From the NCBI RefSeq assembly GCF_034424625.1, contig NZ_CP139976.1, positions 1,302,001-1,366,000 on the forward strand: a stretch of DNA of 64,000 nt, written 5' to 3'. The position numbers and the translations under genes are program-made. The notes under the pieces are model-generated. The model searched no databases. It saw nothing but the letters and a program-made list of their open reading frames with translations, and was not told the DNA's origin. Source of the stretch: Janthinobacterium lividum (lineage in GTDB: Bacteria; Pseudomonadota; Gammaproteobacteria; Burkholderiales; Burkholderiaceae_D). The stretch's first letter is position 1, and each line of letters opens with the position of its first letter. This document shows positions 1 to 64,000 of the stretch, piece by piece.

Positions 1-1932
<1,932 letters not shown>

Positions 1933-2067
1933 AACCTTAGCAGGTGCAGAGGATAAGACGGTACAACGTTGCGTGTGTGTTGATACTACCAGTCATTACC
2001 CCAATCTTTGCTTCTTCCAGATTCATGGCCTTGTCGTCCCACAGGAGACAAGCGCCAGTACAAGTTA

Positions 2068-2182
2068 TGCCTGATGACCATAGCAAGTTGGTCCCACCCC
2101 TTCCCATCCCGAACAGGACCGTGAAACAACTTTGCGCCGATGATAGTGCTGCAACCAGTGTGAAAGTAGGTTATCGTCAGGC
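2068..2182 (+). rRNA. rrf: 5S ribosomal RNA
   Basis: A 115-base sequence starting TGCCTGATGACCATAGC and ending GGTTATCGTCAGGCT, so the two ends pair as the 5S helix I. The internal CCCATCCCGAACAGG is the conserved 5S loop. It follows the 23S gene after a spacer of about 135 bases in which I see no tRNA, and a terminator follows it. Ends are accurate to 1-3 bases. Confidence 0.95.
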
Positions 2183-2200
2183 TTGTTATTCGCAGTAGAG

Positions 2201-2236
2201 AAAAACCCCACCGGTATCCGGTGGGGTTTTTTTTCG
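2201..2236 (+). terminator. Rho-independent terminator of the rRNA operon
   Basis: A perfect GC-rich hairpin (arms ACCCCACCGG / CCGGTGGGGT around a short loop) followed by eight T residues. It lies directly behind the 5S gene. Confidence 0.93.
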
Positions 2237-2271
2237 TCTGGCGGTTTGTGATGGCGAACCCCAAACGAAGG

Positions 2272-2339
2272 CTGGGGTCAGACCCCCTCGCGCGTTGGCA
2301 TCGAATCTGGCGTTGGCGGTGTGGAGGGTCTGACCTCGG
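2272..2339. repeat. GGGGTC-type palindromic intergenic repeat, copy 1 (diverged)
   Basis: CTGGGGTCAGACCCC (2272-2286) and, about 40 bases on, GAGGGTCTGACCTCGG (2324-2339). Both are self-complementary GGGTC/GACCC units of the kind also seen at 34914-34948, 36306-36345 and 45601-45648. This copy is the least regular. Confidence 0.55.
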
Positions 2340-2359
2340 TGGTTCGGTTCAGCAGGCGT

Positions 2360-2391
2360 AAAAAAAAGCAGCGCTGCGCGCTGCCTTTTTT
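2360..2391 (-). terminator. Rho-independent terminator behind uraH
   Basis: Arms GCAGCGC (2368-2374) and GCGCTGC (2378-2384) with an A-run on the left and a T-run on the right, so it can work in either direction. It lies 12 bases beyond the uraH stop codon. Confidence 0.85.
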
Positions 2392-2403
2392 ACTTAACGT
2401 CGC

Positions 2404-2757
2404 TCAACTCCCGCGATAAGTCGAATACGACCACGGCGATACCACCAGCGGCACGTGGTAGTTCTCGTCTGTATGCGCAATGCCGAAGGACAGGGTGACC
2501 AGGTCGATGAAGCGGGGGGAGGGCAGTTCCACGCCTTGGGCGGCGAAATAGTCTCCTGCATTGAAGACCAGTTCATACTGGCCCGCCTTCATGCTGTCGC
2601 CTTCCAGCAAGGGCGTGCTGCAGCGGCCATCGCTATTGGTCATATCCATCTTCAATAACACTTTGCCTTCCTGCGCGACTGAAAACAGGGCCACCTTGAC
2701 GCCGGCTCCCGGCCTGCCGTGGGCGATATCGAGTACATGCGTGCTGAGTTTTCCCAT
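2404..2757 (-). CDS. uraH: 5-hydroxyisourate hydrolase (transthyretin-like)
   Basis: 117 residues, the normal length for the cytoplasmic transthyretin-related family, which hydrolyses 5-hydroxyisourate to OHCU after urate oxidation. The catalytic set is visible: His7 in STHVLD, Arg45 in SDGRCS, His101 in YHVPL, and the C-terminal signature YRGS with Ser117 last. There is no signal peptide, unlike some enterobacterial homologues. It is divergent from puuE across 121 bases that hold AT-rich dyads. The decarboxylase that follows in the pathway is encoded far away in the uraD-allC fusion (54180-55934). Confidence 0.96.
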   Translation of the reverse strand: MGKLSTHVLDIAHGRPGAGVKVALFSVAQEGKVLLKMDMTNSDGRCSTPLLEGDSMKAGQYELVFNAGDYFAAQGVELPSPRFIDLVTLSFGIAHTDENYHVPLVVSPWSYSTYRGS

Positions 2758-2878
2758 TTGCTATCCTGTATATAGGGTGAGTGAATGTGCTTATCGTGCA
2801 AATCATATACCGGTGACTGCGCCGGGCTATATGATTGGGCATATAGCCAACATTGTCCTCCCATAGGCGCGCCTCCGC
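2758..2878. promoter_or_regulatory. Divergent uraH/puuE control region with AT-rich dyads
   Basis: This 121-base divergent region carries the dyad CATATA (2804-2809) / TATATG (2828-2833), which is extended by AAT..ATT and CCGG/CCGG matches within 2801-2836. The near-palindrome GGCATATAGCC lies at 2838-2848. ATAT half-sites also occur before xdhA and puuD, which suggests a shared regulator. The protein that binds is not known; LysR-type is a guess. Confidence 0.5.
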
Positions 2879-3832
2879 ATGAACAATTACGAACATTATC
2901 CACGCGACTTGATCGGCTATGGCCGCACGCCACCCCATCCGCAATGGCCGGGCAAGGCCCGCATCGCGCTGCAATTCGTCCTCAATTACGAGGAAGGGGC
3001 GGAAAACAGCGTGCTGCATGGCGATCCCGCCTCGGAAACGTTTTTGTCGGAAATGATCGGGGCGGCCGCTTTTCCTGCGCGCCACCTGAGCATGGAGTCG
3101 ATTTATGAATACGGCTCGCGTGCGGGATTATGGCGCTTGCTGCGCATGTTCGAGGAGCGGCGCCTGCCGCTGACCGTATTCGGCGTCTCGATGGCCTTGA
3201 AACGCAATCCGGAGGCGGTGGCGGCTTTCCAGGAACTGGGGCATGAAATCGCCTGCCATGGCTTGCGCTGGATTTCCTATCAAAACATGGACGAGGCGAC
3301 GGAACGCGAACACATGCGCGAAGCCGTGCAGATCATCCGCGAATTGACGGGTTCGGCCCCGCAAGGCTGGTACACGGGGCGCGATTCTCCGAATACGCGC
3401 AAACTGGTGGTCGAGCATGGCGGTTTCCGCTACGACGCCGATTATTACGGCGATGATCTGCCATTCTGGGACAAGGTAGCGTACACGGATGCCTCCGGCA
3501 TGCCTGCCGTGCAGCCGCAACTGATCGTGCCCTACACTCTGGATACGAACGACATGCGCTTTGCCGCCATGCAGGGCTTTAATTCGGGCACGCAGTTTTT
3601 TGATTACTTGAAGGATGCCTTCGATGTGCTGTATGCGGAAGGCGATCCGAACGGCTTGAATCAGCCGAAGATGCTGTCCGTGGGCTTGCATTGCCGCCTG
3701 GTAGGACGGCCTGGCCGCGCGGCCGCCCTGGCGCGCTTTCTCGACTATGTGCAGGGCCATGAGCATGTGTGGATCACGCGCCGCATCGATATTGCCGAAC
3801 ATTGGCACGCGACGCATCCCTGTACCGGTTGA
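2879..3832 (+). CDS. puuE: Allantoinase PuuE (polysaccharide-deacetylase fold)
   Basis: 317 residues matching the cofactor-independent PuuE-type allantoinase (hydrolyses allantoin to allantoate), a NodB/polysaccharide-deacetylase relative unrelated to the metal amidohydrolase allantoinases. Typical features are the start MNNYEHYPRDLIGYG, VLNYEEGAEN (about 36-45), the segment GHEIACHGLRW in the middle, and GWYTGRDSPNTRKL. The start ATG directly follows the divergent control region. It sits 99 bases before xdhA; that gap has its own dyads, so xdhA probably has a separate promoter. Confidence 0.94.
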   Translation: MNNYEHYPRDLIGYGRTPPHPQWPGKARIALQFVLNYEEGAENSVLHGDPASETFLSEMIGAAAFPARHLSMESIYEYGSRAGLWRLLRMFEERRLPLTVFGVSMALKRNPEAVAAFQELGHEIACHGLRWISYQNMDEATEREHMREAVQIIRELTGSAPQGWYTGRDSPNTRKLVVEHGGFRYDADYYGDDLPFWDKVAYTDASGMPAVQPQLIVPYTLDTNDMRFAAMQGFNSGTQFFDYLKDAFDVLYAEGDPNGLNQPKMLSVGLHCRLVGRPGRAAALARFLDYVQGHEHVWITRRIDIAEHWHATHPCTG

Positions 3833-3862
3833 TAGGTATTGAAATTGGATGATAAGTAAAAT

Positions 3863-3925
3863 CAGTCTTTGCATATAGTTGTCCCATATGCTGGTGTTAA
3901 TCTCCTATACTGGGACTATACCGAG
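3863..3925 (+). promoter_or_regulatory. Control region of the xdhABC-guaD operon
   Basis: It contains the dyad GCATAT (3871-3876) / ATATGC (3886-3891) with a 9-base spacer, then CTATACTGGGACTATAC further on. GCATATAG is shared with the uraH/puuE region. GAGG at about 3922 serves as the ribosome-binding site of xdhA. The regulator is unknown. Confidence 0.45.
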
Positions 3926-3931
3926 GCCAGC

Positions 3932-5398
3932 ATGTCAGAACCGATCCGCTTTTACTACCGTGGTGCCGTACAGGAAGTACGCAACGCCGCCCCTACGCAG
4001 ACTGTGTTGCAGCACCTGCGCGAGGATTTGCATTGCACGGGCACCAAGGAAGGCTGCGCCGAAGGCGATTGCGGCGCCTGCACCGTCGTCATCGGCAGCC
4101 TGGTGGATGGGCAAATCGAGATGAAGGCCGTCAACGCCTGCATCCAGCTCACGCCTACACTCGATGGCAAGGCCCTGTTTTCCGTGGAAGACTTGCAACA
4201 GCCCGACGGCGCCCTGCACCCGGTGCAGCAGGCGATGGTCGAGTGTCACGGTTCCCAGTGCGGTTTTTGCACGCCCGGTTTTGTCATGTCCTTGTGGGGC
4301 ATGTATCTGAAAAAAAATGGCGAGACACCCACGCGCGGCGAAATCGACGATACCCTGTCGGGCAATCTGTGCCGCTGCACGGGCTACCGGCCCATCATCG
4401 ATGCAGCCAGACGCATGGGCGAATTGCCGCACGTCACGTTCGATCGCGATGCCGTGGCGCAGCAATTGCAGGCGTTGCAGCGCAGCAGCCTGACTACGTA
4501 TGAACATGGCGGCCAGCAATTTCACGCGCCGCGCAGCATCGATGAACTGGTGGCACTGCGCGCGGCAAAGCCGCAAGCCTGCCTGCTGGCCGGTTCCACC
4601 GACGTGGGCTTGTGGGTGACCAAGCAATTGCGCGACCTGGGCGACATCATTTATTTGGGCAACGTCGCTGCGCTGAAAACCATCGTCGTGGACGATGGCA
4701 AGTTGCACATCGGCGCCGGCGCCAGCCTCAACGATGCCTATGCGGCGCTGTGCCAGCATTACCCGGAGGAATTGTCGGAACTATGGCAACGCTTTGCTTC
4801 CTTGCCGATCCGCAACGCAGGCACTTTGGGCGGCAATGTGGCCAATGGTTCCCCCATCGGCGACTCGATGCCGTGGCTGATTGCGCTGGGCAGCGAGATC
4901 GTGCTGCGCGGCCCAGGCGGCCAGCGGATCATGCCGCTGGAAAACTTCTATCTGGCTTATCAAAAGAAAGATATGCAGCCAGGCGAATTCGTCGAAGCCG
5001 TGCGCGTGCCCTTGCCGCGTGCCGGTGTGCAATTCCGCACGTATAAACTGGCGAAACGCTTCGACCAGGATATTTCGGCCGTGTGCGCCGCGTTTGCTTT
5101 TGAGCTCGACGGTGAGCGCATCGTCGATGCGCGCATCGCCTTTGGCGGCATGGCGGCCACGCCGCAGCGCGCCGCGCAAACGGAAGCGTTTTTGCGCGGA
5201 CAAGCATGGACGGAAGACAATCTGGTCATCGCCATGCGCTTGCTGGCCGACGATTACGCGCCCCTGTCGGACATGCGCGCGTCGAATACTTACCGCATGA
5301 CGACGGCGCAAAACCTGTTGCGCCGCTTCTGGCTGGAAACACGCCCCAGTGCGCCGCTGTTGCGCACTGCCGTCAACGCCTACGCTTGCCGCGCCTGA
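3932..5398 (+). CDS. xdhA: Xanthine dehydrogenase small subunit (2Fe-2S and FAD)
   Basis: 488 residues. It oxidises hypoxanthine/xanthine to urate together with XdhB. The N-terminal ferredoxin-like domain has cluster cysteines 42, 47, 50 (GCAEGDCGACT) and 70; the second 2Fe-2S domain has CGFCTPGF and CRCTGYRP. The FAD domain of the CO-dehydrogenase type follows, with LLAGSTDVG and RNAGTLGGNVANGSPIGD. I chose the ATG at 3932 (MSEPIRFYYRG) because a GAGG site precedes it; the frame stays open upstream without coding character. The stop lies 10 bases before xdhB. Confidence 0.96.
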   Translation: MSEPIRFYYRGAVQEVRNAAPTQTVLQHLREDLHCTGTKEGCAEGDCGACTVVIGSLVDGQIEMKAVNACIQLTPTLDGKALFSVEDLQQPDGALHPVQQAMVECHGSQCGFCTPGFVMSLWGMYLKKNGETPTRGEIDDTLSGNLCRCTGYRPIIDAARRMGELPHVTFDRDAVAQQLQALQRSSLTTYEHGGQQFHAPRSIDELVALRAAKPQACLLAGSTDVGLWVTKQLRDLGDIIYLGNVAALKTIVVDDGKLHIGAGASLNDAYAALCQHYPEELSELWQRFASLPIRNAGTLGGNVANGSPIGDSMPWLIALGSEIVLRGPGGQRIMPLENFYLAYQKKDMQPGEFVEAVRVPLPRAGVQFRTYKLAKRFDQDISAVCAAFAFELDGERIVDARIAFGGMAATPQRAAQTEAFLRGQAWTEDNLVIAMRLLADDYAPLSDMRASNTYRMTTAQNLLRRFWLETRPSAPLLRTAVNAYACRA

Positions 5399-5408
5399 AA
5401 GGACCAGC

Positions 5409-7754
5409 ATGAACCATCCTGCCACGCCCGAACTGCAAGCGGCCGCCTGGGCCGCCGTGGGCAAGCCCAGTCCGCATGAATCGGCGCAATTGCATGTGCT
5501 GGGGCAAGCCACATACACGGACGATATCGCCGAGTTGCAAGGTACCTTGCACGCGGCGCTGGGCCTGTCGCAAAAGCCCCATGCACGCATCACGGCCATG
5601 GATTTGTCGGCCGTGCGCAGTGCGAACGGTGTCGCCGCCGTCTACACGGCGCAGGACATTCCCGGCACCAATGACTGCGGCCCGATCATCCATGACGATC
5701 CCATCCTGGCTGCGGAACTGGTGCAATACGTGGGCCAGCCCATCTTCATCGTGGTGGCCGATACGCACGACCATGCGCGCCGCGCCGCCCGCCTGGCACA
5801 GGTATCGTACGAGGAATTGCCCGCGATCATGACGCCGCAAGCGGCCAAGGCCGCGCAATCATACGTGCTGCCGCCGATGCAGCTGACACGCGGCGATTAT
5901 CAGGCGGCGTTCGAGAAGGCGCCGCATGTGGTCAAGGGCCAGCTGTATGTAGGTGGCCAGGAACAGTTTTATCTGGAAGGACAGATTTCCTACGCCATCC
6001 CGAAGGAAGCGCAAGGCATGCTGGTGCTGTGTTCGACCCAGCATCCGAGCGAGATGCAGCACGTGGTGGCGCATGCGCTGGGCGTGCATTCGCACAACAT
6101 CACCGTCGAATGCCGGCGCATGGGCGGCGGTTTTGGCGGCAAGGAATCGCAGTCGGCCCTGTGGGCGGCGGCGGCATCGATTGCGGCGGCCAAACTGAGG
6201 CGACCCGTGAAATTGCGCGCCGACCGCGATGACGACATGCTGGTGACGGGCAAGCGCCACTGTTTCTACTATGAATACGAAGTGGGCTACGACGATGAGG
6301 GCAGGATACTTGCCGCCAAGGTCGATATGACCACGCGCGCCGGTTACTCGGCGGACTTGTCCGGCCCCGTCGCCACGCGCGCCGTCTGCCACTTCGACAA
6401 CACATATTACCTGTCCGACGTGGATATCCGCGCCGCCTGCGGCAAGACGAATACCCAGTCGAACACGGCTTTCCGGGGCTTTGGCGGGCCGCAGGGCGCC
6501 ATTGCCATCGAGTATGTGATCGATGAAATCGCCCGCCATTTGCAACGCGATGCGCTCGATATCCGCCTGCTCAATTTCTATGGGCGCAACGATACCGAGG
6601 GGCGCAATGTCACGCCGTATGGGCAGACCATCGTCGACAACGTCATCCACGATCTCGTCGCTGAGCTAGAGGAGAGCAGCGACTACCGCGCGCGCCGCCG
6701 CGCCATCGACGCCTTCAATGAGGCCAGCCCGATCCTGAAGAAGGGCCTGGCGTTCACGCCGCTGAAATTCGGCATCGCCTTCAACGTCACGCATCTGAAC
6801 CAGGCCGGTGCCTTGGTCCACGTGTATGTGGATGGCTCCGTACTGGTCAACCATGGCGGCACGGAAATGGGGCAGGGCATCAATACCAAGGTGATGCAAG
6901 TGGTGGCGCACGAACTGGGGCTGGACCTGGAGCGCGTACGGGCCACGGCCACCGATACCAGCAAGGTGGCGAACACGTCGGCCACGGCGGCGTCCACCGG
7001 CGCCGACCTGAATGGCAAGGCGGCGCAGGATGCGGCGCGGCAGATCCGTGAACGCCTGGCCGATTACGCGGTCAAACTGTACGGCGGCGACGTTGCTGCA
7101 GTGCGCTTCTTCAATAACCATATCCACGTGCATGGCCATGTCGTCGCGTTTGCCGAGCTGGTGCAGAAGGCTTATCTGGCCCGGGTGCAACTGTGGTCGG
7201 ACGGCTTTTATGCCACGCCTGGCCTGTCGTGGGATGCGAAGACGATGAAGGGCCATCCTTTTTCCTACTATGCGTATGGCGCGGCAGTGGCTGAAGTGGT
7301 GGTCGATACCTTGACGGGGGAATGGAAGCTGCTGCGTGCGGACGCCTTGTACGATGCTGGCCAGTCATTGAATCCCGCGATTGATCTGGGTCAGGTGGAA
7401 GGCGCATTTATCCAGGGCATGGGTTGGCTGACGACGGAGCAGCTGTGGTGGAACGCGGCGGGCAAGCTGATGACGCACGCGCCATCGACATACAAAATTC
7501 CCGGCATTTCCGATTGCCCCGAAGATTTTCGCGTCAAGCTGTTCCAGAACCGCAACGTGGAAGACAGCATCCACCGCTCGAAAGCCGTGGGCGAACCGCC
7601 GTTGCTGCTGCCGTTCTCCGTCTTCTTCGCCATTCGCGACGCCATTTCCAGCGTGGGCCATCACGCCGTGCAGCCACCGCTGAATGCCCCCGCTACCAGC
7701 GAGGAAATCCTCAAGGCGGTCATGGCCGTGCAAGCGGCGCATGCCGGCGCCTAG
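5409..7754 (+). CDS. xdhB: Xanthine dehydrogenase large subunit (molybdopterin-binding)
   Basis: 781 residues, the usual size for bacterial XdhB. Molybdenum-cofactor motifs are present: GGGFGGKES, FRGFGGPQGA and GGTEMGQGINTK. The catalytic glutamate is Glu729 in KAVGEPPLLLP. The ATG at 5409 follows GAAAGGA, while the frame upstream overlaps xdhA. It is cotranscribed with xdhA and xdhC (9-base gap). Confidence 0.96.
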   Translation: MNHPATPELQAAAWAAVGKPSPHESAQLHVLGQATYTDDIAELQGTLHAALGLSQKPHARITAMDLSAVRSANGVAAVYTAQDIPGTNDCGPIIHDDPILAAELVQYVGQPIFIVVADTHDHARRAARLAQVSYEELPAIMTPQAAKAAQSYVLPPMQLTRGDYQAAFEKAPHVVKGQLYVGGQEQFYLEGQISYAIPKEAQGMLVLCSTQHPSEMQHVVAHALGVHSHNITVECRRMGGGFGGKESQSALWAAAASIAAAKLRRPVKLRADRDDDMLVTGKRHCFYYEYEVGYDDEGRILAAKVDMTTRAGYSADLSGPVATRAVCHFDNTYYLSDVDIRAACGKTNTQSNTAFRGFGGPQGAIAIEYVIDEIARHLQRDALDIRLLNFYGRNDTEGRNVTPYGQTIVDNVIHDLVAELEESSDYRARRRAIDAFNEASPILKKGLAFTPLKFGIAFNVTHLNQAGALVHVYVDGSVLVNHGGTEMGQGINTKVMQVVAHELGLDLERVRATATDTSKVANTSATAASTGADLNGKAAQDAARQIRERLADYAVKLYGGDVAAVRFFNNHIHVHGHVVAFAELVQKAYLARVQLWSDGFYATPGLSWDAKTMKGHPFSYYAYGAAVAEVVVDTLTGEWKLLRADALYDAGQSLNPAIDLGQVEGAFIQGMGWLTTEQLWWNAAGKLMTHAPSTYKIPGISDCPEDFRVKLFQNRNVEDSIHRSKAVGEPPLLLPFSVFFAIRDAISSVGHHAVQPPLNAPATSEEILKAVMAVQAAHAGA

Positions 7755-7763
7755 GAGCAGAGG

Positions 7764-8831
7764 ATGAGCGACTGGCTGACAGCAATCGAGAATGACACGC
7801 AGGCATCCGTGCTGGTGACGGTCGCCCTGGTGGAAGGCTCGGGGCCGCGCGAGGCGGGCGCGAAGATGCGCGTCACCCTTGAAGGCCAGGCGGACACCAT
7901 CGGTGGCGGCCACCTGGAATTGCGCGCCGTGGAAATCGCCAAGACCATGCTGGCCACGGCAGAGACCCATGCGCGGCTCGAGCGTTTTGCGCTGGGCCCC
8001 AGCCTGGGACAATGCTGCGGTGGCGTCGTCCACCTGGCGTTCGAGTATGTCGATGCCAGCTTGAACGAATTGCTGGCCGCCTTGCGCGAACGGCGCCAGC
8101 ATGACAGCTGGAAAGTCACGGCGCTTGACGGCGATGCCGCGTCGGCCCTGTTCGATGCTGCCGGTAAACTGATTGCCGGCGCACCAGGCCAGGCACCCAA
8201 TACGTTCGCGCGCGAACGCAGTACCCATGTCGCTCAGGATGGCAAGGGGCGGCGCTGGCTGGTCGACCCCTGCCTGGCGCCGCGCGCGCACCTGACCTTG
8301 TTTGGCGCCGGTCACGTGGGTGCCGCCATCGTGCGCGCGCTGGCTGATTTACCCTGCAATATCACCTGGGTTGATGAGCGCGAAGACATGTTTCCCCTGC
8401 AAATGCCGGATAACGTGCGCATCGCCGCCACCGACACGCCCGAGGAGTTTGTTGCCATGGCGCCGCCGGGCGGCAGTTTTCTCGTCATGACGCACAGCCA
8501 TGCGCTCGATCAACACTTGACGCAAGCCATCATGGAACGCAAGGATGCGGGCTGGTTCGGCTTGATCGGTTCGCACACGAAACGCAAGCAATTCGAGCAC
8601 CGCCTGCAGGCGCGCGGCGTACCGGATGAGCGCATTGCCGCCATGGTCTGTCCGATCGGCATGCCCGGCATCCGCAACAAGGCGCCGGCCGTGATCGCCG
8701 CTTCCGTTGCCTGTCAACTACTCATGGTGTGGGAGGAAGCGGCCGCGGCCGCCCTGGCCGCACCGCTGCGGCTGGCTACTGCCAGTGCGCCACCGCGACG
8801 CGAGAAACGCGCCGCCATTCACCCGTTATAG
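7764..8831 (+). CDS. xdhC: Xanthine dehydrogenase accessory protein XdhC
   Basis: 355 residues. XdhC binds and inserts the sulfurated molybdenum cofactor into xanthine dehydrogenase and is not part of the mature enzyme. It has an N-terminal XdhC/CoxI domain (LVEGSGPREAGAKM; LGQCCGGVVHLAFE) and a C-terminal Rossmann domain beginning LTLFGAGHVGAAIVRAL at about residue 177, then GLIGSHTKRKQFEHRL. It stands directly behind xdhB, the standard order. Confidence 0.95.
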   Translation: MSDWLTAIENDTQASVLVTVALVEGSGPREAGAKMRVTLEGQADTIGGGHLELRAVEIAKTMLATAETHARLERFALGPSLGQCCGGVVHLAFEYVDASLNELLAALRERRQHDSWKVTALDGDAASALFDAAGKLIAGAPGQAPNTFARERSTHVAQDGKGRRWLVDPCLAPRAHLTLFGAGHVGAAIVRALADLPCNITWVDEREDMFPLQMPDNVRIAATDTPEEFVAMAPPGGSFLVMTHSHALDQHLTQAIMERKDAGWFGLIGSHTKRKQFEHRLQARGVPDERIAAMVCPIGMPGIRNKAPAVIAASVACQLLMVWEEAAAAALAAPLRLATASAPPRREKRAAIHPL

Positions 8832-8840
8832 AAAGAAGTC

Positions 8841-10157
8841 ATGCCGATAGTTCCTGCCACATTGCAAGCTTACCGTGCCAGCTTGCTGCACTTTCACGCC
8901 GATCCCGCTTTCACCGAGGAGGCGCACGCCTGGCATGCGGACGGCTTGCTGATCGTGGCCGACGGCAAGGTCGTGGCCGCTGGCGATTATGCATCGCTGC
9001 AACCGACTTTGCCGCCAGGTACCGAGATCGTCGATTACCGCGGCAAGCTGATCGTGCCCGGCTTTATCGACACGCATCTGCATTTTCCGCAGACGGAAAT
9101 GATCGCCTCGCCTGCCCCGGGTTTGCTGCCATGGCTGGAGACGTACACCTTCCCTACCGAGCGCGCGTTTGAGAATCCCGAGCATGCGCGCAACGTGGCC
9201 GAGTTTTTCCTCGATGAACTGCTGCGCTGCGGCACCACCACGGCCATGGTGTATGGCAGCGTGCATCCGCAATCGGTCGATGCCTTCTTTGGCGCCAGCG
9301 ATGCGCGCGGCTTGCGCATGGTGGCGGGCAAGGTCATGATGGACCGCAACTGTCCCGAGTTCCTGCGCGACACGGCCGAGTCGGGCGCGCGCGAAAGCGA
9401 AGAGCTGATCCGCCGCTGGCACAAGCACGGCCGCTCGCTGTATGCGATCACGCCCCGTTTCGTGCCGACATCCACGAATGAACAGATGCACTTGGCGGGC
9501 GAACTGGCGCGCGCCTATCCGGATACGTATTTGCAGACCCACGTATCGGAAAACGAGGATGAATGCCGCTGGGTGCGCGAACTGCATCCGCAGGCGCGCA
9601 GCTACCTCGATGTGTATGACCAGTACGGCATGCTGCGCCCGCGCGCCATGTTTGGCCACTGCATCTGGCTCGACGAGCACGACCGCGCACGCATGGCGGA
9701 AACGTCCTCGGCGGCTGCCATTTGTCCTACGTCAAACCTGTTCCTCGGTAGCGGCCTGTTCGATTTCGAGCGGGCCGATGCGGCGAAAGTGCTGCTGTCG
9801 CTGGCGACCGATGTGGGCGGCGGCACCTCGTTCTCGATGTTGCAAACCATGAACGAAGCCTATAAAGTAGCACGCTTGAAAGGCAGCTATCTGCCCGCCT
9901 TGCGCATGTTTTACCTGGCGACCTTGGGCGCCGCGCGCGCCATGCAGCTGGAAGGCACCCTCGGCAATTTTACGGCAGGCACGGAAGCGGATTTTATTGT
10001 GCTCGACAAGCAATCGACGCCGTTGCTCGAACGCCGCACGGCCGGCTGTCAAAGCCTGGAGGAATTGCTGTTTGCCTTTGCGCTGCTGGGCGACGACCGC
10101 GCCGTGGCCGCCACCTATTCAGGCGGGCAATGCGTGCATGTGCGGGGGCAGGGCTGA
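8841..10157 (+). CDS. guaD: Guanine deaminase
   Basis: 438 residues of the amidohydrolase superfamily. It deaminates guanine to xanthine and so feeds XdhAB. The metal motif DTHLHFPQTEM has His79 and His81, followed by the guanine-deaminase-specific LLPWLETYTFPTE. HVSEN, the histidine in FGHCIWL, and the metal aspartate of ATDVGGGTSFSM also fit. Nine bases separate it from xdhC, so it belongs to the same operon. Confidence 0.95.
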   Translation: MPIVPATLQAYRASLLHFHADPAFTEEAHAWHADGLLIVADGKVVAAGDYASLQPTLPPGTEIVDYRGKLIVPGFIDTHLHFPQTEMIASPAPGLLPWLETYTFPTERAFENPEHARNVAEFFLDELLRCGTTTAMVYGSVHPQSVDAFFGASDARGLRMVAGKVMMDRNCPEFLRDTAESGARESEELIRRWHKHGRSLYAITPRFVPTSTNEQMHLAGELARAYPDTYLQTHVSENEDECRWVRELHPQARSYLDVYDQYGMLRPRAMFGHCIWLDEHDRARMAETSSAAAICPTSNLFLGSGLFDFERADAAKVLLSLATDVGGGTSFSMLQTMNEAYKVARLKGSYLPALRMFYLATLGAARAMQLEGTLGNFTAGTEADFIVLDKQSTPLLERRTAGCQSLEELLFAFALLGDDRAVAATYSGGQCVHVRGQG

Positions 10158-10200
10158 CCTACCCGTTGTTCAACACGAATTATCCTGAGCGAGAACGCGA

Positions 10201-11703
10201 ATGCACAAGAAACTCACTGGCCTGGCGCTTGGCGCCGCGCTGGCATTGACTGGAACGGCGCAGGCCGCCAAGGCGCAGGCCACCCCGTCTTCCAACGAAG
10301 CGGCCACCGCGCGCCATTTTGCCGCCCTGGTTGCCGGTGCGCAGCCGAAGACGGCCGAGTTGAGCCTGTTCTTTTCCATGATGCCCAAGGGCGGTGATCT
10401 ACATCACCATTACTCGGGCGCCATTTACGCCGAGCAATTCCTCGACTGGGTCGACAAGGAAAACTATTGCGTCAACAAGACGACGTACCGCATCGAAAGC
10501 AACAAGGACGTCGTGGCGGCCGAGCGCGCCAAGCCGGCCGCGCAGCGTGGATGCCTGTCGTCCACGGAAGTGTTTGCCGATGCGGGCCTGTATGCGGAAT
10601 TGCTGCAGCGCTGGTCGACCAAGGATTTCTATAATCACGGCGCCATCCAGACGCCGCCTGACCGTACCTTTTTTGATACCTTCGGCTATTTCGGTCCCGT
10701 GGCGTCGAGCAACACGGCTGACGGCTTGAAAACCCTGAAGCAGCGCGCCATCGCGGAAAACCTCAGCTACATCGAGACGATTTTCGAACTGTCGCCATTC
10801 GTGCAGAACGCGCAGTTCGACCAGCAGGTGCTGGCGCCGGGCTTGCAGCCGGCAGCATTGCAAGCCGTGCTGGCCAACTGGACAGGCAGCCTGGAGCAGG
10901 ATGCCAGCTTCCAGAAAAGCATCACTGCCTACAACGACAACGTCAACGCCAGCAGCGCCGGCATCGACGATGCGAACTTCACCATGCGTTACCAGGCGTA
11001 TGTGCTGCGTTTCCTGTCGCCATCGCAAGTGTTCTCGTCCATGGTGGCCGCGTTCAAGGCAGCGAGCCTGAATCCGCTGCTGGTGGGCGTGAACATCGTG
11101 GGCCAGGAAAGCGTGAACGTGTCGATGCGCGATTACAGCCTGCACATGGAAATGTTCAAGTTCCTCAAGGCAAAGTATCCAAACGTCAAGATCGCACTGC
11201 ACGCCGGCGAGCTGGCGCTGGGCATGGTGCCGCCGGAAGGCATGACGTTCCATATCGCCGAAGCCGTCGATGTGGCAGGCGCCGACCGTATCGGTCACGG
11301 CATGGATATCGCGTACGAAAACAATGCGCTGGCAACCATGCAGAAAATGCGCGAGCGTAACATTCCCGTGGAAGTGAACCTGACCAGCAACGATTACATT
11401 CTCGGTATCAAAGGCCAGGCGCATCCGATCACCCTGTACCGCAAATATGGCGTGCCATTCGTGATTTCTACCGATGACGCAGGCGTATCGCGCAATACCT
11501 TGTCGAATGAATACGTGCTGTTTGCCAGCCAGTACAAGACGGATTATGCGGAAATCAAAAAGCTGTCCTACAACAGCCTGCGCTATTCCTTCTTGGCGGA
11601 AGCGGACAAGCAACGTTTGCTGAAAGCGCTCGATGCCCGTTTCACCCGTTTCGAAGCCTTGATCGCAAATAGTGATCGCAAAGCAACTGTTGTAAAACCG
11701 TAA
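10201..11703 (+). CDS. Exported adenosine deaminase family protein
   Basis: 500 residues, longer than cytoplasmic Add (about 330-350). It has a Sec signal peptide (MHKKLTGLALGAALALTG, cleavage near AQAAKA), so it acts in the periplasm or outside. Adenosine-deaminase motifs are KGGDLHHHYSGA with metal ligands His68/His70, HAGEL, ADRIGHGMDIA and STDDAGVSR. The likely reaction is adenosine or deoxyadenosine to inosine before uptake. The extra length lies mainly between the first histidines and the HAGEL region, as in secreted ADGF-like enzymes. It is 43 bases behind guaD and may share its transcript. Exact substrate is inferred. Confidence 0.85.
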   Translation: MHKKLTGLALGAALALTGTAQAAKAQATPSSNEAATARHFAALVAGAQPKTAELSLFFSMMPKGGDLHHHYSGAIYAEQFLDWVDKENYCVNKTTYRIESNKDVVAAERAKPAAQRGCLSSTEVFADAGLYAELLQRWSTKDFYNHGAIQTPPDRTFFDTFGYFGPVASSNTADGLKTLKQRAIAENLSYIETIFELSPFVQNAQFDQQVLAPGLQPAALQAVLANWTGSLEQDASFQKSITAYNDNVNASSAGIDDANFTMRYQAYVLRFLSPSQVFSSMVAAFKAASLNPLLVGVNIVGQESVNVSMRDYSLHMEMFKFLKAKYPNVKIALHAGELALGMVPPEGMTFHIAEAVDVAGADRIGHGMDIAYENNALATMQKMRERNIPVEVNLTSNDYILGIKGQAHPITLYRKYGVPFVISTDDAGVSRNTLSNEYVLFASQYKTDYAEIKKLSYNSLRYSFLAEADKQRLLKALDARFTRFEALIANSDRKATVVKP

Positions 11704-11728
11704 AAGTATTTCATCTCTCTTCCTTGCC

Positions 11729-11753
11729 ACGCGACCGCGACTAGCGGTCGCGT
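11729..11753 (+). terminator. Hairpin behind the adenosine deaminase gene
   Basis: Perfect 10-base arms ACGCGACCGC / GCGGTCGCGT with a 5-base loop, 25 bases beyond the stop codon. No T-run follows, so it may stabilise the mRNA end or be a weak terminator. Confidence 0.5.
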
Positions 11754-12234
11754 AACCTCCTGTTCTTCATAGTTACAAAACCCTCCTTTTATCCTTTTTG
11801 TTGTGCCTTTACGACAAAAAATGATGCGCTAGTAGTGCTTTCTTGCAATTATTTTCTGAAACAATTTCCAAGTCTTGCCGCTCATCTATAATTTCGCCCC
11901 GATGAGGTGAGCTTGCTCGGTTGATACAAAAAATGCGGCTTCCAGCGGTGATTTATATTTTTTATATATAAATTACTAAAAAAAAACGTATTTGTCAGCC
12001 TACAGACCTTAATGCATAGTTGGACGGCGAAGAATTGAATAAGTCATTTTTGATATCGCTTTTGTGACAATTCAGGATGTCTAGCGGCTCCTGTCACATT
12101 GCGGTCATATCCGTGTAATGGATTTGAAATATTCGATCTTTATACTGCCGTGTCTAGTTGGATAGTTTCCGTGTTTCACCACAATATAAGCAAGTCAAAA
12201 TCTTGTAAGTTACAACACACTCTAGGGGGTTCAA
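11754..12234 (+). promoter_or_regulatory. AT-rich leader region of the TonB-dependent receptor gene
   Basis: About 480 bases without a gene and clearly richer in A/T than the surroundings. It holds a dyad TGTGACA (12063-12069) / TGTCACA (12092-12098), extended by AGGA/TCCT, and A/T runs near 11955-11990. The receptor gene's ribosome-binding site is AGGGGG, just before the ATG. I could not assign a convincing -35/-10 pair. The region is likely regulatory because the next gene encodes a receptor. Confidence 0.4.
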
Positions 12235-14595
12235 ATGCAGTTCATTCAACAACCAAAATTGCGACTAAGTATGATCGCAGTGGCATGCCAATTGGCTTGC
12301 TTCGGCATCTCCACTGCGCATGCGCAAACCGACGGCGAAGCCGCAAAAGTGGTCATTACCGCGAAAAAAACCGGTATGGGCCTGATGGTGACGGAAGATG
12401 CTCCAAAGGCACGCAGCACGATTACGGCAGAAGAACTGGAAAAGCAACGTCCAACGGGCAATGCGTACGAAGCCCTGGAGATGTTGCCAGCTGTTAATAG
12501 CTACAACTACGATGCAACTGGCCTGTTCGGCGGCGGCCTGACACTGCGCGGCTTTAACTCCGACCAGATCGGCGCCACGATCAATGGCGTGCCGGTGAAT
12601 GACTCCGGTAGTTTTGCCATCTACCCACAAGAATATGTTGACCAGGAAAATACCTGCTCGCAAACCGTGACCCAGGGTTCGACCGATGCCGATTCGCCAC
12701 AAGTGGGCGCCACCGGCGGCAACTTCGGTATCAACACCTGCAATCCTGAAGACAAGCACCGCCTGCGCATGATGCAGACCATCGGTCAACTGAACATGAA
12801 GAAAACCTTCGTGCGCGTCGACACCGGCCTGTTCTCGGACAAGCGCACCAAGATGTTCGTGTCCGCTTCGCATGCTGAAGCCGACAAATGGAAAGGCAAG
12901 GGCGGCGCCAAGCGCGACCATATCGATGCCGGCATCAACTACGACTGGGACCGTTTCAACTATATTCACGCCACCTTGCTGTACAACGAGGCGATGAACA
13001 ACAACATCAATAACCTGACCTTGGCTGAAATCAACAAGAACGGTTATAACTTCGACTATGCCGATACCTTCAAAGGCCATCTGAAGCCGGTCAAAGGCAC
13101 TGCCCAAGTGGAAACCACGCAGTCGCCAGCCTTCTACAAGCTGGGCATCAACCCGTTCAAGAATGCCATCGCATCGGCAACGGCCAAGTTCCGCCTGAAC
13201 GAGAACCTGGACCTGAAAGTACTGCCATACATCTGGTACGGCTATGGTAATGGCGGCGTGCAACAGCGCGCCCAGTCGGAAAAAGCTTTCTATGACGCAG
13301 CCACTGGCATGCGTAATGGCACCGTGGACTTGAACGGTGACGGCGACACCCTCGACACCGTTCTGGTCGCTAACGCCAGCGTCACCAAGACCTTCCGCCC
13401 AGGCGTGACCGCGTCGCTGAACTGGTCGTCCGGTAACCACGATGTGCTCGGTGGCTTCTGGTACGAGCGCGCTCGCCATCAGCAAACGGGCCCGATGCTG
13501 GCATTGAGCAATGATGGTATCTCGCAAGATCCTTGGCTGCAAAACGGCCAGATCCTGCGTCCGGATGGCACGCCAGCGCAAAGCCGTAACTGGATGTCGA
13601 TTTCGACCGCTTATCAGTTCTTCCTGCAAGACACGATCAGCCTGAACGATGACAAGCTGAAGATCAATATCGGCGTACGTAGCCCGAACGTGAAGCGTGA
13701 CTTCACCAACTACGGCGACGAAAACAACAACGTCAAGCCGTACAACCTGATCAAGAAATACAACACCCTGCTGCCGCAACTGGGTGCCCGTTACCGCATC
13801 ACCAACGACGATCAATTGTTCATTTCGGTCGCCAAAAACGTCAAAGCACCACCTAACTTCGTGTTCGGCAACATCGGCACCAGCGTGAAAGTGGTCAATG
13901 GCGTTGCCAACTTTGTTGGTGATGTGAAACAAGAATCGTCGTGGAATACCGATATCGGCTATCGCCACCAGGATGACAAGTTCATCGCTTCGGTGACGGC
14001 GTTCTTCGTCGACTTCAAGGACCGCCAGGCAACCACCTTCGATCCAATCACGCAGTCGAGCAGCTACACCAACGTGGGCCGCGTCAGCAACAAAGGTCTG
14101 GAATTTGAAATCGGCAATACGCCGATCAATGGCTGGGCAATGTACGGTTCGCTGGGTTTCAATAACAGCAAAATCAAGGACGACATGCTGTCCGCGACGA
14201 ATGTGTACCTGCCGACTGCTGGCAAGGAAATGATCAACACGCCGAAGAAGAAAGCCGGCCTGTCGATCGAGTACCAGAATGGTTCGTTCTGGACCCGCGT
14301 GAAAGCGCGCGCCACCGGCCAGCAGCAAGCATCGATGGTCAATGATGAAACGGCACCAGGCTACACCACCTTCGGTATCGATGGCGGCTACACCTTTGCC
14401 AACTTCGGTTACATCAAGCGTCCCAAGCTGACATTTAACCTGAGCAACATCACGGACAAGCAGTACCGCAATCCGTCCTCGACCACCGTCAAGAACACCC
14501 AGCCTATCGCTGGCGTGACGACGTCGGTTGATACCCAGCGTTACTACCTGGGCGCACCACGCTTCGTATCGGTCACCCTGTCGATCGATATCTAA
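12235..14595 (+). CDS. TonB-dependent outer-membrane receptor, substrate unknown
   Basis: 786 residues with a signal peptide ending near STAHAQ, a putative TonB box VVITAKKTG at about 37, a plug domain (STITAEELEKQRPTGNAYEA; GGLTLRGFNSDQIGATINGV) and a long beta-barrel ending in Ile, as expected for outer-membrane insertion. It energises uptake across the outer membrane. The neighbours are an exported adenosine deaminase upstream and a nucleotidase, PLD-like protein and nuclease downstream, so nucleosides, nucleotides or oligonucleotides are plausible cargo, but this is inference from context only. Siderophore uptake cannot be excluded. Confidence 0.88.
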   Translation: MQFIQQPKLRLSMIAVACQLACFGISTAHAQTDGEAAKVVITAKKTGMGLMVTEDAPKARSTITAEELEKQRPTGNAYEALEMLPAVNSYNYDATGLFGGGLTLRGFNSDQIGATINGVPVNDSGSFAIYPQEYVDQENTCSQTVTQGSTDADSPQVGATGGNFGINTCNPEDKHRLRMMQTIGQLNMKKTFVRVDTGLFSDKRTKMFVSASHAEADKWKGKGGAKRDHIDAGINYDWDRFNYIHATLLYNEAMNNNINNLTLAEINKNGYNFDYADTFKGHLKPVKGTAQVETTQSPAFYKLGINPFKNAIASATAKFRLNENLDLKVLPYIWYGYGNGGVQQRAQSEKAFYDAATGMRNGTVDLNGDGDTLDTVLVANASVTKTFRPGVTASLNWSSGNHDVLGGFWYERARHQQTGPMLALSNDGISQDPWLQNGQILRPDGTPAQSRNWMSISTAYQFFLQDTISLNDDKLKINIGVRSPNVKRDFTNYGDENNNVKPYNLIKKYNTLLPQLGARYRITNDDQLFISVAKNVKAPPNFVFGNIGTSVKVVNGVANFVGDVKQESSWNTDIGYRHQDDKFIASVTAFFVDFKDRQATTFDPITQSSSYTNVGRVSNKGLEFEIGNTPINGWAMYGSLGFNNSKIKDDMLSATNVYLPTAGKEMINTPKKKAGLSIEYQNGSFWTRVKARATGQQQASMVNDETAPGYTTFGIDGGYTFANFGYIKRPKLTFNLSNITDKQYRNPSSTTVKNTQPIAGVTTSVDTQRYYLGAPRFVSVTLSIDI

Positions 14596-14643
14596 TCGAC
14601 GCTGACGCGCAGCCTGCAGGCCAGGCTGCGCGCGATGTGTTGC

Positions 14644-14672
14644 AACGGGCCTCAGGGCCCGTTTTTCTTTTC
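14644..14672 (+). terminator. Rho-independent terminator behind the TonB receptor gene
   Basis: Hairpin AACGGGCC / GGCCCGTT followed by TTTCTTTTC. A second GC hairpin (CGCAGCCTG/CAGGCTGCG) lies just upstream. Confidence 0.85.
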
Positions 14673-14753
14673 TGGCGGCGTTGTGCAGCCGGACCTTGTT
14701 TAACCCGTTTGCGCAATGCCGTACCCCGGCCGTTGCGCTATGCTGCGAAGCCT

Positions 14754-16439
14754 ATGAAAACACTGCCCTTATCCCTGATCGCGGTGGCCATCGCCGCCGC
14801 CATGACCGGTTGCGCCACCCATCCCGTGGCGCCCGTCGATATCAACCTGGTCGCCCTGAACGATTTTCACGGCAACCTCGACCGCAGCAAATTTACCTAC
14901 ACGAGCGTTGCCGATGCCGAGCGCAAGACGGTGCAGGCCGGCGGCATCGATACCTTGTCCGGCGCATTGACGGCGTGGCGGCGCGAAGATGCGCAGCTGA
15001 TCTTTGTCGGCAATGGCGACCTGGTCGGCGCCAGTCCCGCCATGTCGGCGCTGTGGGCGGACGAGCCGAGCATCGTCGCCATGAACATGCTGGGCATGAA
15101 GGCCAGTTCCGTAGGCAACCATGAATTTGACCAGGGCAAGGCGGAATTGCTGCGCCAGCAGCGCGGCGGCTGTGAATCATCGCGCGCCGACAAGGCTTGC
15201 AAATTCACGCCGGACTTCAAGGGCGCCAGCTATACCTATATGGCGGCCAATGTCATCGACACGCAAACGGGCAAGTCCCTGTTGCCCGCCTACCGCATCG
15301 AAGAGGCGCATGGCGTCAAGGTGGGCCTGATCGGCGCCGTGCTGAAGGATACGCCGTCCGTAGTGACGGCCGCCGGCATTGCCGGCCTGCAGTTTGGCGA
15401 TGAAGCGGACGCCATCAACGCCACCTTGCCGCAACTGCGCGCGCAGGGCGTGGGCGTGTTCGTGGTGCTGCTGCACCAGGGCGGCGAGACCAAGGAAGCC
15501 GTCGACCGGCCCGACTGCAGCCATCTGAAGGGCGAAGTGGTGGATGTCGTGAAACGTCTCGACCCGGCGATTCAGCTGGTCATCAGCGGCCATTCGCACC
15601 AGGGTTATCTGTGCCGTGTCGATGGCCGCCTGGTGACCCAGGCGCAGATGGGCGGACACATGCTGACGCGCATCAAGCTCAAGGTCGATCCCGTCAAGAA
15701 TGCGGTGATCGATGCCAGCGCGCAAAACGTCGTCATGCTGCCAGGCATGTATGAGCCGGACCCGGCCGTGGCAGCCTACCTGGAATCGGTCAAGCAGCGC
15801 AGTGCGGCTGAATTGTCGCGTCCCGTGGCCAGTATCGCCGTGCCGAACGTGGGCCGCAGCACCAAGGGCGGCGGCGCTTCCCCGCTGGGCGACCTGGTGG
15901 CCGACAGCACCCTGTTCGGCGCGCGCGCTGCCGGTGCGCAAATCGGCCTGATGAATAATGGCGGCATCCGCAAGGACCTGGAAGCTGGTGCCGACCTGAT
16001 GACGAACGCGGGCCAGAACCAGGCCGTGGTACCGTTCGGCAATACCCTGATCGTCGTGAGTCTTTCCGGCGCGCAAATCCGTACCTTGCTCGAGCAGCAA
16101 TGGCCGGGCGAAGAGGCAGGCGAGGGCAACCTGTTGCAAGTGTCCGAAGGTTTTAGTTACCGCTGGGACAGCACGCGGCCGCAGGGCCAGCGCGTGCTGC
16201 CGGGCAGCATCATGCTCAATGGCAGCCCTCTTGAAGACAATCAACAATACCGTGTCGCCGCCAACAGTTTCCTGGCCGGCGGCGGCGACCGTTTCACGGT
16301 GCTGGCGGCCGGCACGCGCCGGCTCGACACGGGCGTGCGCGACATCGACGCCTTCAGCAATTACCTGATCGACCGTGCGCGCGTCGGCAAACCGGCTGGC
16401 AGCGCCACGGCGGCCGGCCGCATCGTGCGCGTCCAATAA
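14754..16439 (+). CDS. 5'-nucleotidase / UshA-family lipoprotein
   Basis: 561 residues. It dephosphorylates nucleoside monophosphates (possibly also UDP-sugars or cyclic nucleotides) outside the cytoplasm. The signal peptide ends in a lipobox-like MTGC with Cys20, so membrane anchoring is likely. The metallophosphatase domain has ALNDFHGNLD, FVGNGDLVGASP, GNHEFDQG and GHSHQGY; the C-terminal 5'-nucleotidase domain has NNGGIRKDL and NSFLAGGGDRF, the substrate-binding loop. The ATG at 14754 is chosen because the signal peptide starts there. The PLD-family gene follows after 18 bases. Confidence 0.9.
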   Translation: MKTLPLSLIAVAIAAAMTGCATHPVAPVDINLVALNDFHGNLDRSKFTYTSVADAERKTVQAGGIDTLSGALTAWRREDAQLIFVGNGDLVGASPAMSALWADEPSIVAMNMLGMKASSVGNHEFDQGKAELLRQQRGGCESSRADKACKFTPDFKGASYTYMAANVIDTQTGKSLLPAYRIEEAHGVKVGLIGAVLKDTPSVVTAAGIAGLQFGDEADAINATLPQLRAQGVGVFVVLLHQGGETKEAVDRPDCSHLKGEVVDVVKRLDPAIQLVISGHSHQGYLCRVDGRLVTQAQMGGHMLTRIKLKVDPVKNAVIDASAQNVVMLPGMYEPDPAVAAYLESVKQRSAAELSRPVASIAVPNVGRSTKGGGASPLGDLVADSTLFGARAAGAQIGLMNNGGIRKDLEAGADLMTNAGQNQAVVPFGNTLIVVSLSGAQIRTLLEQQWPGEEAGEGNLLQVSEGFSYRWDSTRPQGQRVLPGSIMLNGSPLEDNQQYRVAANSFLAGGGDRFTVLAAGTRRLDTGVRDIDAFSNYLIDRARVGKPAGSATAAGRIVRVQ

Positions 16440-16457
16440 TCTTTACAAGGAAAAACC

Positions 16458-17687
16458 ATGCGTCGTTTATTTGTTTCCCTGCTCGTCACTACCCTGTTCG
16501 CGGGCACGGCCCACGCGGATTTCACCATTCCCGGCTTTGAGCTGGTGCACACTTCGCCCGTGGAAACGAGCTTGGCGAATCCCGACCTGCGCGAACCCGT
16601 CGCCGTGTGGAGCGAGCTGTTTGATTCGGCCAAGAAAGAAATCGTCATCGCCCAGTTCTACGCCGTCAGCAAGCCGGGCACGGCTTTTGAAAAGGTGCTG
16701 GCCAGCCTGACGGCCGCCGGCCAGCGCGGCGTGAAGATCCGTTTCCTGCTGGACCAGAAGGGCGTGGGCCTGTCGGAAGCGGCCACCATCACCTGGATCA
16801 AGGCGATTCCGAACCTGGACTTGCGCCTCATCGACTTCAATAAAATCACGGGCAACGGCATCGTGCATGCGAAATACCTGGCCGTCGATGGCCAGGTGGC
16901 GTACATCGGCAGCCAGAATTTCGACTGGCGCTCGTTCGAGCACATCCATGAGACGGGCTTGAAGATCACGGATCCGGCCATGGTGAGCCAGGTGCAAGCC
17001 ATTTTCGAGCAGGATTGGCAGGCGCAGGCATTGACGTCGCAAGGCAGCCGCGCCACGGTGCTCAACAGCAAGGTCGTGCCGGCCAATTACGCGCAAAACG
17101 CTTTCCTGCTGGCCAGCCCGAATGCGTACAACCCGGCCGGTGTGGGCGACTCGGAAACAGGCTTGCCCGCCTTGTTGGCGGAAGCGAAAAGCGAAGTGCG
17201 CATCCAGCTGCTCGATTATGCGCCGCTGTCCTACGGCCCGAACCGCACGCGTCCGTACTACGCCGTGATCGACAACGCCGTGCGCGCAGCCGCCCAGCGC
17301 GGCGTGAAAATCAAGCTGATGGTGTCCGCCTGGAACACGGAAGCGCCGGCCATCGCCTACCTGAAAAGCCTGGCCCTGGTGCCGAACGTGGAAATCCGCA
17401 TCGTGACGATACCCACGGCGTCGACGGGTTTTATCCCGTTCGCGCGCGTGATCCACAGCAAGACCATGAGCATCGACGGCAAGCTGGCCTGGGTCGGCAC
17501 GAGCAACTGGGCAGGCGGTTATTTCGACTTGTCGCGCAACCTGGAAGTGGTGCTGCGCAACGAACAGATGGCGCAGCGCATTGCCGCGCTGCATGAGCAG
17601 ACGTGGAGCTCGGCGTATGCGCAGCCCATCGACATCAACAAGCAGTATCCGAAACCAGCCAAGGCCGCGCCGCAAGGCAAGGAGTGA
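16458..17687 (+). CDS. Exported phospholipase D-family protein with two HKD motifs
   Basis: 409 residues with a Sec signal (cleavage near TAHADF). It has two PLD active-site motifs: HAKYLAVDGQVAYIGSQN in the first half and HSKTMSIDGKLAWVGTSN in the second, each with the His-Lys-Asp triad and the following Gly/Ser-Asn. The family includes phospholipases and periplasmic nucleases. In this position, between a 5'-nucleotidase and an S1/P1 nuclease gene with RBS-scale spacing, a phosphodiesterase or nuclease role on nucleic acids is an attractive but unproven reading. The TGA is two bases before the nuclease start. Confidence 0.85.
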   Translation: MRRLFVSLLVTTLFAGTAHADFTIPGFELVHTSPVETSLANPDLREPVAVWSELFDSAKKEIVIAQFYAVSKPGTAFEKVLASLTAAGQRGVKIRFLLDQKGVGLSEAATITWIKAIPNLDLRLIDFNKITGNGIVHAKYLAVDGQVAYIGSQNFDWRSFEHIHETGLKITDPAMVSQVQAIFEQDWQAQALTSQGSRATVLNSKVVPANYAQNAFLLASPNAYNPAGVGDSETGLPALLAEAKSEVRIQLLDYAPLSYGPNRTRPYYAVIDNAVRAAAQRGVKIKLMVSAWNTEAPAIAYLKSLALVPNVEIRIVTIPTASTGFIPFARVIHSKTMSIDGKLAWVGTSNWAGGYFDLSRNLEVVLRNEQMAQRIAALHEQTWSSAYAQPIDINKQYPKPAKAAPQGKE

Positions 17688-17689
17688 AC

Positions 17690-18760
17690 ATGAAAAAATT
17701 ACTGTGCGTGCTGGCGCTGGGTGCCGCTTTCGCTTCCGGCAATGTGCTGGCGTGGGGTAATGACGGCCACCGCGCCGTGGGCGCCATTGCCGATCAATTG
17801 CTCAAGGGTAGCGCGGCCCAGGCACAGGTGGCCAAGTTGCTGTTGCCTGGCGAAAGCCTGGAAAAGATCGCCAACTGGCCCGATTGCGTGAAGGGCACGT
17901 ATTGCGGTCCGCAATCGCCGGAAATGCTGAGCTATGTGGCGGCGAATCCGAAACATGGCGAATACCATTACACGAATGTGCCGTTCCAGAACGCGCACTA
18001 CCATGACCATGGCGTAGGCACGGCCGACGACGATATCGTGCAAACGCTCAAGCAGGCGATCCTGGTGTTGCAAGGCAAGGCTGACGCGGCCAGCAATCCG
18101 CACGGCTTCAGCCAGCGCGAAGCCCTGATCCTGATCACGCACCTGGTAGGCGATATCCATCAGCCACTGCATGTTGGCAATGCGTTTCTCGGCAAGGATG
18201 GCCAGTTCTTTGTGCCCGCCACGCAGGCGCAGATCGACGACATCGCCATTTTCAATGCGCGCGGCGGCAACGATTTGCTGCTCGACGATGCGAAGATGAC
18301 GGCGCTGTCCGATGCCGTGATTCCCGCGCCGCTGCCGGCGGAAGAGGGCACGGCCAAGCCAGCCAGCGCGTATCCGAAGTCGCCCACCAAGCCCCTGCAT
18401 TCGTACTGGGACACGACCGTGGTCGACTATGCCATGCGCCGCCTGAGCACGTGCACGCCGCAGCAGTTCGCCCGCACGGTGATCGCCAGCGCGCCTGTGG
18501 TGAGCGCCAATAGCGGCGACCCCGCCACCTGGCCGTATCAGTGGGCCGATGCCTCGCTGGCGGCGTCAAAGATTGCTTTCACGGACGTGGTGGCTGGCCC
18601 TGCCACGCAGCAGACCAGCCGCAAGGGCGAGGTCTACAACGTCTGGACCTTGACGGTGCCCGATAATTATCCGGTGCCCAGCTCGGCGCTGGCGAAGCAG
18701 CAGCTGATCGAGGGCGGCTATCACCTGGCGGCCGTGCTGCAGGCGATCTGGCCGCAGTAA
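17690..18760 (+). CDS. Exported S1/P1-type nuclease
   Basis: 356 residues. Zn-dependent S1/P1 nucleases cut single-stranded DNA/RNA and can release 3'-phosphate. Signal peptide cleavage after VLA would leave Trp22 as the mature N-terminus, and that residue is itself a zinc ligand in this family. WGNDGHRAVG (His27), THLVGDIHQPLHVG and LHSYWDT supply the other ligands. The ATG is chosen by AAGGAGT upstream, and the preceding gene stops two bases before it. It is the last gene of the nucleotidase-PLD-nuclease set, with a terminator behind it. Confidence 0.92.
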   Translation: MKKLLCVLALGAAFASGNVLAWGNDGHRAVGAIADQLLKGSAAQAQVAKLLLPGESLEKIANWPDCVKGTYCGPQSPEMLSYVAANPKHGEYHYTNVPFQNAHYHDHGVGTADDDIVQTLKQAILVLQGKADAASNPHGFSQREALILITHLVGDIHQPLHVGNAFLGKDGQFFVPATQAQIDDIAIFNARGGNDLLLDDAKMTALSDAVIPAPLPAEEGTAKPASAYPKSPTKPLHSYWDTTVVDYAMRRLSTCTPQQFARTVIASAPVVSANSGDPATWPYQWADASLAASKIAFTDVVAGPATQQTSRKGEVYNVWTLTVPDNYPVPSSALAKQQLIEGGYHLAAVLQAIWPQ

Positions 18761-18771
18761 GATGGCATTCG

Positions 18772-18797
18772 AAAGCGGCCTGCGGGCCGCTTTTTTC
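18772..18797. terminator. Bidirectional terminator between nuclease and DeoR genes
   Basis: AAGCGGCC (18773-18780) / GGCCGCTT with a T-run on the + side and A's on the other. The stem ends at the stop codon of the convergent DeoR-family gene. Confidence 0.85.
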
Positions 18798-19560
18798 ATG
18801 CCAGGATGACGGCGATTCCCATCTCGCGGTAGGGCGCGACCAGCGCATCATCCACGTCGCGGTGCACGATGATGTCGTTGACCTGGCTCAAGGGGGCGAT
18901 CTGGAACGGCGAGGCCGTATTGAACTTTTCCGGCGAAGCCAGCACGACAGTGCGGCTTGACGCCGCGCTCAGTGCGCGCTTCACGCATGCTTCCTCATAA
19001 TCGCCGGTGGTGATGCCCGCTTGCGGATGCAGGCTGGACACGCCCATGAAATACAGGTCGGCGCGGATGCGGCCGATGGCTTCCACGGTCGCCGCGCCGA
19101 CGCCCACGATCGAGTGTTTGTACAGGCGCCCGCCCAGCATCAGCACTTCGATCGATGGGTGATTCACCAGTTCGACGGCAATCGACGGGCTGTGCGTGAC
19201 GATGGTGGCGCGCAAGTCGCGCGGCAGCTGGCGCGCCAGCTGCACGACGGTCGTGCCGCCATCGAGGAATACCACTTGTCCCGTTTGTATCATGGCGCCC
19301 GCCGCGCGGCCGATGGCGGGCTTGGCTTCGGGGGAGATCTGTTCGCGTCCCGCAAACGGCGCCAGCGCGGGCGAGCGCGGCAGCAAGGGCAGGGCGCCGC
19401 CATGCACACGCTCCAATAGTCCTTCTTTTGCCAGCTCGCGCAGGTCGCGCCGTATCGTGTCTTCCGACAAGCCCAGGCTATCGCTGACGGCCTTGGCGAC
19501 GATCTGCCCTTCGCGCTGGAGCAAATCCAGCAGATATTGTTTGCGTTGATGTGTCAGCAT
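18796..19560 (-). CDS. DeoR-family transcriptional regulator
   Basis: 254 residues, the standard DeoR length. The N-terminal winged HTH reads LLDLLQREGQIVAKAVSDSL with the recognition segment SEDTIRRDLRELAKEGLLERV, followed by VHGGALP. The C-terminal DeoR effector domain (VFLDGGTTVVQLARQL; GVSSLHPQAGITT) resembles phosphosugar sensors. The start MLTHQRKQYLL at 19560 matches the family; the open frame upstream is not needed. It is divergent from the NudK fusion gene across 75 bases and may control it or the nucleoside genes nearby. Confidence 0.88.
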   Translation of the reverse strand: MLTHQRKQYLLDLLQREGQIVAKAVSDSLGLSEDTIRRDLRELAKEGLLERVHGGALPLLPRSPALAPFAGREQISPEAKPAIGRAAGAMIQTGQVVFLDGGTTVVQLARQLPRDLRATIVTHSPSIAVELVNHPSIEVLMLGGRLYKHSIVGVGAATVEAIGRIRADLYFMGVSSLHPQAGITTGDYEEACVKRALSAASSRTVVLASPEKFNTASPFQIAPLSQVNDIIVHRDVDDALVAPYREMGIAVILA

Positions 19561-19578
19561 GGTTTTTCTTGTTAATTC

Positions 19579-19606
19579 TTGATATTGCACGAGTTTGCAT
19601 GATAAA
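19579..19606 (+). promoter_or_regulatory. Candidate promoter of the NudK-fusion gene
   Basis: TTGATA (19579-19584) and GATAAA (19601-19606) separated by 16 bases in the DeoR/NudK divergent gap. Each hexamer matches the consensus only in part. AAGGAG follows just before the start codon. Confidence 0.4.
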
Positions 19607-19635
19607 GTCGGAAAATACAAGCACAAGGAGACGAT

Positions 19636-20592
19636 ATGCGCGAAGACAATTTGGGGCAGGAGAGGGTACGCATCCAGCAGGTGCAGACCCTGTCGCACGA
19701 CTGGTATCTATTGCAAAAGACCACGTTCGACTATCTGCGCCACGATGGCGAATGGCAGACGCAGACGCGGGAAACCTATGACCGCGGCGATGGCGCCACC
19801 ATCCTGCTTTACAACAAGGTAAAACGCACGGTGATTTTGATCCGCCAGTTCCGTTTTCCCACCTACCGCGAAGGTCACGACGGTTTCCTCATCGAATCAG
19901 CGGCCGGCTTGCTGGAAGAAGCCAGTGCTGAAGAGCGCATCCGCGCCGAGGTGGAAGAGGAAACCGGTTACCGGGTGGGGCAGGTGCAAAAGATATTCCA
20001 GGCTTTCATGAGTCCTGGTTCCGTGACGGAACGCCTGCATTTCTTTGTCGGCGAATATGATCCGGCCAGTCGCATCGGCGACGGCGGCGGTCTGGCGCAC
20101 GAGGGCGAGGATATCGAAGTGCTGGAACTGCCCCTCGCGCAGGCGCTGCAGATGGTGGCCGATGGGCGCATCTGCGATGGCAAGACCATCATGCTGCTGC
20201 AGCATGCGCAATTGCAACTGATGCCGGTGAATCAGGGCATGCAGATACTGGTTGCCGGCCCCTACCGTTCAGGCACGGGCGACGATCCGCTCTTGATGCA
20301 GCGCAATGTGGACGCCATGCAAGCCGTCTGCCTGCCCCTGTATGCCAAGGGACACATGCCCGTGCTCGGTGAATGGCTGGCCTTGCCCATGCTGGCGCTG
20401 GCCGGTTCCACCCGGGTGGGCGACGCCGTGTATGAAGAGTTGTTCCACGCGCATGCGACGCGTTTATTGAGCCATTGTGATGCCGTGCTGCGTCTCGGTG
20501 GCGCATCGGCTGGGGCGGACCAGATGGTGGCGGTGGCGCGCAGCCTGGGTCTGCCTGTGTTTTTCTCGCTGGATGAGATTTCGCAGGCGTAA
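19636..20592 (+). CDS. NudK-like Nudix hydrolase fused to a DUF4406-like domain
   Basis: 318 residues. Residues 1 to about 198 align with NudK-type GDP-mannose/nucleoside-diphosphate-sugar hydrolases: a Nudix helix in ESAAGLLEEASAEERI followed by AEVEEETGY, FMSPGSVTERLHFFVGEYD, and EDIEVLELPLAQALQM. From about residue 202 a second domain begins MQILVAGPYRSGTGDDPLL and runs to HMPVLGEWLALP and LRLGGASAGADQMVAVA, resembling the DUF4406/nucleoside 2-deoxyribosyltransferase-like fold. NudK alone is about 190 residues, so this is a two-domain fusion. Function of the second half is unknown; a nucleotide or nucleoside ligand is an inference. Confidence 0.8.
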   Translation: MREDNLGQERVRIQQVQTLSHDWYLLQKTTFDYLRHDGEWQTQTRETYDRGDGATILLYNKVKRTVILIRQFRFPTYREGHDGFLIESAAGLLEEASAEERIRAEVEEETGYRVGQVQKIFQAFMSPGSVTERLHFFVGEYDPASRIGDGGGLAHEGEDIEVLELPLAQALQMVADGRICDGKTIMLLQHAQLQLMPVNQGMQILVAGPYRSGTGDDPLLMQRNVDAMQAVCLPLYAKGHMPVLGEWLALPMLALAGSTRVGDAVYEELFHAHATRLLSHCDAVLRLGGASAGADQMVAVARSLGLPVFFSLDEISQA

Positions 20593-20624
20593 AAAAAGCG
20601 AAGCCCGCGGGCTTCGCTTTTTGT
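20593..20624. terminator. Bidirectional terminator behind the NudK fusion
   Basis: AAAGCGAAGCCC / GGGCTTCGCTTT, a perfect 12-base stem with A's before and T's after. It starts at the stop codon. Confidence 0.88.
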
Positions 20625-20635
20625 CATTTCAGGGG

Positions 20636-20732
20636 GCGCCTGAAAAATGCCCAGGGCTAGGCGTCTTGCCGAAGGCAGTACGAATGTACGACGAGGCAAG
20701 GCAACGACGCCATGGGTATTTTCTCAGGTGCT
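20636..20732. repeat. 97-base imperfect palindromic intergenic element
   Basis: The outer arms GGCGCCTGAAAAATGCCCA (20636-20654) and TGGGTATTTTCTCAGGTGCT (20713-20732) are near reverse complements. The inner parts also pair (GCGTC..TTGCC with GGCAA..GACGC), leading to a small GTAC-GAAT-GTAC hairpin. The element fills the gap between the NudK terminator and the stop codon of the convergent ABC permease gene, ending two bases from it. It looks like a member of a dispersed bacterial hairpin repeat family. Confidence 0.6.
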
Positions 20733-20733
20733 C

Positions 20734-21705
20734 TTAACGCGATTTTACAAAGGGGATGCCGATAGCTTTTGGCGCGATGGATTTCGCCATCAAGCCCGCC
20801 AGCACGATCACGGTGACGACGTATGGCACCATCTGGATCAGCGAGCCGGGGATGCGGCCCACGACGGGCAAGTCCACGCCTTCAATCTGGATCTGGATGG
20901 CGGCAAAGAAGCCGAACATCAGGCAGCCGAGGAAGGTGTAGACGGGACGCCAGTTGCCGAAAACCATGGCCGTCAAGGCCAGGTAGCCGGCGCCGGCCGA
21001 CATGTCGCGCAAGAAGAAGCCGCTTTGCACGATGGCCAGGTAGGCGCCCGAGAACGAGCACAGGATGCCGGCCACCAGCATGGCAAGGTAGCGCGTCGCC
21101 TCCACGCTCACGCCAGCCGAATCGGCCGCATGCGGGTTTTCGCCGCAGGCGCGCAGACGCAGGCCGAAGCGCGTGTGGTACAGCAGCCAGTGCACGAGCG
21201 GGATCAGCAGGAACGCCACATAGACGAGGATGGAATGGCCGCCGATCAGGTGGGCATATACCCAGCCGATGAAGGGAATGTGCTCCACGTACTGTGTGCC
21301 CGGTAAGACCACGTCGAACAGCCGCGCCGAACCGAGGTCGGGCGTGCGGCCGCCTTGCTGGAAGAAGAACTGCGCCAGCACGAACGTCAGCCCGCTCATG
21401 GCGATATTGATCGCCATGCCGGCCACCAGCTGGTTGCCCTTTTGCGTAATGCTGACGTAAGCCTGCAGCAAGGCCAAGGCGACGCACACGAGCATGCCGG
21501 CAGCCATGCCGTAATACGGGTTTTGCGTCGTGTAGGCCACGGCGGCGGAAGCGAAGGCGCTGGCCAGGATCTTGCCTTCCAGGCCGATGTCGATCATGCC
21601 GCTGCGTTCGGCAAACAGGCCGGCCATGGCGGCAAAGATCAGGACGGGCGCATTGCGCACGGTCGATACCAGGATGCTGGCGAATTGAAAGTCGTCGAGT
21701 GTCAT
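20734..21705 (-). CDS. Nucleoside ABC transporter, second permease subunit
   Basis: 323 residues, almost entirely membrane-spanning, of the branched-chain/RbsC-like permease family. MIDIGLEGKILASAFAS and the loop with RLRACGENPHAADSAGVSVE are typical of permeases paired with BMP (Med/PnrA-like) binding proteins in guanosine/nucleoside importers. It is last in the operon binding protein - ATPase - permease - permease. Four bases separate it from the preceding permease. Confidence 0.88.
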   Translation of the reverse strand: MTLDDFQFASILVSTVRNAPVLIFAAMAGLFAERSGMIDIGLEGKILASAFASAAVAYTTQNPYYGMAAGMLVCVALALLQAYVSITQKGNQLVAGMAINIAMSGLTFVLAQFFFQQGGRTPDLGSARLFDVVLPGTQYVEHIPFIGWVYAHLIGGHSILVYVAFLLIPLVHWLLYHTRFGLRLRACGENPHAADSAGVSVEATRYLAMLVAGILCSFSGAYLAIVQSGFFLRDMSAGAGYLALTAMVFGNWRPVYTFLGCLMFGFFAAIQIQIEGVDLPVVGRIPGSLIQMVPYVVTVIVLAGLMAKSIAPKAIGIPFVKSR

Positions 21706-21709
21706 GGTG

Positions 21710-22789
21710 TTAGCCTTTGGTGCGCTTGAGCAGGGCGGAAATGGCCGGTGCGTAGAAGTTTTCCATGGCGCCGCAGAACAGGATGATCAAGCCCTGGATG
21801 AAAATGAAAGTTTCCGTCGGGATATTCGGTTTTTCCAGCGACAGGTCGAAGCCACCCTGGATCAGCGCACCGAACAGCACGGCCGACAAAAAGATGCCGA
21901 CCGGATGCTGGCGGCCCATCAGGGCGATGGCGATGCCGATGAAGCCGGCGCCGCCGACGAAATTGAGCGACAGATAATGCGTCGAACCCATGATGGAATT
22001 GACGGAACCGAGGCCCGCCAGCGCGCCGGAGATCAGCATGACGATGATGATCATCTTGCTGATCGACACGCCAGCATAGTGGGCCGCATGCTTGTTCAAG
22101 CCCGTGGCGCGCAGTTTGAAGCCCCATGACGAGCGCCACACCATCACGCCATAGATCACCAGCGCGGCGATCGCCAGAATAAAACTGATGTTCAGCGGCG
22201 TGTCGCCCAGCGACGGGAACCAGGTGGAGAGGCGCGGCATTTCGCCGCTTTCCGCAAACACGCGGCTGGCCGTGTTCTGCTCGCCAGGCGGGATCAGGTA
22301 TTTCACGATCACGAAGTTCATCAGGCTGGCAGCGATGAAGTTGAACATGATGGTGGTGACGACGATGTGGCTGCCGCGCTTCGCTTGCAGGTAGCCGGGC
22401 AGGAAGCCCCACAGCGCGCCAAACAGGGCCGCGCCGATCATGGCGGCTGGAATCAGGAGCCATGCGGGCAGGGTCTGGTCGAAGGCCAGCATGGCCACCG
22501 TCAAGCCCAGGCCGCCGATATACATTTGGCCTTCGGAACCGATATTAAACAGCCCGGCCTGCATCGCCACGGACACCGACAGGCCCGTGAAGATGAAGGT
22601 GCTGGCGTAGAACAGGGTGTAGCTCAAGCCTTCCGGATTGAGGACGGCGCTGTTGACGAGGATACCCAGCGATTCGGCGGGATCTTCGCCCAGCATATAA
22701 ATCACCAGGGCTGCGACCAGCAAGGCCGACAGCAGGTTTAACATGGGCATGACAAAGGCTGTCGCCCAGCGTGGCAAGTCGTTATTCAT
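21710..22789 (-). CDS. Nucleoside ABC transporter, first permease subunit
   Basis: 359 residues with about ten hydrophobic segments. It has MLGEDPAESLGILVNSAVLN in the N-terminal part, FNIGSEGQMYIGG, and LRATGLNKHAAHYAGVS, the coupling-loop type seen in this transporter class. Its ATG overlaps the last codons of the ATPase gene by 4 bases (ATGA), a sign of translational coupling. Confidence 0.9.
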   Translation of the reverse strand: MNNDLPRWATAFVMPMLNLLSALLVAALVIYMLGEDPAESLGILVNSAVLNPEGLSYTLFYASTFIFTGLSVSVAMQAGLFNIGSEGQMYIGGLGLTVAMLAFDQTLPAWLLIPAAMIGAALFGALWGFLPGYLQAKRGSHIVVTTIMFNFIAASLMNFVIVKYLIPPGEQNTASRVFAESGEMPRLSTWFPSLGDTPLNISFILAIAALVIYGVMVWRSSWGFKLRATGLNKHAAHYAGVSISKMIIIVMLISGALAGLGSVNSIMGSTHYLSLNFVGGAGFIGIAIALMGRQHPVGIFLSAVLFGALIQGGFDLSLEKPNIPTETFIFIQGLIILFCGAMENFYAPAISALLKRTKG

Positions 22790-24339
22790 GATTTATGCAT
22801 TCCCCCCATCAACAGACCGATGCGGGTGGTATCGAATTCTTCAATTTTCAGTTCGCCGGTGATGCGTCCGCCGCACATGACGAGAATGCGGTCGGCCAGC
22901 GCCCGCACCTCTTCCAGTTCAACGGACACCAGCAGGATCGCCACGCCCGCGTCGCGCAGGGCCAGCAATTGCGTATGGATGCTTTCGATGGTGCCGATGT
23001 CGACGCCGCGCGTAGGCTGGCCTACGAGCATTAGTTTCGGCTTGGCCAGCACTTCGCGCGCGATCACCACCTTTTGCTGGTTACCGCCCGACAGCAGGCC
23101 GATGCGCAGGTCCGGATTGGCCGGGCGCACGTCGAAAGTCTTCAGCAGTTCCGCGCAGCGGGCGCCGATGGCCTTGAAGTTGAACAGGCCCCAGCGGTTT
23201 TTCAGGTGATCCTGGTAGCCGAGGATGGTGTTTTGCATGACGGAGAAATTCTTCACCACGCCATCGCGCAAGCGGTCTTCCGGAATGTGGGCGATGCCCA
23301 GCTCGCGGAAGGCCAGCGGCAAGCCGTCGGCATCGTGGCGCTTGGCAAACGGCAAGTCCTTGTCGAGAAAACGCAGCTTGCCCGAGGTGGGCAAACGCAT
23401 GCCCGACAGAATTTCCAGCAGCTCGCTCTGGCCATTGCCCGAGACCCCCGCGATGGCGACGATTTCGCCGGCGCGCAAGTTGAAACCAATGTCGGCCAGC
23501 AGTTTGACCTGTTGCTCGTCGGCCAGTTGCAGACCGTCCACTTCCAGCACCGTGGCGCCCGGATTGTATGGGGCACGCGGCAAGTGGCTCTGGATGGGGC
23601 GGCCGACCATCATGTTGGCCAGTTCCTCTTTCGAGGTAGTTGCCGTGGCAACGGCGCCCACCACCGTGCCGCCGCGCATGACGGTGACGTTGTCGGTGAT
23701 TTCCAGGATCTCTTGCAGCTTGTGCGTGATCAGGATGATGGTCTTGCCCTGTTCCTTGAACAGGCGCAGGATTTCAAACAGCGAGGCCGTTTCCTGGGCC
23801 GTCAGCACGGCCGTCGGCTCGTCGAGGATCAGGATATTGGCGCTGCGGTAAATCTGCTTGAGGATTTCCACGCGCTGCTGCGCGCCGACTGACAGGTCTT
23901 CGATCTTCGCCAGCGGGTCGACGTCGAGGCGGTAGCGCGCGCAAATCTCGCGCAGCTTGGCTTCCGCTTCCGTGCGGTGGCTGGCCAGGCGAAAGCCGCC
24001 TTCCGTGCCCAGCATGATATTGTCGAGGACGGTGAAGTTCTCGACGAGCATGAAATGCTGGTGCACCATGCCAATGCCGAGGTTGATCGCTTCCTGGCTG
24101 TTGCGGATAGGCTGTACTTTTCCGTCGAGCAGGATTTCTCCGCCGTCGGCACGGTAATACCCGTACAGGATGCTCATCAAGGTCGATTTGCCTGCGCCAT
24201 TTTCCCCCACCAGGCCATGGATACTGCCCTTGGCGATGGAGAAGCTGACGTCGGCGTTCGCCTTCACATGTCCAAACTGCTTGGAAATGCTGCGAAATTC
24301 TACTGCTGGCTGCATAGGTTCATAACTGGATAGTTTCAT
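22786..24339 (-). CDS. Nucleoside ABC transporter, tandem ATPase
   Basis: 517 residues with two ABC domains, as in RbsA-like importers. The first domain has Walker A GENGAGKST and Walker B ILILDEPTAVLT. The second has a degenerate Walker A (GVSGNGQSE) but an intact signature LLSGGNQQKVVIARE, the normal asymmetric pattern. The start may be MKLSSYEPM (taken here) or the Met eight codons later. It powers import of the ligand held by the BMP-type binding protein encoded just upstream. Confidence 0.93.
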   Translation of the reverse strand: MKLSSYEPMQPAVEFRSISKQFGHVKANADVSFSIAKGSIHGLVGENGAGKSTLMSILYGYYRADGGEILLDGKVQPIRNSQEAINLGIGMVHQHFMLVENFTVLDNIMLGTEGGFRLASHRTEAEAKLREICARYRLDVDPLAKIEDLSVGAQQRVEILKQIYRSANILILDEPTAVLTAQETASLFEILRLFKEQGKTIILITHKLQEILEITDNVTVMRGGTVVGAVATATTSKEELANMMVGRPIQSHLPRAPYNPGATVLEVDGLQLADEQQVKLLADIGFNLRAGEIVAIAGVSGNGQSELLEILSGMRLPTSGKLRFLDKDLPFAKRHDADGLPLAFRELGIAHIPEDRLRDGVVKNFSVMQNTILGYQDHLKNRWGLFNFKAIGARCAELLKTFDVRPANPDLRIGLLSGGNQQKVVIAREVLAKPKLMLVGQPTRGVDIGTIESIHTQLLALRDAGVAILLVSVELEEVRALADRILVMCGGRITGELKIEEFDTTRIGLLMGGMHKS

Positions 24340-24396
24340 GGAAACGCGCCGCGCGGAGACTGGCCCCGGCGGCGCGCTAAAAGATACGGAGAAAAA

Positions 24397-25392
24397 TTAA
24401 ACCGGGCAGCTGCTGCCGACGCGGTAATCGATCACTTTGATCTTGCCATCGATAATGTCCTTACGCGCACCCAACACGCGCTTTTCGATTTCCGGCGTGA
24501 TCAGCTTGCGGTTGTTCGCGTCGAGCGCCCAATCCACGCCGCCTTCTTTCAAGCCTTTATAGCTGACGCCGCCCTTCCAGGTGCCGTCCTTGACTTGCAT
24601 GAAGCTGTCGTAGACCGTGTTGTCGACGCGCTTGACCATCGAGGTCAGGATGCTGCCTGGATACAGATGATTCTGGTTCGAATCGACGCCGATGGCCAGC
24701 TTGCCTTTTTCCTTGGCCATTTGCAGGGTACCCATGCCGCTGCCGCCAGCGACGGCGAAGACGACATCGACGCCGCGCTCGAATTGCGAGCGGGCCAGTT
24801 CGCCACCCTTGGCCGGGTCATTCCAGGCGCCGGACGTGGTGCCGACCATGTTTTGCGTGATTTCCATCTTCGGATTGACGGCCTTCGCGCCTTGCGCGTA
24901 GCCGCAGGCGAAGTTGCGGATCAGTGGAATATCGATGCCGCCGATGAAGCCGACTTTCTTGCTCTTGCTGGCCATGGCCGCTGCCACGCCCACCAGGTAG
25001 GAACCTTCTTCTTCCTTGAAGACGACGGAATTGACGTTGCTGCCGGCGGCCTGGCCGTCGATCAGCACGAATTTTACGTTCGGGAATTCCTTGGCGACCT
25101 TTTGCACGGCTTGCGTTTGCGCAAAGCCGATGGCGGCGATCATGTCGAGTTTCTTGCGGGCCAGGCCACGCATGACTTGTTCAGCCTGCGTATCGCTCGA
25201 TGCCTGCACTTCGATGAAGGAAATGCCCGTGTCTTTTTTGAAGCGCGATGCGCCTTCGAAAGCGGATTGGTTGAACGACTTGTCGAACTTGCCGCCCGCG
25301 TCATACACGACACCCAGTTTTGGGGTAGCCGCGGACGCTTGAGCAGTCAGAAATACGGCTGCGATCGTCAAACTAAATTGTGTAAGTTTCAT
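24397..25392 (-). CDS. BMP-family nucleoside-binding periplasmic protein
   Basis: 331 residues with a signal peptide (cleavage near AQASAATPK). The BMP/PnrA domain has LGVVYDAGGKFDKSFNQSAF, IDGQAAGSNVNSVVFKEEEG, KVGFIGGIDIPLI and AGGSGMGTLQMAKEKGKLAIG. The family binds purine and pyrimidine nucleosides for ABC import. AGGAG lies before the ATG. The lipobox usual in Gram-positive relatives is absent, consistent with a free periplasmic protein. It is the first gene of the transporter operon, followed 57 bases later by the ATPase. Confidence 0.92.
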   Translation of the reverse strand: MKLTQFSLTIAAVFLTAQASAATPKLGVVYDAGGKFDKSFNQSAFEGASRFKKDTGISFIEVQASSDTQAEQVMRGLARKKLDMIAAIGFAQTQAVQKVAKEFPNVKFVLIDGQAAGSNVNSVVFKEEEGSYLVGVAAAMASKSKKVGFIGGIDIPLIRNFACGYAQGAKAVNPKMEITQNMVGTTSGAWNDPAKGGELARSQFERGVDVVFAVAGGSGMGTLQMAKEKGKLAIGVDSNQNHLYPGSILTSMVKRVDNTVYDSFMQVKDGTWKGGVSYKGLKEGGVDWALDANNRKLITPEIEKRVLGARKDIIDGKIKVIDYRVGSSCPV

Positions 25393-25775
25393 GAATTGGC
25401 TCCTGGAAGATCGATATTGTATATTTTTTATAGGTGAAACATATAATTTGGGGCCGATTTAGCCTGTTTTTGATGCACGAGGTGATAATTCCTTATCAAC
25501 ATTGCACTGTATTGCACAAGATCATTGCTGGCCTCGTATGCTTTTATGTCGTCAGTGTGATGCTCATGCAACAGTCGCGCCCCGTCTATAGGTACAACAT
25601 CGAATGGGGCTGCCGGAGCGGGCTGGGATGCGCCGTCAGTTGACGGGCAGGGCAAGCACGGGACCGGCGCCGCGATGGGCGTCCGAATCACTATGCATCA
25701 TGCCAGATATGTATGACAAATACGTTTTTGTTTATGTATTTATATGCAGTGCATATAAATAGCTAGTGCCGCAGC
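25393..25775 (-). promoter_or_regulatory. Control region of the nucleoside ABC operon
   Basis: 383 bases without a credible gene, upstream of the binding-protein gene and downstream of the LysR gene. It contains a tandem repeat ATTGCAC at 25501-25507 and 25511-25517 (10-base period). It also contains a perfect palindrome at 25737-25761 with arms TATTTATATGC / GCATATAAATA around AGT. The palindrome contains T-N11-A, the LysR-type motif, and could be the binding site of the adjacent LysR protein. Confidence 0.5.
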
Positions 25776-26678
25776 TTAGACGGCCGGGGGATTGAGGATA
25801 TTCAGGAAGGCCCGCACGACGGGAGCGTCGTCCAGCGTGGTGTAGCTGATGTACAGGTTGGCCGACGGGGGATTCGTCTTGATCGGCAGAAACACGACGC
25901 CGGGCCAGCCGATGCGGCTTGTCGTTTCCGGCACCAGGGTCACGCCCAGGCCCGCGCCGACCATGGCCAGCAGGGTTTGCGGCTCGCTCGCTTCCTGGAA
26001 GATTACGGGTTCGAAACCGGCATTGATGCAGCATTGCACCAGGTAGCGGGGAAACGCGGATTTATCGAGGTTCAGGGTGAGCATCGGCTCGTGGGCGATG
26101 TCGATCAGCTCGATGGCCGTGTTTTTCGCCAGCGGATGGTGTTCATTGACGGCCACGCAGACATTTTCGCGGAAGCACAGTTCCTGGCGCAGATTATCGT
26201 GACGCAAGTCGTCGTCGTTGAGCTTGGGTTCGCGCCAGAAGCCCACGTCGATCTGCTTGGCGCGCAAGGCTTCGTATTGCACCGTGGGACCGAATTCATG
26301 GATGGTCCAGGTGACGCGGGGGAATTTGGTCTGGAATTCTTCCAGCAGGCTGGGGATGGGCCCCCACATGGCCGAGCCAACGATGCCCACGCGCAAGCGG
26401 CCCACTTCGCCGCGGTCGATCTGGCGGATGGTGTCGATGGTCATGCGCATCTTGGCCAGCAGGTCGGCCGCCTCGTTCATCAGCGCCTTGCCCGCCACGG
26501 TCAGCTCGAACGTGCGCGTGGTGCGGGCAAACAGGCGCACGCCCAGTTCGCTTTCCAGTTTCATGATCTGCTGGCTCAGGGGCGGCTGCGAGATATGCAG
26601 GCGCTCGGCGGCGCGGCTGAAGCTTTTCTCCTCGGCAACGGCAAGAAAATACTTTAACTGTTTCAGATCGATGGACAT
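25776..26678 (-). CDS. LysR-family transcriptional regulator
   Basis: 300 residues. The N-terminal HTH reads LKQLKYFLAVAEEKSFSRAA and HISQPPLSQQIMKLESELGV, followed by a LysR substrate-binding domain (LRVGIVGSAMWGPIPSLLEE). The start MSIDLKQL at 26678 fits the family. It lies between psuG and the nucleoside ABC operon, all on the minus strand. A 25-base palindrome with the LysR-type pattern lies 14 bases behind its stop codon, in the leader of the transporter genes. Ligand unknown. Confidence 0.9.
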   Translation of the reverse strand: MSIDLKQLKYFLAVAEEKSFSRAAERLHISQPPLSQQIMKLESELGVRLFARTTRTFELTVAGKALMNEAADLLAKMRMTIDTIRQIDRGEVGRLRVGIVGSAMWGPIPSLLEEFQTKFPRVTWTIHEFGPTVQYEALRAKQIDVGFWREPKLNDDDLRHDNLRQELCFRENVCVAVNEHHPLAKNTAIELIDIAHEPMLTLNLDKSAFPRYLVQCCINAGFEPVIFQEASEPQTLLAMVGAGLGVTLVPETTSRIGWPGVVFLPIKTNPPSANLYISYTTLDDAPVVRAFLNILNPPAV

Positions 26679-26763
26679 GCTTTCCTTGGCGTTGCGTGTT
26701 GCTAGGCGATGGAACGGCGCGCGGACCCGTAAAGGCGCGCGCGCTTTCTTTACAGCAGTCCTA

Positions 26764-27693
26764 TTATCGTGCCACGACTGCCTGCATGGCAATGGCCAGC
26801 GCCGTACCGACTTGCGCATTGTGCTTGACCAGCGCGATATTCGTCGCCAGGCTGCGGCCATCCGTCAGTTGCTTGATGCGCGACAACAGGAATGGCGTGA
26901 CTTGCTTGCCCTTCACTCCGCCCGCGTCCGCTTCCTGCAGCGCTTGCGTGGTGATGGCATCGATTTCTTCCTTGGGCATGGCTTGCGCGGCTGGCACGGG
27001 GTTGCTGACGACCACGCCGCCTGTCAAGCCCAGCTGCCACTTGGTGCCGATGAAGGCGGCTTGTTCGGCGGCCGTGTCGAGGCGGAAATCGGCCTTGAAG
27101 CCGCTTTCGCGCGTGAAGAATGCGGGAAAACCTTCCTGGCCCACGCTGATGACGGGCACGCCGTGGGTTTCCAGGTATTCCAGGGTCAGGCCGATGTCGA
27201 GGATGGATTTCACGCCCGCGCAGACGACGGCCACCGAGGTTTGCGCCAGTTCCTGCAAGTCGGCGGAAATGTCGAAGCTCGTTTCCGCGCCGCGGTGCAC
27301 GCCGCCGATACCGCCCGTGACGAACACGGAAATACCGGCCAGTTCCGCGCAGATCATGGTGGCAGCCACGGTGGTGGCGCCCAGTTTGCGCTGCGACAGG
27401 ACGAACGGCAGGTCGCGGCGGCTGACCTTCATGGCGTCGGGCGAGGTGCCCAGCAATTCCAGCTGTTCGGGCGACAGGCCCACGCAGATCTTGCCGTCGA
27501 TGATGGCGATGGTGGCCGGCACGGCGCCGCCGTCGCGGATGATCTGCTCCACTTCGCGCGCCATTTCCACGTTTTGCGGATACGGCATGCCGTGCGAAAT
27601 AATGGTCGATTCCAGCGCCACGATGGCCTTGCCGGCGGCGCGCGCGTCGAGCACTTCTTGCGAGAACAAGAGGAAATTCTGTAATTGGGTCAT
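26764..27693 (-). CDS. psuG: Pseudouridine-5'-phosphate glycosidase
   Basis: 309 residues, the usual size of PsuG, which splits pseudouridine 5'-phosphate into uracil and ribose 5-phosphate. Conserved parts are [59 protein letters not shown] and [16 protein letters not shown]. It begins two bases behind the kinase gene, giving the standard kinase-glycosidase pair for pseudouridine released from RNA. The uracil formed can enter the reductive pathway encoded at 47-54 kb. Confidence 0.96.
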
Positions 27694-27695
27694 GT

Positions 27696-28853
27696 TTAAT
27701 CCTGTTGAAAGAGGGTAGGGGGAGGCGGCGCCAGGTCGGCGTCGTCAATGCTGTCGAGCGCGCCGGCGGAAATCTGGGGGGAGACGGTGGCAGCCGATTC
27801 CAGGGTCATGGCGGCCAGCTTCAGGCCGCGCCGGCAAGCCAGTTTCAAATCGCTGCTGTCGTGGTAGAGCGACCAGCAGACGGCGGCGGAAAACGCGTCG
27901 CCGGCGCCCGTCACGTCGACGGCGTCCACTTCGCGCGCGGCCAGGTGGACGATAGGCGCGTCCGGGCTGTCGCCATCCGTGAAGTACACGCCTTCGCCGC
28001 CGCAGGTGACGATCACCTGGCGCGCGCCCTGGCGCTGTACTTCGCGGCAGGCGGCGCGCAGGTCCGCTGCCGTGGGCAGGGTCCGCGCCACGCGCGTTTC
28101 CAGTTCGCCCCGGTTCAGGATCAGCAGGTACAAGCCCGTCAGGTCTTGCGGCAGGTGCGCCATCTTCGGCTGCGAGACGGCGACGATGACGAGCGGCGTC
28201 GCGTGGGCCGCATCCTGGCGCGCGTCGGCCAGCAGTGCCTGCACGCTGTCGTGGCCCAGGTTCAGGTCGCAGACGGTGAGGGCGGCGGCGGCGCGCTGCG
28301 GCTGGCGGCTATGCAAAAAGGCCGGTGTCAGCTGTTCATAGAGTTGCATGTTGGCCATCGCTAACAGCATTTCGCCATGTTCGTCGAGCACGGCCGTGTA
28401 GGTGCCGCTGCTGGTGTTGCTCAGATGTAAGCTGCCGCGCATGTCGATGCCGGCGTCTTCCGCGTGCGTCTGCAGGGCGTGGCCGGCCGCATCGTCGCCC
28501 AGCGCCGTCAGCAGGGCCACGGGGATCGACAATCGGGCCAGGTTTTCCGCGATGTTGCGGCCCACGCCGCCAAACACTTCTTCCGAGCGCACGGGATTCG
28601 AGGTGCCCATCTGCAAGGTCGCCAGGGTGCGCATCTTGCGGTCGAGGTTGGCGGCGCCTATGCACAGCACGGGCCGGCTGTCGGGCAGCACGTAGGCGCG
28701 TCCCAGCAAGCGCCGCTCACGGATGAGGCCGGCGATGTGGCCGGCGACGGCCGAGCGCGATAAGCCCAGTTCGCTCGCCAGGTCTTGCTGCGAGATGAAG
28801 GGGTTGTTGCGGATCAGCGTGTACAACTGGTCTTTTTTATTGGTATCGGTCAC
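27696..28853 (-). CDS. psuK: HTH-fused PfkB kinase, probable pseudouridine kinase
   Basis: 385 residues from the GTG at 28853 ([11 protein letters not shown]); an ATG 45 bases upstream would add 15 residues but lies in a repeated operator-like stretch. The N-terminal winged HTH is [19 protein letters not shown], followed by [14 protein letters not shown]. The PfkB kinase domain begins [14 protein letters not shown] and has [14 protein letters not shown] and the catalytic [15 protein letters not shown]. coli PsuK lacks the HTH while its paralogue YeiI has one, so pseudouridine as substrate rests on linkage to psuG. The HTH suggests a bifunctional kinase-regulator. Confidence 0.85.
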
Positions 28854-28871
28854 AAGGTTTTCGCTGAGGTT

Positions 28872-28904
28872 TAAACATTTGTCTGAAACTGTAAACATTT
28901 GTCT
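28872..28904 (-). promoter_or_regulatory. Direct repeat pair in front of the HTH-kinase gene
   Basis: TAAACATTTGTCT occurs at 28872-28884 and again at 28892-28904: 13 identical bases with a period of exactly 20, about two helix turns. It begins 18 bases upstream of the GTG start. This is the arrangement expected of a dimeric regulator's operator, possibly the kinase's own HTH. Confidence 0.55.
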
Positions 28905-29010
28905 TGTTGGTGTCAAGCGTGTGTGAAGTTCGTATCGGACGTGCGCCAAAAGTGGTCGTATGGAGCTTGTATGCAAGCATTTCCCGGGCATGGCGAACCT
29001 GGGCTTGTCT

Positions 29011-29054
29011 CGACTATAATATCGCCCATTTATATTTGAATTGTATAAATGGGC
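29011..29054 (+). promoter_or_regulatory. Candidate promoter and operator upstream of punA
   Basis: A perfect -10 hexamer TATAAT at 29015-29020 is followed at once by a perfect 11-base inverted repeat, GCCCATTTATA (29024-29034) and TATAAATGGGC (29044-29054) with a 9-base spacer. An operator over the transcription start is the natural reading. The -35 region is weak. The distance to punA is about 340 bases, with a repeat element between, so the target gene is not certain. Confidence 0.45.
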
Positions 29055-29107
29055 AAGAAAAATGGTATTTGCCATACATATTCCGTTTGATGCATAGTGG
29101 CGGCAAA

Positions 29108-29269
29108 TGGAGGCTATCCCAGTAGGGAGCGTCTTCTGCTGGCAGCGGATCAGGAGCGCGGACAAGGCGTGAGGAGGAAGCGTGGCGAGCCACGCGAAGA
29201 CGATCAACGCAGTCCCCGCTTCTGAGGTGCGCCAGCAGGGGATGTATTCATCTACTGGGATAGCCTCAA
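29108..29269. repeat. About 160-base element with 16-base terminal inverted repeats
   Basis: GAGGCTATCCCAGTAG at 29110-29125 is exactly the reverse complement of 29252-29267. The interior is GC-rich, includes a perfect hairpin GCGTGGC-GA-GCCACGC (about 29180-29195), and has no coding frame of note. It resembles a dispersed non-coding repeat or a miniature mobile element sitting in the punA leader. Target-site duplication could not be confirmed by eye. Confidence 0.6.
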
Positions 29270-29391
29270 TGGCAATACGCATTTCGATATACCTGTAACA
29301 CCATACTTACCCGATACCTGGGCCGCAGTCCTTCACCGGGCACGGCCGCGCAGGCAGCAACCCATCATCATTAGTCAATCAGAGGATAACC

Positions 29392-30231
29392 ATGTCGAAC
29401 AACACCCCTTTCCACGCCGCCGAAATCATCCGTGCCCGCGCTCCTGAAAATTTCAAGCCGCGCGTGGCGATGATCCTCGGCTCCGGCCTGGGCGTGTTGG
29501 CCGAGCAGATGACGGACGCCGTCAGCATCAGCTTTGACGAATTGCCAGGCTTCCCGATCAGCACCGTGCACGGCCACGCCGGCGAACTGGTGATCGGCAC
29601 CCTGTCGGGCGTCGCCGTCGTCTGCATGAAGGGCCGTGGCCACTTCTACGAAGGCTATGGCATGGGCGTGATGACGAGCGCCATCCGCACCCTGAAACTG
29701 CTGGGCTGCGAAATGCTGTTCGTCACCAACGCCGCCGGTTCCCTGCGCCCTGAAGTGGACGCCGGTAGCCTGGTGGCCATCAGCGACCACATCAACCTGT
29801 TGCCAGGCACGCCGATGGTCGGCCCGAACGACGACCGCTTCGGTCCGCGCTTCTTCAGCATGGCCAACGCCTACGATGCGGACCTGCGCAAGCTGGTCGC
29901 GGACACGGCTGCCTCGAACGGCATCACCCTGCACGAAGGCGTGTTCGTCGCCTACCCTGGCCCGAACTTCGAGACGGCCGCCGAAATCCGCATGATGGCC
30001 CGCCTGGGCGCCGACACGGTCGGCATGTCGGTGGTGCCGGAAGTGGTCTCGGCCCGCCATTGCGACCTGAAAGTGGTGGGCGTGTCCGTCATCACCAACC
30101 TGGCCGAAGGCATGTCGCCATTCGCCCTGTCGCACGAGCAAACCCTGAAATACGCGGCCATCGGCGCGAAAGACCTGGTCAAGCTGATCCTGGCTTTCCT
30201 GGCCAAAGTCGCTGAAAAACCGCAAGCCTAA
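29392..30231 (+). CDS. punA: Purine-nucleoside phosphorylase (PNP-II family)
   Basis: 279 residues of the trimeric/XapA-like PNP family (not the DeoD type). It phosphorolyses (deoxy)inosine, guanosine or xanthosine to base plus (deoxy)ribose-1-phosphate. Motifs are MILGSGLGVLAEQM (phosphate loop), GRGHFYEGY, FVTNAAGSLRPEV, GPNFETAAEIRMM and SVVPEVVSARHC. AGAGGA precedes the ATG. It is the first gene of the salvage operon; its sugar-phosphate product is used by DeoB next door and the bases by the guanine/xanthine pathway at 4-10 kb. Confidence 0.94.
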   Translation: MSNNTPFHAAEIIRARAPENFKPRVAMILGSGLGVLAEQMTDAVSISFDELPGFPISTVHGHAGELVIGTLSGVAVVCMKGRGHFYEGYGMGVMTSAIRTLKLLGCEMLFVTNAAGSLRPEVDAGSLVAISDHINLLPGTPMVGPNDDRFGPRFFSMANAYDADLRKLVADTAASNGITLHEGVFVAYPGPNFETAAEIRMMARLGADTVGMSVVPEVVSARHCDLKVVGVSVITNLAEGMSPFALSHEQTLKYAAIGAKDLVKLILAFLAKVAEKPQA

Positions 30232-30348
30232 GCACTTTTTTATGCAGTAGCGGCGCGCCGGCCACCGGCGCTGCCGCGCGGCAGGCCGGGAAAAACCGGC
30301 CTACACTGTCCGCATCATCCCGCATCAATCCATAAAGCGAGCCTTATC

Positions 30349-31542
30349 ATGTCACGCGCATTTATCCTCCTGCTTGATTCCTTCGGCCTTGGCGCGACGC
30401 CAGACGCCGCCAAGTATGGCGACGCAGGTGCCAATACCTTTGGCCACATTGCCAGCACTGTCGCCAAAAGCGGCAAGACCTTGAAACTCCCGAACATGGA
30501 ACGCCTGGGCTTGGGCGCTGCGGCGCAACTGGCCAGCGGCGAATGGGCCACGGGCTTCGACCAGCGCGACGGTTTTACCGGCGCCTACGGTGCGGCGCGC
30601 GAGCGCTCCACCGGCAAGGACACGCAGAGCGGCCACTGGGAAATCGCCGGCGTGCCCGTCGAATTCGACTGGGGATATTTTCCCCGTACCACGCCATCGT
30701 TCCCCGCCGACCTGACCGACAAGCTCAAGGCCATGTCCGGCGTGCCGGGCTTCCTCGGTGACTGCCATGCCTCGGGCACGGACATCATCAACAAGCATGG
30801 CGATGAACACGTCGCCACCGGCAAGCTGATTATTTATACGTCGGGCGATTCGGTGATGCAGATCGCCGCGCATGAAGAATCGTTCGGCCTCGAGCGCCTG
30901 TACCAGGTATGCGAAATGGCCTTCAAGCTGGTCGAGCCGTACAACATCGGCCGCGTCATTGCCCGCCCGTTCACTGGCAGCAATGGCAACTACACGCGCA
31001 CGTCCAACCGCCACGACTACGCCGTCGCGCCACCCGCGCCGACCCTGCTCGACCATGTGAAGAACGCGGGCGGTGAAGTCGTCGGCCTGGGCAAGATCAG
31101 CGACATTTTCGCTACCCAGGGTATCTCCAGAGTCGTCAAGGGCGTCGACAACATGGCGCTGTTCGAAGCGCTGCTGAAGACGGCCGATGAAGTGCAGGAC
31201 AAGTCGCTCACCTTTGTGAACTTCGTCGACTTCGACCAGGCTTTCGGCCACCGCCGCAACGTCGAGGGCTATGCCGACGCGCTGCGCGAAATGGATGCGC
31301 GCCTGCCGGAATTCATGGCCAAGCTCAAGGAAGGCGACCTGGTCGTGATCACGGCCGACCATGGCTGCGACCCGACCTGGCACGGTTCCGACCACACCCG
31401 CGAACATATACCGATGATCTTCTTCGGCCCCGGCGTCGCCCCGCGCGCGCTGGGTATTTCCGAGACCTTCTCCGATATTGGCCAAACCCTCGCCAAGCAC
31501 CTTGGCGTACCACCACTTGCTAATGGAACCAGCTTGTTATGA
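30349..31542 (+). CDS. deoB: Phosphopentomutase
   Basis: 397 residues of the alkaline-phosphatase-like superfamily. It converts (deoxy)ribose-1-phosphate to the 5-phosphate. DSFGLGATPDAAKYGD carries the first metal ligand, STGKDTQSGHWEIAG the phospho-acceptor threonine, and ADHGCDPTWHGSDHTREH the metal-binding end. Its last codons overlap the deoC start by 4 bases (ATGA), so the two are translationally coupled. Confidence 0.96.
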   Translation: MSRAFILLLDSFGLGATPDAAKYGDAGANTFGHIASTVAKSGKTLKLPNMERLGLGAAAQLASGEWATGFDQRDGFTGAYGAARERSTGKDTQSGHWEIAGVPVEFDWGYFPRTTPSFPADLTDKLKAMSGVPGFLGDCHASGTDIINKHGDEHVATGKLIIYTSGDSVMQIAAHEESFGLERLYQVCEMAFKLVEPYNIGRVIARPFTGSNGNYTRTSNRHDYAVAPPAPTLLDHVKNAGGEVVGLGKISDIFATQGISRVVKGVDNMALFEALLKTADEVQDKSLTFVNFVDFDQAFGHRRNVEGYADALREMDARLPEFMAKLKEGDLVVITADHGCDPTWHGSDHTREHIPMIFFGPGVAPRALGISETFSDIGQTLAKHLGVPPLANGTSLL

Positions 31543-32498
31543 CACTCATGCACCCCGAATTCAAGCGTAACGAGGCCGTCGGCCTCGACCTGGGCTGGAT
31601 CAACCAGATCCGCGTCAACCGCGCCGCGACAGACCGCCGCGCGGCCAGCCTGGCGAACCGCCGCACCGTGAAAAAGGAATACCAGGCCGCCTGGCTGGTG
31701 AAAGCCATCCAGATGATCGACCTGACCACCCTGGGCGGCGACGATACGCCGGGCCGCGTGGAACGCCTGTGCATGAAGGCCATGCGCCCGCTGCGCGCCG
31801 ACCTGATGGACGCACTGGGCTTGACGGAACTGAGCACCGGCGCCGTGTGCGTGTACCACGAGATGATCCAGCCGGCCGTGAAGGTCATCCAGGGCCGTTT
31901 GCCCATCGCTGCCGTGTCGACGGGTTTCCCGGCCGGCCTGACGAGCATGGAAACGAAGTTGCGCGAGATCGAACTGTCGGTCGCCGCCGGCGCTTCGGAG
32001 ATCGATATCGTCATCACGCGCCAGCACGTCCTGAACGGCAACTGGCAAGTGCTGTACGACGAAATGCTCGCTTACCGCAAGGCTTGCGGCGAAGCGCACG
32101 TGAAGGCGATTCTCGCCACGGGCGACTTGCTGACCATGGAAAACGTGGCCAAGGCGTCGTGGGTCTGCATGATGGCAGGCGCCGATTTCATCAAGACTTC
32201 CACCGGCAAGGAGGGCGTGAACGCCACCATTCCCGTGGCCCTGACGATGGTGCGCACGATCCGCGAATACCACGAGCAGACGGGCTTCCAGGTGGGCTTC
32301 AAGCCGGCCGGCGGCGTCAGCTCGGCCAAGAGCGCGCTGCAATACCTGACCCTGATGAAGGAAGAACTGGGCAACGAATGGCTGCAGCCGCACCTGTTCC
32401 GCATCGGCGCTTCCAGCCTGCTGACCGACATCGAGCGCCAGCTTGAGCACTACGTCACCGGCAGCTACTCGGCCAATCATCGTCACGCACAACCTTAA
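31539..32498 (+). CDS. deoC: Deoxyribose-phosphate aldolase, long (eukaryote-like) form
   Basis: 319 residues, against about 220-260 for common bacterial DeoC. It cleaves deoxyribose-5-phosphate to glyceraldehyde-3-phosphate and acetaldehyde. The Schiff-base lysine is in ADFIKTSTGKEG, and EIDIVITR and GFKPAGGVSSAKSAL are further active-site parts. The N-terminal extension (LDLGWINQIRVNRAA, RRTVKKEYQAAWLVKA) and the C-terminal end (LFRIGASSLLTDIERQ) strongly resemble animal DERA. It overlaps deoB and is followed 12 bases later by the ALDH gene, which can remove acetaldehyde. Confidence 0.95.
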   Translation: MTLMHPEFKRNEAVGLDLGWINQIRVNRAATDRRAASLANRRTVKKEYQAAWLVKAIQMIDLTTLGGDDTPGRVERLCMKAMRPLRADLMDALGLTELSTGAVCVYHEMIQPAVKVIQGRLPIAAVSTGFPAGLTSMETKLREIELSVAAGASEIDIVITRQHVLNGNWQVLYDEMLAYRKACGEAHVKAILATGDLLTMENVAKASWVCMMAGADFIKTSTGKEGVNATIPVALTMVRTIREYHEQTGFQVGFKPAGGVSSAKSALQYLTLMKEELGNEWLQPHLFRIGASSLLTDIERQLEHYVTGSYSANHRHAQP

Positions 32499-32510
32499 AG
32501 AACAATCGTC

Positions 32511-34892
32511 ATGCCAACAATTAACGAGATTCTCAATACTATGGACTACGGCCCTGCACCCGAAAGTCAAAAAGAAGCGCAGGCGTGGCTTGATGGCCAC
32601 CAGCGCACATTCGGTTTGTTCATCGACAATGCCTGGAGCGAGCCTGCGGAACTGTTCGCCTCGACCAATCCTGCCGACGGCACGCAACTGGCGGAACTGA
32701 CGCAAGCGAGCGATGCAGACGTGGAACGCGCCGTGGAAGCGGCGCGCCGCGCGCTGCCCGTATGGCAAGGCATGGGTGGCCACGGCCGCGCGAAAGTCAT
32801 GTACGCGCTGGCCCGTCTGCTGCAAAAGCATTCGCGCCTGTTCGCCGTGCTGGAAACCCTGGATAACGGCAAGACCATCCGCGAAACGCGCGATATCGAC
32901 CTGCCGCTGGCCGCGCGCCATTTCTATCATCACGCCGGCTGGGCGCAGCTGCAGTCGGAAGAATTCGCCGACTACCGCGCCGTGGGCGTGGTGGGCCAGA
33001 TCGTGCCGTGGAATTTCCCCCTGCTGATGCTGTCGTGGAAAATCGCCCCGGCCCTGGCGGCCGGTAACACGGTCGTCTTCAAGCCGGCCGAATTCACGTC
33101 GCTGACCGCCATGCTGTTCGCCGAACTGTGCGTGCAGGCGGGCGTGCCGGCTGGCGTGGTCAATATCGTCACCGGCGACGGCCGCGTGGGCTCGGCCATC
33201 GTCAACCATCCTGGCGTCGACAAGATCGCGTTTACGGGTTCCACCGAAGTGGGCCGCCTCATTCGTGAAGCGACGGCCGGCAGCGGCAAGAAGCTGTCGC
33301 TGGAGCTGGGCGGCAAGTCGCCGTTCATCGTCTTTGAAGACGCTGACCTGGACGGCGCCGTGGAAGGCCTGGTCGATTCGATCTGGTTCAACCAGGGGCA
33401 AGTGTGCTGCGCCGGTTCGCGCCTGCTGGTGCAGGAATCGATCCAGGAGCGCTTCCTGAACAAGGTGCGCGCGCGCATGGAAAACCTGCGCCTCGGCTCG
33501 CCCCTGGACAAATCGATGGACGTGGGCGCGCTGGTCGACCCCGTGCAGCGCCAGCGCATCGCCGCGCTGGTTGATTCGGCCCGTGCCGAAGGCTGCGATG
33601 TATGGCAGCCGGCGTGCGAGTTGCCTGCCGACGGTTCGTGGTTCCCGCCCACCCTGATCACGGGCGCGTCGACCTCGGCCGCCGTGGCGCAGGCTGAGAT
33701 CTTTGGCCCCGTGCTGGTGGCCATGAGCTTCCGCACGCCGCCTGAAGCGGTGCAACTGGCGAACAACACGGTGTACGGCCTGGCCGCCAGCGTGTGGACC
33801 GAGTCGATCAGCCTGGCGCTCGATATCGCTCCCGCCATCAAGGCTGGCGTGGTGTGGATCAACAGCGCGAATCAGTTCGACGCCGCATGCGGCTTCGGCG
33901 GCTACCGCGAATCGGGCTTCGGCCGCGAAGGCGGCCGCGAAGGCATGCTGGAATACATGACTGCCCTGGCCGAAGATGCGCGTCCGGCCTTGCCGGTGGT
34001 GGAAGCGAAAGCCAAGGGCAATGTGAAGCCGGCGGCAGCCGATCCGTTCGCCATCGACCGCACGGCCAAGATGTACATCGGCGGCAAGCAGGCGCGCCCT
34101 GACAGCGCCTACAGCACCCCCGTGTTCGGCGCGAATGGCACCCTGCTGGCCGAAGTGGGCGTGGGCAGCCGCAAGGATATCCGCAACGCCGTCGAAGCGG
34201 CCCATAAAGCGTCCGGCTGGACCGGCGCCACGGCGCACAACCGCGCGCAAGTGCTGTACTACATCGCTGAAAACCTGGCCGCGCGCGCCGACGAATTTGC
34301 CGCCCGCATCGCCGCCATGACGGGCAGTAAAAATCCTGAGAAGGAAGTACAGGCATCGATCGAACGCCTGTTCTACTACGCTGCCTGGGCCGACAAGTAC
34401 GACGGCCTGGCGCACCAGCCGCCAACGAAAGGCATCACCGTGGCGCTGAACGAAGCGGTCGGCGTGATCGGCATCGTTTGCCCGAATGAAGCGCCTTTGC
34501 TCGGCTTCATTTCGCTGGTGGCGCCGGCCATCGCGCTGGGCAACCGCGTGGTGGTGGTGCCGTCGGAAGCGCATCCGCTCTCCGCGCTGGACCTGTACCA
34601 GGTGTTCGATACGTCCGACTTGCCAGGCGGCGTCGTCAACATCATCAGCGGCAACGCCGATGAACTGGCGCGCACCCTGGCCACGCACGCCGACATCGAC
34701 GCCGTCTGGCGCCATGACGGTTCCGCTGAAGGTTGCGCGGAAGTCGAGCGCCTGTCGGCCGGCACCCTGAAGCGCACCTGGGTTGGCGGCGCGAAGGGCC
34801 GCGACTGGTACAGCGCCGCGCAAAGCGGCGGCCGTGCCGTGCTGGCGCATGCGTCGCAAGTGAAAAACGTGTGGATTCCTTACGGCGTCTGA
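32511..34892 (+). CDS. Two-domain aldehyde dehydrogenase, ALDH16 type
   Basis: 793 residues, about 1.6 times a normal ALDH. The N-terminal domain (to about 490) is complete: [25 protein letters not shown], the general-base glutamate in LELGGKSP, and catalytic Cys299 in [11 protein letters not shown]. The C-terminal part (about 520-793) is a second ALDH-like domain ([26 protein letters not shown]) that lacks both the catalytic Cys and Glu motifs. This is the ALDH16 architecture known from animals and some bacteria. Its place behind deoC suggests oxidation of acetaldehyde to acetate; that substrate is inferred. Confidence 0.88.
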
Positions 34893-34913
34893 TAAGTCAC
34901 CAGCGTTACAAAG

Positions 34914-34948
34914 CTGGGGTCAGATCCGCAGGGACTGGCCCCAGATCT
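34914..34948. repeat. GGGGTC-type palindromic intergenic repeat, copy 2
   Basis: CTGGGGTCAGATC (34914 on) pairs with GGCCCCAGATCT (34937-34948) around a short loop between the ALDH16 and deoA genes. It is related to the copies at 36306 and 45601. Confidence 0.6.
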
Positions 34949-34966
34949 CATGATTGGAGTTATTCC

Positions 34967-36289
34967 ATGTTGTTAACCCAGGAAATCATTCGCAAGAAGC
35001 GCGACAAGGGCGTGCTGAGCGCCGAGGAAATCCAGTTTTTTGTGCGCGGCATTACTGACGGCAGCGTCAGCGAAGGCCAGATCGCGGCGCTGGGCATGGC
35101 CGTCTATTTCAACGACATGAACATGGACGAGCGCGTGGCGTTCACCCTGGCCATGCGCGATTCCGGCCAGGTGCTGGACTGGCGCTCGCTGAACCTGCCG
35201 GGCCCCATCGTCGACAAGCATTCGACGGGCGGCGTGGGCGATGTCGTCTCCCTGCTGCTGGGCCCCATGGTCGCCGCGTGCGGCGGCTACGTGCCGATGA
35301 TCTCGGGCCGCGGCCTGGGCCACACTGGCGGCACGCTGGACAAGTTCGACGCCATTCCCGGCTATTGCACGGTGCCGGACAATGAACTGTTCCGCAAGGT
35401 GGTGCAGGAGATCGGCGTGGCCATCATCGGCCAGACGGCGCAGCTGGCGCCGGCCGACAAGCGTTTCTACAGCATCCGCGACGTCACCGCCACGGTGGAA
35501 TCGGTGGCCATGATCACCGGCTCCATCCTGTCGAAGAAACTGTCGGCCGGCCTGGATGCGCTGGTGATGGACGTGAAAGTGGGCACGGGCGCCTTCATGC
35601 CGACCTACGACAAGTCGGTGGAACTGGCCGAAAGCATCGTCGCCGTCGGCAATGGCGCGGGCATGCAGACGTCGGCGATTTTGACGGACATGAACGAGTC
35701 GCTGGCGCCGTATGCGGGCAATGCGCTGGAAGTGCGCGGCGCCATGGATTACCTGACGGGCCGTTCGCGTCCCGCGCGCCTGCATGAAGTCACCCTGGCG
35801 CTGTGCGCCGAGATGCTGGTGCTGGGCGGCCTGGCTGCCACCGAAGAAGGAGCGCGCGTGAAATTGATGGCGGCCCTCGATTCGGGCGAAGCGGCCGAGC
35901 GCTTTTCGCGCATGGTGTCTGCCCTGGGCGGCCCGGCCGATCTGGTCGAACAACCGGACAAGCACCTGGAACAGGCACCATTCATCGTGCCGGCACCGGC
36001 GCTGTCTGCCGGCTTTGCCAACGTGCGCGATTGCCGCGCCATCGGTCTGGCCGTGGTGGCCCTGGGTGGTGGCCGCCGCCGTCCGACGGACAGCATCGAT
36101 TTCGCTGTCGGCCTGACGGATCTCGTGGGCCTGGGCGAGCAGGTGGCTGTCGGCCAGCCGCTGGCCATGGTGCACGCGCGCACGGAAGCGGCGGCGCAGC
36201 AAGCCGTCAGGGAAATCCAGCAAGCGTACGCCATCAGCGCGGTGGCGCTGGCGGCCAATCCGGTGATTTACCGTACCATTCGACCGTAA
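34967..36289 (+). CDS. deoA: Thymidine phosphorylase
   Basis: 440 residues, normal for DeoA. It phosphorolyses thymidine or deoxyuridine to the base and deoxyribose-1-phosphate for DeoB. The family signature [17 protein letters not shown] is followed by [31 protein letters not shown] and [17 protein letters not shown]. The ATG at 34967 ([15 protein letters not shown]) is at the usual start; the open frame further upstream runs into the ALDH gene and the hairpin repeat. Confidence 0.96.
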
Positions 36290-36305
36290 CTATTTTTAGC
36301 CCCAA

Positions 36306-36345
36306 AGCAGAGTCCGGGGTCGTACCCTGAGGGTACGACCCCAGC
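36306..36345. repeat. GGGGTC-type palindromic intergenic repeat, copy 3 (most regular)
   Basis: Perfect arms GGGGTCGTACCC (36316-36327) and GGGTACGACCCC (36331-36342) with loop TGA. A further CCCC..GGGG pairing lies just upstream. It stands between deoA and cdd with no T-run, so it is not a classical terminator. Confidence 0.7.
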
Positions 36346-36374
36346 CCTTGCGGGTTTTACAGGTAAATAATCAA

Positions 36375-39164
<2,790 letters not shown>

Positions 39165-39175
39165 TGTTCTCCGTT

Positions 39176-39598
39176 TTACCATGGATCGTAGGTGCCCAGG
39201 CTCCAGATATGGCCTTCCGGGTCGCGGCAGGTAAATCCCCGTCCGCCGTAATCTTCATCCTTGATGTCGAGCACGATCTCGGCGCCGGCTTCGCGCGCGC
39301 TGCGGTAGACGGCATCGGCATCGCTGACGACCAGGTAGCAGCTTTGCGTATTGGCGCCGCCGATGTCGCCAGGCAGTTTCATCAGGCGGCCATAGTCGCT
39401 GTCGAGGGCCGGTGCTACCATGACCATGCCATTGCCGAAGCTCAGTTGCGCATGGGCGACGCCACCGTTGCCGTCAGGCACGATCAATTGTTTTTCAAAG
39501 CCGAGCGCCTTGCACAGCCATTCAATGGCGGCGGGCGCGTCGCGGTAGCGCAGGCAGGGAATGGTCGTCGCTGCTGTAGCTTTTGCTGTCGTGGTCAT
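39176..39598 (-). CDS. VOC/glyoxalase-superfamily protein
   Basis: 140 residues with one VOC unit: TIPCLRYRDAPAAIEWLCKA, GMVMVAPALDS, VVSDADAVYRSAREAGAEI, then DPEGHIWSLGTYDPW. The last part carries the usual metal-binding glutamate/histidine context. The exact reaction cannot be told; antibiotic-binding or PhnB-like proteins are alternatives. It precedes the M19 dipeptidase on the same strand, 11 bases from its chosen start. Confidence 0.8.
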   Translation of the reverse strand: MTTTAKATAATTIPCLRYRDAPAAIEWLCKALGFEKQLIVPDGNGGVAHAQLSFGNGMVMVAPALDSDYGRLMKLPGDIGGANTQSCYLVVSDADAVYRSAREAGAEIVLDIKDEDYGGRGFTCRDPEGHIWSLGTYDPW

Positions 39599-39758
39599 CA
39601 GAAAACTCCTATGGCGGTGGGGGAGTAGCTTCGATCATGGATACTGCGTGGCGTTCCGTACCCATACCGTCCATCGGGATGGGTTTGATGCCTGTCAGTG
39701 CTGTGCCCATCCATAGTGCCATAGAACAATCATTGAACTCTTGCCACGACGCAAATTT

Positions 39759-40028
39759 TTATTGCGGCGACTGCTGCGAGCCCGGCGCTTTTTCGTCTGC
39801 GCCGGCATCATCGCTGTTGCTTGCCCATTTCAGCAGCATGACGAGGGCAAACAGCATGATGGCTAGCGGCAAGATGGTAATCAGGAACGCCAGGCCCAGG
39901 CAGCACGCCAGCAGCATGGGCCACGACATGGCCCGCAAGGCGGCCATGCCCTGGCGCGTGTAAGCGCACAGCTCGTTCCAGAAAGCGCTGAAGGAAGTGC
40001 TGCCCGGTGCCGAATTGATGTCTTTCAT
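39759..40028 (-). CDS. Small membrane protein, unknown function
   Basis: 89 residues from the ATG at 40028, which has AGGAG upstream. One or two adjacent hydrophobic helices (MLLACCLGLAFLITILPLAI and MLFALVMLLKWA) are preceded by a short soluble region. The tail is acidic and Gln-rich (DDAGADEKAPG). I do not recognise a family. Confidence 0.65.
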   Translation of the reverse strand: MKDINSAPGSTSFSAFWNELCAYTRQGMAALRAMSWPMLLACCLGLAFLITILPLAIMLFALVMLLKWASNSDDAGADEKAPGSQQSPQ

Positions 40029-40170
40029 GCCGTTCTCCTGTCGTGTGGGTGCCGCTGCCGTATGCATGCTGGCGATGAGTCCACTATAGGCAGAACTATA
40101 CTGCCGGGCCTCGCGTATGCGACGAATGGCAGGAATGGCGGACCGAACGGCGACAGGCCGGGACAAACGG

Positions 40171-40653
40171 TTACTCAAACACCTTGAGTTTCAGCTGGAA
40201 ACTGAGGGCGCCATACAGGCGGTCCTTGTAGGAAGGCACGACGGCGATATTCACGCCCACGCGCTGGTATTCATAGCTGATGGTGGGGACCAGGGCCGGG
40301 AACCAACCGCCATCGCGCATCTTCGGATAGCCGCTGAAGCCGCCAACGACGGCGCCGACGCGCAGCGGGCCTACCTTGATCGGCTGGTAGTACACGCCCA
40401 GGTAGTTCGAGTAGGCACGGTCGCTATTGTAGAAGCGGCCCGCCGTGACCGACGCGACCGTGGAAAAGCGGTATTCGGCGCCCAGGCCCGGATTGCTGTC
40501 ATTCAGGTTCTTGTCGCGCTGAAAGTGATACGAATAAAAGCCCGCGTTGAGCCAGGTTTCGCTCAGCGGCTGGTTATCGATCATGTTCACAACATCGGCG
40601 TGTGCGCCGCAGGCATATGCCAGCATCAGTGCGCCTAGGGACAATCGTTTCAT
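40171..40653 (-). CDS. Exported small beta-rich protein, unknown
   Basis: 160 residues with a signal peptide (MKRLSLGALMLAYACGAHAD). Alternating aromatic strands (LNAGFYSYHFQRDKNLNDS, NYLGVYYQPIKVGPLRVG, YEYQRVGVNIAVVPSY) and a C-terminal Phe-Glu suggest a small outer-membrane barrel, similar in style to PagP or the acyloxyacyl-hydrolase group. It could sit in the outer membrane, but function is not assigned. Confidence 0.65.
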   Translation of the reverse strand: MKRLSLGALMLAYACGAHADVVNMIDNQPLSETWLNAGFYSYHFQRDKNLNDSNPGLGAEYRFSTVASVTAGRFYNSDRAYSNYLGVYYQPIKVGPLRVGAVVGGFSGYPKMRDGGWFPALVPTISYEYQRVGVNIAVVPSYKDRLYGALSFQLKLKVFE

Positions 40654-40955
40654 GCGTGCTTCATCCTTATGATTTCGTATTCTGTGGCCTGGCCTGGCCT
40701 GGCGCTGCCGCGATCGTATCACCAAGTTGGCTGCGCTTCTAAGCAATATTGAAAGAGCAGAACAAACGGCTGTTTTCCCATCTGTTCAAAGCGCCATCCG
40801 GATGGCTAAGGCCTTCTCCGGGCAGCGACAGGAAAACAATTTCCATTATGCAACTATGTTTTCATAATTGTTACAAAAGTTGTTGATTTACGACATCTCA
40901 AATCAAATAGATATGATATTCTGGCGTCAAGTTAATTTTCTTTTTGGAAATAAAA

Positions 40956-41900
40956 ATGCCAAGCATGCCTAAATTGCCACTCCTTCTCGTTCTGTCGACC
41001 GTGTTCGCTGCCGGCGCCGCGCAAGCCGGTGTTGTCGATCTGGGTATCGGTGGCGCCAATTTGTATTCCCTGAGCAACTTCAGCGCGTCCGGCAGCGATG
41101 TCGAAGGCGGCGTGCTGGTTGCCGGTAACCTGTCCGCGTCGAGCTATTCGATTAATGACAAGAACAAGGACGCCTACGTCACGCACGGTAATACCGGCTA
41201 TGCGCTGGTGGTTGGCGGCAACCTGAACTACAGCTCCGGTTCGATCAAGAACGGCAACTATTTTGTGGGTGGCAGCACGACGACGAGCAGCGTGGGCCTG
41301 AACACGGCGACCAAGACCACGGCGTCGCCCGTATCGTTTGCCTCCACCTCGGCCCAACTGAAAAGCACCTCGACCTCGCTGGCGAAAGTGGCGTCCACGG
41401 GCAGCAGCTCCGTGGCCTACGGCGGCATGACCCTGAAGGGCGGCACGGGTAGCGTGCAAGTGTTCGATCTGACTTCCGCGGCGTTGGGCTCGGTGAATAA
41501 CTTCAAGTTCAGCAACCTGCACACGAACGACACCCTGATCCTCAATATCAGCGGCAAGAATGTGAACCTGTCCGGCGGCTACGGCGATTTCAGCAAATAC
41601 AATGTGCTGTACAACTTCTATGAAGCGCAAAACATCACCTTGAACGGTGTGGGCCTGTATGGCAGCATTCTGGCGCCACTGGCGACCCTGGCCGGCGGCA
41701 ATGGCCAGATCAACGGCAACGTGGTGGTGGGTAACTGGGCTTCGAACATCCAGGTCAACGCCAACCATTATTTCAACGTCACCAACGTGGCCGGTTATGT
41801 TTCGGCCGTGCCGGAACCGGAAACCTATGCGATGTTGTTGGCAGGCCTGGGCCTGGTTGGCTTCATGGCGCGCCGCCGCAAGGGCAAGACGGCAGCATAA
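40956..41900 (+). CDS. Choice-of-anchor A protein with PEP-CTERM signal
   Basis: 314 residues. A signal peptide (LPLLLVLSTVFAAGAAQA) is followed by a choice-of-anchor A domain: GGVLVAGNLSASSYS, YALVVGGNLNYSSGSIKNG, LILNISGKNVNL, GVGLYGSILAPLATLAGGN. The C-terminus is a PEP-CTERM tag: VPEPETYAMLLAGLGLVGFM followed by ARRRKGK, recognised by exosortase/XrtA-type machinery. Such proteins are exported and often tied to exopolysaccharide and aggregation. GGAA lies before the ATG. It is isolated between unrelated genes. Confidence 0.9.
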   Translation: MPSMPKLPLLLVLSTVFAAGAAQAGVVDLGIGGANLYSLSNFSASGSDVEGGVLVAGNLSASSYSINDKNKDAYVTHGNTGYALVVGGNLNYSSGSIKNGNYFVGGSTTTSSVGLNTATKTTASPVSFASTSAQLKSTSTSLAKVASTGSSSVAYGGMTLKGGTGSVQVFDLTSAALGSVNNFKFSNLHTNDTLILNISGKNVNLSGGYGDFSKYNVLYNFYEAQNITLNGVGLYGSILAPLATLAGGNGQINGNVVVGNWASNIQVNANHYFNVTNVAGYVSAVPEPETYAMLLAGLGLVGFMARRRKGKTAA

Positions 41901-41913
41901 GCGTTTGCGCTGT

Positions 41914-42612
41914 TCAGGAAACCGCCTTGCAAGGCGGTTTTTTTTCGCCTGCGGGCGGCATGGACACGGCCGCCAGTACCATGTGCGCGATCAGGATTTC
42001 CGCATCCTCGTAATCCTTGCGCGTGAGCTGCTTGCGCTCCAGCACCAGGGCCATCTGCGCTGAAAAATCCGCATACGATTGCGTCATGGCCCAGATGGCG
42101 AACATCAGGTGCGTGGCGTTGACGGGCGCGATCCTGCCGGCCGCGATCCAGGCTTCGAAGACGGCGATATCCTTGCGCAGCAGGGGCACGACCCGGTCGC
42201 GTATCTGCGCGCCGTACAGGGGGGCGCCATTGATCACTTCCAGCGCATACACGCGCGAAGCCCACGGCTGTTCGCGCGAAAAACGCAGCTTGGCGCCGAT
42301 GTAGGCGCGCAGCACGTCGCGCGGCTCGTCGTGTTCATTGGCCAGCGACTCCATGCGCGCCAGCCAGTCGTCGAGCACATCGTCGAGCACGCGCTGGTAC
42401 AGCAGCTGCTTGGACGGGAAGTAATACATCAGGTTTTGCTTCGACAGGCCGGCCCGTTCGGCGATGGTGGCGATCGACGCGCCCTCATAGCCGCTTTCCG
42501 CGAACGCGCGCACGGCTTGTTCCAGGATGTCCGCTTCCAGGCGGTCGCGGTTTTGCAGGCGCCGCCCGCCGGCATTTTTTACGGGAAGGGTAGGGGATTT
42601 TTCGCTGGCCAT
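41914..42612 (-). CDS. TetR-family regulator, RutR-like
   Basis: 232 residues. The N-terminal HTH reads ILEQAVRAFAESGYEGASIA and IAERAGLSKQNLMYYFPSK. The C-terminal domain (LFRSREQ-like segment with PWASRVYALEVINGAP; IWAMTQSYADFSAQM) resembles RutR/YcdC, the uracil/thymine-sensing regulator. Immediate neighbours are pyrimidine-degradation genes, so a role as their regulator is likely. It starts 10 bases behind the MocR gene. Its 3' end encodes a terminator stem of the convergent gene. Confidence 0.88.
   Translation of the reverse strand: MASEKSPTLPVKNAGGRRLQNRDRLEADILEQAVRAFAESGYEGASIATIAERAGLSKQNLMYYFPSKQLLYQRVLDDVLDDWLARMESLANEHDEPRDVLRAYIGAKLRFSREQPWASRVYALEVINGAPLYGAQIRDRVVPLLRKDIAVFEAWIAAGRIAPVNATHLMFAIWAMTQSYADFSAQMALVLERKQLTRKDYEDAEILIAHMVLAAVSMPPAGEKKPPCKAVS
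41919..41947. terminator. Terminator of the PEP-CTERM gene, inside the TetR 3' end
   Basis: AAACCGCCTT / AAGGCGGTTT stem followed by eight T's. The stem lies within the last codons of the convergent TetR gene (stop at 41914-41916). Confidence 0.85.
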
Positions 42613-42622
42613 GGCAGGTTCT

Positions 42623-44080
42623 TTAGCGTGGGCGGATCGATTGCAGGAACGCTTGCAGCACGGGGGTATCGGTGTAGGCCACGTTGAAGCGGAACCACAC
42701 TGTCTCGGGCGCGCGCAGCATGAAAAATTCGTTCGGCGAGAGCAGGATGCCGGCCTTCAAGGCCATGTCGGCGATGATCTTGCCATTCCATTCCGGCGTT
42801 TGCACGTCGGGCCAGCCGGCGCTGACGAACATGCCGCCGCGGGGCCGTGCCACGGGCGCCATGCCCGCCTGCGCCAGGCAGTCGATGCTGCGCTCGCGGG
42901 CCGCATTGAGCTGCGCCACCAGCCGCTCGACCATCCGCTTGTAGGGCCGCGCGGAGATGGCGTGGTAGACGGCGCGCTCGTTGATTTCCGACGTCGTCAG
43001 TCCCGCCAGCATTTTCACGCGTACCAGTTCGGCCACCAGCGAAGGCGAGGCGCAAATCGACCCCACGCGCAGCACGGGCGACAGGGTCTTGGAAAAGCTG
43101 CCCACGCGGATCACGCGGCGCAAGCCATCCATGGCCGCCAGCGATGCGTCGCCGCGTGCCGCCAGTTCGCGGTAGATATCGTCTTCCACCAGCCAGAAAT
43201 CGAATTGCTCGGCCAGCGCCAGCAGCCGGTGCGTCTGCGCCTGGCTGAGCGAGGTGCCGAGCGGGTTTTGCAGCACCGTGTTGACGAACATCAGCTTGGG
43301 CTGGGTGCGCGCGGCCTCGCTGGCCAGCGCATCGAGGTCGAGGCCCGCCTCGCCGCGGCTGATGCCGACGGGGATGCAGCCGTGGTGGCGGATCAGCGAC
43401 TGCAGATTGCTGTAGCCGGGGTCTTCCACCAGCACCGTGTCGCCCGGCTTGGTCAGGCTGCGCAGGATCAAATCGAAGGCATGCGTGGCGCCATGCGTCA
43501 GCAAGACCTGGTCCGGCTCCACCTGAAACAGTTCTTCCGACAGGCTGGTGGCCAGGTGCTGGCGCAGCGAGGGAAAACCGAGAGGATGGCCATAGCCGCG
43601 CAGCCTGTTGGCGGGAATGCGCATGGCCTGGCGCACGGCATCGAGCACGGTCGCTTCGCCATACATCTCGGGCGGCAGCCAGCCCGCACCCACGGGCAGG
43701 GCATCGGACACGCCCGAATACAGGTCCGGCGTGAGGGCATCGATGGCGGTGGGACTCGCGTGTACGGCCGCCTGCGGCGAGGCGGCGACATCGTGGCGCG
43801 CGACGAAATAGCCGGAACCGCGGCGCGACGACAGCAAGCCCAGGTTGACCAGGCGGTCGTACGATTCGACGACGGTAAACGTCGACACGCCATTGCAGCG
43901 GGCGAACTGGCGCACGGACGGCATGCGCGTGCCGATGCGCAGGGCGCGGCTGCCCACCATGACGCTGATGGCGATGACGATCTGCTCGACGAGGCCGCCC
44001 TTTTTCTGGCGGTCGATGTCCAGCACGGGCCAGCCGCTTGCTTGCTCGGGGGCATCGTCTGTGCTGTCGCTGTGCTTCAC
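42623..44080 (-). CDS. MocR-type (GntR-HTH plus aminotransferase) regulator
   Basis: 485 residues. An N-terminal GntR HTH (ALRIGTRMPSVRQFARCNGV; FTVVESYDRLVNLGLLSSRR) is fused to a class I aminotransferase-like PLP domain (VLLTHGATHAFDLILRSLTK, LVEDPGYSNLQSL, RVGSFSKTLSPVLRVG with the PLP lysine). Such proteins are regulators sensing amino compounds through PLP. It is divergent from the omega-aminotransferase gene across 199 bases, the usual arrangement for MocR targets, which suggests control of beta-alanine use. Confidence 0.92.
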   Translation of the reverse strand: MKHSDSTDDAPEQASGWPVLDIDRQKKGGLVEQIVIAISVMVGSRALRIGTRMPSVRQFARCNGVSTFTVVESYDRLVNLGLLSSRRGSGYFVARHDVAASPQAAVHASPTAIDALTPDLYSGVSDALPVGAGWLPPEMYGEATVLDAVRQAMRIPANRLRGYGHPLGFPSLRQHLATSLSEELFQVEPDQVLLTHGATHAFDLILRSLTKPGDTVLVEDPGYSNLQSLIRHHGCIPVGISRGEAGLDLDALASEAARTQPKLMFVNTVLQNPLGTSLSQAQTHRLLALAEQFDFWLVEDDIYRELAARGDASLAAMDGLRRVIRVGSFSKTLSPVLRVGSICASPSLVAELVRVKMLAGLTTSEINERAVYHAISARPYKRMVERLVAQLNAARERSIDCLAQAGMAPVARPRGGMFVSAGWPDVQTPEWNGKIIADMALKAGILLSPNEFFMLRAPETVWFRFNVAYTDTPVLQAFLQSIRPR

Positions 44081-44279
44081 GGTGGCTCCTTATGCTGCCT
44101 TGCACAAAACTGTAGTGGTTTTCCGCCCTGTACGGTTGGGGTACTTTGCCGTTTGTGTATCTGTGCCATTGGGGATGGCCTGTCTATTATTACATCAGCT
44201 TTTTGCCAACTGGTAAATTATTTTACGCTTCGTCAAAAACGATCCTGGCCCCGCGCCAGCCCATCCCAAGGAGAAGGTC

Positions 44280-45596
44280 ATGAACGAAACAAGGCCGGAA
44301 TCGATGTCGGCATTCTGGATGCCGTTTACGAACAACCGTGATTTCAAGGCCAACCCGCGCCTGCTCGTGTCGGCTGAAGGCATGTATTACAAGGACGTCG
44401 ATGGCAACGCCATCCTCGATGGCACGGCCGGCCTGTGGTGCGTGCCGTGCGGCCATGCGCAGCCGAAAATCGTCGCTGCCATCCGCGAGATGGTGGGCCA
44501 GCTGGACTTCGCGCCGACCTTTCAGATGGGCCATCCGGCCGCTTTCGACCTGGCGGAAAAGCTGATGGACTACACGGGCCACAAGTTCGGCCACGTGTTT
44601 TATACGAACTCCGGTTCCGAAGCGGTCGACACGGCGTTGAAGATCGCGCTGGCCTATCACCGGGCGCGCGGCGAGGGCGCGCGCACCCGTCTGATCGGCC
44701 GCGAACGCGGTTACCACGGCGTGGGCTTTGGCGGCATTTCCGTGGGCGGCATCGGCGGCAACCGCAAGACCTTCGGTCCCCTGCTGTCGGGCGTGGACCA
44801 CCTGCCGCACACGCATAACCTGGACAAGAACGCCTACACGGTGGGCGAGCCCGAATACGGCACCCACCTGGCCGATGAACTGGAACGCATCGTCGCCCTG
44901 CACGACGCCTCGACGATTGCCGCCGTCATCGTCGAACCGGTGGCCGGTTCCACGGGTGTGCTGATCCCGCCGAAAGGCTATCTGAAACGCTTGCGCGAAC
45001 TGTGCACCAAGCACGGCATCCTGCTGATCTTCGATGAGGTGATCACTGGTTTCGGCCGCATGACGACGCCGTTCGCTGCCGACTATTTCGATGTCGAGCC
45101 GGACCTGATGACGACGGCCAAGGGCCTGACCAATGGCATGGTGCCCATGGGCGCCGTGTTCAGCAAACAATACATCCACGACGCCTTCATGGACGCGCCG
45201 GCCGGCATCGAACTGTTCCACGGCTACACGTATTCCGGCCACCCGCTGGCTTGCGCCGCCTCGCTGGCGACCCTGCAAGTGTTCGAGGAACAGGACATCC
45301 TGGGCCATGCTAAAGCGATGCAGGCGTATTGGAGCGACGCCGTGCATTCCCTGAAGGGCCTGCCGCACGTGATCGACTTGCGCAGCATAGGCCTGATCGC
45401 CGGCATCGAGCTCGATCCCATCGCCGGCAAACCCGGCACGCGCGCCTTCAACGCCTTCAAGCAGGCGTTCGCCGACGGCGTGCTGATACGCACGACCGGC
45501 GACATCATCGCCCTGTCGCCGCCGCTGGTGCTGGAAAAACAGCATGTCGACGAGCTGTTTGGCAAGCTGGCCAAGGTACTCAAAAATCTTGATTGA
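44280..45596 (+). CDS. Omega-amino acid (beta-alanine) : pyruvate aminotransferase
   Basis: 438 residues of class III PLP aminotransferases. It probably moves the amino group of beta-alanine or beta-aminoisobutyrate, the end products of dihydropyrimidine breakdown, to pyruvate, giving (methyl)malonate semialdehyde. Features: FWMPFTNNRDFKANPRLL, the substrate-binding WCVPCGHAQP, FYTNSGSEAVDTALK, LIFDEVITGFGRM and PLP Lys281 in TTAKGLTNGMVPMGAV. mmsA, which uses the semialdehyde, follows. A hairpin repeat lies between them. Confidence 0.9.
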   Translation: MNETRPESMSAFWMPFTNNRDFKANPRLLVSAEGMYYKDVDGNAILDGTAGLWCVPCGHAQPKIVAAIREMVGQLDFAPTFQMGHPAAFDLAEKLMDYTGHKFGHVFYTNSGSEAVDTALKIALAYHRARGEGARTRLIGRERGYHGVGFGGISVGGIGGNRKTFGPLLSGVDHLPHTHNLDKNAYTVGEPEYGTHLADELERIVALHDASTIAAVIVEPVAGSTGVLIPPKGYLKRLRELCTKHGILLIFDEVITGFGRMTTPFAADYFDVEPDLMTTAKGLTNGMVPMGAVFSKQYIHDAFMDAPAGIELFHGYTYSGHPLACAASLATLQVFEEQDILGHAKAMQAYWSDAVHSLKGLPHVIDLRSIGLIAGIELDPIAGKPGTRAFNAFKQAFADGVLIRTTGDIIALSPPLVLEKQHVDELFGKLAKVLKNLD

Positions 45597-45600
45597 ACTG

Positions 45601-45648
45601 TGACCCCAAGCAAAACCTGGGGTCGGACCCTGAGGGGCCGACCCCGGC
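45601..45648. repeat. GGGGTC-type palindromic intergenic repeat, copy 4
   Basis: TGACCCCAAGC..CCTGGGGTCG followed by GGGGTCGGACCC-TGAG-GGGCCGACCCC, two nested dyads in the 82-base gap between aminotransferase and mmsA. Its layout matches copy 3 at 36306-36345. Confidence 0.7.
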
Positions 45649-45678
45649 ACTTGTTTTTGGGTTTGAAAAAGGAACACC

Positions 45679-47181
45679 ATGAACACTCTCGACACCATCA
45701 CCCACTTCATCAACGGCGCCAAAGTCGACACCCAGAGCGGCCGCTATGGCGACGTGTATAACCCCGCGCTCGGTGAACCCGTCGCCCGGGTCGTGCTGGG
45801 CACCGTGGCAGACGTGGACGCGGCCGTGCAGGCGGCCGCCGCCGCCTTTCCTTCCTGGTCGGCCACGCCGCCCCTGACGCGCGCGCGGGTGCTGTTCCGC
45901 TACCTGCAACTGTGCCAGCAGCACACGGACGACTTTGCCGCCATGCTCACGCGCGAGCATGGCAAGACCTTTGCCGATGCGCAGGGCGAGGTGGCGCGCG
46001 GCATCGAGATGGTGGAATTTGCCGTCGGCATTCCGCAATTGTTAAAGGGCGAATTCACGGACCAGATTTCGCGCGGCATCGATGCCTGGTCCATGCGCCA
46101 GGCGCTCGGCGTGGTGGCCGGCATCACGCCGTTCAATTTCCCCGTGATGGTGCCGATGTGGATGTTCCCCGTTGCCATCGCCTGCGGCAATACCTTCGTC
46201 CTGAAACCGTCCGAGCGCGATCCGTCCGCCTCCCTGCTGCACGCGAAACTGCTGAAAGAAGCGGGCTTGCCCGACGGCGTCTTCAACGTGGTACAGGGAG
46301 ACAAGGTCACGGTCGATGCCTTGCTCGACCATCCGGTCGTGCAGGCGATCAGCTTTGTCGGCTCCACGCCGATCGCCGAATACATCTATGCGCGCGGCAG
46401 CGCCAGCGGCAAGCGCGTGCAGGCGCTGGGCGGCGCGAAGAACCACATGGTGGTGATGCCCGACGCGGACATGGACATGACGGTCGATGCGCTGATCGGC
46501 GCGGCCTACGGTTCGGCGGGCGAGCGCTGCATGGCCATCTCGGTGGTGGTGGCCGTGGGCGACGCGGGCGACAAATTGATCGATGCACTGGCATCGCGCA
46601 CGGCCGCACTGAAAGTGCGCGACGGCATGGCCGATGGTGCGGAAATGGGACCGGTGGTGTCCTTGGCCGCGAAGCAGCGCATCGAAAAACTCATCGCATC
46701 GGGTGTGGAGCAGGGCGCAACTTTGGTGGTCGATGGCCGCAACCATGTGGTGCCGGGACGCGAGAATGGCTTCTTTGTCGGCGGTACTTTATTTGACCAT
46801 GTGACGCGCGACATGAGCATCTACAAGGAAGAGATTTTCGGCCCCGTGCTGTGCGTGCTCCGGTGTCCTGACGTGGTGCATGCGGTGGAGCTGATCAACG
46901 CCAACGAGTATGGCAACGGCGTGGCCATTTACACGCGCGACGGCGGCGTAGCGCGTGAATTCGTGCGCCAGATCCAGGTCGGCATGGTGGGCGTCAACAT
47001 CCCCTTGCCCGTGCCGATGGCCTTCAACAGCTTTGGCGGCTGGAAGCGCAGCATGTTCGGCGACCACCACGCCTATGGCCCCGAAGGCGTGCGTTTCTAC
47101 ACGCGGCACAAGGCCGTGATGCAGCGCTGGCCGAATACGGCAAGCGCTGGTGTGGAATTTGCTTTTCCCCAGATGAAGTAA
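45679..47181 (+). CDS. mmsA: CoA-acylating (methyl)malonate-semialdehyde dehydrogenase
   Basis: 500 residues. It oxidises malonate or methylmalonate semialdehyde with CoA to acetyl- or propionyl-CoA, joining pyrimidine breakdown to central metabolism. [20 protein letters not shown] is the cofactor loop, [15 protein letters not shown] follows, and catalytic Cys284 lies in [14 protein letters not shown]. The general-base glutamate of ordinary ALDHs is replaced in [17 protein letters not shown], as typical of [25 protein letters not shown] is the C-terminal signature. Confidence 0.95.
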
Positions 47182-47227
47182 AGGTTTCAAACTACAAGCC
47201 GGCCGCACATAACAAGAGGAATACGCG

Positions 47228-48595
47228 ATGATCGAGTCTTTGAACTATTTGCCGCATCCCGCCCTGCCCAACGAGGAACTGGCAGGCCATTTCACCGACC
47301 TGGCGCCTCCCTTGAGCGCGCGCCAGGCGGCCATCGAAAGCGCCCGCTGCCTGTACTGCTATGACGCGCCGTGCAGCCGCATCTGTCCGTCGGAAATCGA
47401 CGTGGCCAGCTTCATCCGTAATATCCACGACAAGAACATCAACGGTGCCGCGGCAGGCATTCTGAAACAGAACATCCTGGGCGGCAGCTGCGCCCGCGTC
47501 TGTCCCACGGAAATCCTGTGTGAAGATGTCTGCGTGCGCAACCACGACGCGGAGGGGCAGCCCGTCAAGATCGGCCTCTTGCAGCGCTACGCCGTCGACC
47601 ACATGCATTTCGCAAGCCACCCGTTCAAACGGGCTGCAAGCACCGGCAAGACGATAGCCATCGTCGGCGCGGGGCCGGCGGGCCTGTCGTGCGCGCACCG
47701 CCTGGCCATGCTGGGCCACGACGTGGTGATCTTTGAAAAGGAAGGCAAGGCAGGTGGCCTGAATGAGTACGGCATCGCCAAATACAAGCTGACGGACGAT
47801 TTCGCGCAAAAGGAAATCGACTTCCTGCTGGATATCGGCGGTATCGAGATCCGATGTCGCCAGGCGCTGGGCGAGAACCTGCAACTGCGCGACTTGCACG
47901 CGCAGTATGACGCCGTGTTCCTCGGCCTGGGCCTGGGCGCCAGCCGCAAGCTAGGTCTGACAGGCGAGGACGCACCGGGCTTGCTGGCCGCCGTCGATTA
48001 CATCGCCGCGCTGCGCCAGGCCAACGACCTGGCCGCGCTGCCCGTGCCGAAACGGGCGATTGTGATTGGCGCCGGCAATACGGCCATCGACATGGCCGTG
48101 CAGATTCAAAGGCTCGGCGCCGAGGAAGTCACCCTCGTCTACCGGCGCGGTTTCGACGCCATGACGGCCACCCACCATGAACAGGAGATTGCCAAGGCCA
48201 ACCAGGTGCGCATGCTGACGTGGGCCCAGCCGCAGCAGGTGCTGCTCGATACTGACGGCAAGGTCGCCGGCATGCGTTTCGAGAAGACGCGCATGCAGGG
48301 CACGCGTTTGGCGGGGACGGGTGAAACGTTCGACGTGGCGGCCGACGCCATCTTCAAGGCCATCGGCCAGAGCCTCGACACCGACGTGCTGCATGATCCG
48401 ATGGCGTCGCTGCTGCAGCGCGAAGGCGACAAGATCGCCGTCGATGCGGGTTTTCGCACGGTGCTGCCGGGGATCTACGCGGGTGGCGACTGCGTGGCGC
48501 CGGGGCAGGACCTGACGGTGCAAGCCGTCCAGCATGGCAAGCTGGCCGCACTGGCCATCCATTCCGATTTGTTGAATAAAGTGGAGGCTGCATAA
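47228..48595 (+). CDS. preT: Dihydropyrimidine dehydrogenase, flavin subunit PreT
   Basis: 455 residues of the GltD-like family. It passes electrons from NAD(P)H to PreA to reduce uracil or thymine. The N-terminal Fe-S domain has CLYCYDAPCSRICPSEID and CARVCPTEILCEDVCVRN. The FAD site IAIVGAGPAGLSCAHRLAML begins near residue 143, and a second nucleotide-binding site lies in AIVIGAGNTAIDMAV. GIYAGGDCVAPGQDLTVQA is the C-terminal flavin motif. Its stop overlaps the preA start by one base (TAATG). Confidence 0.95.
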   Translation: MIESLNYLPHPALPNEELAGHFTDLAPPLSARQAAIESARCLYCYDAPCSRICPSEIDVASFIRNIHDKNINGAAAGILKQNILGGSCARVCPTEILCEDVCVRNHDAEGQPVKIGLLQRYAVDHMHFASHPFKRAASTGKTIAIVGAGPAGLSCAHRLAMLGHDVVIFEKEGKAGGLNEYGIAKYKLTDDFAQKEIDFLLDIGGIEIRCRQALGENLQLRDLHAQYDAVFLGLGLGASRKLGLTGEDAPGLLAAVDYIAALRQANDLAALPVPKRAIVIGAGNTAIDMAVQIQRLGAEEVTLVYRRGFDAMTATHHEQEIAKANQVRMLTWAQPQQVLLDTDGKVAGMRFEKTRMQGTRLAGTGETFDVAADAIFKAIGQSLDTDVLHDPMASLLQREGDKIAVDAGFRTVLPGIYAGGDCVAPGQDLTVQAVQHGKLAALAIHSDLLNKVEAA

Positions 48596-49875
48596 TGGCT
48601 GATCTCAGCATCGAATTTTGCGGCATCAAGGCGCCGAATCCCTTCTGGCTGGCGTCCGCACCGCCGACCGACAAGGCCTACAACGTGGTGCGCGCCTTCG
48701 AGGCGGGTTGGGGCGGCGTCGTGTGGAAAACCCTGGGTGAAGACCCTGCTGCCGTCAACGTCTCGTCGCGCTACTCGGCCCTGTATGGCAAGAACCGCGA
48801 AGTGGTCGGTTTCAATAACATCGAGCTGATCACCGACCGCTCGCTGGAGATCAACCTGCGCGAGATCACGCAGGTGAAAAAGGATTGGCCCGACCGCGCC
48901 ATGATCGTCTCCCTGATGCTGCCCTGCGAAGAGCACTATTGGGCCGACATCCTGCCCAAGGTCGAGGCGACAGGGGCGGATGGCATCGAGCTTAATTTCG
49001 GCTGCCCGCACGGCATGCCGGAGCGGGGCATGGGCGCGGCCGTGGGCCAGGTGCCCGAGTACGTGCAGATGGTGACCGCCTGGTGCAAGAAGCACAGCCG
49101 TCTTCCCGTCATCGTCAAGCTCACGCCCAACATCACGGACGTGCGCATGCCGGCGCGCGCGGCCAAGGCGGGCGGCGCGGACGCCGTCTCGCTGATCAAC
49201 ACCATCAATTCCATCACCTCGCTGGACCTGGACCGCATGGTGGCCTTGCCGATTGTCGGTGGCGCCAGCACGCACGGCGGCTATTGCGGGTCCGCCGTCA
49301 AACCGATCGCCCTGAACATGGTGGCGGAAATCGCCCGCGATCCGCAGACGCGCGGCTTGCCCATTTCCGGCATCGGCGGCATCGGCAACTGGCGCGACGC
49401 GGCCGAATTCCTCGCCCTGGGCGCGGGCTGCGTGCAGGTGTGCACGGCCGCCATGTTGCATGGCTTCCGCATCGTCGAAGAGATGAAGGATGGCCTGTCG
49501 CGCTGGATGGACGAGAAGGGCTACGAGCGCATCAGCGACTTTTCCGGCAAGGCCGTGGCCAACACGACGGACTGGAAATACCTGGACATGAATTACCAGG
49601 TCATCGCGCAGATCAACCAGGACGACTGCATCAAATGCGGCAAGTGCTACGTGGCTTGCGAAGACACATCGCACCAGTCGATTGCGCAACTGATCGACGC
49701 CGCCGGCACGCGCACGTATGAGGTGATCAAGGAGGAATGCGTGGGCTGCAACCTGTGCGAAATCACCTGTCCGGTGCAGGGCTGCATCACGATGGTGCCG
49801 CAAGCCACGGGCAAGCCGTACATGAACTGGACGCAGGATCCGCGAAATCCAAGAGCGCTGGCGGAGACGGCATAG
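48595..49875 (+). CDS. preA: Dihydropyrimidine dehydrogenase, catalytic subunit PreA
   Basis: 426 residues. The FMN barrel reduces uracil/thymine to the 5,6-dihydro forms: NPFWLASAPPTDKAYNVVRA, VVWKTLGEDP, NFGCPHGMPERGMGAAVGQ with conserved Cys137 matching the active-site cysteine of mammalian DPD, and GGIGNWRDAAEFLALGAG. The C-terminal ferredoxin domain has two 4Fe-4S motifs, CIKCGKCYVACEDT and CVGCNLCEITCPVQGC. It is coupled to preT. Confidence 0.96.
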   Translation: MADLSIEFCGIKAPNPFWLASAPPTDKAYNVVRAFEAGWGGVVWKTLGEDPAAVNVSSRYSALYGKNREVVGFNNIELITDRSLEINLREITQVKKDWPDRAMIVSLMLPCEEHYWADILPKVEATGADGIELNFGCPHGMPERGMGAAVGQVPEYVQMVTAWCKKHSRLPVIVKLTPNITDVRMPARAAKAGGADAVSLINTINSITSLDLDRMVALPIVGGASTHGGYCGSAVKPIALNMVAEIARDPQTRGLPISGIGGIGNWRDAAEFLALGAGCVQVCTAAMLHGFRIVEEMKDGLSRWMDEKGYERISDFSGKAVANTTDWKYLDMNYQVIAQINQDDCIKCGKCYVACEDTSHQSIAQLIDAAGTRTYEVIKEECVGCNLCEITCPVQGCITMVPQATGKPYMNWTQDPRNPRALAETA

Positions 49876-50019
49876 GGCACGGTTATTGCGTGCGTTTATT
49901 TTTATAAACAGCGGCGCGTCTTTGCAGTAAGCTAGATTACTTAAAAGCCGAGCCGTTTCCACACTGCCGTATCCCTGGCGTCCTCGCTACGCCAGCGGTC
50001 TAACCGATGGAGCAACCCT

Positions 50020-52912
<2,893 letters not shown>

Positions 52913-52922
52913 GGAGTTGACG

Positions 52923-54158
52923 ATGGATGAATTGCGTATCAATGGCGAGCGCCTGTGGGCAGCCCTGATGGAGCTGGCGCAGATCGGCGCGACAGCGAAG
53001 GGCGGCGTCAAGCGCCTGGCCCTGACGGACCTGGACAAGCAGGGCCGCGACCTGGTGGTGGGATGGGGCCGCGAAGCGGGCATGAGCATCACGATCGACC
53101 AGATCGGCAATGTCTTCATGCGCCGCGACGGCGCCGACAACAGCCTGCCGCCCGTGATGACGGGCAGCCATATCGACACGCAACCCACGGGTGGCAAGTT
53201 CGATGGCAATTACGGCGTGCTGGCGGGCCTGGAAGTGGTGCGCACCCTGAACGACTTGAAAATCAAGACGCAGGCGCCCATCGAGGTGGCCTTCTGGACC
53301 AACGAGGAGGGTTCGCGCTTCGTGCCCGTGATGATGGGTTCCGGCGTATTTTGCGGCGCCTTCTCGCTGGAGACGGCGTATGCGGCCAAGGATACCGAGG
53401 GGAAAACCGTGGGCGAGGAACTGGCGCGCATCGGCTACAAAGGCGAGCAGGTGCCGGGAAACCATCCCATCGGCGCCTATTTTGAAACGCATATCGAGCA
53501 GGGACCCGTGCTGGAAGACGCCGATAAAGTCATTGGCGTGGTACCGGCCGTGATGGGCCTGTCGTGGTACGACTGCGTGGTAACGGGCATGGAAGCGCAT
53601 GCTGGCCCCACCCCCATGGGATTGCGCAAGGATGCGCTGCAGGTGGCCACGACGATCATGCAGGAAGTGGTGGCGATTGCCAACCGCTACCCGCCGTATG
53701 GCCGCGGCACGGTGGGCATGGTGCAGGTCTTCCCGAACAGCCGTAACGTGATCCCCGGCGAAGTCACATTCAGCATCGACCTGCGCAATGTGAACGACGA
53801 ACTGCTCAACACCATGCATGGCGAGATCACGGCCTTCATCGATGCCACGCGTATTGCTACGGGACTGGATATATCTCTTGAACGTGTTTCCTATTACCCG
53901 CCATGCCCGTTCCATCCGGACTGCGTGGGCGCCGTGCGCAACGCCACGGAAAAGCTGGGCTACTCGGTGATGGACGTGGTGTCCGGCGCCGGACACGATG
54001 CCATCTACGCGGCCCGGCTGGCGCCGGCCGGCATGATCTTCGTGCCGTGCAAGGATGGCATCAGCCACAATGAAATCGAAGACGCCAAGCCCGAGCACCT
54101 GGAAGCGGGCTGCAATGTCCTGCTGCACGCGATGCTGGAGCGGGCCGTGGCCGTGTAG
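52923..54158 (+). CDS. Beta-ureidopropionase / N-carbamoyl amino-acid hydrolase (M20 type)
   Basis: 411 residues of the HyuC/AllC-like M20 amidohydrolases. It probably hydrolyses N-carbamoyl-beta-alanine to beta-alanine, CO2 and ammonia, the third step after PreTA and dihydropyrimidinase. Dimetal motifs are MTGSHIDTQPTGGKFDGNYG, WTNEEGSRFVP, FETHIEQGPVLE and GAGHDAIYAARL. The ATG at 52923 follows AAGGAGTTG, 10 bases after hydA. It is the last gene of the pyrimidine operon and faces the uraD-allC gene. Confidence 0.93.
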   Translation: MDELRINGERLWAALMELAQIGATAKGGVKRLALTDLDKQGRDLVVGWGREAGMSITIDQIGNVFMRRDGADNSLPPVMTGSHIDTQPTGGKFDGNYGVLAGLEVVRTLNDLKIKTQAPIEVAFWTNEEGSRFVPVMMGSGVFCGAFSLETAYAAKDTEGKTVGEELARIGYKGEQVPGNHPIGAYFETHIEQGPVLEDADKVIGVVPAVMGLSWYDCVVTGMEAHAGPTPMGLRKDALQVATTIMQEVVAIANRYPPYGRGTVGMVQVFPNSRNVIPGEVTFSIDLRNVNDELLNTMHGEITAFIDATRIATGLDISLERVSYYPPCPFHPDCVGAVRNATEKLGYSVMDVVSGAGHDAIYAARLAPAGMIFVPCKDGISHNEIEDAKPEHLEAGCNVLLHAMLERAVAV

Positions 54159-54166
54159 CTCCACCG

Positions 54167-54192
54167 GCCCATGCCCGCTTCAGGGCTTGGGC
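54167..54192. terminator. Possible bidirectional hairpin between convergent genes
   Basis: GCCCATGCCC / GGGCTTGGGC around GCTTCA between the ureidopropionase and uraD-allC stop codons. It has no T-run, so this is weak support. Confidence 0.3.
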
Positions 54193-55934
54193 TGGAAGTT
54201 GCGCAGGAACGCCAGCAGCGCGCGCGCCGCGATGTCGGCGTCGTCCGCCGTCATGGTTTCCAGTGGGTTGTGGCTGATGCCGCCATTGCCGCAGCGGGTA
54301 AACAGCATGGCCACGTCGGTGATGGCGGCCATGGCCATGGCGTCGTGGCCGGCGCCAGACAGCAGCGCATACGGTTCGATGCCGACCGATTCCACGGCCT
54401 GCGCCAGCTGCGCCATCAGCCATGGCGCGCATGGCGCGGCACGCGCCGACAGCAGCAGTTCCAGCTGATAGTCGATCTGGCGCCGCGCGCAGATGGCGGC
54501 GATGCCATCGAGAATATCGTCAACGGCCGCCTGGCGTACCGCGTCAACGGCCGCGCGGATGTCGAGCGACAGGGTGCAGGCGCCGGCGATCACGTTGACG
54601 GAGCCGTTGGGCACGTGCAGCTGCCCTACCGTGCCCACCAGCGCCTCGCCCTGGTTGCAGCGCTGTTCCACCAGCAGGATGATTTCGGCTGCCGCGCTGG
54701 CGGCATCCTTGCGCATGGTCATGGGTGTGGTGCCCGCGTGGCTGGCCACGCCGCCAAGATTGACCAGGTAGCGCGAGCTGCCGGCAATCGCCGTGACGAT
54801 CCCCAGCGGCAGGTCGCGTTCCAGCAGTACGGGACCCTGCTCGATATGCACTTCCACATAACCGAGCAAGTCGGCGGGATCGCGCGCGATGGCGCCGATG
54901 GCGCTTGCCTCGTGGCCGGCGGCGGCCAGCGCGTCGCGCATGCTCAAGCCATCCGCATCCACCTGTTCCAGCAGCGATACGTCGAACTTGCCCGTGACAG
55001 CCGTGCTGCCCAAAAACGTGCTCTTGAAGCGCACGCCTTCTTCCTCGGCGAAGCCGACGATCTCGAAGTGGAACGGCAGTTTTTCGCCCCGCTCATGCAG
55101 GTGGCGCACGACGGCGATGGGCAGCACGATGCCCAGGCGGCCATCGTACTTGCCGCCGTTGCGCACCGTGTCGTAATGCGATCCCGTCATCAGGGTTTTT
55201 GCGTCGGGCGCGTCGGACAGATAGCGCCCGACGACATTGCCGACGGCGTCGATGTGCACCTGCATGCCCGCATCCCGCATCCATTCGGCCAGCTGCGCGG
55301 CCGTTTTCTGGTGCGCCGGCGTCAGGTAGGCGCACGTCAGGTTGTAATCGCTGTCGCTCCAGGCCGCCAGCGTTTCGGCCTGCTGCATGATGGCCGGGCC
55401 GAAGTCCAGGCGCACGTCGAACAAGTCGTTCAGGCGCAGCTCGGCGATGCGCTTGATCTGCCGCAGCGACTCGGCCAGTTCATCGGCGCGCCGGTTTTTC
55501 AGGCGCCGCGCAAACGTGGCGATGATGTCCTGGCGCGTCAAGCCTTCGCCCGTCGGGCCCTTGACGGCCAGGATGAAGGGAAAGCCGAACTTGGCGTTGT
55601 AGTCGTCGTTCAGGCGCTGCAGGGTGGCGAATTCATCGGCGCTGCACAGGTTCAGGCCGGACTTGGCCTGCTCGCGCGTCGATTCCGCCGTCAGCTGCCC
55701 TGCGATGGCGGCCTTGCCGGCCAGCTCCGGGTGGGCGCGTATCAGCCCCAGCTGCTCTTCGGGCGAGGCATGCGCCAGCACGCGCTGCAGCTCCGTCTTG
55801 AGTGCCGTCAGGCTGGCAAACGGCCGGGCGGGGGCCGCGCGCTGGGCGATCCAGGGCGAGTGTTCGTAGATGCCATGCAGCCGTGCGATAAAGTCTGCCG
55901 GGCTGCCGGCGTTCAGGTCTGAAAGGGTGGTCAT
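54180..55934 (-). CDS. uraD-allC: Fusion of OHCU decarboxylase and allantoate amidohydrolase
   Basis: 584 residues from the ATG at 55934 (MTTLSDLNAGSPADF). Residues 1 to about 170 are an OHCU decarboxylase domain: IYEHSPWIAQRAAPARPFAS, GLIRAHPELAGKAA with the catalytic histidine, and YNAKFGFPFILAVKG. From about 175 an M20 allantoate amidohydrolase follows: LMTGSHYDTVRNGGKYDGRL, GFAEEEGVRFKSTFLGS, VEVHIEQGPVLLERDLPLGI and SGAGHDAMAMA. The polypeptide thus covers OHCU to allantoin and allantoate to ureidoglycine, two non-consecutive steps around PuuE. The two-base accuracy of the join shows a true fusion, with no frameshift visible. Confidence 0.92.
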   Translation of the reverse strand: MTTLSDLNAGSPADFIARLHGIYEHSPWIAQRAAPARPFASLTALKTELQRVLAHASPEEQLGLIRAHPELAGKAAIAGQLTAESTREQAKSGLNLCSADEFATLQRLNDDYNAKFGFPFILAVKGPTGEGLTRQDIIATFARRLKNRRADELAESLRQIKRIAELRLNDLFDVRLDFGPAIMQQAETLAAWSDSDYNLTCAYLTPAHQKTAAQLAEWMRDAGMQVHIDAVGNVVGRYLSDAPDAKTLMTGSHYDTVRNGGKYDGRLGIVLPIAVVRHLHERGEKLPFHFEIVGFAEEEGVRFKSTFLGSTAVTGKFDVSLLEQVDADGLSMRDALAAAGHEASAIGAIARDPADLLGYVEVHIEQGPVLLERDLPLGIVTAIAGSSRYLVNLGGVASHAGTTPMTMRKDAASAAAEIILLVEQRCNQGEALVGTVGQLHVPNGSVNVIAGACTLSLDIRAAVDAVRQAAVDDILDGIAAICARRQIDYQLELLLSARAAPCAPWLMAQLAQAVESVGIEPYALLSGAGHDAMAMAAITDVAMLFTRCGNGGISHNPLETMTADDADIAARALLAFLRNFQPKP

Positions 55935-56007
55935 GGTTTTCCGATCATGCAAGCGGTGATGATAGCGCCCCGTTCCTGCGTCCATTATATGCGCGTGCTG
56001 ATAGCGG

Positions 56008-56946
56008 CTATCGCTGCACCAGCGCCTTGGCGGCCGCGCTGACCTGGTCGCGCAGCCATTTGTGCTCGGGCGCCTGGTGTACGCGCTGGTGCCACAGCTG
56101 GTAAAAGCGCATCGGCGGGAATTTCAGCGGCACGGTATACGTTTTCAGCGGCAGCGTCTTTTCATAGAAGCGCATGAATTGCCGGCCCGTGGTGAGTACC
56201 AGGTCCGTCTGCGTCAGCATGTAGGGGATCAGGCCGAAATACGCCGATTCCACAACCACGTTGCGCTGCAGGTTTTGCCGCTCGAGGAAGGAATCGATCA
56301 CGCCGTGATAGCCGGGCATCATCTGCGACGGCGCCACGTGGGGCAGGCTCAAATAGTCGTCGAGGGTCATGGCGTCGCTGGCCGTGCGCCGCGCATAGGC
56401 GTTTTCCGCATGCATGGCGCAGATGATGGGGTCTTCGAACAGCTTCGAAATGTGCAGATGCGCGGGCGGCTCGTCCCAGTTGGCGATGACCAGGTCCAGG
56501 CCCCCGTCGGAGAGTTGGCGGATATGGTCGATGCCCGGCCCCAGGCTATGCAGCACGACGCGGCTTTTTGGCGAGCCGCGGCGCAGCAGGGCCACCACGT
56601 TGGGCAGGAACTGGCTGTCCAGGTAATCGGGCGCGGCGATATGGAAGGTGCGTGCCTCTTCCTGCGCCACGAACGGCGTCTTCTTGACGAACAGGCTCTC
56701 CGTCTGGTCGAGGATGCGCTTGGCCGGATTGAGCAGGCTTTCGCCATGCTGGGTCGGCACCATGCCGCGCGCGCCGCGCACGAGCAGCGGGTCGCCCGTC
56801 AATTCACGCAGCTTGCGCAAGGAGGCGGAAATCGATGGCTGCGGCTGATTGAGTTTCAGCGCCACGCGCGAGACGTTCTTTTCCACCAGCAGCAGGTAGA
56901 GGATGCGGATCAGGTGCAGGTCGAGGTGTTGCGGCAGGCTGGACAT
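56008..56946 (-). CDS. LysR-family regulator divergent from puuD
   Basis: 312 residues. The HTH region is LDLHLIRILYLLLVEKNVSR with QPQPSISASLRKLRELTGDP, a NodD/LeuO-like subgroup, followed by the effector domain (FHIAAPDYLDSQFLPNVVAL). It is divergent from puuD with a 131-base gap that contains a GTATAT/ATATAC dyad. Purine-pathway control is the likely role; ligand unknown. Confidence 0.9.
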   Translation of the reverse strand: MSSLPQHLDLHLIRILYLLLVEKNVSRVALKLNQPQPSISASLRKLRELTGDPLLVRGARGMVPTQHGESLLNPAKRILDQTESLFVKKTPFVAQEEARTFHIAAPDYLDSQFLPNVVALLRRGSPKSRVVLHSLGPGIDHIRQLSDGGLDLVIANWDEPPAHLHISKLFEDPIICAMHAENAYARRTASDAMTLDDYLSLPHVAPSQMMPGYHGVIDSFLERQNLQRNVVVESAYFGLIPYMLTQTDLVLTTGRQFMRFYEKTLPLKTYTVPLKFPPMRFYQLWHQRVHQAPEHKWLRDQVSAAAKALVQR

Positions 56947-56963
56947 GTGGCGGCGCCTCTGTT

Positions 56964-56992
56964 GTATATCGATTTGAATATGTCAAATATAC
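56964..56992 (+). promoter_or_regulatory. AT-rich dyad between LysR gene and puuD
   Basis: GTATAT (56964-56969) and ATATAC (56987-56992) with 17 bases between, followed by CGATATT matching the earlier TATCG. It is similar in kind to the dyads before uraH/puuE and xdhA. Confidence 0.4.
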
Positions 56993-57077
56993 GATATTTT
57001 TCATGTGGTGGGCGGTAAATCCGTTTATCTTGTGTAGATTGGCACGAATATTGGTTCGGTCTGACTAGAGGAAATTT

Positions 57078-58310
57078 ATGGAAGTATTTGCCTACCTGAT
57101 CCCGTACGGCCTTGAGTGGCTGAACCTGATCGTCCGCTGGCTGCACGTCATCACGGGCATCGCCTGGATCGGTGCTTCCTTCTATTTCGTCTGGCTCGAT
57201 AACTCGATCCGCCCGCCCGCGCCCGGCTCCGAACTGGCGAAGAAGGGCGTGTCGGGAGAACTGTGGGCCGTGCATGGCGGCGGTTTCTACAACCCGCAAA
57301 AATACCTGGTGGCGCCCGCCGAACTGCCGAAGGAACTGCACTGGTTCAAATGGGAAGCGTATTCGACCTGGCTGTCCGGTTTCGCGCTACTGACCATCGC
57401 GTATTATTTCAATGCCCAGGCCATGATGATCGACAAATCCGTGGCGGACATCTCCAGCGGGCAGGCAGTCGGTATCGGCATCGCCACCCTCGTCATCGGC
57501 TGGACCGTGTACGATTTGCTGTGCAGGTCAACATTAGCGCAATATGAACTGTGGTTCGGCGTGACCGTGTTCGCGCTGATCGTCGGCGCCGCGTACGTGC
57601 TCACGCATTTGCTCAGCGGACGCGCCGCCTATATCCATGTGGGCGCCATGATCGGCACCATCATGGTGGCCAATGTGCTGATGCTGATCATTCCCGGCCA
57701 GCGCAAGATGGTCGAGGCCATGGCCGCCGGCAAGCTGCCCGATCCCAAGCATGGCCTGAAAGCCAAGCAGCGCAGCGTGCATAACAATTATTTTACCTTG
57801 CCGGTGCTGTTCATCATGATCAGCAACCATTATGCGATGACCTACCGGAACGACCACGCATGGCTGGTGCTGGCGCTGATCATGGCGGCCGGCGTCTTCA
57901 TCCGCCACTTTTTCAACCTGCGCCACAAGGGAAGAGTGGAATGGCGCTATCCGGCCATCGGCGTGGCCCTGTTGCTGGCCGTAGCTATCGCCATCGCGCC
58001 GAAAGCGCCCGTGGCCGTGGCGGCCGCGCCGGCGGTGGATCCGGCCGCGCAATTCAAGAGCGTGCATGCCATCATCGCCCAGCGCTGCGCCACCTGTCAT
58101 TCGGCCCAGCCCACGCAACCGGGTTTCGCCACGGCGCCGGCCGGCATGATGCTGGATAATGAAACTGAAATCCGCCAGCACGCGGCGCAAATCTACAAGC
58201 AGGCCATCGAATTGAAGGCCATGCCGATCGGGAACCTGACCAATATGACGGAGGCCGAGCGCAGCGAACTTGGCGCCTGGCTGCAACAGACCATGCAAGG
58301 AGCAAAATGA
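57078..58310 (+). CDS. puuD: Membrane urate hydroxylase PuuD with cytochrome c domain
   Basis: 410 residues. It oxidises urate to 5-hydroxyisourate, passing electrons to a fused c-type cytochrome rather than making peroxide. Residues 1-310 hold about eight membrane helices with the family motifs RWLHVITGIAWIGASFYFVW, ELWAVHGGGFYNPQKY and HNNYFTLPVLFIMISNH. A linker rich in Ala/Pro/Val leads to the haem motif CATCH (Cys337, Cys340, His341) and a likely axial methionine in KAMPIGNLT. GAGGAAA lies before the ATG. The stop overlaps the M20 gene start by 4 bases. Confidence 0.95.
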   Translation: MEVFAYLIPYGLEWLNLIVRWLHVITGIAWIGASFYFVWLDNSIRPPAPGSELAKKGVSGELWAVHGGGFYNPQKYLVAPAELPKELHWFKWEAYSTWLSGFALLTIAYYFNAQAMMIDKSVADISSGQAVGIGIATLVIGWTVYDLLCRSTLAQYELWFGVTVFALIVGAAYVLTHLLSGRAAYIHVGAMIGTIMVANVLMLIIPGQRKMVEAMAAGKLPDPKHGLKAKQRSVHNNYFTLPVLFIMISNHYAMTYRNDHAWLVLALIMAAGVFIRHFFNLRHKGRVEWRYPAIGVALLLAVAIAIAPKAPVAVAAAPAVDPAAQFKSVHAIIAQRCATCHSAQPTQPGFATAPAGMMLDNETEIRQHAAQIYKQAIELKAMPIGNLTNMTEAERSELGAWLQQTMQGAK

Positions 58311-59542
58311 CAACGCACGCAGAAAAAATCACGGCCTGGATCGATGATCACTTCGACGAGGAAGTCGCATTTTTACAGAAGGTGGTGCAGCAGCCGACGG
58401 ATACGCCGCCCGGCAACAACGCGCCCCATGCGGAACTGGTGGCGCAGCTGCTGCAGGCGTATGGCTGGCAGGCGGAAAAGCACGCCGTCCCAAACGATGA
58501 GGTGGAAGCGTACGGCATGCAAAGCATCACCAATTTGATCGTGCGCCGGCCGTATACGGCAGGCGGGCCGACCGTGGCCCTGAATGCGCATGGCGACGTG
58601 GTGCCGCCCGGCGACAACTGGACGTATCCGCCGTATGGCGGCCAGATCGACGCCGGCTACATGTATGGCCGCGCGACGGCCGTCTCGAAAGGCGATTTCG
58701 CCACCTATGTATTTGCCGCCCGCGCGCTCGAAGCGCTGGGCATTCCACTCAAAGGCCAGCTTGAGCTGCACTTCACGTATGACGAGGAATTCGGTGGCTT
58801 GCTGGGGCCGGGCTGGCTGCTGGAACAGCAGCTGACGAAGCCCGATTTCGTCATCGCCGCCGGTTTCAGCTACGGCATCGTCACGGCGCACAACGCCTGC
58901 CTGCAGCTGGAAATCACCGTGCACGGCAAGGCTGGCCATGGTTCCATGCCGGAGACGGGCCATGACGCGCTGCAGGCGGCCAACAAGATACTCAACGCCA
59001 TCTACGGCCAGTTGCCGGAGCTGAAAAAGATCAAATCCAAAGTGGCTGGCATCGACTCGCCCACCATGCTGGTGGGGCGCATCGACGGCGGCACGAATAC
59101 CAATGTGGTGCCGGGCAAGGTCGTCATGAAGATGGACCGCCGCATGATTCCCGAAGAAGACCCGGTGGCGGTGGAAGCGCAGGTGCGCGCGCTGATCGAA
59201 GACGCCGTGCGGGGCGAGCCTGGCATCCGCATCGAGATCCGCCGCCTGCTGCTGTCGCACGCGCTGCGACCCTTGCCCGGTTCCGAACAACTGGTCGGCA
59301 GCCTGCAAAAGAATGCGCAAGCCATCCTCGGCGAGACGATTCCCGCCGTCGGCACGCCCCTGTATGCGGACGCGCGCCTGTATGGCGAGCGGGGCATCCC
59401 CGCCGTGCTGTATGGCGCCGGGCCGCGCACGGTGCCCGAATCGAACGCGAAGAAGGCTGACGAGCGCCTGGCGCTCGATGATTTGCGCAGGGCCAGCAAG
59501 ATCGTCGCCCTGACCCTGCTGGACTTCCTGGGCCAGAAATAA
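58307..59542 (+). CDS. M20-family hydrolase with altered metal-site residues
   Basis: 411 residues of the ArgE/DapE/CPG2 group, translationally coupled to puuD (ATGA overlap). LNAHGDVVPPGDNW keeps the first His-x-Asp, FTYDEEFGGLLG keeps the Glu pair, and HGKAGHGSMPETG the dimer histidine. The usual bridging Asp motif (GRGxxDxKGG) reads GRATAVSKGDFATY, with Val in the Asp position, and the final histidine ligand region reads ESNAKKADERL. The substrate is unknown. Coupling to puuD suggests a purine-derived ureido compound, but deacetylase or peptidase roles are possible. Confidence 0.85.
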   Translation: MTTHAEKITAWIDDHFDEEVAFLQKVVQQPTDTPPGNNAPHAELVAQLLQAYGWQAEKHAVPNDEVEAYGMQSITNLIVRRPYTAGGPTVALNAHGDVVPPGDNWTYPPYGGQIDAGYMYGRATAVSKGDFATYVFAARALEALGIPLKGQLELHFTYDEEFGGLLGPGWLLEQQLTKPDFVIAAGFSYGIVTAHNACLQLEITVHGKAGHGSMPETGHDALQAANKILNAIYGQLPELKKIKSKVAGIDSPTMLVGRIDGGTNTNVVPGKVVMKMDRRMIPEEDPVAVEAQVRALIEDAVRGEPGIRIEIRRLLLSHALRPLPGSEQLVGSLQKNAQAILGETIPAVGTPLYADARLYGERGIPAVLYGAGPRTVPESNAKKADERLALDDLRRASKIVALTLLDFLGQK

Positions 59543-59617
59543 GGCAGCGCGCTTTGGCTTACAATGGGGCGACTACACATTCTGTGAAGAAGTGCCCCCA
59601 TTGATTGAAGAGCCAAA

Positions 59618-60535
59618 TTGAATACCCGTTTTCTCGAAGCGTTTGTCTGGGCAGCGCGGCTGGGCAGCTTTCGCACGGCCGCCGACAAGCTGCACATCAC
59701 GCAGGCGGCCATCTCCAACCGCATCGCTTCGCTGGAGCAGGATTTCGGCACGCGCCTGTTCGACCGCGACGCGCGTGAAATCCGCCTGACCTTCGCCGGA
59801 CGCAACCTGCTCGTGTATGCCGAACGCATGCTGGAACTGTGCCGCGATATGTATGCGGCCAATTCCTCGCCCGCGCAGATCACGGGCGAAGTGCGCATCG
59901 GCGTCATCGAAACCATCGTGCATACGTGGCTGATCCCGTTCCTGCAGCGCGTGCAGGAGCGCTATCCGGGCATCGAGATTCAATTGACGTCCGAATCGAC
60001 GCGCCGCTTGCACGAACAGCTGCAGCAGGGCGAACTCGATATCGCGCTGCAGACGGACATGCTGACGGGCGACCATATCCGCAGCACGGGCAGCGGCGCC
60101 ATCGCCATGGGCTGGGCCGGCAGGGCCGCTGACTGGCCCGATACGGGCGCGCCATTCACGGTGGCGCAACTGGCGCAGCACCCCATCATCACCATGAACC
60201 GCGGTTCGCAGCCGCATTCCGCCTTGAAGGCGCTGTGCCAGGACGAGGGCGTGCAGCTGGGAAGGGTCCACTGCGTCAGCTCGATCTCCGCCATCGTGCG
60301 CCTGGTCAAAGCGGGCTTCGGCATCGCCGTGCTGCCGCTGGCGCCCCTGCGCGAGGAAATCGAACAGGGCCACATCGCCCTGATTCCCTGCACCAGCAGC
60401 CTGGCACCGCAGCGCATCGTCATCAGCTACAGCGAAGACATCACGACGGAAGCGATCCAGCTGGTGGCCATGTTGGCGTGCGAGGAGGCGGCCAGGTTCA
60501 CTTTGGCGCTGGGTGAGGAATATGGGGCAGGGTGA
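59618..60535 (+). CDS. LysR-family regulator
   Basis: 305 residues from a TTG start. The HTH is FLEAFVWAARLGSFRTAADK with HITQAAISNRIASLEQDFGT, followed by the effector domain (VRIGVIETIVHTWLIPFLQR; IQLTSESTRRLHEQL). It stands upstream of the alpha/beta-barrel, MHS-transporter, DUF2848 and amidase genes in the same direction and may control them. A repeat hairpin begins two bases behind its stop codon. Confidence 0.88.
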   Translation: MNTRFLEAFVWAARLGSFRTAADKLHITQAAISNRIASLEQDFGTRLFDRDAREIRLTFAGRNLLVYAERMLELCRDMYAANSSPAQITGEVRIGVIETIVHTWLIPFLQRVQERYPGIEIQLTSESTRRLHEQLQQGELDIALQTDMLTGDHIRSTGSGAIAMGWAGRAADWPDTGAPFTVAQLAQHPIITMNRGSQPHSALKALCQDEGVQLGRVHCVSSISAIVRLVKAGFGIAVLPLAPLREEIEQGHIALIPCTSSLAPQRIVISYSEDITTEAIQLVAMLACEEAARFTLALGEEYGAG

Positions 60536-60536
60536 T

Positions 60537-60627
60537 GTCGGCTTACGCTGGCGCTAAGCCGACCTACGATGCCGTGGTCGAGGTGAGTCGCGTAGGTCGG
60601 ATGAGCGCCCAGGCGCGTAATCCGACA
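60537..60627. repeat. REP-like paired palindromes
   Basis: Two opposed imperfect hairpins: GTCGGCTTACG..CTAAGCCGACCTACG on the left and CGCGTAGGTCGGATGAG..CGTAATCCGAC on the right. The whole also forms a larger dyad through the GACCTACG/CGTAGGTC arms. This is the common proteobacterial TCGGATTACG..GTAATCCGA style of repeat, in a BIME-like pair behind the LysR gene. Confidence 0.7.
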
Positions 60628-60750
60628 GCATTGTTGGCTCCACCCACAAGAAAAACTTATCAGTCGCGTTCAGAATAACCCGTTTGCCAAGTGACGGCGC
60701 GCCACCTATTCTGGGTTGGCACACCATCCATCACGCAGAACGGAACCATC

Positions 60751-61422
60751 ATGACGACGTCCCACACCTTGCCAGGCATCCTGTTTGTCTGGACCAGCGC
60801 CGACCCGGAACACGAGCTCGATTTCAACCGCTGGTACGACCGCGAGCACGTGGAAGAGCGCGTGCGCATTCCCGGCTTCGTCAGCGGCACGCGCTACCAG
60901 AGCGTGCGCGGTTCGCGCAAATACCTGGGCCTGTACCGCACCGATTCGCTGGGCGCCTTCCAGACCCCCGACTATTTCAAGGCCTTCGGCCAGCAGACCC
61001 CATGGTCGGTGACGAATCTGCAGCGCATGGTCGATCCGATGCGCCGCGTCTGCGCCATCGAGGCGGAAACGGGCATGGGCACGGGCGCCTGGCTGGCCGT
61101 GCTGCGCTTGGGCGCGCCCGCCATCGGCCAGGATGCCGCAGCCGTGGCCAGCATGGCAGCGCTGGGCGCGCAGCTTTTGCAGATCGATGGCGTCATTGCC
61201 ACGCGCTTGCTCACGCCTGACGCGAATCTGTCCGGCCCCCTGCCGGCGGAGCAGAAGGAGGGCCGCGTGCTCGACCCGATCTTCCTGATCGACGCGTCCT
61301 CCGAAAGCGCCGCCTCGGCGGCGGCCGATGCCGCCAGCGCGGCACTGGGCCTGGACGCTGAGCAGGCAGCCATCCTGCAACTGTCCTGGCAACTGCGCGA
61401 GGCCGACCTGCACGCTGCCTGA
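60751..61422 (+). CDS. Dimeric alpha/beta-barrel-like protein, unknown function
   Basis: 223 residues from ATG at 60751 (MTTSHTLPGILFVW). Residues 10-100 have the look of a ferredoxin-like stress-response barrel unit: DFNRWYDREHVEERVRIPGF, then GTRYQSVRGSRKYLGLYRTD. A weaker second unit may lie in 110-210 (LAVLRLGAPAIGQDAAAVAS; DPIFLIDASSESAAS). Such folds include dehydratases, monooxygenases and small-ligand enzymes; none can be assigned. It is the first gene of the unexplained cluster; the transporter gene follows after 108 bases. Confidence 0.7.
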   Translation: MTTSHTLPGILFVWTSADPEHELDFNRWYDREHVEERVRIPGFVSGTRYQSVRGSRKYLGLYRTDSLGAFQTPDYFKAFGQQTPWSVTNLQRMVDPMRRVCAIEAETGMGTGAWLAVLRLGAPAIGQDAAAVASMAALGAQLLQIDGVIATRLLTPDANLSGPLPAEQKEGRVLDPIFLIDASSESAASAAADAASAALGLDAEQAAILQLSWQLREADLHAA

Positions 61423-61530
61423 CACGGCGGCGCGCATCTTGCCGGCACTGATAACACGAGACACGGGCCACGGCGCAGGGCAACGCATCCTGCGCCGGGC
61501 CTGCAATAAAACTGACGAGAGAGGTAGGCA

Positions 61531-62856
61531 ATGAGCACATATACAACGGCAAACGCTGCGCATCCGGCGGCCCAGGCGCCGGGCGACAAGCCGAAAACGG
61601 GCCGCCTGGCCACGGCCAGCATGGTCGGCACGACCCTGGAATGGTATGACTTCACCGTCTACAACACCATGGCCGCGCTGATCTTCAACCATCTGTTCTT
61701 TCCCTCGTTCGATCCGCTGACGGGCACCATCCTGGCCTTTTCCACGTATGCCGTCGGCTATATCTCGCGTCCCATCGGTGGCGTGATCTTCGGCCACCTG
61801 GGCGACAAGCTGGGGCGCCGCTGGGTGCTGGTGGTGACCCTGATGCTGATGGGCGTGACGACGGGCCTGATGGGCCTCTTGCCGACTTACGCGACGGCCG
61901 GCATCTGGAGCCCCATCCTGCTGGTGGCGCTGCGCTTCGTGCAGGGCATCGCTTTGGGCGGCGAATGGGCCGGCGCCGTGCTGATCTCCGTCGAACACGG
62001 GGCAGCGGACAAGCGGGGCCGCAACGCGTCGTGGACGCAGGTGGGACCGTCGTTCGGCACCTTGCTGGCGACCGGTTGCATCGGCCTGATCACCTACCTG
62101 CTGCCGCATGAAGCGTTCATGGACTGGGGCTGGCGCATGCCGTTCATCGCCAGCCTGCTGCTGGTGGCCTTCGGCATGTGGATACGCAGCGGCATCGAGG
62201 AAACCCCGCTGTTCAAGGAACTCGACCAGCAGGATGCGAAGGCGGAAGCGCCGATTGGCGACGTGCTGCGCATCTACTGGCGCCGTCTGCTGATCGCCGG
62301 CGGTGTGCGCATCGGTTCGGACGTGCTGTATGCGCTGGTGGTGGTGTTCACGCTCACGTATGTGACGACCGTGCTGCACCTGTCGTCGACGCTGGCACTG
62401 ACCGCCATCATGATCGGCACGGCTTGCAATGCGCTGGCGGTGCCCGTGTTTGGCGCGCTGTCGGACAAGATCGGCCGCCGTCCCGTGTATGCGCTGGGCG
62501 CGAGCCTGGGTCTCGTGTGGGCGTTTGCCTTCTTTACCTTGCTCGATACTGCCAGCCCGGCTGCCATCGTCACGGCTGTCGTCGTGGGCCTGGTCATCCA
62601 CGCCATCATGTACGGCCCGCAGGCCGCCTTCGTCATCGAGCAATTCCCGACCAAGGTGCGCTATGCGGGGTCCTCGCTGGCCTACACCCTGGCCGGCGTC
62701 ATCGGCGGCGGCTTCGCCCCGCTCGTCATCGCCAGCCTGTACCGCTCGTACAACAGCAGCATGGCCGTCTCGCTGTATGTGGCGGCGGCCTTGCTGATCA
62801 CCGGCGCCGCCGTTTTTGCTGCACGCGAAACGGGCCGCGGCCCCCTTGAGGAATAA
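61531..62856 (+). CDS. MHS-family (metabolite:H+ symporter) MFS transporter
   Basis: 441 residues with 12 membrane segments. It has the MHS signatures GTTLEWYDFTVYNTMAALIF near residue 30, GHLGDKLGRRWVLV, RFVQGIALGGEWAGAVLISV, RRPVYALGASLGLVW and YGPQAAFVIEQFP. MHS carriers import organic acids, osmolytes or aromatic acids with protons. GAGAGAGG precedes the ATG. DUF2848 and amidase genes follow within 10 bases each, so the transported compound is presumably what they act on. Confidence 0.9.
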   Translation: MSTYTTANAAHPAAQAPGDKPKTGRLATASMVGTTLEWYDFTVYNTMAALIFNHLFFPSFDPLTGTILAFSTYAVGYISRPIGGVIFGHLGDKLGRRWVLVVTLMLMGVTTGLMGLLPTYATAGIWSPILLVALRFVQGIALGGEWAGAVLISVEHGAADKRGRNASWTQVGPSFGTLLATGCIGLITYLLPHEAFMDWGWRMPFIASLLLVAFGMWIRSGIEETPLFKELDQQDAKAEAPIGDVLRIYWRRLLIAGGVRIGSDVLYALVVVFTLTYVTTVLHLSSTLALTAIMIGTACNALAVPVFGALSDKIGRRPVYALGASLGLVWAFAFFTLLDTASPAAIVTAVVVGLVIHAIMYGPQAAFVIEQFPTKVRYAGSSLAYTLAGVIGGGFAPLVIASLYRSYNSSMAVSLYVAAALLITGAAVFAARETGRGPLEE

Positions 62857-62860
62857 AATC

Positions 62861-63538
62861 ATGACGACATTGAGTTTTCAACTGGCCGGCCACGGCCCCG
62901 TCACCTTCGATATCGATCAGTTGATCATCGCCGGCTGGACGGGCCGCGACATGGCGATGGTGGAACACCATATCGCCGAACTGGAAGCCATCGGCGTGGC
63001 GCGCCCGAAAAGCGTGCCGACGTTTTACCGGGTTTCGGCAGCGCTGCTCTCGAGCGACGCCGCCATTGAAGTGCCGGGCCTGGACTCGTCCGGCGAGGCG
63101 GAATTCGTGCTGTTCTCCTCGGAATACGGCCTGCTGGTGGGGATCGGTTCCGACCATACGGACCGCAAGGTGGAAAGCTATGGCGTGACGGTGTCGAAGC
63201 AGATGTGCGGCAAGCCCGTGGGCGATACCTTGTGGCGCTATGCCGACGTGGCCGGCCACTGGGACCAGTTGCAGATGCGCTCCTGGCGCGAGCGCGCCGG
63301 CGTGCCGGCCCTGTATCAGGAGGGGCCCGTGACGCGCATGCTGTCGCCGGAAGATTTGATTTTGCGCTACACGGGGCAAGCGACCCTGCCAGTGGGCAGC
63401 GCCATGTTCTGCGGCACGCAGCCCATCATCGGTGAAATGGGCCACGGCGACGCCTTCGAGCTGGAGCTGTATGATCCAGCCTTGCAGCGCCGCTTGCAGC
63501 ACCGCTATGCCGTGCAAACCCTGCCCGTGGAAGGATAA
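62861..63538 (+). CDS. DUF2848-family protein
   Basis: 225 residues from ATG at 62861 (MTTLSFQLAGHGPVTFDI). It matches my recollection of the uncharacterised DUF2848 family: LIIAGWTGRDMAMVEHHIAE, RPKSVPTFYRVSAALL, FVLFSSEYGLLVGIGSDHTD, SYGVTVSKQMCGKPVGD, and MFCGTQPIIGEM near the end. The last two resemble the ending of the fumarylacetoacetase-like fold. No function is established to my knowledge. It lies 4 bases behind the MHS gene and 4 before the amidase. Confidence 0.8.
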   Translation: MTTLSFQLAGHGPVTFDIDQLIIAGWTGRDMAMVEHHIAELEAIGVARPKSVPTFYRVSAALLSSDAAIEVPGLDSSGEAEFVLFSSEYGLLVGIGSDHTDRKVESYGVTVSKQMCGKPVGDTLWRYADVAGHWDQLQMRSWRERAGVPALYQEGPVTRMLSPEDLILRYTGQATLPVGSAMFCGTQPIIGEMGHGDAFELELYDPALQRRLQHRYAVQTLPVEG

Positions 63539-63542
63539 GAGA

Positions 63543-64000
63543 ATGACCCAGTTGACCAAGACTATCCGCGAACTGGCGGCCGACCTGGCCGCCGGACGCA
63601 TCACCAGCGTGGAACTGACGCAGCGCATGCTGGCGCGCGCCGAGGCGCACCGGGCGCAGGGCGGCCATGCGTATGTCAGCCTCGATGGCGAACAGGCCCT
63701 GGCCGAGGCGCGGGCCAGCGATGCGGCGCGCGCGGCCGGTATCGTTGCCTCGCCCCTGGCCGGCGTGCCCATCTCGATCAAGGACCTGTTCGACGTCGAG
63801 GGGCAAACCAGCAGCGCCGCTTCGCTGGCGCTGGCCGACTCCCCGCCCGCCGTGGCCGATGCGGGCGCCGTGGCGCGCCTGCGAGCGGCCGGCGCCGTCC
63901 TGCTGGGCCGCACCAACATGAGCGAATTCGCGTTTTCCGGCCTGGGCTTGAATCCCCATTACGGCACGCCGCGCAATCCACTGGACCATGAACGTGTGGC
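63543..64000 (+). CDS. Amidase-signature enzyme, N-terminal part (cut by window end)
   Basis: 152 residues are visible; the gene continues past the edge. Amidase-signature features present: SPLAGVPISIKDLFDVEGQ with catalytic Lys80 of the Ser-Ser-Lys triad, then LRAAGAVLLGRTNMSEFAFS and GLNPHYGTPRNP. The two serines lie outside the window. It could be a general amidase, an AtzE/AtzF-like enzyme or a hydrolase of ureido compounds; the cluster does not decide. Confidence 0.88.
   Translation, partial: MTQLTKTIRELAADLAAGRITSVELTQRMLARAEAHRAQGGHAYVSLDGEQALAEARASDAARAAGIVASPLAGVPISIKDLFDVEGQTSSAASLALADSPPAVADAGAVARLRAAGAVLLGRTNMSEFAFSGLGLNPHYGTPRNPLDHERV

Follow-up and report, generated by a model that had tools for sequence, protein, structure and literature searches.

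The window, a stretch of 64,000 nucleotides of Janthinobacterium lividum (GCF_034424625.1, contig NZ_CP139976.1, positions 1,302,001-1,366,000 of the forward strand), contains an island of approximately 57 kb, running from the gene of a 5-hydroxyisourate (HIU) hydrolase at 2404 to that of an M20 hydrolase at 59542 (Table 1). Gene functions were assigned with Pfam and NCBIfam profile scans, 58 distinct ORFs of the window being scanned with Pfam, and the profile matches back the side-by-side gene set that an earlier note on this DNA had listed. The parts expected of a nucleic acid utilisation system occur side by side: putatively exported nuclease and nucleotidase (export judged from starts read by eye), an importer, phosphorylases and base catabolism. 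Pfam did not reveal a uridine phosphorylase, an adenine deaminase or an enzyme turning ureidoglycolate into glyoxylate among the 58 ORFs. Genes for an M19 peptidase, a glyoxalase-fold protein and an ice-binding PEP-CTERM protein lie inside the run without an evident link to the others.

Table 1 Genes of the island, with positions in the window and the profile or structure matches on which the assignments are based
Feature	Position	Strand	Evidence
HIU hydrolase	2404..2757	-	TIGR02962 above cut-off
Allantoinase PuuE	2879..3832	+	TIGR03212, 526 bits (cut-off 425)
Xanthine dehydrogenase, small subunit (true start probably later)	3869..5398	+	TIGR02963 above cut-off
Xanthine dehydrogenase, molybdopterin (large) subunit	5349..7754	+	TIGR02965 above cut-off
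XdhC accessory protein	7764..8831	+	TIGR02964 above cut-off
Guanine deaminase	8841..10157	+	TIGR02967 above cut-off
Divergent adenosine-deaminase-family protein, signal-like N-terminus (start judged by eye)	10201..11703	+	PF00962; under NCBIfam adenosine deaminase cut-offs
TonB-dependent receptor	12235..14595	+	PF00593, PF07715
5'-Nucleotidase, lipoprotein-like start at about 14751 (by eye)	14637..16439	+	PF02872
Two-HKD PLD protein, signal-like start	16458..17687	+	PF13091
S1/P1 nuclease, signal-like start (by eye)	17603..18760	+	PF02265
DeoR-family regulator	18796..19698	-	PF00455, PF08220
BMP-type ABC importer: two permeases, ATPase, binding protein	20734..25392	-	PF02653 twice, PF00005, PF02608
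LysR regulator (true start probably later)	25776..26861	-	PF00126, PF03466
Pseudouridine-5'-phosphate glycosidase PsuG (Indigoidine_A family)	26764..27693	-	PF04227, 432 bits
HTH + PfkB kinase, PsuK-like (true start probably near 28880)	27696..29282	-	PF00294; HTH visible once trimmed; under pseudouridine kinase cut-off
Purine/xanthosine phosphorylase (PNP)	29392..30231	+	TIGR01699 above cut-off
Phosphopentomutase DeoB	30349..31542	+	TIGR01696 above cut-off
Deoxyribose-5-phosphate aldolase DeoC	31539..32498	+	TIGR00126, 144 bits (cut-off 117)
ALDH16-family aldehyde dehydrogenase	32511..34892	+	6mvr match, residues 3-792, 990 bits
Thymidine phosphorylase DeoA (true start near 34967)	34733..36289	+	TIGR02643 above cut-off
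Cytidine deaminase Cdd	36348..36782	+	TIGR01354 above cut-off
Deaminase-like protein, 403 aa	36793..38004	+	PF00383 at residues 8-111; no NCBIfam match
RutR-like TetR regulator	41914..42612	-	PF08362; under RutR cut-offs
MocR-type regulator	42623..44080	-	PF00392 + PF00155
Omega-aminotransferase AptA	44280..45596	+	NF052567 above cut-off
CoA-acylating methylmalonate-semialdehyde dehydrogenase (MMSDH)	45679..47181	+	TIGR01722 above cut-off
Dihydropyrimidine dehydrogenase PreT + PreA	47228..49875	+	PreT: PF14691, PF07992, no NCBIfam above cut-off; PreA: NF006183 above cut-off
NCS1 nucleobase carrier	50020..51504	+	TIGR00800 above cut-off
Dihydropyrimidinase	51521..52912	+	TIGR02033 above cut-off
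M20 hydantoinase/carbamoylase-type amidase, probable beta-ureidopropionase	52875..54158	+	TIGR01879 above cut-off
Fused OHCU decarboxylase (UraD)/M20 protein, allantoate amidohydrolase-like	54180..55985	-	PF09349 + PF01546
LysR regulator	56008..56946	-	PF00126, PF03466
PuuD-type membrane urate oxidase	57078..58310	+	PF06181, 464 bits
M20 hydrolase, ArgE/DapE type, adjoining PuuD	58307..59542	+	PF01546; just under TIGR01910 cut-off

The window begins inside an rRNA operon. No tRNA was found in the window, and the Pfam scan of the 58 ORFs brought up no integrase family; for these reasons, and because the gene order is common to five genera, a mobile genomic island was rejected. The PLD protein matches the phospholipase 7e0m over residues 19-401 and, more weakly, the PLD3/PLD4 exonucleases. 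A second, decayed deaminase domain in the C-terminal half of the deaminase-like protein was not indicated when its halves were compared with hhalign (2.8% probability, 33 columns).

Conservation and regulation of the island

ALDH16, PreA and PuuD were used as markers of the deo, pyrimidine and purine modules. In 27 of the 145 family genomes, spanning five genera (g1, g28, g35, g42 and g64), all three markers share a contig and fall within about 42 kb. In each of the 15 genomes read in detail (up to 80 kb each), those modules that are present have the same order and orientation. The earlier note would have given up its reading had the order been limited to one strain; the comparison shows the order kept in relatives, a one-strain accident is rejected, and the recurrence in five genera makes the gene set more than chance. 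As the five genera are close relatives, shared ancestry accounts for part of the order.

The run is not equally complete everywhere. G181 gave no PreA match and has no pyrimidine genes in the interval from Cdd to the UraD fusion, G198 is without xanthine dehydrogenase genes, and the 80 kb read of G027 does not include the purine start. PuuD occurs in 91 of the 145 family genomes, and only 32 of the 91 have PreA on that contig at a distance of up to 42 kb, some of the assemblies being fragmented. Five regulator genes (DeoR, two LysR, RutR-like TetR and MocR) lie within the run, and a simple palindrome scan of the window genome revealed no obvious operator common to the promoters. The longest palindromes, in the HIUase/PuuE gap, upstream of the ABC binding protein and in the gap between the deaminase-family and TonB genes, differ from one another.

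The separate regulators and the lack of a common operator in that scan, the missing pyrimidine module of G181 and the limited linkage of PreA to PuuD speak for modules that are neighbours without a joint job. In that case clusters for purines, for deo and for reductive pyrimidine use, all of them common singly, would have been joined once in an ancestor and would have stayed so owing to slow rearrangement. We regard this as possible, though somewhat doubtful, as the modules have stayed in order despite insertions of several kb between them in relatives, and the flanking ORFs of the window genome had no match in 10 of the 15 relatives' stretches (many of which show little flank). The dedicated system proposed in the earlier note is, for the island as a whole, partly supported by what can be read from sequence: the conserved order and the exported-type genes beside a TonB receptor speak for a nucleic acid role, whereas the case for joint action is weakened by the five regulators, the lack of a common operator in that scan, the enzymes not recognised among the 58 ORFs, the missing pyrimidine module of G181 and the purine start not seen in the 80 kb of G027.

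Exported-type genes and the receptor slot

A TonB-receptor gene lies beside the nuclease and nucleotidase genes in 16 of 16 islands, though the kind of receptor varies, one of another kind preceding the 5'-nucleotidase in 12 of the 16. The two unlike receptor types filling this slot are candidates for outer-membrane uptake of nucleic acid pieces. Nitrogen leaves the purine route in ureido compounds and ammonia, and exported enzymes could serve the removal of phosphate or adenosine; the set might thus serve nitrogen or purine scavenging and the turnover of the cell's own nucleotides, rather than growth on extracellular nucleic acid. This is in our judgement unlikely, since S1/P1 nuclease and 5'-nucleotidase genes were found in all 15 genomes read and the deaminase-family gene in 14, next to the receptor and upstream of the ABC importer.

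ALDH16 and its pairing with DeoC

The ALDH16 protein is a two-part chain, defined by a length of about 770-800 residues and end-to-end alignment with the solved bacterial enzyme: residues 3-792 of 793 align to 6mvr, which we take to be Loktanella LsALDH16, and to 6mvu (985 bits). The next chains among those listed cover the first part only, to about residue 487, and no NCBIfam model was above its cut-off among the 25 matches listed. The catalytic positions C299/C300, E265 and N168 are all in the first part and have identical letters in 80 of 80 loci. The C-terminal ALDH-like part aligns to 6mvr without the CCAG motif of the catalytic cysteine.

The pairing of ALDH16 with one type of DeoC is near-absolute in the genomes searched. 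In the phylum, where three candidates were scored per genome and a very divergent ALDH16 could be missed, ALDH16 was found in 27 of 299 genomes, and the window-type DeoC in the same 27. DeoC exceeded the TIGR00126 cut-off in 77 of the 299, and 50 therefore carry other DeoC types only; no ALDH16 was found in these 50. DeoC is upstream of ALDH16 on the same strand in 26 of the 27 loci drawn from the phylum, loci of both strands being counted, and in 77 of 80 named ALDH16 loci, the exceptions including L090, with no DeoC within 10 kb, and L097, with none on its short contig. The distances of the two proteins are correlated (0.85 for 76 loci and 0.81 for 60 loci, a level reached by 0 of 2000 shuffles in either set), a value which includes species ancestry and is given little weight.

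The window DeoC has a longer N-terminus than most solved chains, the best chains aligning query residue 53 to chain residue 8. K219 and K255, presumably the active-site lysines, are present in all 77 loci where the match covered them. This DeoC may be akin to animal DERA; no chain named human DERA was among its structure-chain matches.

The two genes are also lost from the island together. In all four same-genus genomes whose island is without ALDH16 but which have one elsewhere, DeoA begins 15-98 bases after DeoB, both DeoC and ALDH16 being absent between them. The ALDH16 outside the island is a distant one, matching at 61-62%; it is preceded by DeoC in G011 and G013, the two whose loci were read, and the G011 pair is beside sugar-transporter-like genes. 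In some of the 80 loci (e.g. L065, L066, L067 and L072) DeoC and ALDH16 are the only matches to window genes. It could be argued that ALDH16 oxidises another aldehyde and that the link to DeoC reflects a shared nucleoside operon, not the acetaldehyde step, the substrate of the human protein being listed as unknown in the available part of one review (PMC10650815). We consider this quite improbable, because the pair is kept when its neighbourhood changes, from the nucleoside operon of the window to G011 and the four loci above.

Some Bacteroidota have a split form, with genes for DeoC, a 501-aa ALDH and a 289-aa half-ALDH in a row; the separate half in L281 covers only positions 8-231 of the 461 of the Aldedh profile. 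The cut-off applied left 26 of the 42 genomes of this phylum that have the DeoC without an ALDH16 match. Of these 26, 20 were fetched, and 17 have an ALDH resembling the catalytic half next to DeoC, the three without being L262, L275 (at a contig end) and L276. The second half-ALDH gene was checked in four stretches, from genomes other than these 20.

Discussion

The gene set and its conserved order, together with the enzyme activities, transporter substrates and joint use that we infer from them, lead to the following scheme. The supercluster, conserved in one branch of the family, probably degrades extracellular nucleic acid to central metabolites, with ALDH16 as the dedicated partner of DeoC. 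Exported nucleases, nucleotidase and deaminase would release nucleosides, which the outer-membrane receptor and the BMP-type ABC importer likely bring in. The phosphorylases, DeoB and DeoC would then split the nucleosides, and the bases would be broken down, pyrimidines by the reductive route and purines by way of urate and allantoin. DeoC would be the step freeing two carbons of deoxyribose, as acetaldehyde, which ALDH16 would oxidise to acetate. The scheme provides a gene-ordered model by which members of the family could obtain carbon and nitrogen from extracellular DNA and RNA. Its strongest new element is the presence of ALDH16 within the island, and we propose this enzyme as the acetaldehyde oxidiser for DNA deoxyribose.

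A more speculative extension, which we offer tentatively and think rather less likely to be right than wrong, is that acetaldehyde passes directly from DeoC to ALDH16, the pseudo-ALDH half acting as a docking or gating subunit, that the unit is swapped whole between nucleoside and sugar-type ABC transporter operons, and that the ALDH16 family, the ancestor of ALDH16A1 among it, was founded on DNA-sugar catabolism.

The deo operon of E. coli, deoCABD, is for nucleoside catabolism. It resembles the island in having DeoA, DeoB, DeoC and purine nucleoside phosphorylase together, whereas the window adds ALDH16, Cdd, the pseudouridine genes, the BMP importer and the purine and reductive pyrimidine modules. 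SPU microcompartment loci, as described in the available part of PMC4207490, also combine DeoC with an aldehyde dehydrogenase, and most of their enzymes fit deoxyribose phosphate degradation for DNA catabolism. There the dehydrogenase possibly makes acetyl-CoA; a microcompartment locus was rejected for the window, as Pfam gave no shell-protein family among its 58 ORFs. The oxidative deoxyribose pathways (PMC6365646, available text) likewise concern bacterial use of DNA-derived deoxyribose, but the sugar itself is oxidised, and the term aldehyde dehydrogenase occurs 0 times in that text.

For the bases, the purine catabolism operon of SAR11 shares PuuD, xanthine dehydrogenase, HiuH, UraD and PuuE with the island. 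According to the excerpts of that work (PMC11698098), purine use in SAR11 stands against thymidine use in SAR86, with some of both in SAR116, whereas the window has both in one run. Hujiaoplasma degrades DNA and RNA via nucleases, 5'-nucleotidase and phosphorylases, with one induced cluster of nucleotide and amino acid metabolism (PMC10470597, in part), and Izemoplasma is likewise nucleic-acid-degrading (PMC8397711, in part). These organisms are wall-less and are likened to the island by gene content, not order; the available portions of the two papers do not describe a run joining all the modules of the window.

Human ALDH16A1, a pseudoenzyme, is without the catalytic residues (PMC8160307, PMC10650815, both in part), and a variant of it is linked to gout (PMC10650815). 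The window ALDH16 is a two-part protein like LsALDH16 and ALDH16A1, but it has the catalytic residues absent from the human form. In comparison with the known members, its genomic context offers a proposed substrate, and thereby a testable job for a family of which one bacterial structure has been solved and whose human member has the gout-linked variant.

Pairing of ALDH16 with DeoC

The aldehyde dehydrogenase of the deo run belongs to ALDH16, and its nearest named records are from Janthinobacterium (97-98 % identical). The human ALDH16A1 is described in reviews as a pseudoenzyme (PMC8160307, PMC10650815) with unknown substrate and one variant tied to gout (PMC10650815). Of the best 80 of 585 named ALDH16 loci, 77 were preceded by a DeoC in the same orientation and at a distance of no more than 1.5 kb; of the exceptions, L064 had DeoC 2.5 kb upstream, L090 had none within 10 kb, and the contig of L097 began 1.9 kb upstream. 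The record titles of these best 80 of 585 include Pseudomonadota, Bacteroidetes, Acidobacteria, Gemmatimonadota, Myxococcales, Opitutales and others.

The pairing was also seen in an even draw of 299 genomes across the phylum (ALDH16 at E 1e-180, maximally three candidates scored per genome; window-type DeoC at E 1e-60). The same 27 genomes, from 19 genera, carried both genes, adjacent in 26 with gaps of at most 831 bases; the exception (G253) was at a contig end. Any DeoC above the curated cut-off was present in 77 of the 299, which are not independent events since the genomes are related, and the other 50 all fell outside the 27 with ALDH16.

In a Bacteroidota sample (198 genomes, maximally five candidates scored per genome) a fused ALDH16 was found in two genomes, and a further 14 had a 44-47 % match interrupted by in-frame stops; every one of these 16 belongs to the 42 genomes having DeoC. 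Thirty of these 42 loci were fetched, and an ALDH resembling the catalytic half (49-64 %) was located no more than 1.5 kb downstream of DeoC in 26, the exceptions being L249 (ALDH16 2.5 kb away), L262, L275 (contig end) and L276. Four longer stretches with broken matches had the order deoC, ALDH, half-ALDH, and a fifth (G674) was fused. For three of the four stretches with broken matches, the listed ORFs are separate genes, e.g. 305, 501 and 289 aa in L281, where two distinct genes after deoC (L281:3997-7319) correspond to ALDH16.

In four genomes of the same genus (G003, G009, G011, G013) the sole ALDH16 was a 61-62 % one outside the island, and the gap from DeoB to DeoA was just 15-98 bases in all four: DeoC and ALDH16 are jointly missing from the island. 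The remaining island was present in G013, from HIU hydrolase through M20, with the TonB gene unmatched, and the part read in G011, PNP through dihydropyrimidinase, was also retained. At the two distant loci read (G011, G013), ALDH16 follows a 66 % DeoC. In G011 (L239) the next genes, named by eye from the sequence, are of RbsD/FucU-like, ribokinase-like and sugar ABC-transporter type, and the locus is likely a deoxyribose operon. The arrangement DeoC, ALDH16, weak ABC-ATPase match is common to G013, G087 and G184. Two further genomes of the genus without an ALDH16 match, G014 and G026, are 82 and 88 % complete assemblies.

DeoC is established to form glyceraldehyde 3-phosphate and acetaldehyde (PMC6365646). 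Judging from the pairing, ALDH16 would convert this acetaldehyde to acetate, which would then be taken by acetyl-CoA synthetase. A hand-over from DeoC to ALDH16 inside a complex is speculation. The DeoC-ALDH16 unit is the part of the island most deserving specialist attention.

Gene content of the island

Pfam was scanned with 58 distinct ORFs of the window, some of them rival frames, and NCBIfam with 30 of these. The gene list of the earlier note was borne out across 2404-59542: both base routes, nucleoside splitting, import and exported enzymes. The dedicated system for living on extracellular DNA/RNA that it proposed is likely.

Features of the window (coordinates are ORF bounds, and several listed ORF starts are too early)
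Feature	Position	Strand	Content
Module 1, purine start	2404-10157		HIU hydrolase, PuuE, xanthine dehydrogenase, XdhC, guanine deaminase
Module 2, exported set	10201-18760		Adenosine-deaminase-family protein, TonB receptor, 5'-nucleotidase, PLD protein, S1/P1 nuclease
TonB receptor	12235-14595
NUDIX domain protein	19636-20592
Module 3, import	20734-25392	reverse	BMP-type ABC importer
Module 4, pseudouridine and deo	26764-38004		PsuG, PfkB kinase, PNP, DeoB, DeoC, ALDH16, DeoA, Cdd, 403-aa deaminase-like protein
DeoC	31539-32498	+
ALDH16	32511-34892	+
403-aa protein	36793-38004		After Cdd
Ice-binding-like PEP-CTERM protein	40944-41900
Module 5, reductive pyrimidine	41914-54158		Includes AptA and CoA-acylating semialdehyde dehydrogenase
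Module 6, purine end	54180-59542		UraD-M20 fusion, LysR, PuuD, M20 hydrolase
M20 hydrolase	58307-59542		Adjoins PuuD
MFS carrier and DUF2848 protein	61531-63538		Beyond island

Through AptA and the CoA-acylating semialdehyde dehydrogenase, module 5 would lead to acyl-CoA. The signal-like starts of the module 2 proteins were judged by eye, without a predictor. As the nearest solved chain to the PLD protein is phospholipase 7e0m and the PLD3/PLD4 exonucleases are more distant, its role as a nuclease is only possible. No uridine phosphorylase, adenine deaminase or ureidoglycolate-to-glyoxylate enzyme was recognised among the window ORFs scanned. The window occupies G000:C1:1302001-1366000. The nearest named records of its nucleoside deaminase, like those of ALDH16, are from Janthinobacterium (94 %), so the host genus is probably Janthinobacterium.

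Pfam matches of the 403-aa protein are confined to residues 8-119, its C-terminal half has no family match, and its 120 listed homologues, where named, mostly bear names of this bacterial family. The C-terminal third of the NUDIX protein resembles a nucleoside-deoxyribosyltransferase-type domain by eye and had no Pfam match at E 0.01. The M20 hydrolase, which may act on a ureido compound, is kept at 78-85 % in other genera whose stretch reaches that far. G016 has three consecutive matches to the PEP-CTERM protein.

Conservation of the island

In a search of 61 genomes (37 of the same genus, the window's own counted, and 24 from other families of the order) ALDH16 was found at E 1e-150 or better in 36, of which 35 were of the same genus. 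In 145 genomes of the family ALDH16 was present in 39, PreA in 42 and PuuD in 91. Comparison across relatives, as proposed in the earlier note, took the island beyond a single strain: 27 of the 145, from five genera, had all three markers on one contig within about 42 kb. In the remaining 12 genomes with ALDH16, the markers were split over more than one contig in seven (G198, G165, G176, G169, G068, G148, G078), the first four still having PreA and PuuD within 22 kb; G181 had no PreA match, G013 had ALDH16 away from the other markers, and G087, G158 and G184 had a distant ALDH16 without PreA. PreA occurred without ALDH16 in seven genomes and was near PuuD in none of them, PuuD being on a different contig in five, 3.6 Mb off in one and absent in one.

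Up to 80 kb was read in 15 genomes (three of the same genus, 12 others) picked for ALDH16 on a long contig, G016 and G027 from the 61-genome search and 13 from the family search. All 15 stretches contained the ABC importer, PsuG, PsuK, PNP, DeoB, DeoC, DeoA, Cdd, 5'-nucleotidase and S1/P1 nuclease. Only G027 was without guanine deaminase and the deaminase-family protein, which the other 14 had; 14 stretches likewise contained PreA and the UraD fusion. XdhB was present in 13 (not G027 or G198) and PuuD in 13, the contig of G198 stopping short of it and that of G125 having it just beyond the stretch read. Less constant were the 403-aa protein (12), PLD (7), the DeoR/NUDIX pair (5) and M19 (2). 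ORFs flanking the island in the window's genome (40 kb per side) had no match in ten stretches and 2-8 matched in the other five, a weak control because many stretches show few kb of flank. Of the 15 stretches, only those of G004 and G016 matched the MFS carrier and DUF2848 protein.

Two unlike kinds of TonB-dependent receptor (window 12235-14595 and L161:13828-17265) substitute for each other ahead of the 5'-nucleotidase. Counting the window, four of 16 islands (G000, G016, G104, G193) have the window type and 12 the G004/G163 type, which we name Oar-like (1144 aa in G004; 1145 aa in G163, with a carboxypeptidase-regulatory domain and outer-membrane barrel); none of the 16 had both kinds or neither at the cut-offs used. 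Nine of the 16 also have another TonB receptor, flanked by the ABC genes on one side and LysR on the other.

Relation to known systems

Liu and Tanner (2019) reportedly worked on LsALDH16. Among the open-licence PubMed Central papers listed in the searches, neither a report of the ALDH16-DeoC link nor a description of this island was found; the two papers containing both terms are, by title, an anaphylaxis review and a mouse expression data set. The nearest precedent in the literature is PMC4207490.
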